Below, in pieces: positions 1 through 64,000 of a stretch of DNA of 64,000 bases. The number at the start of each line of letters is the position of its first letter. Within the stretch, counting starts at the first letter, position 1. This DNA is from Nymphaea colorata (lineage: Eukaryota; Streptophyta; Magnoliopsida; Nymphaeales; Nymphaeaceae). Under the pieces are notes generated by a model that made no database searches, was not told where the DNA came from, and was given only the letters and a program-made list of their open reading frames with translations. A program made the position numbers and the translations under genes. The stretch lies in NCBI RefSeq assembly GCF_008831285.2, contig NC_045147.1:11597427-11661426 (forward strand), written 5' to 3'.

Positions 1-1320
1 AGAAAACTGAAACATGGAACAACCACACGGATTTAACCAACTGAAAAGCAAGAATGGAATTAGAAGCCTATGTGCTTTTAATAAAAATAAAAAATTGACC
101 TTTTGATTTTGCAAAGCCATAAAATGATAAAAGATTTTTTGGTAATTTTAGGACTTTCTTTTTGTGAAGATATGGTCTATTAAATATGAATTGCAAACAT
201 ATGCATTCCTATATTTTAGTGGTCCACCATCATCACCAATGGGACAATCAGGAACATGGTGCCCACTTTAGCAGGAAGGTTTTTGATTCAACACTTAGAA
301 CCACGTCAGAGGACCAACAAGATACTCAACCCACAAGCATCCTGACACAAGTACATCAACATATAAGTAACGTTAACCACTTCCATTTATGGTGGTGATC
401 ATGCTATCTGTAAAAAAAATGTACCAACAACTTCCCAATCAAATAGAAGTCAAGAGATGGAGTCTATCAATCTATGACAAAGCAGGGAGAAGGGTCCATA
501 TAAGAACCAAATATGATATGTACGCTACAGAAGGGCAATACCCTCAAGGACAGCAAATGTTACAATTGGACCACATTAAGCATGCCTGCCGACATCAATG
601 TCAAGTAACTATAGGATGCAAGGGAATGCCATCTGGATGAGTTTTGTCTTTTCAAGATAGCCGACACCTAAACCATTTTCTGTAAAGTAAATCATAATTT
701 ACTACAGATGGACAACACCACCAGCAAAAGAACAAAAGGAAGACATGGATGAGTAAGTACGTCTGCCTATAACCAGAACTTCAACTCCTGGTACAATTTG
801 TTGGACGTAAATAAGGATTTCCCTTTCACATCAAGAAGGGAATCAGCGTACTGAATTATTTGAAAATAAAACAAGAACAGATGACAGTAAAATATATCAG
901 CCATTAAGTTCAAGATGCCTACCACTATCATAGAAAGCTCAGAGAAACTCGATACATGTAAAACAGAGAGATCACTAAAGTAATTTGGATGAAACAAATG
1001 CTGCCTTAAATGGTAAAAACTAATTTAAAAACTGTGTCAATTTCTGTATTCTCACTTCGTATTATACTCGAGAGCATGCAAACATTGAAAGGGAGAAACT
1101 ACAATTATGAGGAATCTTCCAACATATGAACCTATGACAAGAGAGAGAAAGAAGACCTAACACCAAGAATCAGTAAATGCTACTACAGAAACCAAACTTT
1201 TGTAAGGTCATAGACTCATACTGATAAAAAAAATTAATGAACTCTTAGAACCAAGAATTATATAAAATTGGAACAGGGTAAAACATTTCCTACGAAATGA
1301 AATAAATAACTTGTTCATAC
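1..1320. other. AT-rich region, probably intron of the ACS-like gene
   Basis: No conserved exon was found on either strand. Small open frames at 186-640 (plus) and 767-997 (minus) have no recognisable motif. The position downstream of exon 2's donor (minus strand) makes this the likely start of a long intron. Confidence 0.4.
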
Positions 1321-1974
1321 ATTTTTCATCTCCTCAATGCCGTCAAACTTCTGGTAGCAGGCAATCCCGCTAATACTCAGCGGTGGCCCTTCGTCTGCAC
1401 CGATCAGTGAGTTTACATTATCAGCAAGCCAATCTCGCACAAGATCTTGAGACAACTGTTCCACCAATAAATCAGTGAATAACCAAAGGAATGAACGGGT
1501 CCAATTTAGAGAGATAGCAAACCTAAAAAAAATCTATGCAATCCTCTCTACCGTATTGTCTGCCAAGCCGAGCTGAATTACACCGTCGGGATTCGTTCGC
1601 TGGTCGTACGGATCCATTGAATGTCTGTCGAGCCCAGCATAGTAAGGCGAATCTGCGGATTTATTGACGGCGATAGCCCGATATGAGACGTAGGCTGGGC
1701 CGGAGGAGCCGCGGGACGAAAGTCTCGAGGACGAAGCCGAGGTCTTCAGCGCCTCAGGCGGCCGGGGAGGCGGCGACGGAGGGCGGGAGCGGTGACGGCG
1801 GAGGTAGAGTTGCAGGAAGTAGAACAGGGCGCAAGGGATGACGGAGCCAAGGAAAAGTCCGCCCCGCCCCTGGACCACGCCCTGCAGCGGCACGATGAGC
1901 CTCATGGCCGTTCTTCCGGAGAGCTCTGGAACCTGCCGCTTGCGCTCGTCTCTCCGGAAGCCTTCCTGTGTCAT
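1321..1974 (-). CDS. ACS10/ACS12-like aminotransferase, N-terminal exons 1-2 (partial)
   Basis: This is the 5' end of a gene for a pyridoxal-phosphate aminotransferase of the ACC-synthase-like ACS10/ACS12 group. In Arabidopsis those members behave as amino-acid aminotransferases, not ethylene-forming ACC synthases. Exon 1 is 1552-1974; it encodes the hallmark MRLIVPLQGVVQGRG followed by a hydrophobic stretch LFLGSVIPCALFYFLQLYL (probable membrane anchor), a Ser/Pro/Arg-rich linker, SSGPAYVSYRA, and SPYY...DPYD...NPDGVIQLGLADN. Exon 2 is 1321-1455; it encodes LSQDLVRDWLADN and, later, GIACYQKFDGIEEMKN, separated from exon 1 by a 96-bp GT/AG intron. The first ATG is at 1974; a second in-frame ATG at 1905 opens the conserved block. 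Later exons with the catalytic core were not found between 1 and 1320, so they probably lie beyond the left edge. The family assignment is from recalled conserved motifs. Confidence 0.85.
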
Positions 1975-3207
1975 CTAGGGGACCTCATGGGGGCCTATCG
2001 CCGGAATCCCTCGACAGTTCCCTCCGGTGGACGCTCGGCTTGTTTCGGAAGCCTCGCCGGCCGATCTTTTTTGTGAGGACGCAGCTCTTGTTCCGCCCGC
2101 AGCGAGGGTCCCACCTAGCTCAGGACAAAAATGGCGAACTCCGCCCTTCCGTTCCCTTCCCTCCCTGAATCACCGAGGCCACTTTTTTGGTTGCCGCGAG
2201 AAGGTCGTTACTTGTAGACCAAGCCAACCATATTCAAACGCTAATTCTGAGAACGGGAGCCACAGATTTACACGTGTCGAACGGATATCGAAAGGACTTG
2301 TTCCTCAAATTTTCTTTTGGTTGCAACTAATATTTATTGGCACCTTCCGATGGCCCTAATTCAAGTTTTTCTTTTGTTAGAATGGCCCCTGTTGTTATGG
2401 ATTATATTACAAAATAACTCAAACTTTTATGATTTTGCATGTTGATGGTCATGTTGTGTAGATCACACAAATGATGCTTCTTCAAAGTTGGTAAGCTAAG
2501 CGGGACTCAGTATAGTTGGTGAGAAAGGAAGACGTATAGAAGGTGTGCCGCCAATTTATTCTAAAAGGTGAAATTGCGACATGCAACTTGAATGGTATAT
2601 CATACCCCATTCAGGTCTCGACACAACTCAAAACCTTGAAGGTAAAAGGAATGTAGGGGTTTCGAGTCTTTTTCGAGCAGTAGATTGTTAACCTTCTACT
2701 CACCCAAAAAATTGGTAACTAACAAGAGTCAACTGCTTATTATCAATGACGTAACACAAAAACCATTGGTACCATAAGGTTATTTGTAAGTACCAACCCC
2801 TTCTTGGCACTAGCTCCTTAATTTTTATGGAAATTGTATTAGATTATTTTGCATAAAGTTATACAACAATAAATAATTTACAATATGGTTTGTAAAGTAA
2901 GAATATATTAACTTCATTTTTTTAAGAATATATATTAACTTCATTTTTTTCTTCCTTTCAATTTTTTGAATCATGATAAGGAAGGAATATATTTGTTGTT
3001 TTAAGGTAGATAAGAAGAAGATGTAAGTGGGGGCCAAAAGAGAGTTTCAGCGGAGATTTCGATCCTTCATAGCCATCCATATCAAACCCTCAAAGCCGTT
3101 TTCCTTGAAGGGCAAGTGACCCACTGGTGGCACATGCAATCATGCACCACCAACTTGACTATTGACTTCATTGATCTTGTTTGTTAATAAGACAACTCAT
3201 GCAAATA
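1975..3207. other. Upstream region of the ACS-like gene, no gene seen
   Basis: GC-rich to about 2,200 (probable 5' UTR/promoter of the minus-strand ACS-like gene), then AT-rich. No motif-bearing open frame was recognised. Confidence 0.4.
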
Positions 3208-4220
3208 GGGATGTCAACTCATTGATTGAATCCAGTGTACCATTATCCACATCTAATTTTTTGGATGTTTAGGCAGCAGCAGGGGAGTTAGAAATTTTTA
3301 AAACTAACCAAACACTTATACATAAATAAAGCAAATTTTATGGACTGCTATGAGTAATTTCTCACAGTCGAGCTCACTCGTTAAAGGTTGGATGATGAAC
3401 GAGTTTGAGCCATCATTTGTTTAACCAGTCACGCTCGAGTTGTTAAGTCGACTCGTTTAAATAATCGAGTTGAGTTCCAACTCGACACGTAACTGCCGAC
3501 TCAAGTTCGAACCTTAATCGAGTTTGTCGAGCCTTAATCAAGTCGATATATTCAAACAAGTTTACGAGGTTGTCGAACCTTAACTGAGTTGAACTCGAGC
3601 TCAACACGTAACGATGAACATCAATTTTATTTAAACGAGTTTGTCAAGCCGAGTCGAGCTCGAACTCAACACGTAACAATGAATATCAATTTTATTCGAA
3701 CGAGTTTGTCAAGCCTTAATCGAGCCGAGCTCGAGCTACTTCCGTGGAACTATTTTCGACCTCGAGTCGAGTCGATGTGGAGGTTTCATTAGTCGAGCCG
3801 AGCTCGAGTTTACTGAAATCGGGCTCGAGTCTCCTCGTGTTCATCCCTAATGGTGGCTCCGCTACGGTTTACACATACAGATTCAAATTCATATTTAAGT
3901 ACATATCAACAGCAGTTTATATCATATTCAAATTTGCACTCTGAATTTAACATTTGAATTCAACATCCGAATCAAAATGGGACTTCTGAACGCAAACAAA
4001 TGAATGACAACCACATTATATTATGTTAAAAATCGATTCTTATATGGATACCAGATATAAAATATTTCATTAAAATCAAATATAAGTTCAAGTTTGAGTT
4101 GATATAGCCGAATCAAAATTCGACTGGATGTCATTCTTTAAATTTAAATTTGATCTGCTTTCTTAAACTTTCATGAAACAATTCAGTCGGATATCCTATA
4201 TATAGGTCCAATCCATTGAT
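3208..4220. repeat. hAT-like non-autonomous repeat complex
   Basis: The block opens with TAGGGATGTCAAC, carries a CATCCCTA end near 3,850 and closes with GATATCCCTA near 4,215. It is filled with repeated CTCGAGC/GAGTTCGA-type words (3,360-3,850) and ATTCAAAT/TCCGAATC-type words (3,880-4,200), as in small plant hAT elements. I found no matching 8-bp target duplication, so the boundaries, and whether this is one element or two nested ones, are uncertain. Confidence 0.4.
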
Positions 4221-5279
4221 ATCCCTAATCTCCAAAGGTATGTCCAAGAGGCAAGAAGGGTCCAACGATATACATTTAAGACACTCAATCCCACAAGTAC
4301 AATATTGCAAACAAACATAAGATTACTAAGCTTCTTAGGATGTTTAGTCTCATTTATCTGAAAAATCTGTTTAAATCAGCCAAAGTCTTAAAGCGTGTTC
4401 GCAATCTTTGACTTTAGGCCCCTAGTGCATACAAGATAACACAAATACTAAGGATTTGCAATCTCTACATTTTACCATGTACGTGTACTTTGGCTTCAAG
4501 TGTACTTACATTCTAAAATCATATATAAAAAGAACAGACTCTAATATCATATATAAAAAGTTGGGGTCCCCCATCTCCCTCTTTTTTTTGTAGTATAATT
4601 TCAAAAATAAAAATTTGTATGCCTCAAGAAATGGTGTGTGTTTCAACAATTATATTATTTTGTAGTCTGAAAGTTTAATTCTATTTCAAACGGACAAGTT
4701 TTCGATGGTTTGTTTTGGGTGAGTAAGAGAAGTACACGGTGCCACTTCATTTTGACTTGCGCATCGAGTACAAGACAATTAATGTTTTAAGGATTTGAGT
4801 TGAAACTGACCACCTACCAGCTCTCATAATTGTGTCAACCCCATCAAAAATAGGTTTTTAATAGTTTATTTTATAGTAACAAATAACGTCTCAAAGTTTT
4901 AAACGATGAGGTTTTTTCAAGTATAATATCGTAAGCTTGAAAAAAAATACGGTAAATTTTAAAATTTTTTAAAAAACTAAAAATGAGATAAAAATAAAAT
5001 AAATAAGACTAATAACACAAACGTCACAAGATAAATAGTTTTCCAATAAATAAAAATGAAAAATAGAAATTGGCATTAAAAAAGCTAAAAAGTAGAAAAA
5101 GTGAAAAAAAAGTGAAAACTGCGTTAAAAACATGTTTTTTTCGTTTAAAAAAACATTTTTTTATGTTTTAAACGACTATTTAATTTATCGCGTTTTTTTG
5201 CGTTTTTTTTCTAAAAAAAAGCACATTTTCTGTTATTATACTTTATTCATGAGAAAATTGTAATAAGAGGTAGAAGTCT
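4221..5279. other. AT-rich intergenic DNA with an ACGTTTTTT-type repeat
   Basis: No gene seen. From about 4,910 to 5,240 the sequence contains GTATAATATCG, long A/T runs, GCGTTTTTTT words and a TTATTATAC end. It looks like a member of the AT-rich repeat family also present at 12.6, 23.2, 33.6 and 49.6 kb. Confidence 0.35.
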
Positions 5280-6340
5280 ATGTGCTCCAATCTTTGGGAT
5301 GAAGAAGATTACCTGAAAAGAATGTTACCGGCGGTGCTTGTCAGGTCGCTACTATATTGGCTGTTCGTTTGGCCGGAATTGCAGCTGGCGAGTGGATCCG
5401 GCCTTGTCAGATTGCGCGAAAAGAGGTCCGGGGCCCAGCTGCCCTGCCGGCCGGAACCCACTTGGTGCCAAAACACGCTTTTGTCCACAAGTTACGGGCT
5501 GCCTGTTGCGCCCACTGGTTTCATACGGACATCATCTCTCTTCCTTCGTCGCCACACGATCTCCGGTAGCTTTGAGGCAGAACCAACCAATAACGTCTTC
5601 GTTTTGTATAACTTCACCAACAAGCAGACACGGCATCGCTTTCCCAAAGTCAAGAGAGAAATGCGTGCTTGATGAGGCACATGTGCACTGGCATGTTCGG
5701 TTGCCGACGCCAGACTGCAAGAAATGCTTTATACAAACATAGATATTGGTACTTCACTAATCTTTTCCTTATGATTTTGTATGTGGAATGCGACTTAAAA
5801 TGTAGAATTTATAATGTTAGTGCCCTTTAGTAAGAAATTAAGAATTTTATTGTTGTGATTTTGAATTTGAAATTGGTGCAAATTAATTGAATATTGATGG
5901 GCTAAATGCGTAGATAATTGATTTGGCTGTGCTATCAAGAGATGACGTCAAAACTAAATGGTCTTTACATATAATTTTACATATAATTTAGAAGGTTGTT
6001 TGATTGGTGTTCTCCCGAACCGAAGTCCCTTTTTGTGCTTTTGAGGTTTTGAGCTACTTTGGGACCTGGTTGAACTTATAGTTGCTCTATTCAATTCAAC
6101 AAACACTGTTTGCCGTACATAAAAGCAATACCCACTATAACCAAATTGATGGTCGAGCTTTCACCTAATTTGAAACACATGCTCCTTTTGCCCTTCCAAT
6201 GACAAAACAGAACGCTCTGATGCAAATCAAACACAACCTTTTAATCTTATGAATCCTTTTCCACCTTGAACCAATTTCAGGTGGCCATGCATATACAAGC
6301 CTGAGCACTTGCTTTAATGGTCAAATTAACCTAATTTCTC
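5280..6340. other. Intergenic, unassigned open frames
   Basis: Overlapping plus-strand frames of about 130 codons lie at 5,280-5,742 in a moderately GC-rich patch. None shows a domain or splice pattern I recognise, and two frames are open together, which argues against real coding. The remainder is AT-rich and featureless. Confidence 0.3.
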
Positions 6341-6705
6341 AGGCTGCTTATGAGCGAGTTCGAGCCGAGTTGAGCCAGCTCGAACTCGGCTCACATGTCT
6401 TGAAAGAAACTCAAGCTCGCTCCAGCTCGACTCGAGTTCAATATCATTAGCTCGAGTTCGGGTTCTTAAAACTCGAACTCGGCTAGATTAAGCTCGAGCG
6501 GAGCCAAACATAAAAAAAATATTTTTTTTTAAAATGAAGAGGCGGTCAGTCACGTGTGTACCCATTCGAGCAATCTACTTTTTTAAATAATTTTATGATA
6601 TGTATTTTATATATTTTCTCTCTCGAGCTCAACAAGTTCAAGTCAAGTTTATCGAGCAAGTTTGAGTCAAGCTCGAGTTAGCTAGACTCGTCGAACAGCC
6701 TTATT
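6341..6705. mobile_element. Small non-autonomous hAT-like element
   Basis: The ends are related inverted repeats (AGGCTGCTTATGAGCGAG at left; the right end reads TAAGGCTGTTCGACGAG on the complement). The interior is rich in GCTCGAG/CGAGTTCGAG words. Flanks are AATTTCTC at 6,333-6,340 and AATTCCTC at 6,706-6,713, a 7/8 match to the 8-bp duplication typical of hAT elements. No coding capacity. Confidence 0.5.
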
Positions 6706-8760
6706 AATTCCTCTAAGACATATTTGTTGCATATTCAAGGGGATCTGAAACGAGTGTTCAATGAAATCTACCAATTAAAAAAACATTGGTCTCAGGAGCA
6801 AGAGGAGACGTAATGGGAACTAAGATCCATGGAGCTGAGATCATCAATGAATGAATCATCTGTGATCTCATACCACCGAACAAACACAGTCTCATATTTA
6901 TAGAACTTCATCTAGATTCTTCATTAGAATATTTCCTTTTTCTTGGAAAATAAATATTTTTAATAATAGACCCCACCTTATTGACAATTTTTAGATTTAT
7001 ACTTTTCTTTTTTTAAGTTTTTCAAATCCTGCGAGAACAAATTTGTTCAGGAGGTTATAGATCAACATGTGACCAACAAAACTTCCAGCTTTGGTCATAA
7101 AATGTTTCTGCTTTTTAATTGATGGATGATTTTGGACAAAAGTAATGAAGAATTGACACGTATGAGTATTCTTTTTACAAAACCAATTAGTGAACGTAGG
7201 ATCTGAATATACCATTTGTATACAAGATTAAGGTCCGTGTTTGATAGTCTTGGATATGAGATCTGAAGCTGATTTTAAATCTTTGTTAGGTTAAATTAAG
7301 TTCATTTTTCTTTTCCAGAACCTTAAACACCTCTTATTAAGTTTTTGAAATTTGCATGAGTAATTTATTATCTTTTCTCCTCAACAAAATTTAACAATAT
7401 CATGTATCGAAATTTTGTCACAAGTATAAAATTTTCACATACCAGAAAATTTTCTATAATTCTCTCTCACGACTAAAATTCAAAAAATATCACGGGAGGC
7501 TGTCCGTTGCCAGTGTTCGAAGAGGAACATGTCTCTTTAACTGTGTGCAACGATCGGATTTTGTACGAAAAAAAGGAAAAGCACAGTTCGGGTTCTTTGT
7601 CAGATTTGACCAGTTATGCTTGCTTGGATAAGTAAGATGGAACCAAATTCAAGTCGAAGTCCAATATGCGGATTTGTATTCCAATGTCAAAATGTTTCAT
7701 AAAAGTAAGGCTGGACACCGAATCAGGCTATGGCAGCCCCGTATACCCAGCTTGACTTGGGCTTGGACTGGGCACTCTAGCGGGCGAGATGACCCAAACT
7801 TGTTGGGCCGAGCCTGGGTGCTAGTGAGCCCGACAAATTTCTTTTGCAATTTAAAAAAAAATTAAAAACAAATTTAAAAAATAAAATATATAAAGCTTTA
7901 ACTTTTATTTTGGTGCGGGTTATGACCTAGCCCGAGCTCGGATGTAGGGTATCAAGCTGGGTCCGAACTCGATTTTTAGGTGTCAAGCGGGCTCGACAAG
8001 CCTAATGAGACGTGTTCCATGATTAATTTTGTGCAAGTTTGTCGTAACGCCAATGAAACTTAGGGCCGAGTCTTTTGTGTTTCTTCACGAATTTTAGTTA
8101 ACCGTTCACATTCTCTACAAACATTTAAGAGGTCACAATTTTTTTTTGAGAGAAAGAATGGTCTCTAATCTCCAAGCATTGAGGCCTACATTATTAACAT
8201 CCCTTGTTTATTTAAACAATGGATCTCACATAGCATGGATTTCCGATCAGCGGCAGATCTTAGATCCAAGCTTAGCACGTAGTACCAAGGAGAGATTATA
8301 ATCCCTTGCCCCTCATTAACCCGTAAGTATTGAATTCTATCAGGGCATCATAATCTTGAAAATTAAAACTAGCGTCCTAAGCTCCATATTGAATTAAGCC
8401 AAGCCTATGTGGGCAGCTGCCCACACAAAGTCACACCTTACTTCACCACTGTTTTCCATGCATCCATGTGATATGAGTAAGAAAGAAGCTCCTTCTTTTT
8501 CACCCTTGCAACTACACTAGAAATTGACATGTCTATGTGACATGACATGTCTATGTGATACAAATTTCTGACTCCCCCCACTATGCCAATTTGCATTAAA
8601 CAATGACGCAAGTTCGAAAGAGCAACAAGCCAAAGTTGTTTCATTTATTATGAACTTATATAATTATTTCTAATTTTTTACAACATTTGACAGGTTTTTT
8701 CGATATTCCAATTTTAGTTGTGTTAATTTCTAAAACTCGAATTCGCGAGCTTTGGATCCC
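6706..8760. other. Gene-poor AT-rich DNA with one degraded CG-rich repeat
   Basis: No gene recognised. From about 7,700 to 8,010, words such as GGGCCGAGCCTGGG and CCCGAGCTCGG, with AAGGCTGGACACCG at left and GCTCGACAAGCCTAA at right, suggest another degraded hAT-like repeat; no target duplication was found. At 8,528-8,554 the word CATGTCTATGTGA occurs twice in direct repeat. Confidence 0.35.
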
Positions 8761-10260
8761 ATGGACCCATTATCTTTGGGAACGAAGCCCAAGAAAAGCT
8801 GTTGATCCGCCCCGGTAGGCGCAGGCACGAAGCGTGGGGCCCAAGGATCGATGCGCCTTCGGACAGAGCCCGAAAAGGGCACACGTCGTTTCAAAAATGG
8901 GCCTGCAAGGGTGCCGTTGAAAACTTAAGTACCCAGACTGTCCCTGGGCCATCCCATTTATTACCTTCCCGCGATTGCCGCCGGATCAGGCCCAGTGAGC
9001 TCGGAATCATCGGATGCCTTCCTCCGAGCACAGTACCGACGTTGGACTCAACATCGCCGCATTTAATTTTTTGGCCGGAAAAGGAAGGGAACTCAATTTC
9101 TTCCGTCCCTTTAAATTCACCTTCTCTCCTTCTTGACTGATCGACTCTTTCTCCCCGCCACTAATGTTTTTGAACTTTCAAAAAAAAAAAAAAACAAAAA
9201 AGGTCTACCGGGAGGAGCTCTCTCGAAGCCAATGTCTCCAATATCATCGCATCTAATAGGGGTTTTGGGTTTGAGTGCGGCCAAAAGGCTCATAATGAAG
9301 TTTTCCGGTAGAGTCCGACGGCAACGAAGTCCCGCTGCTCTCATGGGAGCTAAAATCTCTTTTAAACCCCAAGAAAATAATGTATATGAGAATTCCTAAA
9401 GTTAGCTTTCAACTTTATAACAAAATCAAGTCAAGGCAATTTGTTGGTATTTGATGGCCGGCAGAATCGTCCAACTTTTTAAACCGGTTATGTTTGTAAA
9501 AGGATTGCAGGTTCTTATTCGAGCGTTCAAAGTTTCAGGGACTTTTTAACCTTTTACGGCCAAATTATGGCGCATTTATTCGGTGATGGCTCATCGCCGG
9601 ATACATCCAACGCATTGGACGTTTAACTATTTTGCCGCTTTCAAGAAACGAAATGACCGGGGCTTTTATGTCACGAGCTGGGTTTACCAGATTATTTCAG
9701 GAAAAGAATTCAACTTTTTGAAAATTTTATGTAACGCCTCTTTTTTGAAAACTTATCGGATGAAAAGTTGCTCAAGTCCTTCCTTTGACGGGATGGGATT
9801 GAGCTGCACTGCATGCAACCCTACTGTGCTGTCTGCATGCAACAAAAAGGACAATGAGGGTATTTTGGATTTTTATATAAAGTAAAGGATATTTTTTATA
9901 TTTTTTTTACAATCCTTTGTTTACTTTTATAAAAAGTTTTTTTTTTGTATTTTAATAAAGACATTTTGATCATTATATAAACAATTATAATCAAAGGTGA
10001 CGTATATTATATAACTTTGACATTGTGCTCTCAATTTCATTGTCTTAATCTCAAAGCCAACTTTGTATTCGAAATTGAATAGGCTGAATAGCTCATATGG
10101 CATTTTCTTATCCCTTGCTTTTTGTTATTTTTTCAGAGTCCGTCTTGAAAAAAAGATGAGCAAGATAGTAGCTAGATCGAGTATCAGTCACAATAAATTC
10201 CATGCAAAAATATTTAGAAAACAGCGTTCGTGCGTAATTATTTAAACAGGGAGCTCTTAT
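8761..10260. other. Unassigned, moderately GC-rich intergenic stretch
   Basis: Open frames at 8,802-9,140, 9,133-9,399 and 9,583-9,885 (plus) show no domain I recognise. The base composition is unlike the flanking AT-rich DNA, so an old gene fragment is possible. Nothing supports a functional call. Confidence 0.3.
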
Positions 10261-10336
10261 ATGTAAATAAAAGAAAGGTTAGGGCCTCCTCAACCGGGTT
10301 TCAAATTCTCAAAAATATCAAGCGTGGTGCGAGGAG

Positions 10337-10347
10337 GCCAACGGCTA
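10337..10347 (+). promoter_or_regulatory. MSA-like element (G2/M promoter motif) upstream of TPX2
   Basis: GCCAACGGCTA matches the mitosis-specific activator consensus YCYAACGGYYA at 10 of 11 positions, including the AACGG core bound by MYB3R factors. It lies about 410 bp before the TPX2 start codon. Plant TPX2 is a G2/M-expressed gene, so the placement fits, but function is inferred. Confidence 0.5.
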
Positions 10348-10757
10348 CTGTATCGAGGCGCGACTCCGTCCGAGGGACGGAATTTCCGATCTGATCTACG
10401 GCCAGAATATTTTCGCATTTTTTATAAAATAAACCTGAGTAAACCATAGCAGTTAAAACCCATCGGATTCCCAAGATCGACGGACGGCGTTAAACCGTAG
10501 ATAGGGCACTGTCGATCTTCCGTCGCTTACTGGGTAAAACCAGCGAGCCAACGCGCGCCCTCTTGTCGCTTCTCTCATCTTTTATCCAGTCGCGTTCTTC
10601 TGATTGCGAATGCGTTCAAGAAGAGCGGGAAGAAGGGGAGGAAGAGGAGGAGGAGGAGTCTGGGTTCTTGGTCGTTGGTTGTTTGAATGGCGGGGTGGAT
10701 AAAGTTGTTTTAGCCCCTTGTTCTCGGTGGTCTTTGTTCGCGGTTTGGGACTCGAGA

Positions 10758-13700
10758 ATGGAGGACGAGATGGACGAGATGATGGGGGAAGGGGAGGAAG
10801 GTCTGTCTTCCCTGCAGATCGACCTAGAGTACGAATACTCAGCTCCACGGTTCTATGATTTCACGGGGATGGAGACGGCCGACGATTCGCGAGAAGCCGA
10901 AGCGTGGTTTGATAGCGCCGGCAGCGATCCTGATTCGCGTAAGATTGCATTCTTTTTCCGTTCCTCTTTTACGTTGAGGTCGAATGTTTTTTCTCCTCAG
11001 CTTGGTGCATGGGATGCAGCTTAATGTCGACGAATATGCTTCAACAAGTCTTTGAAGAAGTTTACCGATGGCGTTCAAAATTGTTTTTCGCTGCATCTTC
11101 GTTGTTTTCGTTCACAATTTTCCCGTTTTTTCTTCCATATAACTATGACATGGCGTTAGAAGTCAATGCTACGTAGCTCGATGGTTGTGTCGTACTTTCC
11201 TAAGGCCGCTTCTCGACGGAGCTTGCCCACGTTTTGTCTTTTCATGAGAAACAAAATCATGCAAGTGGTTCAGAAAATTCTCGGTTTGAAACGTATCTAT
11301 TGATGCGTCAAGCACAAAATGCTTGGGTAGTATGAAATAAGATTAATGGTAGCAATCTTCTTTCCTGTTTCGGTCTGAAATCCTTGTACAGTAATTGAGA
11401 GATCCGTATGCATAATTTTTAGTAAATTCCTGTGGAAGCAGCTTCTTTTCATATGTTTTTCATTAACATGCCACATTAGTATTAATAGAGGAGGCCTGTG
11501 ATACTACTTATTTCCTGTCTTGAAATTTGTGACAGGGGTACTTTGTACTCGAGGAGCTTTTAATCTATGCACAATCCCTGCCCTTGCAACTTCTGCTCTT
11601 TGTGATTGTTTTAACCAACTGTTCGTTGTTTTGCGAATATTTGCTTCCTTAATTTATATGCACCCAATTTTTCATTTGCTGAAATTATTTGTTCTTCTTT
11701 TCCTAGCCCATTATCCTGTTACCTTTTTCTCCTTTCAGTGCTTATATTGGCTTCCTGTTTCCTTTTTGGACTCCTTTTCTTCTGTTATCAGAATGAAATT
11801 ATTTCATTGTTCTGTTTGTCAAATTTACTGTTGGAAAATTACACATCAAAAAAATGGAATTTTCTTCCTCTGAAAATTTTGACTGCCCTGGAAAAATCCA
11901 CATATTCATGTCCGTTTTGCTACTTTTTATCTTTATGATATTGAATTGGTTCTTCAAATTTCCCTGATTATGGTCTATAGCTATTTAGTAAAATGAAAAA
12001 ACGTTCAATTGACTTTAGCAAGATATAAACTTTGAACCTTTTGGTACCATATGGGGAGACTAATATTTTAAATTTTCCCTCTTTTTCCCTTGGGTTTCAG
12101 CTTACTTGGCTAAGCTGTTACATATGAGAGAAGCGATTGTAGATGAAGAAAGTGACCTTCCACAAGCCCATGATGTTGAACATTATGATCCCATTCATCA
12201 CTTGCCTGCTGATTCAAGACCTAGCATGGGAACTGAGATAAACATGATGGATGAGGACAGAAAAGGTAGTATGCAGGTTAATATGTCTTTAAACTGTGGT
12301 TGGGATGCGGCGATCATATTTATGTAGAACCTTTTTGCAATTATACATACCAAGCTATCATCTTGTTTAATTTGGTTTTCGCCAAATTGTTTGGACATAT
12401 ACAAGATTTATTTATTTATTTTTGTTCAATTCCTCATTGCCAGAACACATAATAGTTTTACATTTATTGGTTAAATACTAGAATACGCTCGGGATTCTTT
12501 ACTTCAGGTGAGGGTTTCATAATGCAACCTGCAATGTCTGCCTGTTGTTTTGATTTTCTTTTTCCCTTTTCAATTTTCATTCAATTGTGATGATATTATT
12601 GTTACAGAAAACACGTTTTATTAAAAAAAAACACAAAAAAAAAAAAGTAAAAACAAGTCATCTGAAAAAATGAAAAAAAAAACCACGTTTTTTTGGGAAA
12701 AAACGCTAAAATAAAAAAATAAGAAAAACACGTTTCATTTGTGTTTTATTTTTTTTCATTTTTTTCGTTTTTCTGTTTTTATGTGTGTTTTTTTACGTTT
12801 TTTTTTTTTTACATTTTTTAGTGAATAGACATTTTTCACATTTTATTTTTAGGTTTTTATTTTTTATTTTAAATCTGTCAAGTTTTTCTTGAGACAATCA
12901 ACTTTGCCGTATTATACCCAAGAAAAATCTTGCTGTTTTCTAACCAAAAATGATATTTTGTATCAATTTATGATGTTGATAGTCCCTCTTATGAGCAATT
13001 TTTTGTAAGAAATGTGGATGAAATTTAGAGAGCAAATTGTCATTCTGATAATGTGAAATTAAATTCAAATTTGTTATTCATTTTACAGTGTATTCAGGAA
13101 ATCTTATGATTTTCAGATAGCTACTGCATTATTTGAATTGGGATCTTTCTATGATTCATGAAAATTCATTTTTGGATTTGTGCACTTGGTAAAAAAATTT
13201 ATGAACATTTTAATGTCTCTATAGTCTATATTCTGTAACGTTTTGTTTATCTGTTCGTAGTGCTTTCTTAGCAGACTATTAACAGCATGTTTGTGCTAAT
13301 TCCTTTTTCTTCTTCCATGCACAAGTAGAATCAGAAGGCAGACATAGAATGTGGTCTGGCGTATTAAATCTTGTTTTAGGCTTTTAGCCTATTATGGATT
13401 GTAGTTGCAATTCCAATATATTTCTGATATATATATATATATGTATATATATATGTACTTTTTCAGTGAACATGCAAGGAGCATTTCTCATGGAACAACC
13501 TGCTGATTTCCACATCATGGAAAAATCTGCTGATGCCCCAGTGGGCTATATCCAGAATTTATCACAACATACTAGTCTGGATCGCCTTGTTATGGACTGC
13601 ATTGTTGCTGATTCACTTAAGGAAACTGAATCCTCTAAAGGTCAGATGATTTAGTTATAATGCAAAGTTTTTTTTTTAATGATTTCTGGCTCCTACTTGA

Positions 13701-16700
13701 ACTGCAATTTCATATATTCAATAATCTTTAGCTTATTTACCGCTTATATCGTTAAGATTTAGGTTTCAGCATGTTTAACTTCATATGCCAAAGGATATAG
13801 TTTGCATTTTCTTAGCCTAATTTGCAAATACATGTCAATGGCATGGTCCCACTTTGTTAGTCATGCAGAAGACACCTCTTTTTAGTTTTTGCTGCTTCAT
13901 CTAAAATCAAGTCTCAGTTCTTTTTGTGTTTCTTCTCTTATCTTAATCTCTTCTTATTCTTTCATTGTGCAGGAATAGTTTCTAAGAGCCATAATGGACA
14001 GCATGCTCCCCAAGGCAAAGACAAGAGTTTCTTGACTGCCCGTTTTTCCAGAAGTTCTACTTTGATGAAGCCCACTGCAAGCCAATTAGCCAAGCAAAAA
14101 AAATCAGTCCTAAATTTCCCAAGAGAAGTGGAAGTTTCTAGAAGAATTGTAGGAAGGTGTGTCCTGTCTTGCAAATCCACTGAACTATCGTTTGAAAAGA
14201 TTGAAATAGATACAGATGAAACTAAGGGATTTATTATAGTTAAATGCGTTCATGACATTGAAATAGCCTTATTAAGGCAGGGTGTAGTTATTTTTTCTGC
14301 AGATTTGTGCTGTAAAAATAGATAGAGGAGCAATCTTATATGGTTGCTTCTCATGAATATTATCATGAATTATACTTTAAACTTAAACTGAATTATTTAT
14401 GATGATTTTTATCATTATTAAAATTTAAAATATTTTTTATCACTTTATCTACTTATTTTTTATGTCTTCTTATTAGTTTCTCATTTTTTTTTTACCTGAT
14501 TTTGATTTTTTTCATTTTAAAAAAGTTGCCAACATTTTCCATAAAACAACTTGGCCAAAAGAATATCTGAGAAAAACCTTGCAATTAAAATCCCGAGATC
14601 GATGTCGCTATGTTTGAATGATGGCAGCATTTTTTGTGAATGACCAATTTTACAAAATCTAAAAAAATCTGCTTTGTTTTTTGCTTATCATTAGGAGAAG
14701 ACTGTCTTACCCATAAAGCTAACTATGTAATTTTAAGACTCTCATTGCTTGCTGGAACAATGTCTGGATGTTTCACTTGAATGCCGGTAACTAGACCTGT
14801 TAAAATTCAGATTGAACCTTGTAATATCAATTTTTTTTACCTCTGACATTTTTTTATCTAATCAGATGTTGATTGGTTAGGAACTAGCAGTCAGTTGGAT
14901 TGTTTTCCTCACCTTAAAAATTTCTGATAGATTTGTTGTCGGAATGATGTTGATAAAGTTTATGGCATGGGTATGACAATTGGGCCTTAGGTGAACACCA
15001 GTCAGTAACTAAAGCATCTAAATGCTGGATTTGACTGCTTTGCCTTTATGATACTGTTTAATAGGCTTTGTTTAAGCTTTGCTCTTTTTGAATCATACTT
15101 TTGGACTGTTTTTCTGAGGTTGGCTGTCTACACCTTGGATTGGCTACTTGACATTGATGATACTAATTAATATGCTTCCTTTTGACCTTATTATTGTTGA
15201 ATCATGCTCTTGGACTGTTTTATTCAGGCCTACCCTTTCTGCTATTGCTAAGAACAAAAAAGATGCAGAGAAAGCATCTTTCAGTGAGTGCCATGCTTCA
15301 AAAAGGCAAAAGCTGGAAGGTGGCCAGTTGCGAAAGGTGCGAACGAGCTCACATTTTCCGGCCTTTTGCATTGTGTAACTGCAAGTTGATGTTTTCTTAA
15401 CATATAGCTCGTAGCATGTGGTTGGTTTTATGCTTTCCCTCTCTGCGAGCATAGCTGACACAATACTTTCCTTATCTAATTTTATATTATGATAATTTTT
15501 CACAGTTGTAAATTACTTGTTCATTTGCATCACACAGACACTTGCAGACACAAACATGCTTCGAGATGGTGCATGATTGTTTGAATTTTAATGCATGTGC
15601 TAGTATTCTAAATGTACACATACATAAATCTTTGTTTCTTATTCCATTGATTTTCTGCATCTTTAACCATTTGTGTGATACTTTCTTTTTCCTAATTAAA
15701 AGCAGGTTTTCATTGGTTATTTTCCTTTTCCTTTCTTGTCCTTTTGTTTTTTATCTGTTTGCTACCTTTTAATATAGCAGATGCAGCAGTTGCACGATAT
15801 GAAGGAACGGATGCCTTTGCTTCATAAGGCCCCCAAACAAGTCCAAGGCCAAAGCAGTGCCAGCTGCATGGGAATGCATGCTGCAGGCCTTAGTAATAGG
15901 TGTTCTTCACTTGTGAAGGTTTTATATACCTCATTTTTTTACTCATTTTTTTATTGCACATTTTCATTATTTTTTCTTTTCACCAGATTATCTTTATGCT
16001 CAAACTGTTAAACTTCATTACAATTCTCATCTTGTTACTGTTATTTCTTTCCTTAAGGAAATTTATCGAGCCTTTTGATGTTCATGCAGGATAGACATAT
16101 TGATGGAATTCGTGAACAAACTAAATTGAGATTGACTGTGCCAAGAGAGCCTGAACTCAAAACTGCACAAAGGGCTAGGAGAATTAGGTCCTGTTTTTTG
16201 CAATCTTAAATGAAATTTCCTTCTCTATGAAGCCGCTCCATGGTTAGTAGAGGTTTTGTTTTGTGAGAGGCTGATTCTCTTGGATAATTTTAATTTCAGG
16301 GCCAATATGGCTTCAAATCTGGATGAATGTGAGCTTACAAAAGCTTCTCTGTCTAAAGCACAGCCCTTGAACAGGAAGGTCAGTATTCCTTTAAATGTTC
16401 TGTAATAATTGCTTGTTGATATATGATTTTCTTACTTTTTTTTGTTTTACATCATACTCTATAGGTTCTTGAGGCCCCTTCTTTACCTCTGCCACAAAGA
16501 AGTGCACGGAGAATGCCTGTTTTTCATGTACATTTTCTGTTCCTGATCTCTTTATCTTTTAGTTTTTCCAGTTATTCCATTGGGAAGAGTATTCTGAATT
16601 GCAAGTGACACTAAATTCATGGTTCTAGCAAAAATCAGACTTGTGACCCATGAATTTGGTCCACCCATTCTTATTTCCAAATCCATGGATCTTTAGTTGG

Positions 16701-19700
16701 GAAAAAGAGAAAAGAGGCAGGGGGGGTGGGGTTCTGATTTGAGATCCATATGCAAGGATTACAAAACCATGTTCTGAGCTATGCATCTTTGAAACAAGGA
16801 TTTAAGATCCTTGTTAAGGATCATGGGTCTGAGATATTGGGATCTTCCATGATCCAAGGTAATCAAACATCCTCTAAGGTTATTGCTTGCTTCCAATATG
16901 ACAGGAATTTCATTTGAAGACATCAGAGAGAGCTTTGCAGCATTCGTTGGCTGTTCCATCAACAGTGTCTTGTGGCAACCCAGGCAATGTAGGTTATTGC
17001 TTTTCAGCTGTTAGTTTGGTTCATGACATGAAACATTGTGTCCCACTTTATTTTGCCGAACAGAAAAATTCCAAATTCATGATGTGATTAACGTACAAGT
17101 TTCAATCACTAAATAATATGTATTATGTTCATAGATATTGCTTTCTTTACTGGCTTTCTAACAACATTTTTTTTTTGTCATCAAGGTCCGGAATGTGCCT
17201 ACTGCTGCTGGCAGAAGTGATCCTGCTGACACTAAGCCACCCCACCTCGACAAAATTGTCTCTTATCCAAGGTTAGCTGAATCCAGTAGAAAATGTGATA
17301 TTGCATACTTGAATGATAGTCCAATTTATATTATACTCTTATCCTCATTTTTCCTCGAAAATGCTGTGTCTCATCAAATTCAGGGCATGTGGACGTATGC
17401 ACATATAAAACTACATAATTCAGTCCACCTTGCAGTGTCCACTGGTCAACTTCATGCTTCTACAAATTGATTCATTCATTGGCAACAGTCTCTGAAATCT
17501 AAATAGCTTACCTGCTGCATCTGGTTCCCTTCACAAATCTAGCCACCAGTCAGAGGTTCTGGTTTTCCCTGCCTATTAATCAGTTTGCAAATAATTCCAT
17601 ACAGTAGCAAGTTCCTATTTCTCCCTTTTATGGTCTCTCCTCAAGAGCGGCCTCAATAGAGCGCCTGTCTTGCTGATGCCTGCTACCACAATGCAAACAT
17701 CACCATATAATTTTAGATTTTTGATGCATAAATCACCATTTCATTTTCAACTTGGTAGGATATAAATGCACAGCCGTTCATCATGCTAGCTTCTTCCAGC
17801 AGTTTTCTTTCTTATATTTGCATGTTCTATTCCTTTCTAAAACATCAAAAAAAGCTAATTAGTTGACAGGCTTCATCCTGTTGAGCAATTAGCATGTGCC
17901 AGTTGGACCCATGCAGTTACCCGGTTGGACCTGCTAAGGCATATGTTTGTAGGACGTGCCTAATGTGAAGTTCAGATCTATCATTTGGTCTTGGCCTTCA
18001 GTTATAAACCTCCAAACTATACTTGCATCCACATACCATTTGGATAGTGGGACATCCAATTTCTATCGGATGGTCGAGCAAGACGTGACCTGTTTTTCCC
18101 AGCCTCAGCTGGCGAAAGTTTCAATGTCTAACTATAGATTACTGAGACTGATTTGCCCTGTTTCCATGTGAACCTGCAAACAGTATTAATGTTGCTCCAT
18201 AAACATTTTACTTTTGCTAAAGTGTGTCACATACATCTACATAACTCACATACACACATATATATTATTGTTACATGTATTAGTATGTGAAAAGAGGACA
18301 ATGGTTATTTTTCTTAGGTCGAGAGTCACTGACAGCACAAAGCCAGGCATCAATGACAAAGGCCATATATTTAAAGCAAGACCGCTTGATAGGAAGGTCA
18401 GCTTGTGTTACCACTAACCAGTTTTCATTCTTCTGAGATAAGTCTTCCAGACTTTATTCATTATTTCTGACTGCAGATCTTTTCAAGCAAGGGAGATATT
18501 GGTATTTACCGAAATTTCAAACGAGAAACAACAAAACCTGTGGTATGCCCAATTTGAGTTTTTTCCTCCTTAAATTGAGATCAAGGTGTTACTTCAAAGT
18601 TTATAGATGACTAACATATAATTTTTTTACTGGTTTTTAATGGACAACTTTTAGGGTTTTAATTTTCCAACAGACAAAAGGTTTCCTCAGCCCAATCCGC
18701 CTATTGACTTATTCAACAAGGTATATGAATTTGATTTTCATTCCATACAATCAGTTTATTTTTGTTTTTAAATTCTTTCATTTTTTTGTCTGCTTTCATT
18801 CTTATATTTTTTCTATACTGTGATTGGTGCAAAGCTGTCCCTCAAATCTGAAGTTTGTCATCATAATGCATCTCAGACAACTTTGCCTCATACCAGTCAT
18901 TCCCCTCTCAAGGTTTCTTTAGCTTCTCAAAATGAAGAAAAATATTATCCTTTTTATTCACTTGACATATGCTTTCAAGGTTGTTATTGAATCTAGTTGG
19001 TTTTTGTTTAGCAGATCTATGAAGGAGAAAAGGAAAACGTGAATAACTTGTCGCAACATGAACATAATATGGTACGTTTCCATGCCAATAGAGGAAAATT
19101 GGGTTTCACTTCCCAACCTGTTAGAAGTTTGTTCTTGTATTCTGCTCTTTTATGTCCATAGAACTGTGCTGGACTTCTTATTGAGGAGAATTTCCTGATT
19201 ATGTTGTTTTGTGGAATATCATGCTTCCTCGCCAGAAATACTAATATTTTAGTTTCTTATACTTCAAAATATCATTTTCATTGTAGGTCGTGTGCACAGG
19301 TGAAGAGAAAGAACATATGTCTCAAATGCCACTGAATCAAACTAAGGAAGGAGGGGGAATGACTGGAATAAGGTCTTTGGCGTCATACTTTTGTTACTCA
19401 TCATTTCCATGTCCTTTATATGGCTATTCACATCTCGTATAGCCACTGTTTCACTGTAAAATCACCAAGTCCTTTTTTCCTTTTCTTCCTGATCTTTCCT
19501 TTCCCAATTGCTCTCTTACCTAAGGATTTTAGATTTTCATTTGTATATGTTTTCTCCTTTCCTGTGTCATCCTATTAGCCTAACATTTCCTGTCTGACAC
19601 TGGAGCGATCATGAACTTAGGTTTCCTCTTAATTTTTCCTTTCCTGTCAGAGTATGTGATTACTAAAATGTCTAACCCTACACATGTTATTTACCAAGTT

Positions 19701-19957
19701 ATGGAAATCAGATTTTCATATTGGGACTGAGCAAAAAATTGCAGTTGTAGTTGTTGTGCCTAGGCCAGTCAAAAGACATAAGCAGTTTGGGTGCACTGCT
19801 TTTTTATCCTGCCCACTAGTTAACTTGAGAATTAAAACTCAGGCTTCTTTGTTATTTTTACTTTCTCTTGAGTTATTTCAATTTGGTTTCTAGAATTGCC
19901 AGTTTACCAATAAAAGAAGTGGACATCCCACAATGCCCTCAGAAAATTGATGTGAAG
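10758..19957 (+). CDS. TPX2: TPX2 microtubule-associated spindle assembly protein
   Basis: Multi-exon gene for TPX2, which nucleates spindle microtubules and activates Aurora kinase at mitosis. Exons: 10758-10938, 12101-12265, 13467-13640, 13973-14156, 15228-15336, 15781-15918, 16090-16187, 16300-16378, 16465-16527, 16905-16988, 17186-17271, 18318-18396, 18477-18542, 18655-18720, 18835-18912, 19015-19071, 19287-19372 and 19894-19957. All introns are GT/AG and phases agree throughout (619 codons). Recognisable blocks are the Aurora-binding-type N-terminus YEYSAPRFYDF...AEAWFDSAGS, LMKPTASQLAKQ, ASKRQKLEGGQLRK, KLRLTVPREPELKTAQRARR, VLEAPSLPLPQRS, EFHLKTSERA and the central FKARPLDRKIFSSKGDIGIY...PPIDLFNKLSLKSE. 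Exons 6 and 16 have tandem NAGNAG-type acceptors. The 3' end is unresolved: reading through exon 18 stops at 20,014; splicing to 20,267 stops after two codons; splicing to 21,419 gives 73 more codons. No classical C-terminal TPX2 repeat was recognised, so the C-terminus may be short or misassigned. Confidence 0.9.
12600..12920. repeat. AT-rich ACGTTTTTT-type repeat inside TPX2 intron 2
   Basis: Starts near AGAAAACACGTTTTATT and ends near CGTATTATACCCAAGAAAAATC, with many A runs on one side and T runs on the other, giving a long imperfect hairpin. The end CCCAAGAAAAATCTTGCTG is closely similar to that of the copies in the SDR pseudogenes. Confidence 0.5.
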
Positions 19958-21418
19958 GTCTTGAAGGATCGCATATCCATTTGTGAAATAAAATATATCC
20001 TTATTTGTGATTAAATTGGAAAAAAGTCCCCATATATGGAAAATCAAGGTTTTACTGGTTATTGGCTCATACTTTTTGAGGCCGAATTCCAAATAAGGAT
20101 ACATAAACGGTAGTCCCTCATGGTTGCTTGTTGCATTCATGTTTATCTGGTCATTTTCTCACATTTTACATCTGACCATTTCCTTACGTGCCCTCTCACA
20201 TTTGCCACTAGCTGTGTGCTGTATAATGACTTTAATTCTTAACATTGTAAACTGCCAATCTTACAGCAACAATGATCAACTGCTTGGTAGGTCTCCATTC
20301 ATAGAGATGCTGGAAGTAAACGTCTTATCCTGTCATCCGTCCAGCAATGGAAGCTTGCTTGTGGCACAGGTACTTGCATGTTTTGCTAGAGCATCATTTG
20401 CATTTCCTTTCAGCAATGTTTTTTTTTTTGTCCCACCATCCCCTTCTTTACTAAGCACATTCAAAATTTAGCACGTAAAAAGCAAAGTTCCGGCTTGGAC
20501 CAAAATTGCTTGCACTTTATGCTTTTAGAGCTGATTGGTGTTATGTTTAATGCTGTTCTCAAAATCGTCATTAGTCTGGTTGTATTTTTCTAGTTCTTGT
20601 ATATGTGAAATGAATTGGTTACTCTGCCTGGGCAAGTAAGTTTTCTTTGTTTCAGTCAGCTTTTCAGGTAGTCTAACTATCTGGTAGATTGGTTTCAGTC
20701 CCTTCCTTTTTTGCAACAAGCTTTTTGGGTAATTTGACCATCTGGTAGATTGGAAGCCCATTCCTTTTCTTCTTTCTATTGGTCATCCATGTTTCATGCT
20801 CTTTAAAGAACACAGGCTGATGTCTGGTCTTGCTGTCCCACAGAGTTCTTAGTCATAGATGATGTAGCCAATGCAAGGACGGTTGCATCATGCCCCCATC
20901 CGATGTCATAAACACTCGCCATTTACGGTTTTGATGGCATTGGATCACACTGTGACGATTGATATTAACAGCATCACGAAGAAGGAACAGACATGACAGA
21001 TGGATGGTATGTAACATAGCGGGAATTCTCAATGCTGAAACCACGAGGCTTATGTCAACAAACATTTAGGTTCTTGCTGTGCATACTCCATGGTGGTCAG
21101 GGACGCTTTGGACATAGTGCACAGATAGGACCGTGAAGGAAAATTTGCCGAGGAAGAATGCAGTGTACTTTTTAGACTGAAACTTTGGCATGTTCCGGTG
21201 AAGGGTAACCATTCTTTGGTCTTTAATTTTTTGAACATTTCAAATTTGATTGTAGATTGCCCATTGTAAAGTGAATTTAAGTTCAGTAAAATGATCCTTT
21301 TTCACATTGTCATTCATTTCTTTGTATTGCTACGATTCGTTGCTGGTTACGGTCGGCAAGAATCTGTGCCCTACAAGTGAAGCTGTGTACTCTGTACGCT
21401 AAAAATTCCTATTTACAG
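19958..21418. other. TPX2 3' region or last intron
   Basis: Contains two in-frame endings for TPX2 (20,012-20,014 by read-through; 20,273-20,275 by splicing at 20,266/20,267). An open frame NDQLLGRSPFIEMLEV at about 20,271-20,370 is bounded by AG and GT, but its phase does not fit exon 18. Confidence 0.35.
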
Positions 21419-21640
21419 ACGGGCAGCAGTCCACATATTCGCTCAAATGATAGAGACTCGACAAATCTCCTTCCAAGTTCTGAAGGACAGGCATGCATCG
21501 ATGAAACTTTTACATTATCATCTATAAGCATGCATGTTGGATGTAACACAGTCTTACCCTGTGTTGCCACCGCTTGCTCGCTTAGGAAGTATCTAGATGG
21601 GCATGGGAGAAGGAAATTAGCTTTCAGGAAGTACTTCTAA
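21419..21640 (+). CDS. Candidate terminal exon of TPX2
   Basis: An AG acceptor (ATTTACAG) at 21,418 is followed by 73 open codons beginning TGSSPHIRSNDRDSTN and a TAA stop, in the phase required by the last certain TPX2 exon. No conserved motif confirms it, and the implied 1.46-kb intron is longer than most in this gene. It could equally be a chance frame. Confidence 0.3.
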   Translation, partial: TGSSPHIRSNDRDSTNLLPSSEGQACIDETFTLSSISMHVGCNTVLPCVATACSLRKYLDGHGRRKLAFRKYF

Positions 21641-22690
21641 AATCCCAGGTGGTGGCACATTCAACATAAATCTTGCATGTTTCATATTGGGGACTGCTAA
21701 AATGTGGAGCTGTCTCCGAGAGAGAGAGAAGAGAGAGCTCCGATAAAATGAGAATATATAACAAAAGAGAGAGAGAGAGAGAGAGAGAGAGAAGTGGATA
21801 GACAGAGCGGTGTAGTCATCCAGCCGCAGACGGAAGACGACATTGTAGCCGAATAGCAAAATGGACATCCTCCTGTACAAGTCAAGCCATAGAATTCGGC
21901 GATGAGAAGGTGCCTCTGAAGATTTTGTTGTTGCGCTCCTTCCAAATGCGCCACCAAGAGGAAATGAGCCATAACTTGCAGACGCCTTCAAGCAACAGAT
22001 AGGTGGAGGAAAAGAAGACGAATGGAGGGTGAGTTTGGAAGGCTGCTAACAAGGGAATGCCATGAAAAAGTAAGAACACTAAAGAACAAAAGACAATAAG
22101 TAAAAAGGTGGACTCGAGACTCAGTCGCGGTGAGACAGAGGGAACACTGGTTAGCTAAACCAAGGCGTGACGTAAAGAAAGAACCAAAAGACGTCAGGTT
22201 GCAAGAAGAAGAAGTGAATACTCGTAAAGGTGAAAGAGGCCAATATGGGGGTGCGAACGAAGGCAAAGTCAACAAGACATAAGAAAAAGTGGAAGAGAGA
22301 GGTGTGAGATGAAACTATTCCAAACACTAGGGAAAGACGTGTCAAATTTGAAACAAATGAATAGAGTGATTGAGATAATGCTTAGTTGCCAGACGTCACC
22401 ACTAAGTACATAAAGAGGACTCACATGCCCGATTAAGGTTGGTAACCCCAGCACCCCTAAGAAGACGTGGAAGGACAACCATATCCTAATGCCCAAGGCA
22501 ATCCGAAGGCCGATCACCTTTCCAGATAAAATTACAAATGATCTTATCAAACCTACTCAGAACAGCTACAAGAGGTCGAAAGACCGCCGGAGCATGGATG
22601 GGGATAGATGAAAGCAAAAGTAATACGACCAAGGGAGAAAACAGTTTTCCCTGCCAACATTGAAGGCGATTCACAAGAAAAGGCCCCATT
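21640..22690 (-). mobile_element. LINE 3' fragment (end of reverse transcriptase and zinc-finger region)
   Basis: Minus-strand frames, broken by shifts, read in order: GKLFSPLVVLLLLSSIPI...RFDKIICNFIWKG (RT thumb region), LGLPTLIGHVSPLYVLSGDVW, LANQCSLCLTATESRVHLF (zf-RVT type C-x2-C...H), and WWRIWKERNNKIFRG, the usual LINE C-terminus. The element is 5'-truncated and decayed. Shorter relatives lie at 26.3-26.6 and 59.4-59.75 kb. A (GA)n tract sits at about 21,765-21,792. Confidence 0.75.
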
Positions 22691-22814
22691 CACAACTGCT
22701 GTATCATTTACGTTTGAGAAAACTCTAGGCAGGATTTAGGATTCTGCTGATAAACATCGGAGTAAGAAACTGCGCCAACAAGCGTTTTACCCACCTAGTG
22801 AGGATTGCACTTGG

Positions 22815-24290
22815 ATCGAGTTTGAAAGTCAGGACAGCTGTTCGTATGCATATTTTTATGGAACCCAAAACAAACCCAATATCATTTTATAATCCAAGAT
22901 AAAAAAGCCTAAACCAATTCAAATAGGAGGCAATCCTCAAAGCCACTGTTCATATCTTCTCATGCCTCTGATCATTTTCTGGTGGGCACATTTGTTCCAC
23001 CATGATCTACATAACTGTGTTCCTGGACTTACAAAAAAAAAAAAAAATTCAAGTTTATCATAGGCAAAGGTCTTGAGTAGCTACGCTTTATTGATATGCA
23101 TTCAGTCACAATCGGAACTCCGAGTCGTTGGGCTCCACGAGAAAATGTCCAGAAGGACCGGCAGGAGGAAAAACACATCTCTGCCCCTTCAGAGATAGCC
23201 TATAGAGTGCATCATATTCACACCAGTCATAAAAAACACATCTTTTTTTGAAAAAAACACGTTGAAAAGGTGGAAGATAAACTGAAGAAAACCAAAAAAA
23301 ACTCTGTTTTCTAGAAAAACGCCAACACAGACAAACACGTATTTTTTTTTGGCGTTTTTGCCTTTTTTTTTTTCATTTTGAACGTGTTTTTTACGTTTTT
23401 AATATCAAACTACTTGTTTCCATTTTTAAATTTTTTATTTGTTGTTTATCTACTTATTTTCTCATTTAATTTGTTTTTCCTTGATTTTTAAGGTTTTTGT
23501 TTTAAATTTTACAAATCTACAGTATTTTCCTTCCCTTTTTTTTCAAGTTAGATGTACCCGAGAAAAATTTGCTGTCTAAAATGTAAAAACGTTGTTTACT
23601 ATGGTTCAGACAAGCTATGCTCTTCAATTCTGAAGCCAAAAGCCTTCAAAGAGGCCTTGAAAAGGGAGTAAGGAGGCAGCATCTGAGGTCACTTCTCTCC
23701 ATAGCCTTGTTCAGGTCCTCCAGGAACAGTTTCATATCCTCCTTGATCTTCTTCTCAGTAAAAATTTCCGTCTCTGGTACTTACTTCCTCGACTCTTCAT
23801 CCCTTACGTACTGATGAAAGAATCAGATTATGTCAATGCAGCCTTCAACCATGGAAGGCAGGCAATGAAAATAACTAAGATCATACGGTACCAAGAATCC
23901 CTATGAATTCACACTTGTCCCCTGGGCTTTGTCCAAAAGTGGTGTACGAATTGACATTGAAGTGTGAATCTTTTCTTCTATGGGGATGGAATATGCGTAA
24001 ATGATTCATATTGAATCACTTGTGGACGAATTGTAGTTTTTTATGTTTAATTATTCAAGGAAACATGTGAGCTCATTTCATGTCTCAAATAATTCTGTTA
24101 CTAACGCTTCTCTTTCTGTTACTGCAATATAAAGCTTAGAGGCGTTGAGACACACAGCGCAATCCTGCAATAGAAGAAACGATGACAATTCTGGGCTTGT
24201 AGATTGAAGACCTGATAAGAGGCATTAAGGCCTTGGCTAGCCATGCACCATTTGCTGATTCATAACCTTCTCATGCCCCACCTGCATGTG
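22815..24290 (-). pseudogene. Decayed SDR pseudogene 1
   Basis: Remnant of a reductase related to copies A-D. The last-exon end is at about 23,100-23,200, giving PSGHFLVEPNDSEFRL then a stop, comparable with PSGHNFMEC.DSEF in the intact genes, but frame-shifted just before it. An AT-rich repeat (23,225-23,600) splits that exon. The 5' part of the exon is at 23,608-23,815, and an exon-4-like block at 24,130-24,290 reads YKPRIVIVSSIAGLRC on the minus strand, with an upstream in-frame stop. The nucleotide-binding exon is missing. Confidence 0.7.
23225..23600. repeat. AT-rich ACGTTTTTT repeat inserted in SDR pseudogene 1
   Basis: A-rich left half with AAAACACGTTG and a T-rich right half with TTTTTGGCGTTTTTGCC and AACGTGTTTTTTACG, able to fold as a long imperfect hairpin. 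It ends with ACCCGAGAAAAATTTGCTGTC. Equivalent insertions occupy the same place in pseudogenes 2 and 3. Confidence 0.55.
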
Positions 24291-24294
24291 CTTT

Positions 24295-24298
<4 letters not shown>

Positions 24299-24346
<48 letters not shown>

Positions 24347-24472
24347 AGATAAGGCCAAAACCCTGTCACATTAGCTTCCAGCCAGCAAACTCTCTACCCA
24401 TGTCAACATTCTTCACTACTATCCGGATAGCGCCCACCCAACTCGACTTATTGCACTACCCATCATTTGGTC

Positions 24473-24507
<35 letters not shown>

Positions 24508-24510
24508 ACC
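24299..24510. repeat. (GA)n microsatellites
   Basis: Two AG-dinucleotide tracts, about 24,301-24,340 and 24,474-24,508. Corresponding tracts occur at 34,639-34,696 and 35,770-35,819 in unit 2 and at 51,005-51,030 in unit 3. Confidence 0.9.
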
Positions 24511-24644
24511 AGCATGAACTCCAACTTATCTTGACCTTAACAAGCATGGAGTGCTTACCAAAAGTAGTGGAGTGCTGTATGTAAGCAAGTTGAGTGGTGC
24601 AGTGTAGGTGGTGGGTAGTGATTCTTTCGCTAACCCGAAAGTCG

Positions 24645-25012
24645 GAATGTTAATATATTTGATTTGAATTAGATATTTGACTGAACCGTTTCAAAAAAAC
24701 CGGATATAAAAGAAAGATTTAATATTCAATTGAGAAATCAGATCGGATTCAGAGTTAAGAAATGACATCTGATTGGATTTGGATTCAGATATACATAAAT
24801 ATCCGACCGCATTCAAATACAAATTTGCATCGAACCCGTTTCTAATGCTCTAACATTTTGAAAATAGGCAAATTTCGGTTCAAAATTCAAATTCGGGTTC
24901 AGACATGAATATAAAAATCAGATTCAAAATTTTCAATCAGATTGCAGATTCAGACTTGGAGATGACTTTCCTTTATCGGTACTCGAATCTAATTTGTTGA
25001 CATCCATATGTT
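24645..25012. repeat. hAT-like ATTCGGAT repeat, unit 1 copy
   Basis: Starts near GGAATGTTAATATATTTGAT and ends near TTGACATCCATATG, with many TCAGATT/ATTCAAAT/CGGATTC words between. The same block flanks pseudogenes 2 (35,925-36,360) and 3 (51,172-51,555). The ends of the better copies (GAATGTCAA...GTTGACATCCCTA) are inverted repeats of hAT type. Confidence 0.5.
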
Positions 25013-26260
25013 AAAGAGTGAGAGAAAAAGAAGGAAGGAGAAACTAAGTATCATTCTCATTTTTTCCCCTAAAATTTGATTGCAATTCTGTGTCTTAAAA
25101 ATAGAATAGGATTGGCAACTCCATGCGTTTAGAAAAATAAATAAATCTTAAAATCACAATTAGAAAGTTCTTACCTTACGAAAGACTTAATATATATATA
25201 GGTAAGCGGTGGAATGAGGTCCAAGGATCTCACACTCTTTCTTAATTATGTAACTTTCTTGGAATTAAGGAGACACTGTTTTGGAAAAAAAATTTGGTGA
25301 ACCTAACTGTTTGCTGCAAAATTGTAATGTGTTTATTGAAAACAACAACTCCATCTGTTTCGAAATCCCATCCTTTTTGCATTTTTCATATTGCTATCAA
25401 ACCCAATTGATTGCGTCCTTTCTTTCAAATAAATAGATGACGTTGCTTAACGTAATATCATCATTTAAAAATATTGACTTGGCATAAGTTGATAGACAAC
25501 AACTTTTAAGTTTGCTACAACGGCTAGCATAGTAGTTTTTTTTTTTTTTTTTTTAAGAAACCTTATCTTAAGATCTATTCCAGGTTTTTTGGAAGTAGTC
25601 ATTTGTAACTAGTCAAGGACTGTGTCCTGTTACTAAGCACTTTTTAATGAATTTTGTCCCATAAATTCATTTGAGCTCAATAATATCTATTTTTTGTTAG
25701 TTTTACAAAAATATTCGAAAATGATTTAGATATTTTTTACATTTTTTAAAAATATCATCTAGAACAACTTGTTGAAGAGTTTGTGGCCCATAATAAAAGG
25801 ATACACCAAACAATTTTTCGATAACTGTAAGAGCATCATCTTATTTATTATTGTAATTTTCTCTGCTTATAGCGATTTAATTTCACTTTCTTGAAATTCA
25901 TCATATTGATGATCAATGCAAGGTACTGCGATTAATGCAATTCGCTTGACTTACCAAAGACTGTGACCCCAATATATAAATACAGAGGACTTGAAATTTA
26001 CGTTGCAGTATACGTGGTCAAATGGATTTTTTTTTTTTTTAAATTCCATTGCTCAAAAACGTGGAATTGGCATTTCTTGAACTTCTTGATAGGAATTCTT
26101 GAACAACTTCTTCTGGATTCTATGGCGCATGATAAAACAATAGAGCAAACAATTTTTTTGATAATTTTTTAGAGGTTCATCTTTCTTTTTATTGTGAATA
26201 GTGATTCCATTTTGCTTTCTTGAAATTCATTGTGGTGATGATCAACGCTATGTAACACCA
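25013..26260. other. AT-rich duplicated spacer, unit 1
   Basis: No gene. It is clearly paralogous to 36,360-37,220 and to 51,560-51,770 plus 58,282-58,930, sharing AAGGATCTCACACTCTTT, ACTAGTCAAGGA.TGTGTCC and AAAAGGATACACCAAACAATTTT. It marks the duplication units. Confidence 0.75.
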
Positions 26261-26263
26261 TTC

Positions 26264-26640
26264 ACTTGTTTTATGTTGACCTTAAATGATAAAATGAAAA
26301 TACATAACAAAATTAAAAAATATGACCTTAAATAATAAAATGAAAATGCATAACAAAATTTAGAAATAAAAAGTTTTCTAGATACAAGAAGAAACCACAG
26401 AAACAAAATAGAAGAATGAAATATACAAGATGACAACATAATAAAATAGAATAAGAAGAGTGAAGAGAGAGTGGATAGACAAAACGACAGAGTTACTCAA
26501 CAACAAACGAAAGATAGTGCCATAGCCGAATAGTAAAATGGACATCCCCTTGAATAAAGTATGCCACATAATCTGACAATGAGAAGGTGTCCCTAAATAT
26601 CATGTTGTTGCACTCTTCTCAAATGTATAGAGGATATGAA
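26264..26640 (-). mobile_element. LINE 3'-end fragment, unit 1
   Basis: Minus-strand frame with GMSILLFGYGTIFRLLLSNSVVLSIHS, homologous to the C-terminal tail of the LINE fragment at 21.6-22.7 kb (RRMSILLFGYNVVFRLRLDD) and to 59.4-59.75 kb. Only the extreme 3' end remains. Confidence 0.55.
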
Positions 26641-27064
26641 ACACAACCTCCAAACACAACCCTAAAAAAAAGAGGTGGATGGGGAAGGATAAAAAAGAAG
26701 AAGAAGCTACAGACTACAACCCAAAGCTTAGCTGTTGGGGGCCTTCAATCGGCCCACGTTCTGATCATTTCGTTTTCATCATCAACTGAAAAAGTAAAAA
26801 AACAAAAAAGTTTGTTCGCATCCGGACATGAAGGAATGGATCAGGGGAGGGAGGCGTCAAGGTCATCGCCTCCCACCACCACCGCTGGCGTCTCCTCTCG
26901 CATGCGGGCCTTCCGCAGGTAAGAGGAGAGCACTGTCCACCAGCGATGGGAAGGCACAGGGGCCGTTGTTGGCGCACTCTGTCTTTTTTTAAGTTCAACA
27001 CAATGCCTTCTCCGGCCGCCCGTGAGGGCAGGGCGACGGGAGGTCGCCGGCTGGGGGAGGCAAC

Positions 27065-27336
27065 TGTTAACAGAAACCAAGGACACACTTAGAGAAAAGC
27101 AATCTTCGTCAATCAAAGTGAATTACTTGGGAGATGAAAAGTCATGTCTTTTAAGAGATGAAAAGACATGTCTTTTGGCAATTATGGACCCTCATGTATC
27201 TCATCTATATAAAAACAGATCTCTACGAAAGAAAAACAAGTCGAAATAAAGAGAGTAGTGGACGTAGACCTATTGGCTGAACTATTTTAAAAACTTCATG
27301 TTTCTTTCAATTATTTCTCATTTTTGATTTTGAACA
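27065..27336 (+). repeat. 5' LTR of the copia element
   Basis: Begins TGTTAACAG and ends AACA next to the primer-binding site at 27,337-27,351. It contains CATCTATATAAAAACAGATC, a likely TATA region. The 3' partner starts at 28,506 and differs by scattered substitutions and a small insertion, so the insertion is not very recent. Confidence 0.85.
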
Positions 27337-28505
27337 TGGTATCAGAGCGGGTTGATCATTGTTAGTGTTGCTGCTAGATTCATATAGAGTTGCTGGTCCT
27401 TGTTAGTGATGCTTGGTAGATCCAAAGATTACATCTTGTGTCATTCTTTTGGCAAATAAAGAATCATCATCATCAAATACAGGAGTCAACTCTAATACAA
27501 GTTTACAATAAGCAAACCAACTATATAGGTCGTGGTAGAAACAACTACCAATCTAGAGGAGGAAGACGAAAAAATAAACAATACAAAGTTTCTTCTAACA
27601 CTTTGAATCAAGACACTGGAGATGACAATTAGTATTCTAACTCCAGTGTGACTCATCACATCACCAACATTATCAACAACTTATCCATTCATGCTAAATA
27701 CAAAGGTGGAGATGCAGTAAAAATTGGAAATGGATCAGTAGGAAACATGAAAAATTCTTCATAAAAAAACTAACAGTGATGGACTATACAAGATGGACAC
27801 AAAAGACTTGGTCACCTTTCATTTTTCATTGTTAAGAAGCTCCAGTAGAAAGTGCGAATGGTTTCAAGTACTATGTAATTTTTATAGATGTTTTTTCAAG
27901 ATTGGGGAGGAGAATTTTAAAGCATATCTTGTCGATAATGAGATTGGATATAGAATATCATGTCTTCATAACCTTGAACAAAATGGAGCAGCTGAAAGGA
28001 GAAAAACATATCGTTGAAACATGTTTATCTTTAATGGCAGAAGTAATGTAGATTAGGCAAGATGTCTTGATGATAGACAGTCTACAAATGGATATGCAAT
28101 ATTTATTAAATCCAATCTAGTTTCATGAAGTGCTAAAAAGCTGCCTATGGTTTTAGAACTGAGGCTGAGTATCGATCTATTGTTAATACTACTGTTGAAA
28201 TCATGTGGTTACAAATTTTATTAAAAGAACTTCGTGTTGCTCAATCACAACCTCCATATTATGGTGCGACAACATCGGCACAACCTATCTTGCAGCTCAT
28301 CCTGTGTATCATAGCCGCAACAAATACATAGAAATTGACCTTCATTTTGTTTGAGAAAAACTGGTTAAAGGAGATATGAAAATTCAATACATCTCTTCCA
28401 AAGATTAGGTTGCTGATATTTTAACTAAGCCACTTAGTGAACAACACCATTATCAAATAATTAACAAGTTCAATTTCATTACTAGAGCATTGAGTTTGCA
28501 GGGGA

Positions 28506-28738
28506 TGTTAACAGAAATACCAAGGAGGCTCTTAGAGAAAAGTAATCTTCGTCAATCAAAGTTAATTACTTGAGAGATGAGATGAAAAGTCACGTCTTTT
28601 GAAAGATGAAAAGTTATGTCTCAGGGAATTAGGGACCCCTCAAGTATCTTCTCTATATAAAGGTAGATCTTTATGAAAGAAAAATATGTCAAAATAAAGA
28701 GAGTAGTAAACGTAGGCCTATTGGCTGAACCACTTCAA
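28506..28738 (+). repeat. 3' LTR of the copia element, 3'-truncated
   Basis: Aligns with the first part of the 5' LTR up to CTATTGGCTGAAC and then passes into host sequence GCCTCCCCTACC, which is continuous in the paralogous empty site near 60,105. Confidence 0.8.
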
Positions 28739-29008
28739 TAGCCTCCCCTACCTAAAGTTTTTTTTTTTCAATTGTAAACGGAAGAAGATCCGACGCTGGC
28801 TTCCCATAGCCGGCAGACGATCTGCAGGCGAGGGGAGGTCGGCAGCGGCAATGGGGGAGGCGACGCCCTTTTGCTTTTAAGAGAGGCAGACACCAGACGC
28901 TCGACTTGCTTTTTTATTGAAACAAAATGAGGGCCGACCATGGACCGGGCAAACCAGCCGAGCAAAAAAATGCTCAGTTGTATCTGAGTGGAAGGAAATA
29001 CGTTTTCT

Positions 29009-29062
<54 letters not shown>

Positions 29063-29480
29063 TATAGATATATTGTCAGTGAAGGATAAATTTTGTTCAT
29101 TTGGAATAATCAATTATTTAATTAATTAAGATTGTTATGATTGAGAGAAAAACAATAAAAAATAAAAAAATAACTTAACAATGAAAATGTCTATTTTTTT
29201 TTTCATTTTTCTCTACGAGCCTCCTTAATTGAATACATTGAGTGAACAAGGCCACTGGCAGCAAGCCAAGACGTTTTTCTTGACAAACGATTAAATTAAA
29301 TAAGCCGGCGTAACTAGGCATGCGGTGTTTTCAACGTTATGATAGTAGTGACAAAACTTTCATAATCACTTTGGGGGCCATTAACATGTGCACATTCATC
29401 TTATTTAATGAATTTCCCAACGGTTGCCAAAGAATATGAAAGAATATTTAACATGATTCATGTACTGAGTAACTTGCTAA
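28739..29480. other. Duplicated spacer with (TA)n tract, unit 1
   Basis: Paralogous to 60,110-61,160 (shared CATAGCCGGCAGACGAT, AAGACGTTTTTCTTGA-type and CAACGTTATGATAGTAGTGAC words). A (TA)n run lies at about 29,011-29,058. No gene seen. Confidence 0.7.
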
Positions 29481-29530
29481 GCCACTAAAAAGAGGTTCCG
29501 AGTCGGTAGATTAATCCAGTTTATAGTATG

Positions 29531-30000
29531 CTAATCAACCCTCCTCCATGTATGAAAAGCCAGGTTTCTCGTATCACAGCCTTTAGCCAGGAACTTGTCA
29601 GGGGCAAGAGTTGAAGCATCATTGCATTTGATAAGGTCCTTACTATATATGGCAGGTTGAATTTGTGATGTTGATAGAAGATAGTTGTCGCGATTGAGTT
29701 TTACAGGATGCAAAGATATTCATCTAACAACAGCTGATTGAACAGATACCATGTTAGAAGATATTCATCTAATAACAGCCGACTGAACAAAAAGAAACTC
29801 TGATAAGATGTTGGAATTTGTAGTTACCATAATGAGAGGAGATACGAAGCAACAAGGATTACACACACAAATGGGAAAGCATGGATTGGTGACATAACCA
29901 CGATATATCAACCTTCTTCAACGTTTCTTCATGAGAGTTGATAATTCATTACGTGTTTTTACAAGGTTGCACGTTTTATATTTATACACACAAACCTGGC
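29531..30000 (-). mobile_element. Copia 5'-end fragment: leader and truncated Gag start, unit 1
   Basis: A minus-strand frame (29,531-29,713) reads HPVKLNRDNYLLSTSQIQPA...DASTLAPDKFL, matching the N-terminal Gag block of Ty1/copia elements (kL...NYllW..qilp), here with the usual Trp lost. Upstream on the same strand, sequence near 29,800-29,812 resembles an LTR end plus primer-binding site (CCAACA then TCTTATCAGAG). Its counterpart at 61,380-61,850 keeps the cleaner TTCTAACA/TGGTATCAGAG junction. The rest of the element is absent. Confidence 0.6.
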
Positions 30001-30538
30001 ATCATAGTCGTAGACACACACAACCAGTACGTCCAGGAAAGCAATAAAAAGGGAGATGAATGACTAGAAAATTGAAGAAGCTAGCTAAACCTTAAATTTC
30101 TCATAAACAATCTCAAGAATTGAACCACATATCTACATATAACTCCAGAACCATCCCATGTACGACGTGTATATCCATGCCATCCGACATATCTAGGCAA
30201 CATTTTTTCTTCTTAATACTACCGATTAAACAACAGAGAACACTGTGTCAGCAAAAGCTTGATCAGCCACTTGGGGTTGCACTGGTTGAGTGCACACTTT
30301 TGATTTCGATGGAACCATTATTGATTGAACTCAGTGTCCAATTACAATCCAATACATCCAAACAAAAAAACGGTATAGACGAAGGACTGCTCCTGTAACC
30401 AAGCAAAGTTTCATATCCTGATTATCATGGAGCACTATTACTACATAATTATAATCTAGATAACAGTATTTCGACGTTATTTACATAATCAAACTACTAG
30501 TGTAGGCAGAGTTCGGATTGATCTATCCTTGGTGGCCA

Positions 30539-31663
30539 TCAGAACTCAGAGTCCACGCATTCCATGAAATTGTGTCCAGAAGGACCATCAACGGGGAAGA
30601 GAGCAACTCGCACTACGTTTTCAGCTCCTTCAATGGGTGAGAGGTTGCCTGTACAATCCGTCATATAAGTTTTCACGGCCCCAGGGTGCACACTGTTCAC
30701 ATAAGCTACGCCATTCAACTGAAGGGCTAAAAGCCTCGAGTATGCGTTCAAGGAAGCCTTCGAAATGGAGTAAGCAGGCAACTTGAGTGGCCACTTCTCC
30801 ATGGCCTTCTCAGACTTGAGGTCCTCCAAGAACAGGTTCAGTACCCCATCGATCTTCTGCTCTGTCAAGCCCTCTGTCTCCAACAGTTGCTTCCTCAGCC
30901 CTTCATCCCTAATATACTGATGAAACAAGTTGACAACCCGATTATGTTTGAAGCAGGGAAAGGACACCTTAAACTACCAACACATCAAGAGAAATTTAAT
31001 GGAGCACTGCTTAATGAAATAGAAGAATTTAGTAGAACAGAAACTACTTATGCTATCAAGTTTGATGCTACCGCTGCTATTGTAAATAGTATGGCAGTGG
31101 TAGAACTCACACATAGCTGTCCTGCAATGGAAGACACCATGACAATCCTGGCCTTGTGAGGGGAAAGGCGGAGGAAAGGGAGTAAGGCCTTGGTCAGCCT
31201 CACGGTTCCATAGTAGTTGGTGTCTATGCACTCCTTTGCTGATTCATAACACTCCCTTGTCCCACCCGCGGAGTCAAAGTTCGCCTGCAACACCAATATC
31301 AGTGCAAGGTAAGCTACCTCCAGAAATACGAACTTCAAGCAAGATAATGTTTTGATGGGGATGAAACCCGAAGGCATGAAGTAGGAATGGTTGGTTTGGT
31401 ATCACTAATCAATCCTTCAAAAACTACTATACAGATAAAGTATCATGTGTTTTTCTTGTTTCTGAAAATTCATCAGCTGGGTTACACACACACATAGAGA
31501 GAAGAAGTTGGAGGTGGTGTGAAGTGGGGAGAAGGAGGAAGAAGACAATAGCCGGTCCACTGAGAGAACTATTCTTAATCATAAGATTAACACACCTCAA
31601 TACCATCACGATAAAACTCTTGAAGACTGAAATGAAGAATGTGGTCATTGCAAGCCACCCAAC

Positions 31664-31695
<32 letters not shown>

Positions 31696-32290
31696 AGAAA
31701 GAGAGAAAAAAAAAAGAAAAAGAGCCGATAAAATAAGAATTCATAGCAAATTTTTGGAAACAAGAAGTCTTCTATATACAAAAAAAAACCACAAAAACAA
31801 AAATAAGACAAATATGCAAGAGAGAGAAAGAAAGAGTACCAGAAATGTATTGGGGTCCACATTGTTGTGTTCCATCAACTTCCAGTTTACCTTTGCCTTT
31901 AGAATAGCAGCATTGTTTACCTACATCAACAAAATATGTTTTTATTAAAGCAATGAAGATTATAGGTACATTTAAAAAAAAAAAGGTAAGAAGAACCGAA
32001 AATCCTGTAAAATTCAAGGAAAAAATTGTGGGTGAATTTCCTTTAAAGTGCTTTTACATGGTGCTTTCCACTATATGCTGGTTGGAAATCGAATCAAAAC
32101 CCTTTTTTATCAAGAATTTCATTTTTTTTTCTGGGATTATATTTTTCCAACCGGGCAGATCCTCAAAGTAACTTCTCAACATAAGAAAACTTCTACAATT
32201 ATCGATCGTTCTTTTGAGAAAAAATTTGGAAAACAATCTTCCTCTTTGGAACAAAAATAAAACCAAGTTGTATCACAATAACAAAATTGG

Positions 32291-32353
<63 letters not shown>

Positions 32354-32915
32354 AAGTTTTTCTTCAAATTTCAAGCAGATCTTTTTTAAGAACAAATTGC
32401 ACGTACGGCTTGCTGCAGCTTAATGTTTGAGACATTTACGAGATGAAGATGAACGCATACCGTCGACCTACGAGATTTCATTTCTGCTTACCAGAATGTC
32501 GACGAACCCAACACGTAATTTCAACCAGTCGACGAATTCCAGCACACTTTGCTGTTGAGTGATATCCAGAGTGTGGAAGATGACATTCTTCCTCTCTGCT
32601 TCAGCTGCTTCTTGCAGGAACTGTTGAGCAGGGACTGAGAGTTGCTCATGTGGCTGACGAGCAGTCATGATGACGGTGATCCCCTTGTGTGCGAGCTGCC
32701 GGCAAACCTCCAGCCCGATCCCTCTGTTCCCTCCCGTCACCACCGCCACCGTCTCCCCACTCCACCACTCTGATTCCTTTGCTTCCTGCAACAACACAAA
32801 AAAGAATCATATCTTTCTCATCGAAGACCAAGAGGTCAGAGCCTTGTTCCCTACGTGGCATAAAGTAAATTCCCAAGTTCGCACGAGGGCCATTCCATGA
32901 AGAGAAGCTCACCAT
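30539..32915 (-). CDS. Short-chain dehydrogenase/reductase copy A (carbonyl reductase / menthone-salutaridine reductase-like)
   Basis: Five-exon SDR predicting 309 aa, the usual size for this plant NADPH-dependent carbonyl reductase group. Exons on the minus strand: 32913-32915 (only the ATG), 32492-32785, 31840-31920, 31111-31284 and 30539-30916, all phase 0 with GT/AG introns. Motifs in order: WWSGETVAVVTGGNRGIGLE (Rossmann TGxxxGIG), DILVNNAA (NNAG variant), ECIDTNYYG (structural Asn), ARIVMVSSIAG (catalytic Ser), PAYSISKASLNAY (catalytic YxxxK), and the tail GPSGHNFMECVDSEF. The catalytic tetrad is complete, so it is probably active; the substrate is unknown. The start was chosen because ATG|GTGAGC joins in frame to CAG|GAAGCAAAG, giving MEAKESEWW. 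Coding is intact throughout. Confidence 0.85.
31669..31695. repeat. (TA)n in SDR A intron 3
   Basis: Dinucleotide run just past exon 3. Equivalent tracts lie in the same intron of B (43,280-43,320, followed by (GA)n), C (47,547-47,604) and D (63,548-63,590), with different lengths. Confidence 0.9.
32296..32350. repeat. (TA)n in SDR A intron 2
   Basis: About 27 dinucleotides. The matching position in B (44,353-44,378) is half as long, and in C (about 48,606-48,616) nearly absent. Confidence 0.9.
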
Positions 32916-33083
32916 TTTCCTGGAAAGTACTGGTCCTGCAATTAGCGCAACTATGCGACAATCTACCGCAGGCTTATTGTGAAAATGGTAGGATTAATCG
33001 GAATCGGACTAGGAAGGAGGTTCAGTCGAAGCAGGAAATATCTCTAAGCATGAGCACGCCAACATAAAGAGTCACCTCGCGCA

Positions 33084-33091
33084 TTTATATA
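33084..33091 (-). promoter_or_regulatory. TATA box of SDR copy A
   Basis: TATATAAA on the minus strand, 169 bp upstream of the start codon. The same box sits at the same distance in copy B; in copy C it is degraded. Confidence 0.55.
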
Positions 33092-33129
33092 AGTTGTAGA
33101 TCTTACGTTGCGTGCACAACAGCTTAGAC

Positions 33130-34600
33130 ATCTTCCTGTTGAACTGATCGAGTTTGAAAGTTAGGACAGCTGTTGGCATGCATATTTTGATGGAACCCAA
33201 AACAAACCCAATATCATTTTATAATCCAAGATAAAAAAGCCTAAACAAATTCAAATAGGAGGCAATCCTCAAAGCCACTGTTCATATGCCTCTGCATCAT
33301 TTTCTGGTGGGCACATTTGTTCCACCATGATCTACATAACTGTGTTCCTGGACTTGACACAAAAAAAAAATTCAAGTTTAACATAGGCAAAGGACTTGAG
33401 TAGCTACGCTTTATTGATGTGCATTTAGTCGCAATCGGAACTCCGAGTCGTTGGGCTCCACGAAAAAACGTCCAGGAGGACCGGCAGGAAGGAAAGAGCA
33501 ACACGCGCTACATTCTCTGCCCCTTCAGAGATTGCCTATTGAGTGTATCATATTCACACCATAGTCATCAGAAAAAACACGTTGAGCAAAAAATAAGTCA
33601 ACTAAAGAAAACGAAAAAAAAAACTCTCTTTTTTGGAAAAATGCTAACACAGACAGACACGTTTTTTTTGGTGTTTTTGCCCCTTCTTTATTCATTTTGT
33701 ACGTGTTTTTCACGTTTTTAATCTCAAACAACTTGTTTCCATTTTTTAATTTTTATTTGTTGTTTATCTACTTATTTACTCATTTATTTTATTGTTCCTT
33801 GGTTTTTAAGTTTTTTGTTTTAAATTTTACAACTCTACAGTATTTTCCTCCTTTTTTTTCAAGTTTGTTGTACTCGAGAAAAACTCACTGTCTACAATGC
33901 AAAAATATTATTTATGACTATGGTTCATACAAGCTATGCTCTTCAATTCAGGAGCCAAAAGCCTCAAAGAGGCCTTGAAAAGGGAGTAAGGAGGCATCAT
34001 CTGAGGCCACTTCCCTCCATTGCCTTGTCTGGCTTCAGGTCCTCCAGGAACAGGTTCACAACCTCCTTGATCTTTCTTCTCTGTAAAAATCTGTCTCTGG
34101 TACTTACTTCCTCGACTCTTCATCCCTTACGTACTGATGAAACAATCAGATTATGTCAATGCAGCCTTCAACCATGGAAGGCAGGCAACGAAAATAACTA
34201 AGATCATATGGTACCAAGAATGCGTATGAATTCACACTTTGTCCCTTGGACCCTTGGGCATTGTCCAAAAAGTGGTGTACGATTTGAAATTGATGTGTGA
34301 ATCTTTTCTTCTACGGGGATGTAACATGCCCAAATGGTTCATTTTGAATCACCTGCGGATGAATGGTACGTTTTTATATTTAATTATTATAGGAATCATG
34401 TGAGCCCATTTCATGTCTCATATAATTCTATTACTAACGCTGCTCTTTCTGTTACTGCAATATAAGCTTGGAGGCGTTGAGACACACAGCCCAGTTCTGC
34501 AAGAGAAGAAACGATGACAATTCTAGGCTTGTAGACCGGAGACCGGATAAGAGGCATTCCATGCTTCATTTGCTGATTCATAACCTTCTGATGCCCCACT
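33130..34600 (-). pseudogene. Decayed SDR pseudogene 2
   Basis: Same architecture as pseudogene 1. The tail block (about 33,425-33,545) retains ENVARVAL on the minus strand, then shifts frame before EPNDSEFRL, and the original stop is lost (CGA instead of TGA). An AT-rich repeat (33,570-33,890) interrupts the exon. The 5' half of the exon is at 33,930-34,140, and the exon-4-like block at about 34,450-34,600 reads YKPRIVIVSSLAELGC. It lies directly upstream of SDR A on the minus strand. Confidence 0.7.
33570..33890. repeat. AT-rich ACGTTTTTT repeat in SDR pseudogene 2
   Basis: Same repeat and same insertion site as at 23,225-23,600, ending TACTCGAGAAAAACTCACTGTC. Confidence 0.55.
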
Positions 34601-34614
34601 TGCATGTGCTTTAC

Positions 34615-34621
34615 ACACACA

Positions 34622-34696
<75 letters not shown>
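34615..34696. repeat. (AC)n(AG)n compound microsatellite
   Basis: An AC run of about 24 bp passes directly into an AG run of about 58 bp. The other two units carry only the AG part. Confidence 0.9.
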
Positions 34697-34701
<5 letters not shown>

Positions 34702-35616
34702 TAACATAAGTTTAACAAAAAGTTGAACCTGAAAAGAGATTACATCTTAAAATCAGCTCTTAATTCTTATAAAAAGTTGAAGGTACACCATTTTCCCATA
34801 GGTTATGGGAAATTAACTAGACATTATACAACATGTGCTGAACTGAGACATCCTCATTTCAATAAATAATATGGTCTTGAAATTTCAAATGATTCATCAA
34901 AACGTGAACAGTCATATTCTCCAAATGGTACCCAATTTCTTTTTGTTTCTCACTCTAATTGGTTCATTGATCTGGTTTCGAATTGTAGATATGTTTGTGA
35001 CTTCAATGGAAGGCATAAATCATGTAAATGCATAAAGATCTTGACACACTCGACCAAACCATATCAGGTGAGTGGCAGTTTCCTCGGCACAACAACATAA
35101 AGGACACCTGCTCGCAAGGTGAAACCAAACCTTTTGAGGTTATTTTGAATTTGAATGTGGTCCAACAGAATAAGCCATGCAAGAGTTTTGGATCGTCGAG
35201 TAGAACCCTCGGCCCAAAGGAGATTATGAGGAAACCAGTTTACACTAGGAGGTTGAAGCCAACTATATGCACAATGTATAGAGAAGTAGCCTTCGCCATC
35301 TCGTGCCCATGAAAAAAAATGCTCTATGAAATCTGTCTTCGAATTGCACTTAATAAAGATAGATATCCATATTCTCACCAAATAAGATACTCTTCGTCTA
35401 TTCGGAAGAGAAAAGAGACTATGCAAATTGTATTTGTATCGCAAGGTCATCGCACAAATTAAAATGGAGCCTTAGATAAATGCCCACCACTTTAAAATGA
35501 GAGAAATATTTCTCTTGTTGATATCTGGGATTCCTAAACCTCCACGGGTAGAAGGCTGAGTAACATATTCTCAAGCCACATGATGTTTTTTCTTCTCAAG
35601 TTTGTCCCACACCACA
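34697..35616 (-). mobile_element. LINE fragment inserted in unit 2
   Basis: Relative to units 1 and 3 an extra block of about 0.9 kb lies between the (AG)n tract and CTCTGCAACATTAGCTT. On the minus strand it reads WARDGEGYFSIHCAYSWLQPPSVNWFPHNLLW...SKTLAWLILLDHIQIQNNLKRFG, the zf-RVT domain of plant LINEs. Both ends are truncated. Confidence 0.75.
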
Positions 35617-35767
35617 AAACTCTGCAACATTAGCTTTTAGCCAGCAGAACCCTCTACCCATGTCAACATTCTAACACCATCAGGATAGCACATTTTAAGA
35701 AATTGAATGGAGGACGGGGTTTTACACACCACCAAACTCGGACTTGTTGTACTACCCATCATTTGTT

Positions 35768-35769
<2 letters not shown>

Positions 35770-35819
<50 letters not shown>
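35770..35819. repeat. (AG)n microsatellite
   Basis: Uninterrupted AG run of about 50 bp, corresponding to the interrupted tract at 24,474-24,508. Confidence 0.9.
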
Positions 35820-35824
<5 letters not shown>

Positions 35825-35924
35825 GTGCTTGCCAAAAAAAACTAGTGGAGTGTTGTATGTAAGTTGAGAGGTGCACTGTGGGTGGTGGGTAGTGGTCATT
35901 TCGTTTACCCAAAAGTAAGAATGT

Positions 35925-36362
35925 CAACACATCTAATTGAATAAGATATTTGACTGAACCATTCCAAAAAAATCAGATATGAAAAAAAAATCCAAGGGCT
36001 TTGCTCGTCAAGCTGGGGGCTTTGCTTATGAAGTGAAGTGACGTAATGGATATTCCCAAATTGTGTCTGGGCTTTGCGAGTGCTTTAAATCGGATTGGAT
36101 TCACATTTAAGAAATGACATGATCAGATTTGGATTTGGATATGCATAAATATCTAATTGCATTCATATACGAATTTGCATCGAGCGTGTTTCTAATGCTT
36201 TAACATTTTGAAAATAGGCAAAATTCAGTTCAAAATACAGATTCGGGTTCAGATATAAATATAAAAATTAGATTCAAATTGTAAAATCAGATTTCTGATT
36301 TGGATTTGGATGTGACTTTTCTTTATTCGTATTCGAATCCAATTGGTTGACATCCCTATATA
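35925..36362. repeat. hAT-like ATTCGGAT repeat, unit 2 copy
   Basis: From AAGAATGTCAACACATC to GTTGACATCCCTA, inverted ends of about 12 bp. It contains an extra segment at about 35,990-36,080 (GGGCTTTGC repeated) not seen in the unit 1 copy. Confidence 0.5.
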
Positions 36363-37506
36363 AAGAGTGAGAGAAAGAGAAGGGATTTTTTTTTCTAAAA
36401 TTTGATTGCAATTCTTAAAAAAATAGGATTGGCAACTCCATGCGTTTAGAAAAATAAATAAATCTTAAAATCACAACTAGAAAGTTCATAACTTACGAAG
36501 GACGTATATTGGCAAGACGTGGAATGAAGTCCAAGGATCTCACACTCTTTTTATGTAACTTTCTTGGAATTGAAGAAACACTATTTTGGAAAAAAATTTG
36601 GTGAATCTAACTATTTTCTGTTCTAATATGTTTATTGAAAACAACAACTACCTAACCCAATGGATTGCATCCTTTCTTTCAAACAGATGACGTTGCTTAA
36701 CGTAATATCATCATTTAAAAGTATTGACTTTGGCATAATAGTTTCTTTTAGAAATCTTTTCTTAAGATCTATTCCAGGTTTTTAGGAAGCAGTCATTTGT
36801 AACTAGTCAAGGATTGTGTCCTCTTACTAAGCATTGCTTAATGAGTTTTGTCCTATAAATTTATTTTAGCTCAGTAATATCTATTTTTTGTGAGTTTTAC
36901 AATTTTTTTTTTAAATATCATCTGGAACGGCTTGTTGAAGAGTTTGTGGCCCATGATAAAAGGATACACCAAACAATTTTTGATAACTGTAAGAGCATCA
37001 TCATATTTACTATTGTAATTTTCTCTGCTTATAGCGATTTAATTTTGCTTTCTTGAAATTCATCATAGTGATGATCAATGAAGGTACTTGCGCTTAACGC
37101 AATTCGCTTGATTTAGCAAAGATAGTGACCCTCAATATATAGATATAGAGGAATTGAAATTTAATGGTTGCAGTTTATGTGGCCAAATGGATTTTTTTAA
37201 AAAAATTCCATTGCTAAAAACACACAAATCTGGCATTCGTAGTCGTAGACACACACAACCAGTACGTCAAGGAAAGCAAGGAAAAGTGAGAGAAATGGCT
37301 AGTAAATTGAAGAAGCTAGCTAAGACATAAAATTTCTCATAAACAATCTCAAGAATTGAACCACATATCTACATGTAACTGCAGAACATCTCATCTATGT
37401 ACGTGTATATCCATGCCATCCGACATATCTAGGCAACAATTTTTCTTCTTAATACTACCAATTAAACAACAGAGAAAACTGTGCTAGCGAGAGCTTGATC
37501 AGCCAC
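36363..37506. other. Duplicated AT-rich spacer, unit 2, with a large deletion
   Basis: Paralogous to 25,013-26,050 and 58,282-58,920. At about 37,222 it jumps from CCATTGCTAAAAA to CACACAAATCTGGCATT, which corresponds to about 61,840 in unit 3, so roughly 2.9 kb of unit sequence is missing here. No gene seen. Confidence 0.7.
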
Positions 37507-37509
37507 TTA

Positions 37510-40500
37510 GAGGTCGTTTGATGGCTACAGGACAGGCAGAACAGGACACGCGTGTCCTGTTTAGTGAGTTTTTTCATCAAACGTTGGACACATGTCAGAC
37601 TGGACTGGACGAACGACTAAGCGAAGGTCGTTTTGTTCCGAGCTAACCCTCGAAACAGACAGGACAGAAATTCATCTCCCACCCACGACGACCCCGACCC
37701 CAACCCCAACCCCGAGCCCTCGACGTCTGCCCCCATCTCCTTCTCCTCCACCTCCACCCCCATCTCCTCTGCCTTTCTCCTCTTCTCCGCCCCCGACCTT
37801 ACTTTCTCCTCATCTCCGCCCTCGTCTACACCCCCGAGCTGCCCTATTCCTGTTTCTCTCCTTCTCCTCCGCCGATCGAGCTGCCCTAGCCCTCACCCTG
37901 TAGCCCCTTCTTGTCTTCCTTGCCCCTCACGCTTAACGTCTCGCCTCGTTCAAACGTGCAGTGGATTGAAGCTGCCCCTTGCCCTTCCAATCAAGCAATC
38001 TGCAACCTCTCAGCCCAGCAGCTCGTCAGCTTCCTCTTCTCCTCTCCTCAGCAGGAACGACAGCTCTCCGCAGCAGCGACTCTTCCGCATCTCTGTCGAG
38101 GTTAGGCCCAGAATGCTTCTCTCTTTCTTTCTCTCTGTTGTTTTCCTTTTTCATGACCGCAGGCTTACTCCTTTTTCTTGCCCTTTTTCCATTGCCGGTT
38201 ATCATTTGCAGGCCACCAGCAGACCAGCCGTAGCTTCCGTTGCAGCCCAGCAGTAGCTTCTCGTCAAGGTAAGGGCGTCCTCTTTTTTACAACAAAAATA
38301 AATCTATAACAGACAGGGTTTCATGACTATTGATTTTTTTGTTCGGTTGGTTCACATTGATATACTTCTATTGTTAAATTTGTTAGTTGAAACTTGTTTG
38401 CCTTCAATGAAATGATATAAATTGACCTACTGATATGAATTGATATGGTGTTGTGCTGTACTTCTTATAAATATATTTCATTCTTTGTCTGTCTTGCTTG
38501 AATTGGTTATTGTACATAGCAATAGCAATTATTTGCTTGAACAGGTTAGGGGCTAATAACTGTTTGAGGCTGGCGAAGGATGACATTTCATTCTCCTAAT
38601 CCTTTTGAAAAGCCTGGTAAAGGAGACATGTAACAAGCTGTTCCTTTGGATGTGGCTAATCTACATGAGTAAGGCCAAAAGAAAACTCTCATTGAAGCGA
38701 AGAGGGCAGAACAACGAGCAGAAAAAAAACCATAACAGCTTCTATATGAATTTTCTAGATTGCCCTTGGCAGTGAACAAATCATTATTGTTATTTACGAC
38801 AAAACAAAAATATTTATATGGTCCTTTCTAGGCATAGTAAGAACTGCTTAAGAAGATCACTTTAAGTAAAAAATAAACCAATTTAAACAGTTCTTAATTA
38901 AGTTTATGGATTAAAGCACTGAGGGATTTTCTTCATATTAACTATCAAGAAAGAATTGAAACAGGGAATGGCAAATCTGTACCTTTAAATAGGGATGTCA
39001 ACGGCTTGGATACACTCTTTACTGAATTGGATTTGATCAGACCTTATTTAATCAGATTTTGATTCAGACTGTTTTTTCACACAAATGGTCCGTTTTTTGT
39101 GTTCAACTGTAAGCCTCACGAAGTTCATTATACACTAAAATCTACTACTGGTTGGAAGTTTTAAACAATGGATTCCACAGGAGTTCGGAAATCAGATCAC
39201 CAGCTTGGTTCTAAGATATGATGCTCCTCTCAAGTTCTATTGTGCATATAATTAGGTCCTCTCCTTGTAAAAAATGTAAGTGAATTTTCTGAACTTTTTT
39301 CCTGACTACGCCACCATTTTTTAATAAGGTCCATTAATCTTTGCCAATATTTTGTTTATATTGATAAAAGGTAAGGTCCTATGAATAGTGTTTATCACAC
39401 AACGTTTTCCATGATTTGTGCTGGACATTCAGCCCTGTGTTTGCAAATTTCATCAACAATAATATTTTGGTTTCCTGAGTTTCTGTTTAATCCATGTTCG
39501 TGTCTTTGTTACCTTTCTCATTGAGTCCTAAAGGGAAGGCAAAATCCACGTAGGAGGTGAGTTGTTATTTGGTCCTGATGAGGCAATATCACAATTTATC
39601 GGGCAGTGGAGAAACATGGGAAAATTGTCTTAATAGAAATGAAGGACTCATTGAACAATGGAAATGAAAATGTGAAAGTGAAGCACTCAAATAGTTATAT
39701 GAGTTAGATGGTCACTATAATAAACTTTTTTGTCATTTAAGATGATACACGTTTTTTTTTTATTTTATTCTTTTTGTCTGTAAATTTGCATACCGTTGGA
39801 TGGTGTGTATGTGTACATGTGCATGCATGATAGTGTGAAACAGTTTAGCAGAAAATTAAAAATCACCATTCCTTTCATATTTTCACTTTTTAATAAACCT
39901 TACCGTTATAATCTACATGATTTGCTTAATAGAAAGTGAATTTTGAATAATGTGATTACAACAAAGGACCATACACTGTCATAGTTGCAATGCTTTGTGA
40001 AGAGGTGAATCAAAGGACATCTCTGTTATCACTCTTATCATTCGCCTCAGCCACAGTTTTGCACCTGATATTCAACTTCAATCACGAGAAGAAATATTGC
40101 AAGATCTCAAAGCACATCCTGTTTCTGTTTGTTTAGCATGCGGCAGTTGTCAAGATGCAGGGAAAAATTATCTTGCTGCTTAGATGAGTAGGTGTTGTGT
40201 GAGGTTCCATGTGAATCTTGTGTGGCTCTGACTGATCATAAAGGAAGTGTCAAATTTTAGTAATATATGTTAACTTATCTCGAGCCGATTGCAGAGAAAA
40301 TTAGTACATTTGATTAAGGAAAGACACCGTTGATAATGTGAAATTCAGTGACCTGAACATTGGGTAGCACAATGTCATTTGTCAACTAATATTGATGGTT
40401 GGCAATTACTTTCCATCAACATTTGGAGGTTTTAGTTCTAGATGCTGCTAGCATGTAAAGTCTCGTGACCTTGAGAGTGGCTTGTAACCATTACACTCCT

Positions 40501-41875
40501 TTTGTCTAACTGCACAAAGCTACACATGTGCACATGAAATAGGAGATAAATAGACGACTAAAATATCCAAAAATATAACTGTAATGTGTCTCCGTTTCAT
40601 GTGCACCATTTATATGATCACAGAAAATATGTCCCGAAGGTCTTTATGTTTAGCAGTGAACAGGTGTAAAGAGAGTTGTAATGTTGCAAGAGAAGCGCCC
40701 ATCCATTGTCTTATCACCTTCACATGTTTTCTATGGACTTCATAGATTACAGCTGACTCAGTTTAGATCGGAGCAAGTGTCAGGAACAAAATATCACCGA
40801 TATTTTGGGGAAAAGAAATCTTTGTTGTCCAAATGCCGTCTACTTAACTTGCCATTGGAGATGTCAATGAACCAGATTTGAATTAGATGTACTCTTTAAT
40901 ATGTTTTTTCAGATATTCATACTGTTCGGATTGAAATTTCTATCTCAATAAAACAAAAAAAAAATTAATACCATTATCTTCGGATTGAAAAGAAATATTG
41001 TTTTAATTATACTTGATTATTTTAATACTTTATGATGATAACCTAATTATTTGTATGTCTTTTTAATTTCTGAAATGCAGGAACCAGACGGTGATGCATC
41101 TTCTTAAGTATTGCATGACTTCGATGCGAAGAGTAGTCTGCAGGACATAAGACTAGTTATCTAGCAAGTTGTCATAGTTGTTTTTGTTTTATGACTTACA
41201 ACAATTGAATATTTTAAACAATTTGTATGGGACCATGGTGTTTTAGTTCATCGGTGGTGGTGAAGGTGTTGCCTCGGCATGATTTTGTCCTCACATAATC
41301 CTTTGGATGGTGGCTAGTGGTGGTGAAGGTGTTGCCTCGGCATGATTTTGTCCTCACATACCTCTCTGTTAATACTTGTTAACATTGATAGGGAAAATTG
41401 TGAAAATCCTATGTATTTGATTAAATATATGCTTTTTCTCTTTACTAAAAAAGTTCATTTGAAATACTTTTAGAACCGATGTGAAGAGCGCACACTTTTA
41501 CATTATTTGAATATGTTCCTTCCAATGTGATGTGAATGCTTCCTCCTTTGTTCATTGGTGTTTTGTATTGCTTTTTGATAAAAGGCTTTCAAGTTTATTT
41601 ATTTATTTATTTATTGCTGATGAAGTTGTACAAGAGATATTGAAACTGAAGGTTTCTTTCACTACAAAGGTCAGACACAGAACGGATAGATCAGACAAGA
41701 CAAAGACAAACATCAGACAAGACGGACAGAACAAACAAACACGAAACAAACGCCGGACAAGAAAATCATCAAACGGGTGGACAAGGAACACCATTGTCCA
41801 TGAGGACAGGACAGTGGTGTAATGGACAGGACGTCCTGTCTGTTCTGTCCCAGTGGACAACAATCAAACGACCTC
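37510..41875. mobile_element. 4.37-kb PIF/Harbinger-type DNA transposon without a recognisable transposase
   Basis: Perfect 13-bp terminal inverted repeats GAGGTCGTTTGAT are flanked by TTA target duplications (37,507-37,509 and 41,876-41,878). The empty site is visible in unit 3 (CCACTTAGGGT near 62,113). Subterminal DNA carries palindromes CAGGACACGCGTGTCCTG (left) and GACAGGACGTCCTGTC (right) and many GGACAG words. The interior has a CT-rich 5' region with a 207-codon open frame (37,633-38,256) and possible splice sites, and then AT-rich DNA with no DDE transposase. It is probably non-autonomous or decayed. Confidence 0.8.
41256..41360. repeat. Two-copy tandem repeat inside the Harbinger-type element
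   Basis: The word GGTGGTGAAGGTGTTGCCTC continues into CGGCATGATTTTGTCCTCAC in both copies (about 41,257-41,300 and 41,317-41,360), about 60 bp apart. Confidence 0.8.
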
Positions 41876-42147
41876 TTAGGGTTGTATTAGTTGAGTGCAC
41901 ACTTTTGATTTCGATAGGACCATTAATGATTGAACCGAGTATCTAATTACAATCCAAGAAATAAAAAAAAAAAGAACAGTATATGCGAAGGACTACTCCT
42001 ATAATCAAGCAAAGTTTCATATCCTGATAATTATCATGGAGCACTTTTACTACAAAATTATAACCTAGATAACAGTATTTCGACGTTATTTACATAATCA
42101 AACTACTAGTGTGGGCAGAGTTCGGATTGATCTATCCTTGGTGGCCA

Positions 42148-43278
42148 TTAGAACTCAGAGTCCTCGCATTCCATGAAATTGTGTCCCGAAGGACCATCAA
42201 CGGGGAGGAGAGCAACTCGCACTACGTTCTCAGCTCCTTCAATGGGTGAGAGCTCGCCTGTACAATCCGTCAAATTAGTTTTCACGGTCCCAGGGTGCAC
42301 AGTGTTCACATGAGCTACGCCATTCAACTGAAGAGCTAAAAGCCTCGAGTATGCGTTCAAGGAAGCCTTGGAAATGGAGTAAGCAGGCATCTTGAGTGGC
42401 CACTTCTCCATGGCCTTCTCAGACTTGAGGTCCTCCAAGAACAGGTTCAGTACCCCATCGATCTTCTGCTCTGTCAAGCCCTCTGTCTCCGACAGTTGCT
42501 TCCTCAACCCTTCATCCCTAACATACTGATGAAACAACCCGATTATGTTTGAAGCAGGGAAAGGACACCTTAAACTACCAACACATCAAGAGAAATTTAA
42601 TGGAGCACAGCTGAATGAAATAGTAGAATTTAGTAGAGCAGAAACTACTTATGCTATCAAGTTTGATGCTACTGCTGCTATCGTAAATAGTACGGCAGTG
42701 TTAGAACTCACACATAGCAGTCCTGCAATGGAAGACACCATGACAATCCTGGCCTTGTGAGGGGAGAGGCGGAGGAAAGGGAGTAAGGCCTTGGTGAGCT
42801 TCACGGTTCCATAGTAGTTGGTGTCTATGCACTCCTTTGCTGATTCATAACTCTCCCTTGTCCCACCCCCGCAGTCGAAGTTCGACTGCAACACCAATAT
42901 CAATGCTAGGTAACAATGTGAACTTTAAACAAGATAATGTTCTGATGGGGACAGATCCAGAAGCCATGAAGTAGCAATGGTTGGTTTGTATCACTAATCA
43001 ATCCTTCAAAAACTACTCTACAGATAAAGTATTTGTGTTTTTCTTGTTTCTGAAAATTCATCTGTTGGTAACACACGCACATACAAACACACATAGAGAG
43101 AAGAAGTTGGGGGTGGTGTGAAGTCGGGAGAAGGAGGAAGAGGACAATAGCCGGTCCACTAGAGAGAACTATGCCTAATCATAAGATTAACGCACCTCAA
43201 TACCATCTTGATAAACACTCTTGAAGACTCAAATGAAGAATGTGGTCATTACGGTTGGGCCGGTTGTGCTACCCAGCA

Positions 43279-43361
<83 letters not shown>

Positions 43362-44942
43362 GAGAGAGAGAACCAGAAAGGTATTGGGGTCCACGTTGTT
43401 GTGTTCCATGAACTTCCAGTTTACCTCTGCCTTTTGAATAGCAGCGTTGTTTACCTACATCAATAAAATATGTTCGTATTAAAGCAGTGAAGTTTATAGG
43501 TACATTTAAAAAAAAAAGGTAAGAAGAGCAGAAAATTCTTCAAAATTCAAGGGCAAAAATTTTGTTGGTGAATTCCCTTTGAAGTGCGTTTACATGGTGC
43601 TTTCCACTGTATGCTGGTTGGAAAATTCAACCGAATCCAATTATTGTTGTCTGGATAAACTGTTGGTCCTTTCTGTATAGAACTATTTCATTTGTACAAA
43701 CCATAGTTATTTATGGTAGGTTATAGTACAGCTGCTAGCTAGAAAACAAAGTTAGGTATGGTAGGTTGTGCTCCAGTGAGAAGTTGTATTAAATTGGGGC
43801 AACAAAATGTCCCGCCCAAATTATGGCATTCCCAGTGTAAAGAAAAAAAAAAAAAGAATATTTCTTCATCATAATGGCTTCTTAGGGCACCTGATTAGCC
43901 AGAGGAGAGTTTCATATTCTACTGAATTCGTGAAAGTTGAACCTTTGGTGACGATCGAGTGATATCTTTTGTCCATAGTAGTTTATCTACAGAATGCCCT
44001 TCACCCCATTTGTTTATAGGGTTTTCAAAGTTTCAATTTGTAGAAAAACCGCTCACCCCTTAGTTTTGTGCTTGCACGAGAAGGTTTCTTGAAAAATTTT
44101 GTTGCCCAACGTTTTAGTTTTTTGGGAAAATACTAAATTCGCAAAAAACATTTTTTTATCAAGAATTTTATTGTTTTTTCTGGGCATATATTTTGTCTAA
44201 CCGGGCAAATTCTCAAAGTATCATCTAAACATAAGAAAACATCTGCAATTATCGATCGTTCTTTTGAGAAAAAAATTGAAAAATCATCTACAATCTTCCT
44301 CTTTGGAACAAAAATAAAACCAAGTTGTATCACAATAACAAAATTGGTTATAATATATATATATATATATATATATAGTAAAGTTTTTCTTCAAATTTCA
44401 AGCAGATCTTTTTTAAGAACAAATTGCACGTACGGCTTGCTGCAGCTTAATGTTTGAGACATTTAGGAGATGAAGATGAACGCATACCGTCGACCTACGA
44501 GATTTCATTTCTGCTTACCAGAATGTCGACGAACCCAACACGTAATTTCAACCAGTCGACGAATTCCAGCACACTTTGCTGTTGAGTGATATCCAGAGTG
44601 TGGAAGATGACATTCTTCCTCTCTGCTTCTGCTGCTTCTTGCAGGAACTGTTGAGCAGGGACTGAGAGTTGCTCATGTGGCTGACGAGCAGTCATGATGA
44701 CGGTGATCCCCTTGTGTGCGAGCTGCCGGCAAACCTCCAGCCCGATCCCTCTGTTCCCTCCCGTCACCACCGCCACCGTCTCCCCACTCCACCACTCTGA
44801 TTCCTTTGCTTCCTGCAACAACACAAAAAAGAATCATATCTTTCTCATCGAAGACCAAGAGGTCAGAGCCTTGTTCCCTACGTGGCATAAAGTAAATTCC
44901 CAAGTTCGCACGAGGGCCATTCCATGAAGAGAAGCTCACCAT
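42148..44942 (-). CDS. Short-chain dehydrogenase/reductase copy B
   Basis: Paralogue of copy A with the same five exons: 44940-44942 (ATG only), 44519-44812, 43374-43454, 42712-42885 and 42148-42525, predicting 309 aa with no disruption. The exon 2 protein is identical to that of copy A. Motifs: TGGNRGIG, VNNAAIQKAEVNW, ECIDTNYYGTVKL, ARIVMVSSIAGLLC, PAYSISKASLNAY and GPSGHNFMECEDSEF. Differences from A cluster in exons 3-5 (for example KMPAY for KLPAY, AHVNTVHPGTVKTNL for AYVNSVHPGAVKTYM). Intron 2 is about 1.06 kb against 0.57 kb in A. A Harbinger-type element ends about 270 bp beyond its stop codon. It is probably functional; the substrate is unknown. Confidence 0.85.
43280..43372. repeat. 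(TA)n(GA)n in SDR B intron 3
   Basis: A TA run to 43,320 passes into a GA run that ends at the exon 3 donor, so the repeat forms the 5' end of the intron on the minus strand. Confidence 0.9.
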
Positions 44943-45110
44943 TTTCCTGGAAAGTACTGGTCCTGCAATTAGCGCAACTATGCGACAATCTACCGCAGGC
45001 TTATTGTGAAAATGGTAGGATTAATCGGAATCGGACTAGGAAGGAGGTTCAGTCGAAGCAGGAAATATCTCTAAGCATGAGCACGCCAACATGAAGAGTC
45101 ACCTCGCGCA

Positions 45111-45118
45111 TTTATATA
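45111..45118 (-). promoter_or_regulatory. TATA box of SDR copy B
   Basis: TATATAAA on the minus strand, 169 bp before the ATG, as in copy A. Confidence 0.55.
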
Positions 45119-45134
45119 AGTTGTAGAACCCTCG

Positions 45135-45320
45135 TTAATTGACTTGTCGACAGTTGCGTTGCGTGCACACAACAAATATGTCGAAACAAGTTATATTCAC
45201 TACCACCTTTTCAAGATAAAAATAGAAATCCATAAAAAGTAAAAAAATACCCTGGTTAATTGACTTGTCGATCGTTACGTTCCGTGCACGCAAAAAATAT
45301 GTCAAAATTAGTTATATGCA
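45135..45320. repeat. Direct repeat in the SDR B upstream region
   Basis: TTAATTGACTTGTCGA, followed by a GTT.CGTT.CGTGCAC...AAATATGTC block, occurs at about 45,135 and again at about 45,256 (period 121 bp). A third related block lies upstream of copy C at about 49,371. It may be a duplicated promoter segment. Confidence 0.6.
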
Positions 45321-45962
45321 ACGCTTAATGACTAAAATAACTTTTAAAGGTGGAAATAGCAAGAAAAAAAGTAAAACACTTTATAAAAAATATTTTATCA
45401 AAATTACAAAAATATCCCTTGCTCCTTTACTAATGAAACAACCGAGAAAACTGTGTATACATAATTATAATCTAGATAACAGTATTTCGACGTTACTTAC
45501 ATAATCAAACTACTAGTCCAGGGGTAGTTCGGATTGATCTATCCTTGGTGGCCATCAGAACTGAGAGTCCTCACATTCCATGAAATTGTGTCCGGAAGGA
45601 CCATCAACGGGGAAGAGAGCAACTCGCACTACGTTCTCAGCTCCTTCAATGGGTGAGAGGTTGCCTGCACAATCCGTCAAATTAGTTTTCACGGCCCCAC
45701 TGTGCACACAGTTCACATAAGCTACGCCATTCAACTGAAGGGTTAAAAGCCTCCCGTAAGCAGGCAACCTGAGTGGCCACTTCTCCATGGCCTTCTCAGA
45801 CTTGAGGTCCTCTAAGAATAGGTTCAGTACCCCATCAATCTTCTGCTCTGTCAAGCCCTCTGTCTCCGACAGTTGCTTCCTCAACCCTTCATTCCTAATA
45901 TATTGACGAAACAACCCGATTATGTTTGAAGAAGGGAAAGGACACCTTAAACTACCAACGCC

Positions 45963-47085
45963 TCTTGCTAGTCATTTCAAATTGTCCAAGGATTTGTCAC
46001 CCAAGACAGATGAAGAGCATGAAGAAATGTCAAATATTCCATATGCTTCAGCAGTGGGCAGCTTGATGTATGCTATGGTATGCACTAGACCAGACATAGC
46101 ACAAGCAGTGGGAGAAGTGAGCAGATACATGGCTGAACCTGGAAAGAAACATTGAGAGGCTGTGAAGTGGATATTACGATATTTGAAAGGAACTTCAGGT
46201 ATGAGCATTTGTTTTAAGAAAAATGAATTACTTTTGCACGGCTTTGTGAATGCAGATTTGGGTGGTGATCTTGACAACATGAGAAACACCACTGAGTATA
46301 TTTACACCATAGGAGGAACCTGTGTCAGTTGGGTCTCACAGCTTCAAAAGGTTGTTGCGTTGTCTACTACTGAAGCTGAATATATTGCAGTTACAGAAGC
46401 CAATAAAGAGATGATTTGGCTAAAGACTATTCTAAAAGAATTGCGTGTAAAGGAAAAGAAGAGTGTTCTCTCTTGTGACAGTCAAAGTGCAATTCAATTA
46501 GCCAAGAATCCAGTGTTCCATGCTAGAACAAAGCATATTGAATTGAACTATCATTTCATTAGAGATTTGTTGGAAGAGAAGATACTATCTCTTGAAAAGA
46601 TTCGTGGAACAGAGAATCTAGCAAACATGTTGACAAAGCCTGTGACTGCTGAGAAACTGAGGTTATGTTTGACCTCAGTTGGTTTCCAAGGTTGATTGAT
46701 GAGGTGGCGTCGCACAGGTTGAGTATGTGATGTACATGCACTTGGATGGATCAAATCCAAGTGGGAGATTGTTGGTGTATGGAACTTGATCCATACTGGA
46801 CATTCATCTGCACTTGGATGTACACTCTTATGTAAGGGCATTTATGTCATTTTGTACAAATACGGGTTTGCCCTAATCCTTATGTTGTGAGGGGGGCCGC
46901 AATTTTTTTTTGGTCTTCTCTCTAAGAGTGCCTGTGTTCATCTGAGAGTGAATAGTGAAAGATCTGTGCGACCGTGGATGTAGGAGATTATTACTCCGAA
47001 CCACGTAAATGTTTGTCTTCTTCCTTGTTGCTTCTATTCCCCTCTTGAGAGTGAGAGAAAAGAGTTGTGTGTGTTGTTCCTAACA
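45963..47085 (+). mobile_element. Ty1/copia 3' part: end of pol plus 3' LTR, inside SDR C
   Basis: A plus-strand frame reads PLASHFKLSKDLSPKTDEEHE, then YASAVGSLMYAMVCTRPDIA, GEVSRYMAEPGKKH, a TGA in place of the usual Trp codon (46,153-46,155), then EAVKWILRYLKGTSG and the RNase H block with LSTTEAEYIAVTEA, FHARTKHIELNYHFIRD and NLANMLTKPV, ending at 46,695. A polypurine tract AAGTGGGAGATT precedes the LTR. There is no 5' LTR, primer-binding site, gag or integrase. The left junction follows SDR intron 4 sequence CTTAAACTACCAAC; the right junction abuts exon 4. Confidence 0.85.
46770..47085 (+). repeat. 3' LTR of the copia remnant
   Basis: Starts TGTTGGTGTATGG directly after the polypurine tract and ends TTCCTAACA, 316 bp. 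The next base belongs to SDR C exon 4. Confidence 0.8.
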
Positions 47086-47544
47086 CTTGGTGTCTATGCA
47101 TTCTTTTGCTGATTCATAACTCTCCCTTGTCCCACCCCCGTAGTCGAAGTTCGACTGCAACACCAATATCAGTGCTAGGTAAAAATGTGAACTTTAAACA
47201 AGATAATGTTTTGATGGGGACAGATCCCAAAGGCATTAAGTAGGAATGGTTGGTTTGGTATCACTAACCAATCCTTCAAAACCTACTATACAGATAAAAT
47301 ATCATGTGTTCTTGTTTTTGAAAATTCACTAGTTGGGTTACACGCACACATACACACATACAAACACACATAAAGAGCAGAAGTTGGGGGTGGTGTGAAG
47401 TGGGGAGAGCGGTCCACTCGACAGAACTATGCCTAATGATAAGATTAACACACCTCAATACCATCACGATAAACACTCTTGAAGACTGAAATGGAGAATG
47501 TGGTTATTACATGTCACCCAACCCTGCGGGTTGTACTACCCAGC

Positions 47545-47545
<1 letters not shown>

Positions 47546-47626
<81 letters not shown>
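47546..47626. repeat. (TA)n(GA)n in SDR C intron 3
   Basis: A TA run with one interruption, then a short GA run abutting the exon 3 donor, as in copy B. Confidence 0.9.
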
Positions 47627-49429
47627 AAACCAGAAATGTATTGGGGTCCACATTGTTGTGTTCCATGAACTTCCAGTTTACCTCTGCCTTTTGAATAGCA
47701 GCATTGTTTACCTACATAAACAAAATATGTTGTTATTAAAGCAGTGAAGATTATAGGGGCAATTAAAAAAAAATGGTAAGAACAGCAGAAAATTCTTAAA
47801 AATTCAAGGGCAAAAAGTTTGTTGGTGAATTTCCTTTACAGTGCTTTTACATGGTGCTTTCCACTATGTGCTGGTTGGAAAATTCAATCGAATCCAATTA
47901 TTGTTGTTTGGATAAACTCGTGGTCATTTCTGTATAAAACTATTTCATTTGTACAAACCATAGTTATTTATGGTAGGTTACAGTACCGCAGCTAGCTAGA
48001 AACCAAAGTTCGGTATGGTAGGTTCGACTCCATTGAGTAAGTTTTATTAAATAGGTGCAACAAAATGTCCCACCCAAATTATGGCATTCTCAATGTACGG
48101 AAAAATGAAGGAATATTTCTTCATCATAATAGCTTCTTAGGGCGCCTGATTAGCCAGAAGAGAGTTTCATATTCCACTTAATTCGTGGAACTTCAACCTT
48201 TCGTGACGATCGAGTGATATCTTTTTCCCATACTAGTTTATCTACAGAATGCTCTCCACCTCATTTGTTTATAGCGTTTTCAAAGTTTCAATTTTTAGAA
48301 AAACCGCTCACCCCTTAGTTTTGTGCTTGTACGAAAAGGTTTCTTGAAAAATTTTGTTTCCCAACTATTTAGTTTGCTGCGAAAATAATTAGTTCGCAAA
48401 AACCATTTTTTATCAAGAATTTCATTTTTTTTTTCTGGGCATACATTTTGTTTAGCCGGGCAGATCCTCCAAGTAACATCTAAACATAAAAAAACATCTA
48501 CAATTATCGATCGTTCTTCCGAGAAAAATTTTGAAAAATCATCTACATCTTCCTCTTTGGGACAATAATAAAATCAAGTTGTATCACAATAACAAAACTG
48601 GTTATAATATATATAGTAACGTTTTCATCAAATTTCAAGCACATCATTTTTAAGAACAAATTGCACGTACGGCTAGCTGCTGCTGAATGCTTGAGACATT
48701 TAGGAGATGAAGATGATCGCATACTGTAGACCTACGAGATTTCATTTCTGCTTACCAGAACGTCGACGAACCCAACACGTAATTTCAACCAGTCGACGAA
48801 ATCCAGCATACTTTGCTGTTGAGTGATATCCAGAGTGTGGAAGATGACATTCTTCCTCTCTGCTTCTGCTGCTTCTTGCGGGAACTGTTGAGCAGGGACT
48901 GAGAGTTGCTCCTGTGGCTGACGAGCTGTCATGATGACGGTGAGCCCCTTGCCTGCGAGCTGCCGGCACACCTCCAGCCCGATCCCTCTGTTCCCTCCCG
49001 TCACCACCGCCACCGTCTCCCCACTCCACCACTCTGATCCCTTTGCTTCCTGCAACAATACAAAAAGAATCATATCTTTCTCATCGAAGCCCAAGAGATC
49101 AGAGCCTTCTTCCCTATGTGACGTAAAGTAAATGCCCAAGTTCGCATGAGGGCCATTTCATGAAGAGAAGCTCACCATTTTCCTGGAAAGTACTGGTACT
49201 GCAATTAGCCCAACTATGCGACAAACTACCACAGGCTTATTGTGAAAATAGGAGGATTAATCAGCAACGGAGTAGGAAGGACGTTCAATCGAAGCAGGAA
49301 ATAACTCTAAGCATGAGCACGCCTACATGAATAGTCAGCTCGCGCACTTATGTAATTTGTAGAACCCTCGTTAATTGACTTGTCGATCTTACGTTGCATG
49401 CAAACAACAAATATGTCAAAATTGGTTAT

Positions 49430-51003
49430 ATTCAGCAGCGTGCATTTAGTCGCAATCGGAACTCCGAGTCGTTGGGCTCCACGAAAAAATGTCCAGAAGT
49501 ACCGGCGGGAAGAAAAGAGCAACACGCGTTAGATTCTCTACCGGTTCAGAGATTGCCTATAGAGTAGAGTATATCATATTCACACCATACTCTTTTATAG
49601 TCATTCGAAGCTGTCACAAAAAATATGTAGAGGAAAAAAATATGGGTATAATACCATAAAGTTTTATATGTCAATAATAAAACGAAAAAAGTTCGGCAAA
49701 TTTAAAAAAAACATTTAAAATAACTTAAAAATTATAAAAAATAAAAATTTAATAAAAAACGCAAAAAACACAAAAAAGTGGAAAAAACAGGAAAAAAACC
49801 GTATAATATGAGTATTATACACGTTTTTTGTTTTTTGACTTTTTTTTAAAAAAATGCATTTTATTCCCATTTTATATGACAGAGGTGTTTTTGGTGTATA
49901 ATACTTGTTTTTTAAAAGGTGTTTTTGGCGTATAATATGCGTTTTTCTTATAAAAACAGCGTTTTTTGTGACAAGAAACACGTTGAGAGAAAAATAAGTC
50001 AACTAAAGAAACGAAAAAAAAATCTATTTTTTTTTTGGAAAAACACCAACACATACAGACACGTTTTTTCTTGGCGTTTTTGCGCCCTTTTTTTCATCTT
50101 GGATGTGTTTTTCACGTTTTTAATCTCAAACAACTTGTTTCCATTTTTTAATTTTTTATTTGTTGTTTATCTACTTATTTTCTCTTTATTTCATTTTTCC
50201 TTATTTTTAAATTTTTGTTTTAAATTTTGCAACTCTACAATATTTTCCTCCTTTTTTTCAAGTTTGATGTAGAAGAAAAAAACTCCCTGTCTAAAATGCA
50301 AAAGCATTGTTTATGAATATGGTTCATACAAGCTATGTTCTTCAATTCAGGAGCCAAAAGCATTCAAAGAGGCCTTGAAAAGGGAGTAAGGAGGTAGCAT
50401 CTGAGGCCACATCCCTCCATAGCCTTGCCTGGCTTCAGGTCCTCCAGGAACTCGTTTACATCTTTCTTCTCTGTAAAACTCTGTCTCTGGTACTTTCTTC
50501 CACAACTCGTCATCCCTTACGTACTGATGAAACAATCAAATTATGTCAATGCAGCCTTCAAACATGGAAGGCAGGAAATGAAAATAACTAAGACCATATG
50601 GAACAAAGAATGCGTATTGTCCCTTGGGCTTTGTCCAAAAGTGGTGTACGATTTGACATTGATGTGTGAATCTTTTCTTCTATGGGGTTGTAATATGCGC
50701 AAATGGTTCATATTGAATCGTTGTAGATGAATGGTACGTTTTTATATTTAAATTATTCTAGCAATCATGTGAGCCCATTTCATCTCTCAAATAGTTGTAT
50801 TACTAACGCTGCTCTTTCTGTTACAGCAATATAAGCTTGGAGGCGTTGAGACACACAGTGCAGTCCTGCAATAGAAGAAACGATGACAATTCTGGGCTTG
50901 TAGATCGAAGACAGGATAAGAGACATTAAGGCCTTGGCTAGCCATGCTTCATTTGCTGATTCATAACCTTCTGATGCCCCACTTCCATGTGCTTTACATA
51001 CAA
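49430..51003 (-). pseudogene. Decayed SDR pseudogene 3
   Basis: Third copy of the old pseudogene. The tail block (49,440-49,545) again shifts frame before EPNDSEFRL. A longer AT-rich repeat (about 49,650-50,290) interrupts the exon. The 5' half of the last exon (50,347-50,535) reads FHQYVRDDELWKKVPETE and later YSLFKASLNAFGS, with the catalytic Tyr context partly kept. The exon-4-like block (about 50,870-51,000) reads YKPRIVIVSSIAGLHC. The nucleotide-binding exon is absent. Confidence 0.7.
49640..50290. repeat. AT-rich ACGTTTTTT repeat in SDR pseudogene 3 (longest copy)
   Basis: Contains GGGTATAATACC near the left, an internal GTATAATATGAGTATTATAC inverted word, TGGTGTATAATAC and GGCGTATAATATGCG words, then the same AAACACGTTGAG...GGCGTTTTTGCG...CACGTTTTTAATC body as the other copies. 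Some 300 bp at the left are absent from pseudogenes 1 and 2. Confidence 0.5.
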
Positions 51004-51171
51004 AGAGAGAGAGAGAGAGAGAGAGAGAGAAGGCCAAAACCTGCAACATTAGCTTCCAACCAACAAAAGCTTCTTCCCATGTCAACATTCTTCAATACCA
51101 TCAGGATAACCTTTTAAGAAATTAAATCGAGGAAGGGGTGAAATTAGATCTTCAATATCATTCAAGAGTAG

Positions 51172-51556
51172 GAATGTCAATATATCTGATCTCAATCAGA
51201 TATTTTGACTGAACGGTTCCAAAAAAATCAAACCTGAAAAAAAGAATATTAATATCCTATTAAGGGCTTTGCGAGTGCTTTAAATCGAATTGGATTTGCA
51301 TTTAAGAAATGATATCTAATCAGATTTGAATTTAGATATACATAAATATCTGATTGCATTCATATACTAATTTGCATTGAGCCTGTTTCTAATGCTCTAG
51401 CATTTTAAAAATAGGCAAAATTCGGTTCAAATTTCAGATTCAGATTCAAATATGAATATAAAAATCAGATTCAAATTGTAAAATCAGATTTCTGATTTGG
51501 ATTTAGATGTGACTTTTCTTTATTCATATTTGAATATGTTTCCGTTGACATCCCTA
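51172..51556. repeat. hAT-like ATTCGGAT repeat, unit 3 copy
   Basis: From TAGGAATGTCAATATATC to GTTGACATCCCTA. Flanks TTCAAGAG and TCTGTGAG are only weakly alike, so a target duplication is not established. Confidence 0.5.
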
Positions 51557-51958
51557 TCTGTGAGAAAAAGAGAAGGGAGAAGAAACTAAGTATCACTTTA
51601 AAACAATCTCTCTTTTTTATTTTCTCTAAAATTTGATTGCAATTCTAAAAAAATTAGGATTGGCAACTCCATGCGTTTAGAAAATAAATAAATCTTAAAA
51701 TCACAACTAGAAAGTTCATACCTTACGAAAGACATATACAGGCAAGAGGTGGAACGAAGTCCTAGGATCTCGCAATAACAACTTGCTAAGGGATGCGGCC
51801 CACCTTTATTAAACAAAATGAACTAAACAAAAAAGGAATGGATAGCAACAGAAAAACTGCTATCCTTCATATACAGTATAACCAAAGGCTGACTCAGCTC
51901 TTCAAGAGTACACTTGTCATAACTTAAAATAGAAGAGAAGAGTAAAAATCAGTGTAAG

Positions 51959-52348
51959 TTAGCCTGCACACAAAAAAACGTCCCTCCACTCCTTGATGTG
52001 AGAAGTAATGAAGGAGCCAAAATCATTTGTAAGATAATCCATTTCAACGTTAACATTGTAAGGAAAGTCTTTGACAAGCCTGTGGAACTCTAACCATATT
52101 CTATTACCGTCATAATATCGCCGCATCCTCCGAATGAGGGCTTCTATCCTGGAGCAAATGGTAACACAACCACCATACTCCTTATGATACATGAACAACT
52201 TTTTCAGCACCTCCAACTCACCTGCGAGTACCTTGCCCCTTGGACTCAACAATATAGCCATACCGTTCGCTCCATCACTAAAATAAGAGTTTCCAGCAAC
52301 CCTCCACTTCCCAACGATTTGGACTTGTGTGACCTCAAAGAAAAACAT
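51959..52348 (-). pseudogene. LINE RNase H-like C-terminal region
   Basis: A 129-codon minus-strand frame containing KWRVAGNSYFSDGANGMAIL...GKVLAGELEVLKKLF and then ICSRIEALIRRM, resembling the RVT_3 RNase H of plant LINEs, but the acidic active-site pattern is not clearly kept. Confidence 0.5.
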
Positions 52349-52372
52349 ATTCAGAGGTTTGCTACAGGTTCG

Positions 52373-53040
52373 CTATGCCTGGCAGAGGTTAGAAATGGCC
52401 CAAGTGCGTATTGTGCCTTCTATTTCCTTGGTCCGTTTGATGCGCAAGAAGGTGTCCACACATGTAGACCATATATCTTCTTTAATATTAATGGCTGCAC
52501 TTGATTTGTCTTCATGAGTCAGCCTATTACGATGCCACCAGATTCGCCAGCAAACAATAGGGAATGTGATTCTCCAACACATGCTCAACAATCTATCATG
52601 CACCTTCTTATGCATCCACCGTTTGATTTTAAACTGAAAGTTGCGAGTGGGTGAATAGATGACACCAAACTTGGCTGAGATCCATTCCCATATTTCTCTG
52701 GTTGCCTTGCAATGGAGGATAACATGATCATTAGTTTCTTCAGGAAAAACTTTCCTGCAAAAAAGACAACAGTTAGCAAGTTGAAAGCCTAGCTTCTTGA
52801 TTCTGTCTAAAGTGAGTAAGCCTACCCTCGCTCTCAAGGAAGCTAAACCAGCAAGCACTAGATGGAGCTTTTCCGTGCCAAATATATTTCCTCCAGCTCT
52901 CTCTCTCACTCGCTCCCATAGTATGATTGAGAATGTCATCAACTCCAGTACAAGCTTGATGGTTGTCTCTCCAAACAACCTGGTTAACTTCGTTAGAGAG
53001 AGGAATAGAGTCTAACATGCCAATGAGGCCCAAACACACT
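52373..53040 (-). pseudogene. LINE zf-RVT region
   Basis: Reads GNIFGTEKLHLVLAGLASLRARVGL, then LTLDRIKKLGFQLANCCLFCRK...ETNDHVILHC, the C-x2-C...H...C zinc-finger of LINE reverse transcriptases, then ITFPIVCWRIWWHRNRLTHE. One long 201-codon frame is preserved. Confidence 0.8.
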
Positions 53041-53049
53041 TCCCCTAGC

Positions 53050-54960
53050 TCAAGAGCACCTTATCTTTAATCGAGATATTGAGTTCCCTCGCAATGTGAA
53101 CATAATTGTCTCCATTAATCCTCTGGATAAGTGCGCTGCCTGCCAAGGATTGAGCAAAAAATGACAGTGGCTGCCATCCCCAAGCTTCCACTCTGTCTTA
53201 TTTTGTATAAGTCTCCAACCCCAAACAAAGACCCTTCCAACCCCAGCTACCTCTAATAGTCTCATTAAGTACAAAGACTGTTCTTTTGGAGATATTTATC
53301 CTTGCACACCTTGGCCCAGATGCCATCATCCATCAAGAGTCTGCTACACCTACTAGCCAACAATGTGCGATTCAAGTCATCCACTCTATGTAATCCAATG
53401 TCCCTAAGATCATAAGGATTACACACTCTAGCCTAGTTGATATGGTGTATATGACGAGTAGACTCACCATCATTCCAAAGAAATCTCATGCAAATGTTTT
53501 CAAGTTTTTTACTTATTCTACGAGGGAGCCGGAACACTATCATCCAGTATTGGGGAAGGGTAGACAACACATATTTAATAAGAAGGTACACCCTTCAAAA
53601 GAGAGGATGAGAACTTTACAGCCCGCTAACTTACTTTCCATTTTGGTTAGCAGTGGATAACACATGTCCTCAGTGAGTCTACCATAAAAAAAAGGAACTC
53701 CAATATAGTCAGCTGGAAGAGAGCCCATCGGCCAATGAAGGATGTTTCTGATATCCTCTACCCTACAGTCTAGAGTTTTGTCCAAGAAAACAACAATTTT
53801 TTTTTGTTTACTTTCATATCAGCGAACTTCTCAAATTGCTCTAGTATCTCTTTAATGGCACGAAAAGAACTAATAGAGGCCCTAGATACCATGAGAACAT
53901 CATCTACATACATAACCGCATAACCGCACCTGTCTCCTGAGATACATTCCGGACCTGGGAATTTGGATGTTCTTATTGCGAACCTCCACTTGAATACGAC
54001 GATTGAAGATTTCCATAACTAGAATAAAAAGGTATGGGGACATCGAGTTCCCATGTTTGAGTCCTTTAGAAGCAGTGAACCTGTCTCCCAAACTACCATT
54101 AACCACAAGCTCATACGACACTGAAGAAACACATTTCATCATTAACTCTATCTATCTGGAGTGAAATCCCAGCACATATTCTAAGAAACTCTATCATACG
54201 CCTTTGACAGATCCAATTTAAGAAAGCAACTCACTTTCAACCAGAAATCTTTAGAGTTTGCGGTCTCATTCGCCCATAAAAATGTTGTATTGAATTTGCC
54301 CCCTTTAGAGAAAGCAACTTGATTCCTTTGAACTAGTCTCATGATTACATCCCTTATCCTAATTACTAGGATTTTGGCAATAACCTTTTAAATGGTGTTG
54401 CATAAAGATATAGGCCTGTAATCCTCAACCATGATGGCATTCGGTCGTTTTGCTATCAAGCAAATCATGGTGTGGTTAACACTACCAACAAGTTTAGCTT
54501 TTAAGAAGAAATCCTGAACAACTGCTTCCACATCATCTCCGATGATGCTCCAACAATCCATGTAAAAATAATTTGGGAAACCCTTTAGGCCAGCAACAAT
54601 ATCTTTGTTAAGGCTCTTTACTACCATAACTATCTCCTCTCTTATGATAGGTCAGAGCATCCATTGGTTCTCTTCTTCACTAACTATGTCGCCATCAACT
54701 ATACCTGCAAGCAACTCTCCAAAAGCTACATTAGATCACAAAAACTGCTAGAAATGAGATGTACAAGCCTGCAAGATATTAGCCTCCATTGTATGAGTAC
54801 CCATATCTACTTCAATGACCCTGATATACTGCTTAGCCTTACGATAATTGACCATAATATGAAAGAAAGAAGTGTTTTTGTCCCCCTCTGCGAGCCATCT
54901 AACCTGAGACTTTTGCTTCCACATCACTTCTTCCATACGAAGGGCCTCATTAAGCAATCC
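53050..54960 (-). pseudogene. LINE reverse transcriptase region
   Basis: Blocks in order on the minus strand: EVMWKQKSQVRWLAEGDKNTSFFH (54.75-54.96 kb), GLKGFPNYFYMDCW...HTMICLIAKRPNAIMVEDYRPISLCNTI (54.39-54.63), ASKGLKHGNSMSPYLFILVMEIFNRRI (54.0-54.1), MYVDDVLMVSR with the YVDD active site at 53,899-53,910, PADYIGVPFFYGRL and LAGCKVLILSFEGCTFL (53.54-53.79). The frame shifts several times, including just before YVDD. Confidence 0.85.
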
Positions 54961-55086
54961 TCTAACCTCGTATTCCTGTTTGGTGGCCCTCGTATTCCTC
55001 GTATTCTCAACAAGAAGCCAGCTCTGGTCGAGGCGAAGATGAAGGTTTTCAATTCGGCGCTCTAACCGACCAAACTTCTCTACAAT

Positions 55087-55961
55087 CTATCGCAACAAGG
55101 CAGATTTAAGCCCTAGCTTCTTAAGAAGTCTAATCAAGGGGCATCCAGTGACATTGGAGCCCCATTCCTTCTTGACTATATCCAACCCATTCAAATCCAT
55201 GATCCAAGGCTTGAAGATCCTAAAAGGAGGATGGTGCTTGTTCAGTCTACCTTTCATGATCGTCTGATATACTAAGAAGCTGTGATCAAAAGTGGAGAAA
55301 GTGAAGACTTTGAGCACTCCTATACAATCAAACTCAAAAATCCACTTATCGTTCACAAAACACTAGTCAAGCTTACACAAGACAGTATGTGGCCCCAATC
55401 TATGATTAGACCACATAAATTTCTTGGAGGGATCTTCTACTTCAACAACAGGAAGGAGACAATGAAATGATTAAAGACCAACGAAGATCTAGCAAGAGGA
55501 AAAGCTCCCGTTTTGTTCCAGCTAACTATCATCGCATTGAAGTCTCCTCTAACCATACAAAGACCATTGATCCTAGAGACCACGGCCTCAAGCCGAATAA
55601 GGCTCTCTAGCCTATCCATCAGCCTCGTAGGCAAGTAAATACAAAAAATTATAGTTTCTCTGCCATCGCGAAGATCCTTCAAACACATTCCAACCCAATA
55701 AGTGTCCAGAATAGAACTGAGAACTTGCACAACATTCTTCCTCCAAAAAGACATAATTCTACCCCTACCATTAAGCACAATATCGTTAGACAATAAATCA
55801 TACCCAGCAAACTTGTTCATAGTAGCATGCAACTTATGTGAATCAAGCATAAAATCAGAGACGAATCCAAGCTCAAGCTTCGCTTGAAAAACAAAGACCC
55901 TCAACTCCTTTTGAGGCTTCATCCTTGCAAGGCCCCCGATATTTCTGTACAGTACCTTCAT
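55087..55961 (-). pseudogene. LINE endonuclease region (EEP family)
   Basis: Starts MKVLYRNIGGLARM, then the family's usual order ...VSDFMLDSHKL, GRGRIMSFWRKNV, IIFCIYLPT and CMVRGDFNAMIVSWNKTGAF. The Asn-Ile-Gly-Gly start and GDFNAM block match apurinic endonuclease-like proteins of plant LINEs. It is broken by a frameshift near 55,440 and continues at 55,087-55,356. Confidence 0.85.
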
Positions 55962-56112
55962 GGGAGAGAATTTGAGTTATTTTCATGAGGCTCACATGCC
56001 TCCATAACATCCCGATGGGATCCCTCCCCTTCAACGGAGGTGGCATCTGCGATGTTCTCCAATTGAGCAACCTCCCCTTCTGGCCTGACCACCATCTTCC
56101 TCTGCTTGGAAC

Positions 56113-56488
56113 TAGGGGTGGGCATCGGGCCGGCCTGACCAGGTAAGATCCAGCCCGTCGGGCCCGAAGCCCGGGCCCGGCCCCGGCCCCGGCCCGATAA
56201 CCCGGGTCCCGGCCTGGGCCCGACCCGGCCACCACACGGCCCGACACGTTTGATAATAAAAAATTATTTTTTATTTAAAATATATTTTTAATTAATATAA
56301 AATATATTTCAATTATGAAATACACATTATTAAGTTTAAAAAATAATAAAAAAAATATTTTTTCTAAATTATTAACGGGCTGGATCGGGTCGGGCCAGGT
56401 CGGGCCGACCCGAGCCGCACAACCGGGCCCGAGACCGGCCCGATAGCCCATTTTCTTGGCCCAGGCTCGGGCCTGACGTCCACTTTTA
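56113..56488. mobile_element. 376-bp non-autonomous hAT element with perfect 8-bp target duplication
   Basis: Flanked on both sides by CTTGGAAC (56,105-56,112 and 56,489-56,496). Ends are imperfect inverted repeats: TAGGGGTGGGCATCGGGCC at left, TAAAAGTGGACGTCAGGCC on the complement at right. The interior is a GGGCCCGGCCC-rich left part, an AT-rich centre and a CGGGCCGACCCG-rich right part. No coding capacity. It is nested in the LINE, so it inserted later. Confidence 0.85.
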
Positions 56489-57189
56489 CTTGGAACGAGG
56501 TGAGTGAGCCACAAGGAGCTCGATCAGGCTAATAGGCTTCAAGGGGGGTCTCCCCTTCTTCCCCCAACCCATATATCTGATGCCCTTTTTTGGCCCCTGC
56601 CTGCTATTGATATACTTCTCTTTGCATAATGAATCCGACTCCTTGGAAACACTCGGAAAATTTGAGCACCGGAGTCTCCTCTCCTCTGGCGACTAGTCGG
56701 GGCTAGCATCTTTATTTCCATACAGGTTCAATGAGAATTCGGGAGGCCCATCCTTCCTAAAATTATAGTTGGAGCTAATATGCATTAAATTGGCAAAACG
56801 GGTTTGGGTTAGTTGCGTTACCTCCTGCCTATCGATTAGAGGCTGCACTGGTATCGATTAGAGGCTGCACTGGTAGAAGCACGACTGCTGTTATGGGCCT
56901 TGAATTTGCCTTTTCATTTAGTGGCTTCAGGATCACCGGCCTTGTTCTATCTCCTCCCTTGTGCTCCCTTGAAGGATCGGTTGCTAGCTGCTTCATATTC
57001 AGCCCTATCATGTAGCTGGGAAGGTCGAGCGTCCTGCTGCTTATCCCAATGAGGACTAAGAACCAATTGACATCTGTCCCAACCAGGTTAGGGGGTTTCT
57101 GCTGATTCCCCGTCTAGCTTCTGGTTAAAATCTTGACATTGCTCCACTCGTCCTTGTTCTCTTCCTCCTCACTCCTTGCGGCTTAAAGT

Positions 57190-58218
57190 TTACACTGGTT
57201 AGAGAAGTGGGAAGTTGTCCCACACCTGTGACAACACGATTCTCATACCAAACTTCCTAAGTGTGTTTACAGACCCCATCCACAATGATGGAGATATTTG
57301 GGATCGGTCGGAAGCTAAGACGCACTTCGATACAAATGCATGCATATCCCAACCTCTCCATCTGGAGAGTGCAACTATCAGCCCTCACAAAAGACCCACC
57401 CAAGGCCTGTGAGATGAACCTGTAACTGTAATCTACCCAAAAAACCGAAGGAAGTGGGGACAAATGAATCCAAATGGGCACGGACTCCTCCTCGTTGATT
57501 TTCATAGTCATTCCTGGCTTGCACCCGCTAGCAATAAAAAATTGACCCCCTATCGACCATGTTCGGCGTCTCAGAACCATCGCCAGTTCTTCCTCTGAGG
57601 AAACCCTCACCAAGAATTGGCCATTGCCGATGATGGAGAATCTCGGGTTAGCAACCGACACTGACATCCTTCTCAGCTCTTCAAAGTTGTGCTTGAAGTC
57701 GAGACCAACATTTTGGCGCCCCTAGTACAGACTTGCAATTGCTGAGAAACTGAACCTCTGTTCCATTTTCTGATAGACTTCGCTCGGAAAATTAATGTTA
57801 ACCTCATTTGCAGACCTTACCACTGAGGCCGCAGGCCAATCCTCCTCCTCCTCTGCCCTGCCCCGTGAACCACATTGGCCCAGCTTTTACCTCGAATGAT
57901 ATCTCCTCCACTAGCTCCATTGTGCTGCCCAACACTGCCCTGCCCCGTGAACCACATTGGCCCAGCTTTTACCTCGAATGATATCTCCTCCACTAGCTCC
58001 ATTGTGCTGCCCAACAGAGCCAGGAAGCCCTTCCATAGCAGCTGTAGAGTCGCCCTGAGGTTCAGGCCCCTCTTCCCCCACATCGCCCCATGGCATTTCT
58101 CCCCCTGCTTTTGGCTGGACAAGGAAACGTGCTTCCCTGGCTGCAGAACCTGCTTCACCTGTTGGGCTCCAAGATGAGGAAAAGCAGAGACGTCATCCAG
58201 ATCATCTCTGCTGCTCAT
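57190..58218 (-). pseudogene. LINE ORF1 (DUF4283 and CCHC zinc knuckle)
   Basis: A start at 58,218 (MSSRDDLDDVSAF) is followed by an 82-bp tandem duplication that shifts the frame. A 136-codon frame at 57,257-57,667 reads FSIIGNGQFLVRVSSEEELAM...VPIWIHLSPLPSVFW, the DUF4283 RNA-binding-type domain of plant LINE ORF1. Just beyond it CHRCGTTSHFSNQC (about 57,193-57,236) forms a C-x2-C-x4-H-x4-C zinc knuckle. Confidence 0.8.
57853..58016. repeat. 82-bp tandem duplication in LINE ORF1
   Basis: Two adjacent units, 57,853-57,934 and 57,935-58,016, each beginning CTGCCCTGCCCCGTGAACCA. They look identical by eye. The period is not a multiple of three. Confidence 0.9.
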
Positions 58219-58281
58219 CCCCCCATGGAAGAAAATGAAACCCTAACCTTCCCCTCTTCCCCGCTCGCTCTCTCACAACCT

Positions 58282-59340
58282 CCAAGGATCTCACACTCTT
58301 TTTTTAAAGTATGTAACTTTCTTGGAATTAAAGAAACACTATTTTGAGAAAAAATTTTGGTGAACCTAACTAATTTCTGCAAAATTCTAATATGTTTATT
58401 GAAAACAACGACTCCATCTGTTTTGAAATCCCATCCTTTTTGGATTTTTCATATGGCCACCAAACCCAATTGTGATTGCGTCCTTTCTTTCAAATAGACG
58501 ACTTGCTTAACGTAATATCATCATTTAAAAGTATTGGCTTGGCATAATAGTTTTTTTAGAAACCTTTTCTTAAGATCTATTCCAGGTTTTTGGGAAGTAG
58601 TCATTTGTAACTAGTCGAGGAATGTGACCTGTTAAGCATTTCTTAATGAATTTGGTCCTATAAATTTATTTTATCTCAATAATATCTATTTTTTGTTCGT
58701 TTTACAAACTGTTTTTAAACTATCATCTAGGACAAATTGTTGAAGAGTTTGTGGCCCATAATAAAAGGATACACCAAACAATTTTTTGATAACTGTAAGA
58801 GCACCATCTTATTTATTATTGTAATTTTCTTTGCGTATAGCGATTTAATTTTGCTTTCTTGTTGCAGTATATGTGGCCAAATGGATTTATTTTTTTTAAA
58901 ATTCCATTGCTAAAAAACCGTGGAATTGGCAATTCTTCAAATTCTTCTTTATATGAATTCTGAACAAATTCTTGTGGATCCTGTGGCGCATGATAAAACA
59001 ATACCGCATACAAATTTTTGATATTTTTTTGGAGGTTCATCTTTCTTTTTAGTGTGAATAGTGCTCGCAGAGCCATAAAAATTAGCTGTAGGGGCACTTG
59101 TTTAAACAAACTCAAATCTGGCAAGACACTTATATATATATATATATATATATAAAAGAATAATTAACTAAGATTTCAATTTAAAAATAGAAAACTTTTA
59201 AGAGGCTGGTGTGAGCAACCGTCCGCACCAGTCACAATGTGGCTATGCGGCTAGTAAATAGTGATTTTGTTTTGCTTTCTTGAAATTCATCATGGTGATG
59301 AACAACGTAACCGGTGCTTGTATGCAACTCCATTCACTTA
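58282..59340. other. Duplicated AT-rich spacer, unit 3
   Basis: Resumes the unit sequence interrupted by the LINE and matches 25,225-26,260. A (TA)n tract at about 59,131-59,153 sits in a short extra segment (about 59,060-59,250). No gene. Confidence 0.7.
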
Positions 59341-59760
59341 TTTTATCTCAGATCTTAAATGGTGAAATGAAAATGGATAACAAAATTTAAGAATAAGAAG
59401 TCTTTAGATACAAGAACAAACTGCAAAAAAGAAAGAACGAAATATAGAGAAAACAATACGATAAAACAAAATAAAAGGGGTTGAGAGAGAATAGATAGAT
59501 GGAGCGACAGAGTCATTCAACAGCAAAGGAAAGATGGTGCCGTAGTCAAATAATAAAGTGGACATTCCTCTGCAGAGACGTGCCACAGAATCCGACAATG
59601 AAAAGATGTCCCTAATGACAATGTTGTTGCACTCTTCCCAAATACGCCCCCAAGAGGATATGAGCAACAACCTCTAAACACGACCCTAAGAAAAGTGCAT
59701 ATGGGAGGAAAGATAAAGAGAAAAAATAAGTAGATCAAGAGCGGGTTTGAAAGGCTACAA
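59341..59760 (-). mobile_element. LINE 3'-end fragment, unit 3
   Basis: Minus-strand frames carry LLISSWGRIWEECNNIVIRDIFSLSDSVA and GMSTLLFDYGTIFPLLLNDSVAPSIYS, the same LINE tail as at 26.3-26.6 and 21.6-22.1 kb. Confidence 0.65.
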
Positions 59761-61160
59761 CCCAATGCTCGTCCGTTGTGGGCCTTCAATCGGCCCACGT
59801 TCTGATAATTTTGTTTTCATCATCAACTGGAAAAGTAAAAAAAAAAGGTTCGTTTGCATCAGGACGTGGAGAAATGCAGGGGAGGGAGACGTCAAGGTCG
59901 TTGCATCCCACTACTGCTGCCGGTGTCTCCCCTTGCTTGCGGGCCCTCCACCAGAGAGGGGAGGGCGCCGTCTACCAGTGGTGAAAAGGTGCACGGTCCG
60001 TTTCTGGTGCCCTTTGTCCTTTTTTTTTTTTAAGTTCTACACAATGCCTTCCCTGGCCACCGGTGAGGGCAGGGCGACGGGAGGTTGCCGGCCGGGGGAG
60101 GCAACAGCCTCCCCTACCTAAAGTTTTTTTTTTAAAAAATTGTAAATAGAAGAAGAAAAAAAACAAAGGGAAGACCTTCCCCCCTCCGCCGGGGGCTTCC
60201 CATAGCCGGCAGACGATTTGCAGGCGAGGGGAGGCTGGCGGCAGTAGTGGGGGAGGTGACGCCCTTCCGCTTCTAACAACATGTTTGGATGGAGGGAGAT
60301 GGTAGGAAAGAAATAAAAATAAAGGTCTTTTTGTGTTTGGATGACTAATTAATATGAAGGAAAAGGAAGGAAGAACTAATAAATGTGTTTGGATAAAAGG
60401 GAAAAAGAGGGGAAGGAAATAAGTTTTTAATATAATTCCAATCCCTTGGAAACTGAAGAGATTGAAAAGAAAAGGAATGGATGATCATTCAATTTCTTTT
60501 CTTCTCATTTCCCTCCCCATTTCCTTTCCTTCCCTTCCATCCATTCATTTCTTTCTCTTAGGCAGACGCTCGATGCTTGACTTGCTTTTGAAGAAGTTTT
60601 CTCTTTCTATATATATATATTTATTATATATATTGTGAGTGAAGGATAGGTTTGGTTTTCTTGGAGCATTCAATTATCTAATTAATTAAGATTGTTCATT
60701 GGATGATTGAAAGAAAAACAATAAAAAAAAAACTTAACATTAAATGATAATAATGTTTGTTACCTTTTTCTCTTTATTTTTTTTTAACCGTCTATTATGT
60801 TAAATCAGTAACTCTGAAAAGTCAAAGCCATCATTCAATTTGTCCAACCATTTAATGTTTGTGCAATCACAGCCAGGGGGATCACTATGAGTATGACCCT
60901 CTTTACTTAACCGGAACAAGGCGACTGCATTATTCTAGTATTGGCAGACTTAAAAGCAAGCAAGCGAAGACCTTTTTCTTGATTAATGAGTAAATTAAAT
61001 AAGCCGGCAAAACTAGGCATACGGTGTTTTCAACGTTATGATAGTAGTGACAAAACTTTCATAATCACTTTGGCGGCCATTAACATGTGCACATTCATCT
61101 TATTTAATGAATGTCCCAACGGCTGCCAAAGAATATGAAAGAATATTTAACATGATTCAT
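59761..61160. other. Duplicated spacer, unit 3, including the empty copia site
   Basis: Paralogous to 26,700-27,064 joined to 28,739-29,480. At about 60,090-60,110 GGGGGAGGCAAC runs straight into AGCCTCCCCTACC, showing the state before the copia element entered unit 1. No gene seen. Confidence 0.75.
60277..60562. mobile_element. Possible MITE-like insertion
   Basis: A block of about 285 bp is present here but absent from the paralogous place near 28,880. Its left part (TGTTTGGATGGAGGGAG, AGGAAAGAAAT) and right part (TTTCCTTCCCTTCCATCCAT, ATTTCTTTC) are roughly inverted repeats. Ends TAA/TTA are compatible with a Tourist-type target, but no exact duplication is shown. Confidence 0.4.
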
Positions 61161-61379
61161 GTACTGAGTAACTAAAGAACTGGTCCTCCGTTTTGACATT
61201 TTGCAAATCTCTCATGAGATGTAACATGTGAACAATATTAGATCGAGAAGAAAACGTTTTCTTGGAAGTGAACCATGCGTCATAGGTTGCAGTAATGTGG
61301 ATGATTTGGCTCAGCCACTAAAAAGAGGTTCCGAGACAGTAGCATTAATCCAGCTTATAGCAAGCTAATCAACCCTCCT

Positions 61380-61850
61380 CCATGTATGAAAAGCCAGATC
61401 TTTCTTATTATAACCTTTAACCAGGAACTTGCCAGGGGCAAGAGTTGAAGCACCGTTGCATTTGAGAAGGTGCTGACTATATATGGCTGGTTCAATTTAT
61501 GACCTTCATAAAAGATAGTTGTTGTTATTGAATTTTACAGGATGCAAAGATATTGATCTAACAACGGCTGATTTAACAAAAATAAGCTTTGATTCCATGC
61601 TAGAAGATATTCATCTAATAACAGCCGATTGAACAAAAATAAACTCTGATACCATGTTAGAATTTATATTTACGACAATGAGGGGAGATCGGAAGCAACA
61701 AGGGCCACACACGCAAATGGAAAAGCATGGTTTGGTGAGATAACCGCGATATGTCAACCTTCTTCAACGATTCTTCACGAGAGTAGATAATTCATTCCGT
61801 GTTGTTACAAGGTTACACGGCTTAGATTTATGCACACAAATCTGGCATCG
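61380..61850 (-). mobile_element. Copia 5'-end fragment: LTR end, PBS and truncated Gag, unit 3
   Basis: On the minus strand TTCTAACA|TGGTATCAGAG (junction near 61,656) is an LTR end plus tRNA-Met primer-binding site. Leader sequence follows with two related words ending ATGAATATCTTCTA and ATCAATATCTTTGC, then the Gag start CATCCTGTAAAATTC. It corresponds to 29,531-30,000 in unit 1. Confidence 0.6.
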
Positions 61851-62384
61851 TAGTCGTAGACACACACAACCAGTAGGTCGAGGAAAGCAAGAAAAAGGGA
61901 GAGAAATGGCTAGAAAATTGAAGAAGCTAGCTAGACATTAAATTTCTTATAAACAATCTCAAGAATAGAGCCACATATCTACATATGACTCCAGAACCAT
62001 CTCATCTACGTACGTGTATATCCTTGCCATCCGACATATCTAGGCAACAATTTTTCTTCTTAATACTACTGATAAAACAACCGAGGAAACTGTGTTCGCA
62101 AGAGCTTGATCAGCCACTTAGGGTGGCCTTGGTTGAGTGCACACTTTTGATTTCGATAGAACCATCAGAGTATTCAATTACAACCCAAGAAATCCAAACA
62201 AAAAAAAACAGTATATACGAAGGACTACCCCTGTAATCAAGCAACGTTTCATATCCAGATAATGCCGGTATCATGGAGCACTTTGGCTACATAATTATAA
62301 TGTAGATAACAGTATTTTGACGTTATTTACATAATCAAACTACTAGTGTAGGCAGAGTTCGGATTGAACTGTCCTTGGTGGCCA

Positions 62385-63542
62385 TCAGAACTGAGAGTCC
62401 TCGCATTCCATGAAATTGTGTCCGGAAGGACCATCAACGGAGAAGAGAGCAACTCGCACGACGTTCTCGGCTCCTTCAATGGGTGAGAGGTTGCCTGTAG
62501 AATCCGTCATATTAGTTTTCACGGCCCCAGGGTGCACACTGTTCACATAAGCTACGCCATTCAACTGAAGGGCTAAAAGCCTCCCGTATGCGTTCAAGGA
62601 AGCCTTGGAAATGGAGTAAGCAGGCAACTTGAGTGGCCACTTCTCCATGGCCTTCTCAGACTTGAGGTCCTCCAAGAACAGGTTCAGTACCCCATCGATC
62701 TTCTGCTCTGTCAAGCCCTCTGTCTCCGACAGTTGCTTCCTCAACCCTTCATCCCTAACATACTGATGAAACAACCCGATTATGTTTGAAGCAGGGAAAG
62801 GACACCTTAAACTACCAACACATCAAGAGAAATTTAATGGAGCACAACTGAATGAAAGAGAAGAATTTTGTAGAGCAGAAACTACTTATGCTATCAAGTT
62901 TGATGCTACTGCTGCTATTGTAAATAGTACGGCAGTGTTAGAACTCACACATAGCAGTCCTGCAATGGAAGACACCATGACAATCCTGGCATTGTGAGGG
63001 GAGAGGCGGAGGAAAGGGAGTAAGGCCTCGGTAAGCTTCACGGTTCCATAGTAGTTGGTGTCTATGCACTCCTTTGCTGATTCATAACTCTCCCTTGTCC
63101 CACCCCCGTAGTCGAAGTTCGACTGCAACACCAATATCAGTGCTAGGTAAAAATGTGAACTTTAAACAAGATAATGTTTTGATGGGGACAGATCCCGAAG
63201 ACATGAAGTAGGAATGGTTGGTTTGGTATCACTAATTAATCCTTCAAAAACTACTATACAGATAAAGTATCATGTGTTCTTCTAGTTTCTGAAAATTCAG
63301 AAGTTGGGTTACACACATACATACAAACACGCATAAAGAGCAGAAGTTGGGGGTGGTGTGAAGTGGGGAGAAGGGAGGAAGAGGACAATAGCCGGTCCAC
63401 TCGACAGAACTATGCCTAATCATAAGATTAACACGCTTCAATACCATCAGGATAAACACTCTTGAAGATAAACACTCTTGAAGACTGAAATGGAGAATGT
63501 GGTCATTACATGCCACCCAACCCTGCCTGTTGCTCTAGCCAG

Positions 63543-63592
<50 letters not shown>

Positions 63593-63689
63593 AGAGAGAG
63601 AAAGAGACCAGAAATGTATTGGGGTCCACATTGTTGTGTTCCATGAACTTCCAGTGTACCTCTGCCTTTTGAATGGCAGCATTGTTTAC
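62385..63689 (-). CDS. Short-chain dehydrogenase/reductase copy D, partial (exons 3-5)
   Basis: Fourth SDR copy, cut by the right edge. Exons 63609-63689, 62949-63122 and 62385-62762 are intact with GT/AG introns and phase 0. They encode VNNAAIQKAEVHW, ESAKECIDTNYYGTVKLTEALL, ARIVMVSSIAGLLC, PAYSISKASLNAYGRLL and GPSGHNFMECEDSQF, so the catalytic Asn, Ser, Tyr and Lys are kept. The nucleotide-binding exon and start codon should lie beyond 64,000, as intron 2 is about 1 kb in B and C. Its exon 5 is closer to copy A than to B (YVNSVHPGAVKT). It is probably functional if exon 2 is intact. Confidence 0.8.
63548..63600. repeat. (TA)n tract in SDR D intron 3
   Basis: A TA run followed by AGAAAGAGAG next to the exon 3 donor, as in B and C. 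Confidence 0.9.
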
Positions 63690-64000
63690 CTACATCAACA
63701 AAATATGTTCTTATTAAAGCAGTGAAGAATTTTGGTACATTAAAAAAAAAAAAGTAAGAGCAGAAAATTCTTTAAAATTCAAGGGCAAATATTTTGTAGG
63801 TGAATTTCATTTAAAGTGCTTTTACATGGTGCTTTCCACTATATGGTGGTTGGAAAATTCAATCAAATCCAATTATTGTCGTTTGGATAAACTGTTGGTC
63901 CTTTCTGTATAGAATTATTTCATTTGTGCAAACCATAGTTAATTATGGTAGGTCATAATTGTGGCATTCTCAATGTAAAGAAAAAAAAGAATATTTCTTC

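Follow-up and report, generated by a model that had tools for sequence, protein, structure and literature searches.

The 64,000-nucleotide stretch of Nymphaea colorata DNA analysed here (the window) contains the left part of a tandem array of SDR genes that spans about 155 kb of one chromosome. Very probably the array arose by local duplication, was shuffled by transposons and gene conversion, and carries intact copies that encode predicted NADPH-dependent ketoreductases. It represents ordinary gene-family growth together with one clear recent patch of copy-to-copy transfer, and at present stands as a well-resolved case of ordinary tandem-array evolution. It documents extensive local growth of a family of reductases in an early-diverging flowering plant. 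The array is not named in the portions of the literature available from the one open-access library searched.

Extent and repeat structure of the array

At E<=1e-10, self-BLAST of the window returned 172 repeat pairs, of which 21 reach 300 bp or more. The same 21 long pairs were obtained from the part right of 22 kb alone, while the left 22 kb alone gave a single repeat pair, shorter than 300 bp; in a control, all five of five first-order simulations gave no repeat pairs. Unit-scale direct repeats fill the window to the right of 22.8 kb, and repetition begins at 22814, the left edge given in a preliminary description of this DNA. Of the three units in that description, 1 and 3 carry the 26-30 kb spacer, which is mostly missing from unit 2. 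A hAT-like repeat had also been proposed, a label that was rejected for the unit-1 spacer, as a BLAST comparison with its reverse complement revealed no long terminal inverted repeats.

In size the array far exceeds the window, beyond whose end it continues for about 94 kb. Family pieces through 158 kb all lie on one strand, except for chance-level matches, and within the window SDR copies A, B, C and D and relics r1, r2 and r3 are all on the minus strand, as first described. Exon 2 and at least one further exon are present in 11 copies, seven of which (A, B, D, E, F, G and J) have open, canonically spliced phase-0 models and four of which (C, H, I and I2) are broken. Further family copies lie elsewhere in the genome, on C1, C2, C3, C9 and C15.

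The three older SDR pseudogenes of the preliminary description were confirmed by self-BLAST and tblastn. Relic r1 (22814..24349, minus strand) is a remnant of SDR exons 4-5 at the left edge of the array; r2 (33146..34687) and r3 (about 49430..51110) follow on the same strand. All three share a deletion of 27 bp in exon 4 and an insertion in exon 5, so the relic was dead before it was copied. Divergence among the relics is 9.8-13.6%, and their comparison, together with the unit-scale repeats, bears out the segmental duplication originally proposed. The array very probably grew by repeated local duplication of units carrying this already dead relic, most likely through unequal crossing-over, and was later rearranged by transposons and by gene conversion. 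Plant enzyme families include other tandem arrays of this kind with gene conversion, which the present array resembles in its direct orientation, dead copies and conversion patch. There is no fundamental difference from such arrays; here a dead relic was copied with the units.

Transposon insertions and assembly integrity

Each unit carries a private transposon insertion for which uninterrupted sequence is found in another unit. In unit 1, an LTR-flanked insertion (27066..28740) is bounded by two direct repeats of about 230 bp that are 82% identical (27065-27290 and 28506-28738 by self-BLAST), and its empty site lies at about 60105 in unit 3. A DNA transposon insertion at 37510..41875, which we take to belong to the PIF/Harbinger superfamily, has the terminal inverted repeat GAGGTCGTTTGAT and a 3-bp TTA target duplication; sequence matching its insertion site is uninterrupted in unit 1 near 30270 and in unit 3 near 62120. 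The LINE insertion of unit 3 (51775..58280, minus strand) encodes zf-RVT and DUF4283 domains and is flanked by an imperfect target duplication of about 14-15 bp, with an uninterrupted counterpart at 25220-25234 in unit 1. A presumably copia-like fragment (45960..47086, plus strand; breakpoints relative to B) replaces about 235 bp of exon 4 and intron 4 of C. It contains a polyprotein open reading frame (46156-46695) and had no Pfam matches at a threshold of 0.001.

Tandem repeats are prone to assembly artefacts, and near-identical stretches such as that between A and B could have come from unpurged haplotypes or misjoined long reads. Such an origin is highly improbable. The private transposon insertions of the units argue against an artefact, and the haplotype version was rejected on these insertions together with the divergence of the relics; in addition, the 304 kb examined contains no N, and related clusters exist on other chromosomes.

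SDR gene models

Four copies of the five-exon type are present in the window, in agreement with the earlier count of at least four reductase copies, but not all are intact there: C is a dead pseudogene and D runs past the end of the window. The five-exon structure, including phase-0 introns with GT-AG ends, was confirmed for A, B and D, in which exon 1 consists of the ATG codon alone. These three minus-strand genes each encode an intact protein of 309 amino acids, with an open frame and canonical splice sites. Gene A (30539..32915) has exons at 32915-32913, 32785-32492, 31920-31840, 31284-31111 and 30916-30539, and gene B (42148..44942) at 44942-44940, 44812-44519, 43454-43374, 42885-42712 and 42525-42148. 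Gene D occupies 62385..64000 of the window with exons 3-5 (63689-63609, 63122-62949 and 62762-62385), and its exons 1-2 lie past the window end (65144-65142 and 65014-64721). In copy C (45555..49178, minus strand), exon 4 is truncated at 47087 by the copia-like fragment and exon 5 has lost the 30 bp that held the codon for the catalytic Lys. Beyond the window, F and J were given a putative exon 1 on the strength of an ATG|GTGAG match upstream, and copy J contains a second, partial exon 4 inside its intron.

Protein family and predicted catalysis

Protein B contains a short-chain dehydrogenase domain (PF00106, E 5.3e-33), and its full-length PDB matches agree with the initial assignment to plant SDRs of the menthone/salutaridine-reductase type. 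With protein B as the sole query, 11 PDB sequences were matched at E<1e-10, and the top five were 5o98 alcohol dehydrogenase 1 (E 2.9e-58), isopiperitenone reductase (two sequences; E 9.5e-55 for the enzyme), menthone:neomenthol reductase (E 8.3e-54) and salutaridine reductase (E 3.2e-53). Sequence similarity supports membership of the SDR114C type, which includes salutaridine, menthone and isopiperitenone reductases (PDB 3o26, 5l51 and 5lcx); protein B resembles these over its full length and shares their Asn-Ser-Tyr-Lys tetrad. The extra segment that precedes the catalytic Tyr aligns with salutaridine reductase except for one gap of a single residue. Several differences were also apparent: the NNAG motif of SDR114C is NNAA in five of the seven open array copies, isopiperitenone reductase is longer after NNAA than protein B, and an exon 1 reduced to the start codon is unlike the SDR114C enzymes. 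A WWS-ETVAVVTG start is probably shared with Arabidopsis SDRs of the At5g61830/At5g51030 type. Substrate class is not transferable, because the best-matching solved enzymes are distant in sequence.

Catalytic Asn, Tyr and Lys are present in all seven open copies and Ser in six; copy E has Ala in place of Ser, so the tetrad is complete in six of the seven. All seven carry the cofactor motif TGxxRGIG, in line with the TGxxxGxG of classical SDRs, whereas the Mentha enzymes have TGxxKGIG, stated in one study to predict NADP(H) preference (PMC4988501); the Arg is likewise basic, yet different. According to the same study, Tyr at the catalytic site accompanies ketoreduction and Glu is the switch to an ene reductase (PMC4988501). 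An ene reductase like isopiperitenone reductase was rejected, as the residue is Tyr, not Glu, in seven of seven. The retention of Tyr and Lys in all seven open copies predicts that they are ketoreductases. The intact copies are probably expressed and would act as NADPH-dependent ketoreductases on small lipophilic carbonyls through a Ser-Tyr-Lys-Asn mechanism. At dS values of about 0.05 to 0.8 from one another, the seven candidate enzymes are material for tracing substrate divergence.

Across the 21 pairs among the seven open copies, dN/dS was 0.24-0.63. The 18 pairs other than those among A, B and D gave 0.24-0.41; values among A, B and D were 0.50-0.63, based on 11-13 synonymous differences and not demonstrably below 1. 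These data bear on the view that the array is decaying, its copies being duplication by-products of little function and mostly dead or dying. The broken copies C, H, I and I2, several broken relics and the loss of catalytic Ser in E are in keeping with decay, but the seven open frames with conserved splice sites, the dN/dS of the 18 pairs, and retention of the TATATAAA box and 5' region in both copies inspected (A and D) make it unlikely.

Genomic neighbourhood

The preliminary description considered plausible a lineage-specific metabolic gene cluster, which would place SDR copies beside further enzymes from a single pathway of terpenoid or alkaloid metabolism. SDR114C members function in monoterpene and alkaloid metabolism (PMC3541173), and 92 putative terpene synthase genes are given for the N. 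colorata genome (PMC7015852). Across 304 kb, a six-frame scan for motifs revealed a single P450 motif, some 116 kb to the left of the array, together with 15 DDxxD matches, too unspecific to bear on terpene synthases. It found no UGT, BAHD, O-methyltransferase or 2OG-dioxygenase motifs, although motif scans are weak evidence of absence, and the neighbours recognized by eye included a receptor kinase, an ACS-like gene, a PPR gene and a transporter. The cluster is not supported because partner-enzyme motifs are missing nearby, and we consider it very unlikely.

Gene conversion between A and B

The 5' parts of A (32230..33065) and B (44280-45092), both on the minus strand, are near-identical, with two mismatches in 806 aligned columns and length differences of 30 bp and 7 bp. 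Because mismatch across the remaining gene is 4-18%, the tract is a clear case of recent gene conversion. In the final run test, which omitted C, the A/B run length was reached by none of 20000 shuffles. The AD and BD runs were reached by 14 and 33 of 20000, respectively; both lie above most shuffles but comprise only 9 and 10 sites. The BD and CD runs of the first run test, which included C, are unreliable because C is non-homologous across its insertion.

Exon 2 across subclades

Between A, B, D and J, dS was 0.15-0.17 in exon 2 as against 1.17-1.36 in exon 5. Exon 2 appears unusually alike between two subclades, which is only a lead. It is possible, though doubtful, that an ancient exchange or conversion gave the subclades a common cofactor-binding exon 2, with continued divergence of the substrate-binding exons 3-5, a form of modular concerted evolution. 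One half of the enzyme would then be homogenised and the other left free to diversify. The A/B tract, joined by the exon-2 pattern should that be confirmed, would provide a clean example of conversion confined to one functional half of an enzyme. Recent conversion of exon 2 across the whole array was kept only as a lead, as the signal looked strong with seven genes and weakened once C1 and C2 genes joined: with seven genes, the exon-3-5 topology was rejected for exon 2 by the AU test (p=0.006), whereas with four C1 and C2 genes added (11 genes) the exon-5 topology was not rejected for exon 2 (p=0.476). None of 15 exon-2 three-point tests was significant. With the added genes, AIC preferred separate branch lengths by 24 and BIC proportional ones by 37. 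A codon shuffle (n=5000) of the seven-gene stage covered eight gene pairs; exon 2 was as low as observed in no shuffle for AJ, DJ, DF and EJ, in 12 each for DG and FJ, in 69 for DE and in 1080 for GJ.

Extent of the tandem array

Self-comparison of the window (C10:11597427-11661426) returned 21 repeat pairs of at least 300 bp, none of them inside the left 22 kb, and no such pair was obtained in five simulations run as a control. The recurring units of short-chain dehydrogenase/reductase (SDR) sequence reported in the preliminary description are therefore real, and the SDR pieces in the window lie on the minus strand, as had been stated. On the plus strand their order is r1, spacer, A, r2, spacer, B, C, r3, spacer, D, where letters denote SDR copies and r1-r3 older SDR relics. 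The family search was extended by 100 kb to the left of the window and 140 kb to the right. Left of 22.8 kb, the left flank included, no family match was better than E 0.15; to the right the array extends as far as 158 kb (window coordinates), and a final fragment lies at 177 kb. The full array is larger than could be seen from the window, and the initial count of at least four reductase copies included one, C, that is dead. The locus is a real, well-formed tandem SDR array, a fresh example of an already known kind. Between genes F and G, beyond the window at about 105.3-118.2 kb, lies a large block of repeats, diverged and in both direct and inverted orientation, with a spacing, judged by eye, of roughly 600 bp.

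Exon 5 was used as a query against the whole genome (407.8 Mb, 783 contigs) and gave at least 24 matches: at least 13 in the array on contig C10, at least four on C2, at least two each on C1, C9 and C3, and at least one on C15. Smaller clusters of the same family were seen at C2:2992597-3008500 and C1:22623189-22632424, and one of the C1 copies carries a frameshift in exon 4.

Gene models and predicted activity

Seven of the 11 copies retaining exon 2 and at least one further exon were intact by sequence. Each intact gene has five exons separated by phase 0 introns. Exon 1 consists of the start codon only, with a donor of the GTGAG or GTAAG type directly after the ATG; the cofactor half of the protein is encoded in exon 2. 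Exon 3 opens with [V/I]NNA[A/G], the end of exon 4 lies a few codons past the catalytic Ser, and exon 5 encodes YxxxK and the C-terminus. The predicted proteins, each with a single terminal stop, are 309 (A, B, D, F and J), 308 (G) and 303 (E) amino acids long. The broken copies are C, H, I and I2. Copy I is reduced to exons 2-3; in copy C a copia-like fragment has taken the place of a stretch of exon 4/intron 4 about 235 bp long, and exon 5 lacks 30 bp, the Lys codon among them. The fourth intron of gene J contains a second, partial exon 4 with a donor-like end (155.2-155.5 kb, window coordinates).

Protein B matched PF00106 and could be aligned almost end to end with plant SDRs of solved structure. 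PMC3541173 describes SDR114C as the salutaridine/menthone/isopiperitenone reductase family, and according to PMC4988501, Tyr versus Glu at the catalytic position divides ketoreduction from ene reduction in this reductase group. The Ser and Asn columns were placed using the alignment of protein B to the solved SDRs together with the residue numbers given in PMC4988501. Tyr and Lys were present in all seven intact copies and Ser in six, from which ketoreduction is predicted as the likely chemistry, with no particular substrate implied. Gene E (67039-71151, window coordinates), in which Ala occupies the catalytic Ser position, nevertheless retains an open frame, and its dN/dS relative to the other copies is 0.27-0.41.

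Duplication history

All three relics share a 27-bp deletion in exon 4 that removed the Asn-containing segment, and in all three exon 5 is split by a shared insertion. These common lesions place the death of the relics' source ahead of the copying of the units. Pairwise, the relics differ by 9.8-13.6% (146/1497, 166/1219, 127/1211). Among A, B and D dS was 0.054-0.064, compared with 0.25-0.26 for these genes versus E and 0.63-0.72 versus F, G and J; dS of E versus F, G and J was 0.70-0.79. Each duplicated segment also carries a private insertion at a point where a sister unit is uninterrupted: unit 1 has an LTR-flanked element, unit 2 a PIF/Harbinger-like element with a TTA target duplication, and unit 3 a LINE. 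The relic lesions and divergence, the dS values and the private insertions are consistent with local duplication, and a haplotype duplication does not fit them. The unit 3 LINE contains a perfect 82-bp tandem duplication (window 57853-58016).

Gene conversion between A and B

Differences between A and B were few in the 5' part (1/180 upstream, 0/127 in intron 1, 1/294 in exon 2) and more frequent in the rest of the gene: exons 3, 4 and 5 had 6/81, 9/174 and 18/378, introns 2, 3 and 4 had 94/536, 66/444 and 9/186, and the downstream sequence had 5/120. The near-identical tract extends from 33065 to 32230 in A and from 45092 to 44280 in B, with two mismatches in 806 aligned columns and length differences of 30 bp and 7 bp. 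In the comparison of A, B and D, the longest run of A/B agreement, 33 of 295 variable sites, was matched in none of 20000 shuffles; the AD and BD runs were short (9 and 10 sites) and were attained in 14 and 33 of 20000 shuffles, respectively. The A/B conversion tract is solid. B and D are nearer to each other in exon 4/intron 4 (4/174, 5/186) than they are in intron 2 (77/947) and intron 3 (47/457).

Exon 2 similarity between clades

Two clades were compared: clade I comprises A, B, D and E together with two copies from C2, and clade II comprises F, G and J with two copies from C1. Over the 30 interclade pairs, dS was 0.15-0.52 in exon 2 versus 0.90-1.67 in exon 5, saturation of exon 5 adding noise to this comparison. 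Inside the clades the two exons gave mostly similar dS, the exceptions including F-J (0.23 in exon 2 versus 0.61 in exon 5) and A-E (0.14 versus 0.37). It looks as though exon 2 was exchanged between the clades long ago, a reading taken here only as a lead: a seven-gene AU test, codon shuffles and AIC supported it, and an 11-gene topology test, BIC and three-point tests did not. This pattern is the sole part of the array that might turn out to be unusual.

Neighbouring genes

A motif scan of 304 kb found no UGT, BAHD, OMT or 2OGD motifs and a single P450 motif, which lies to the left of the array at a distance of about 116 kb; it also gave 15 matches to DDxxD, an unspecific motif. The ORF at window 1534-1974 (minus strand) had no Pfam match at 0.001; this ORF and others, as far as 2.5 kb beyond the left end of the window, resemble an ACC synthase-like gene. 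ORFs recognised by eye as LRR receptor kinase lie 5.2-8.1 kb left of the window.
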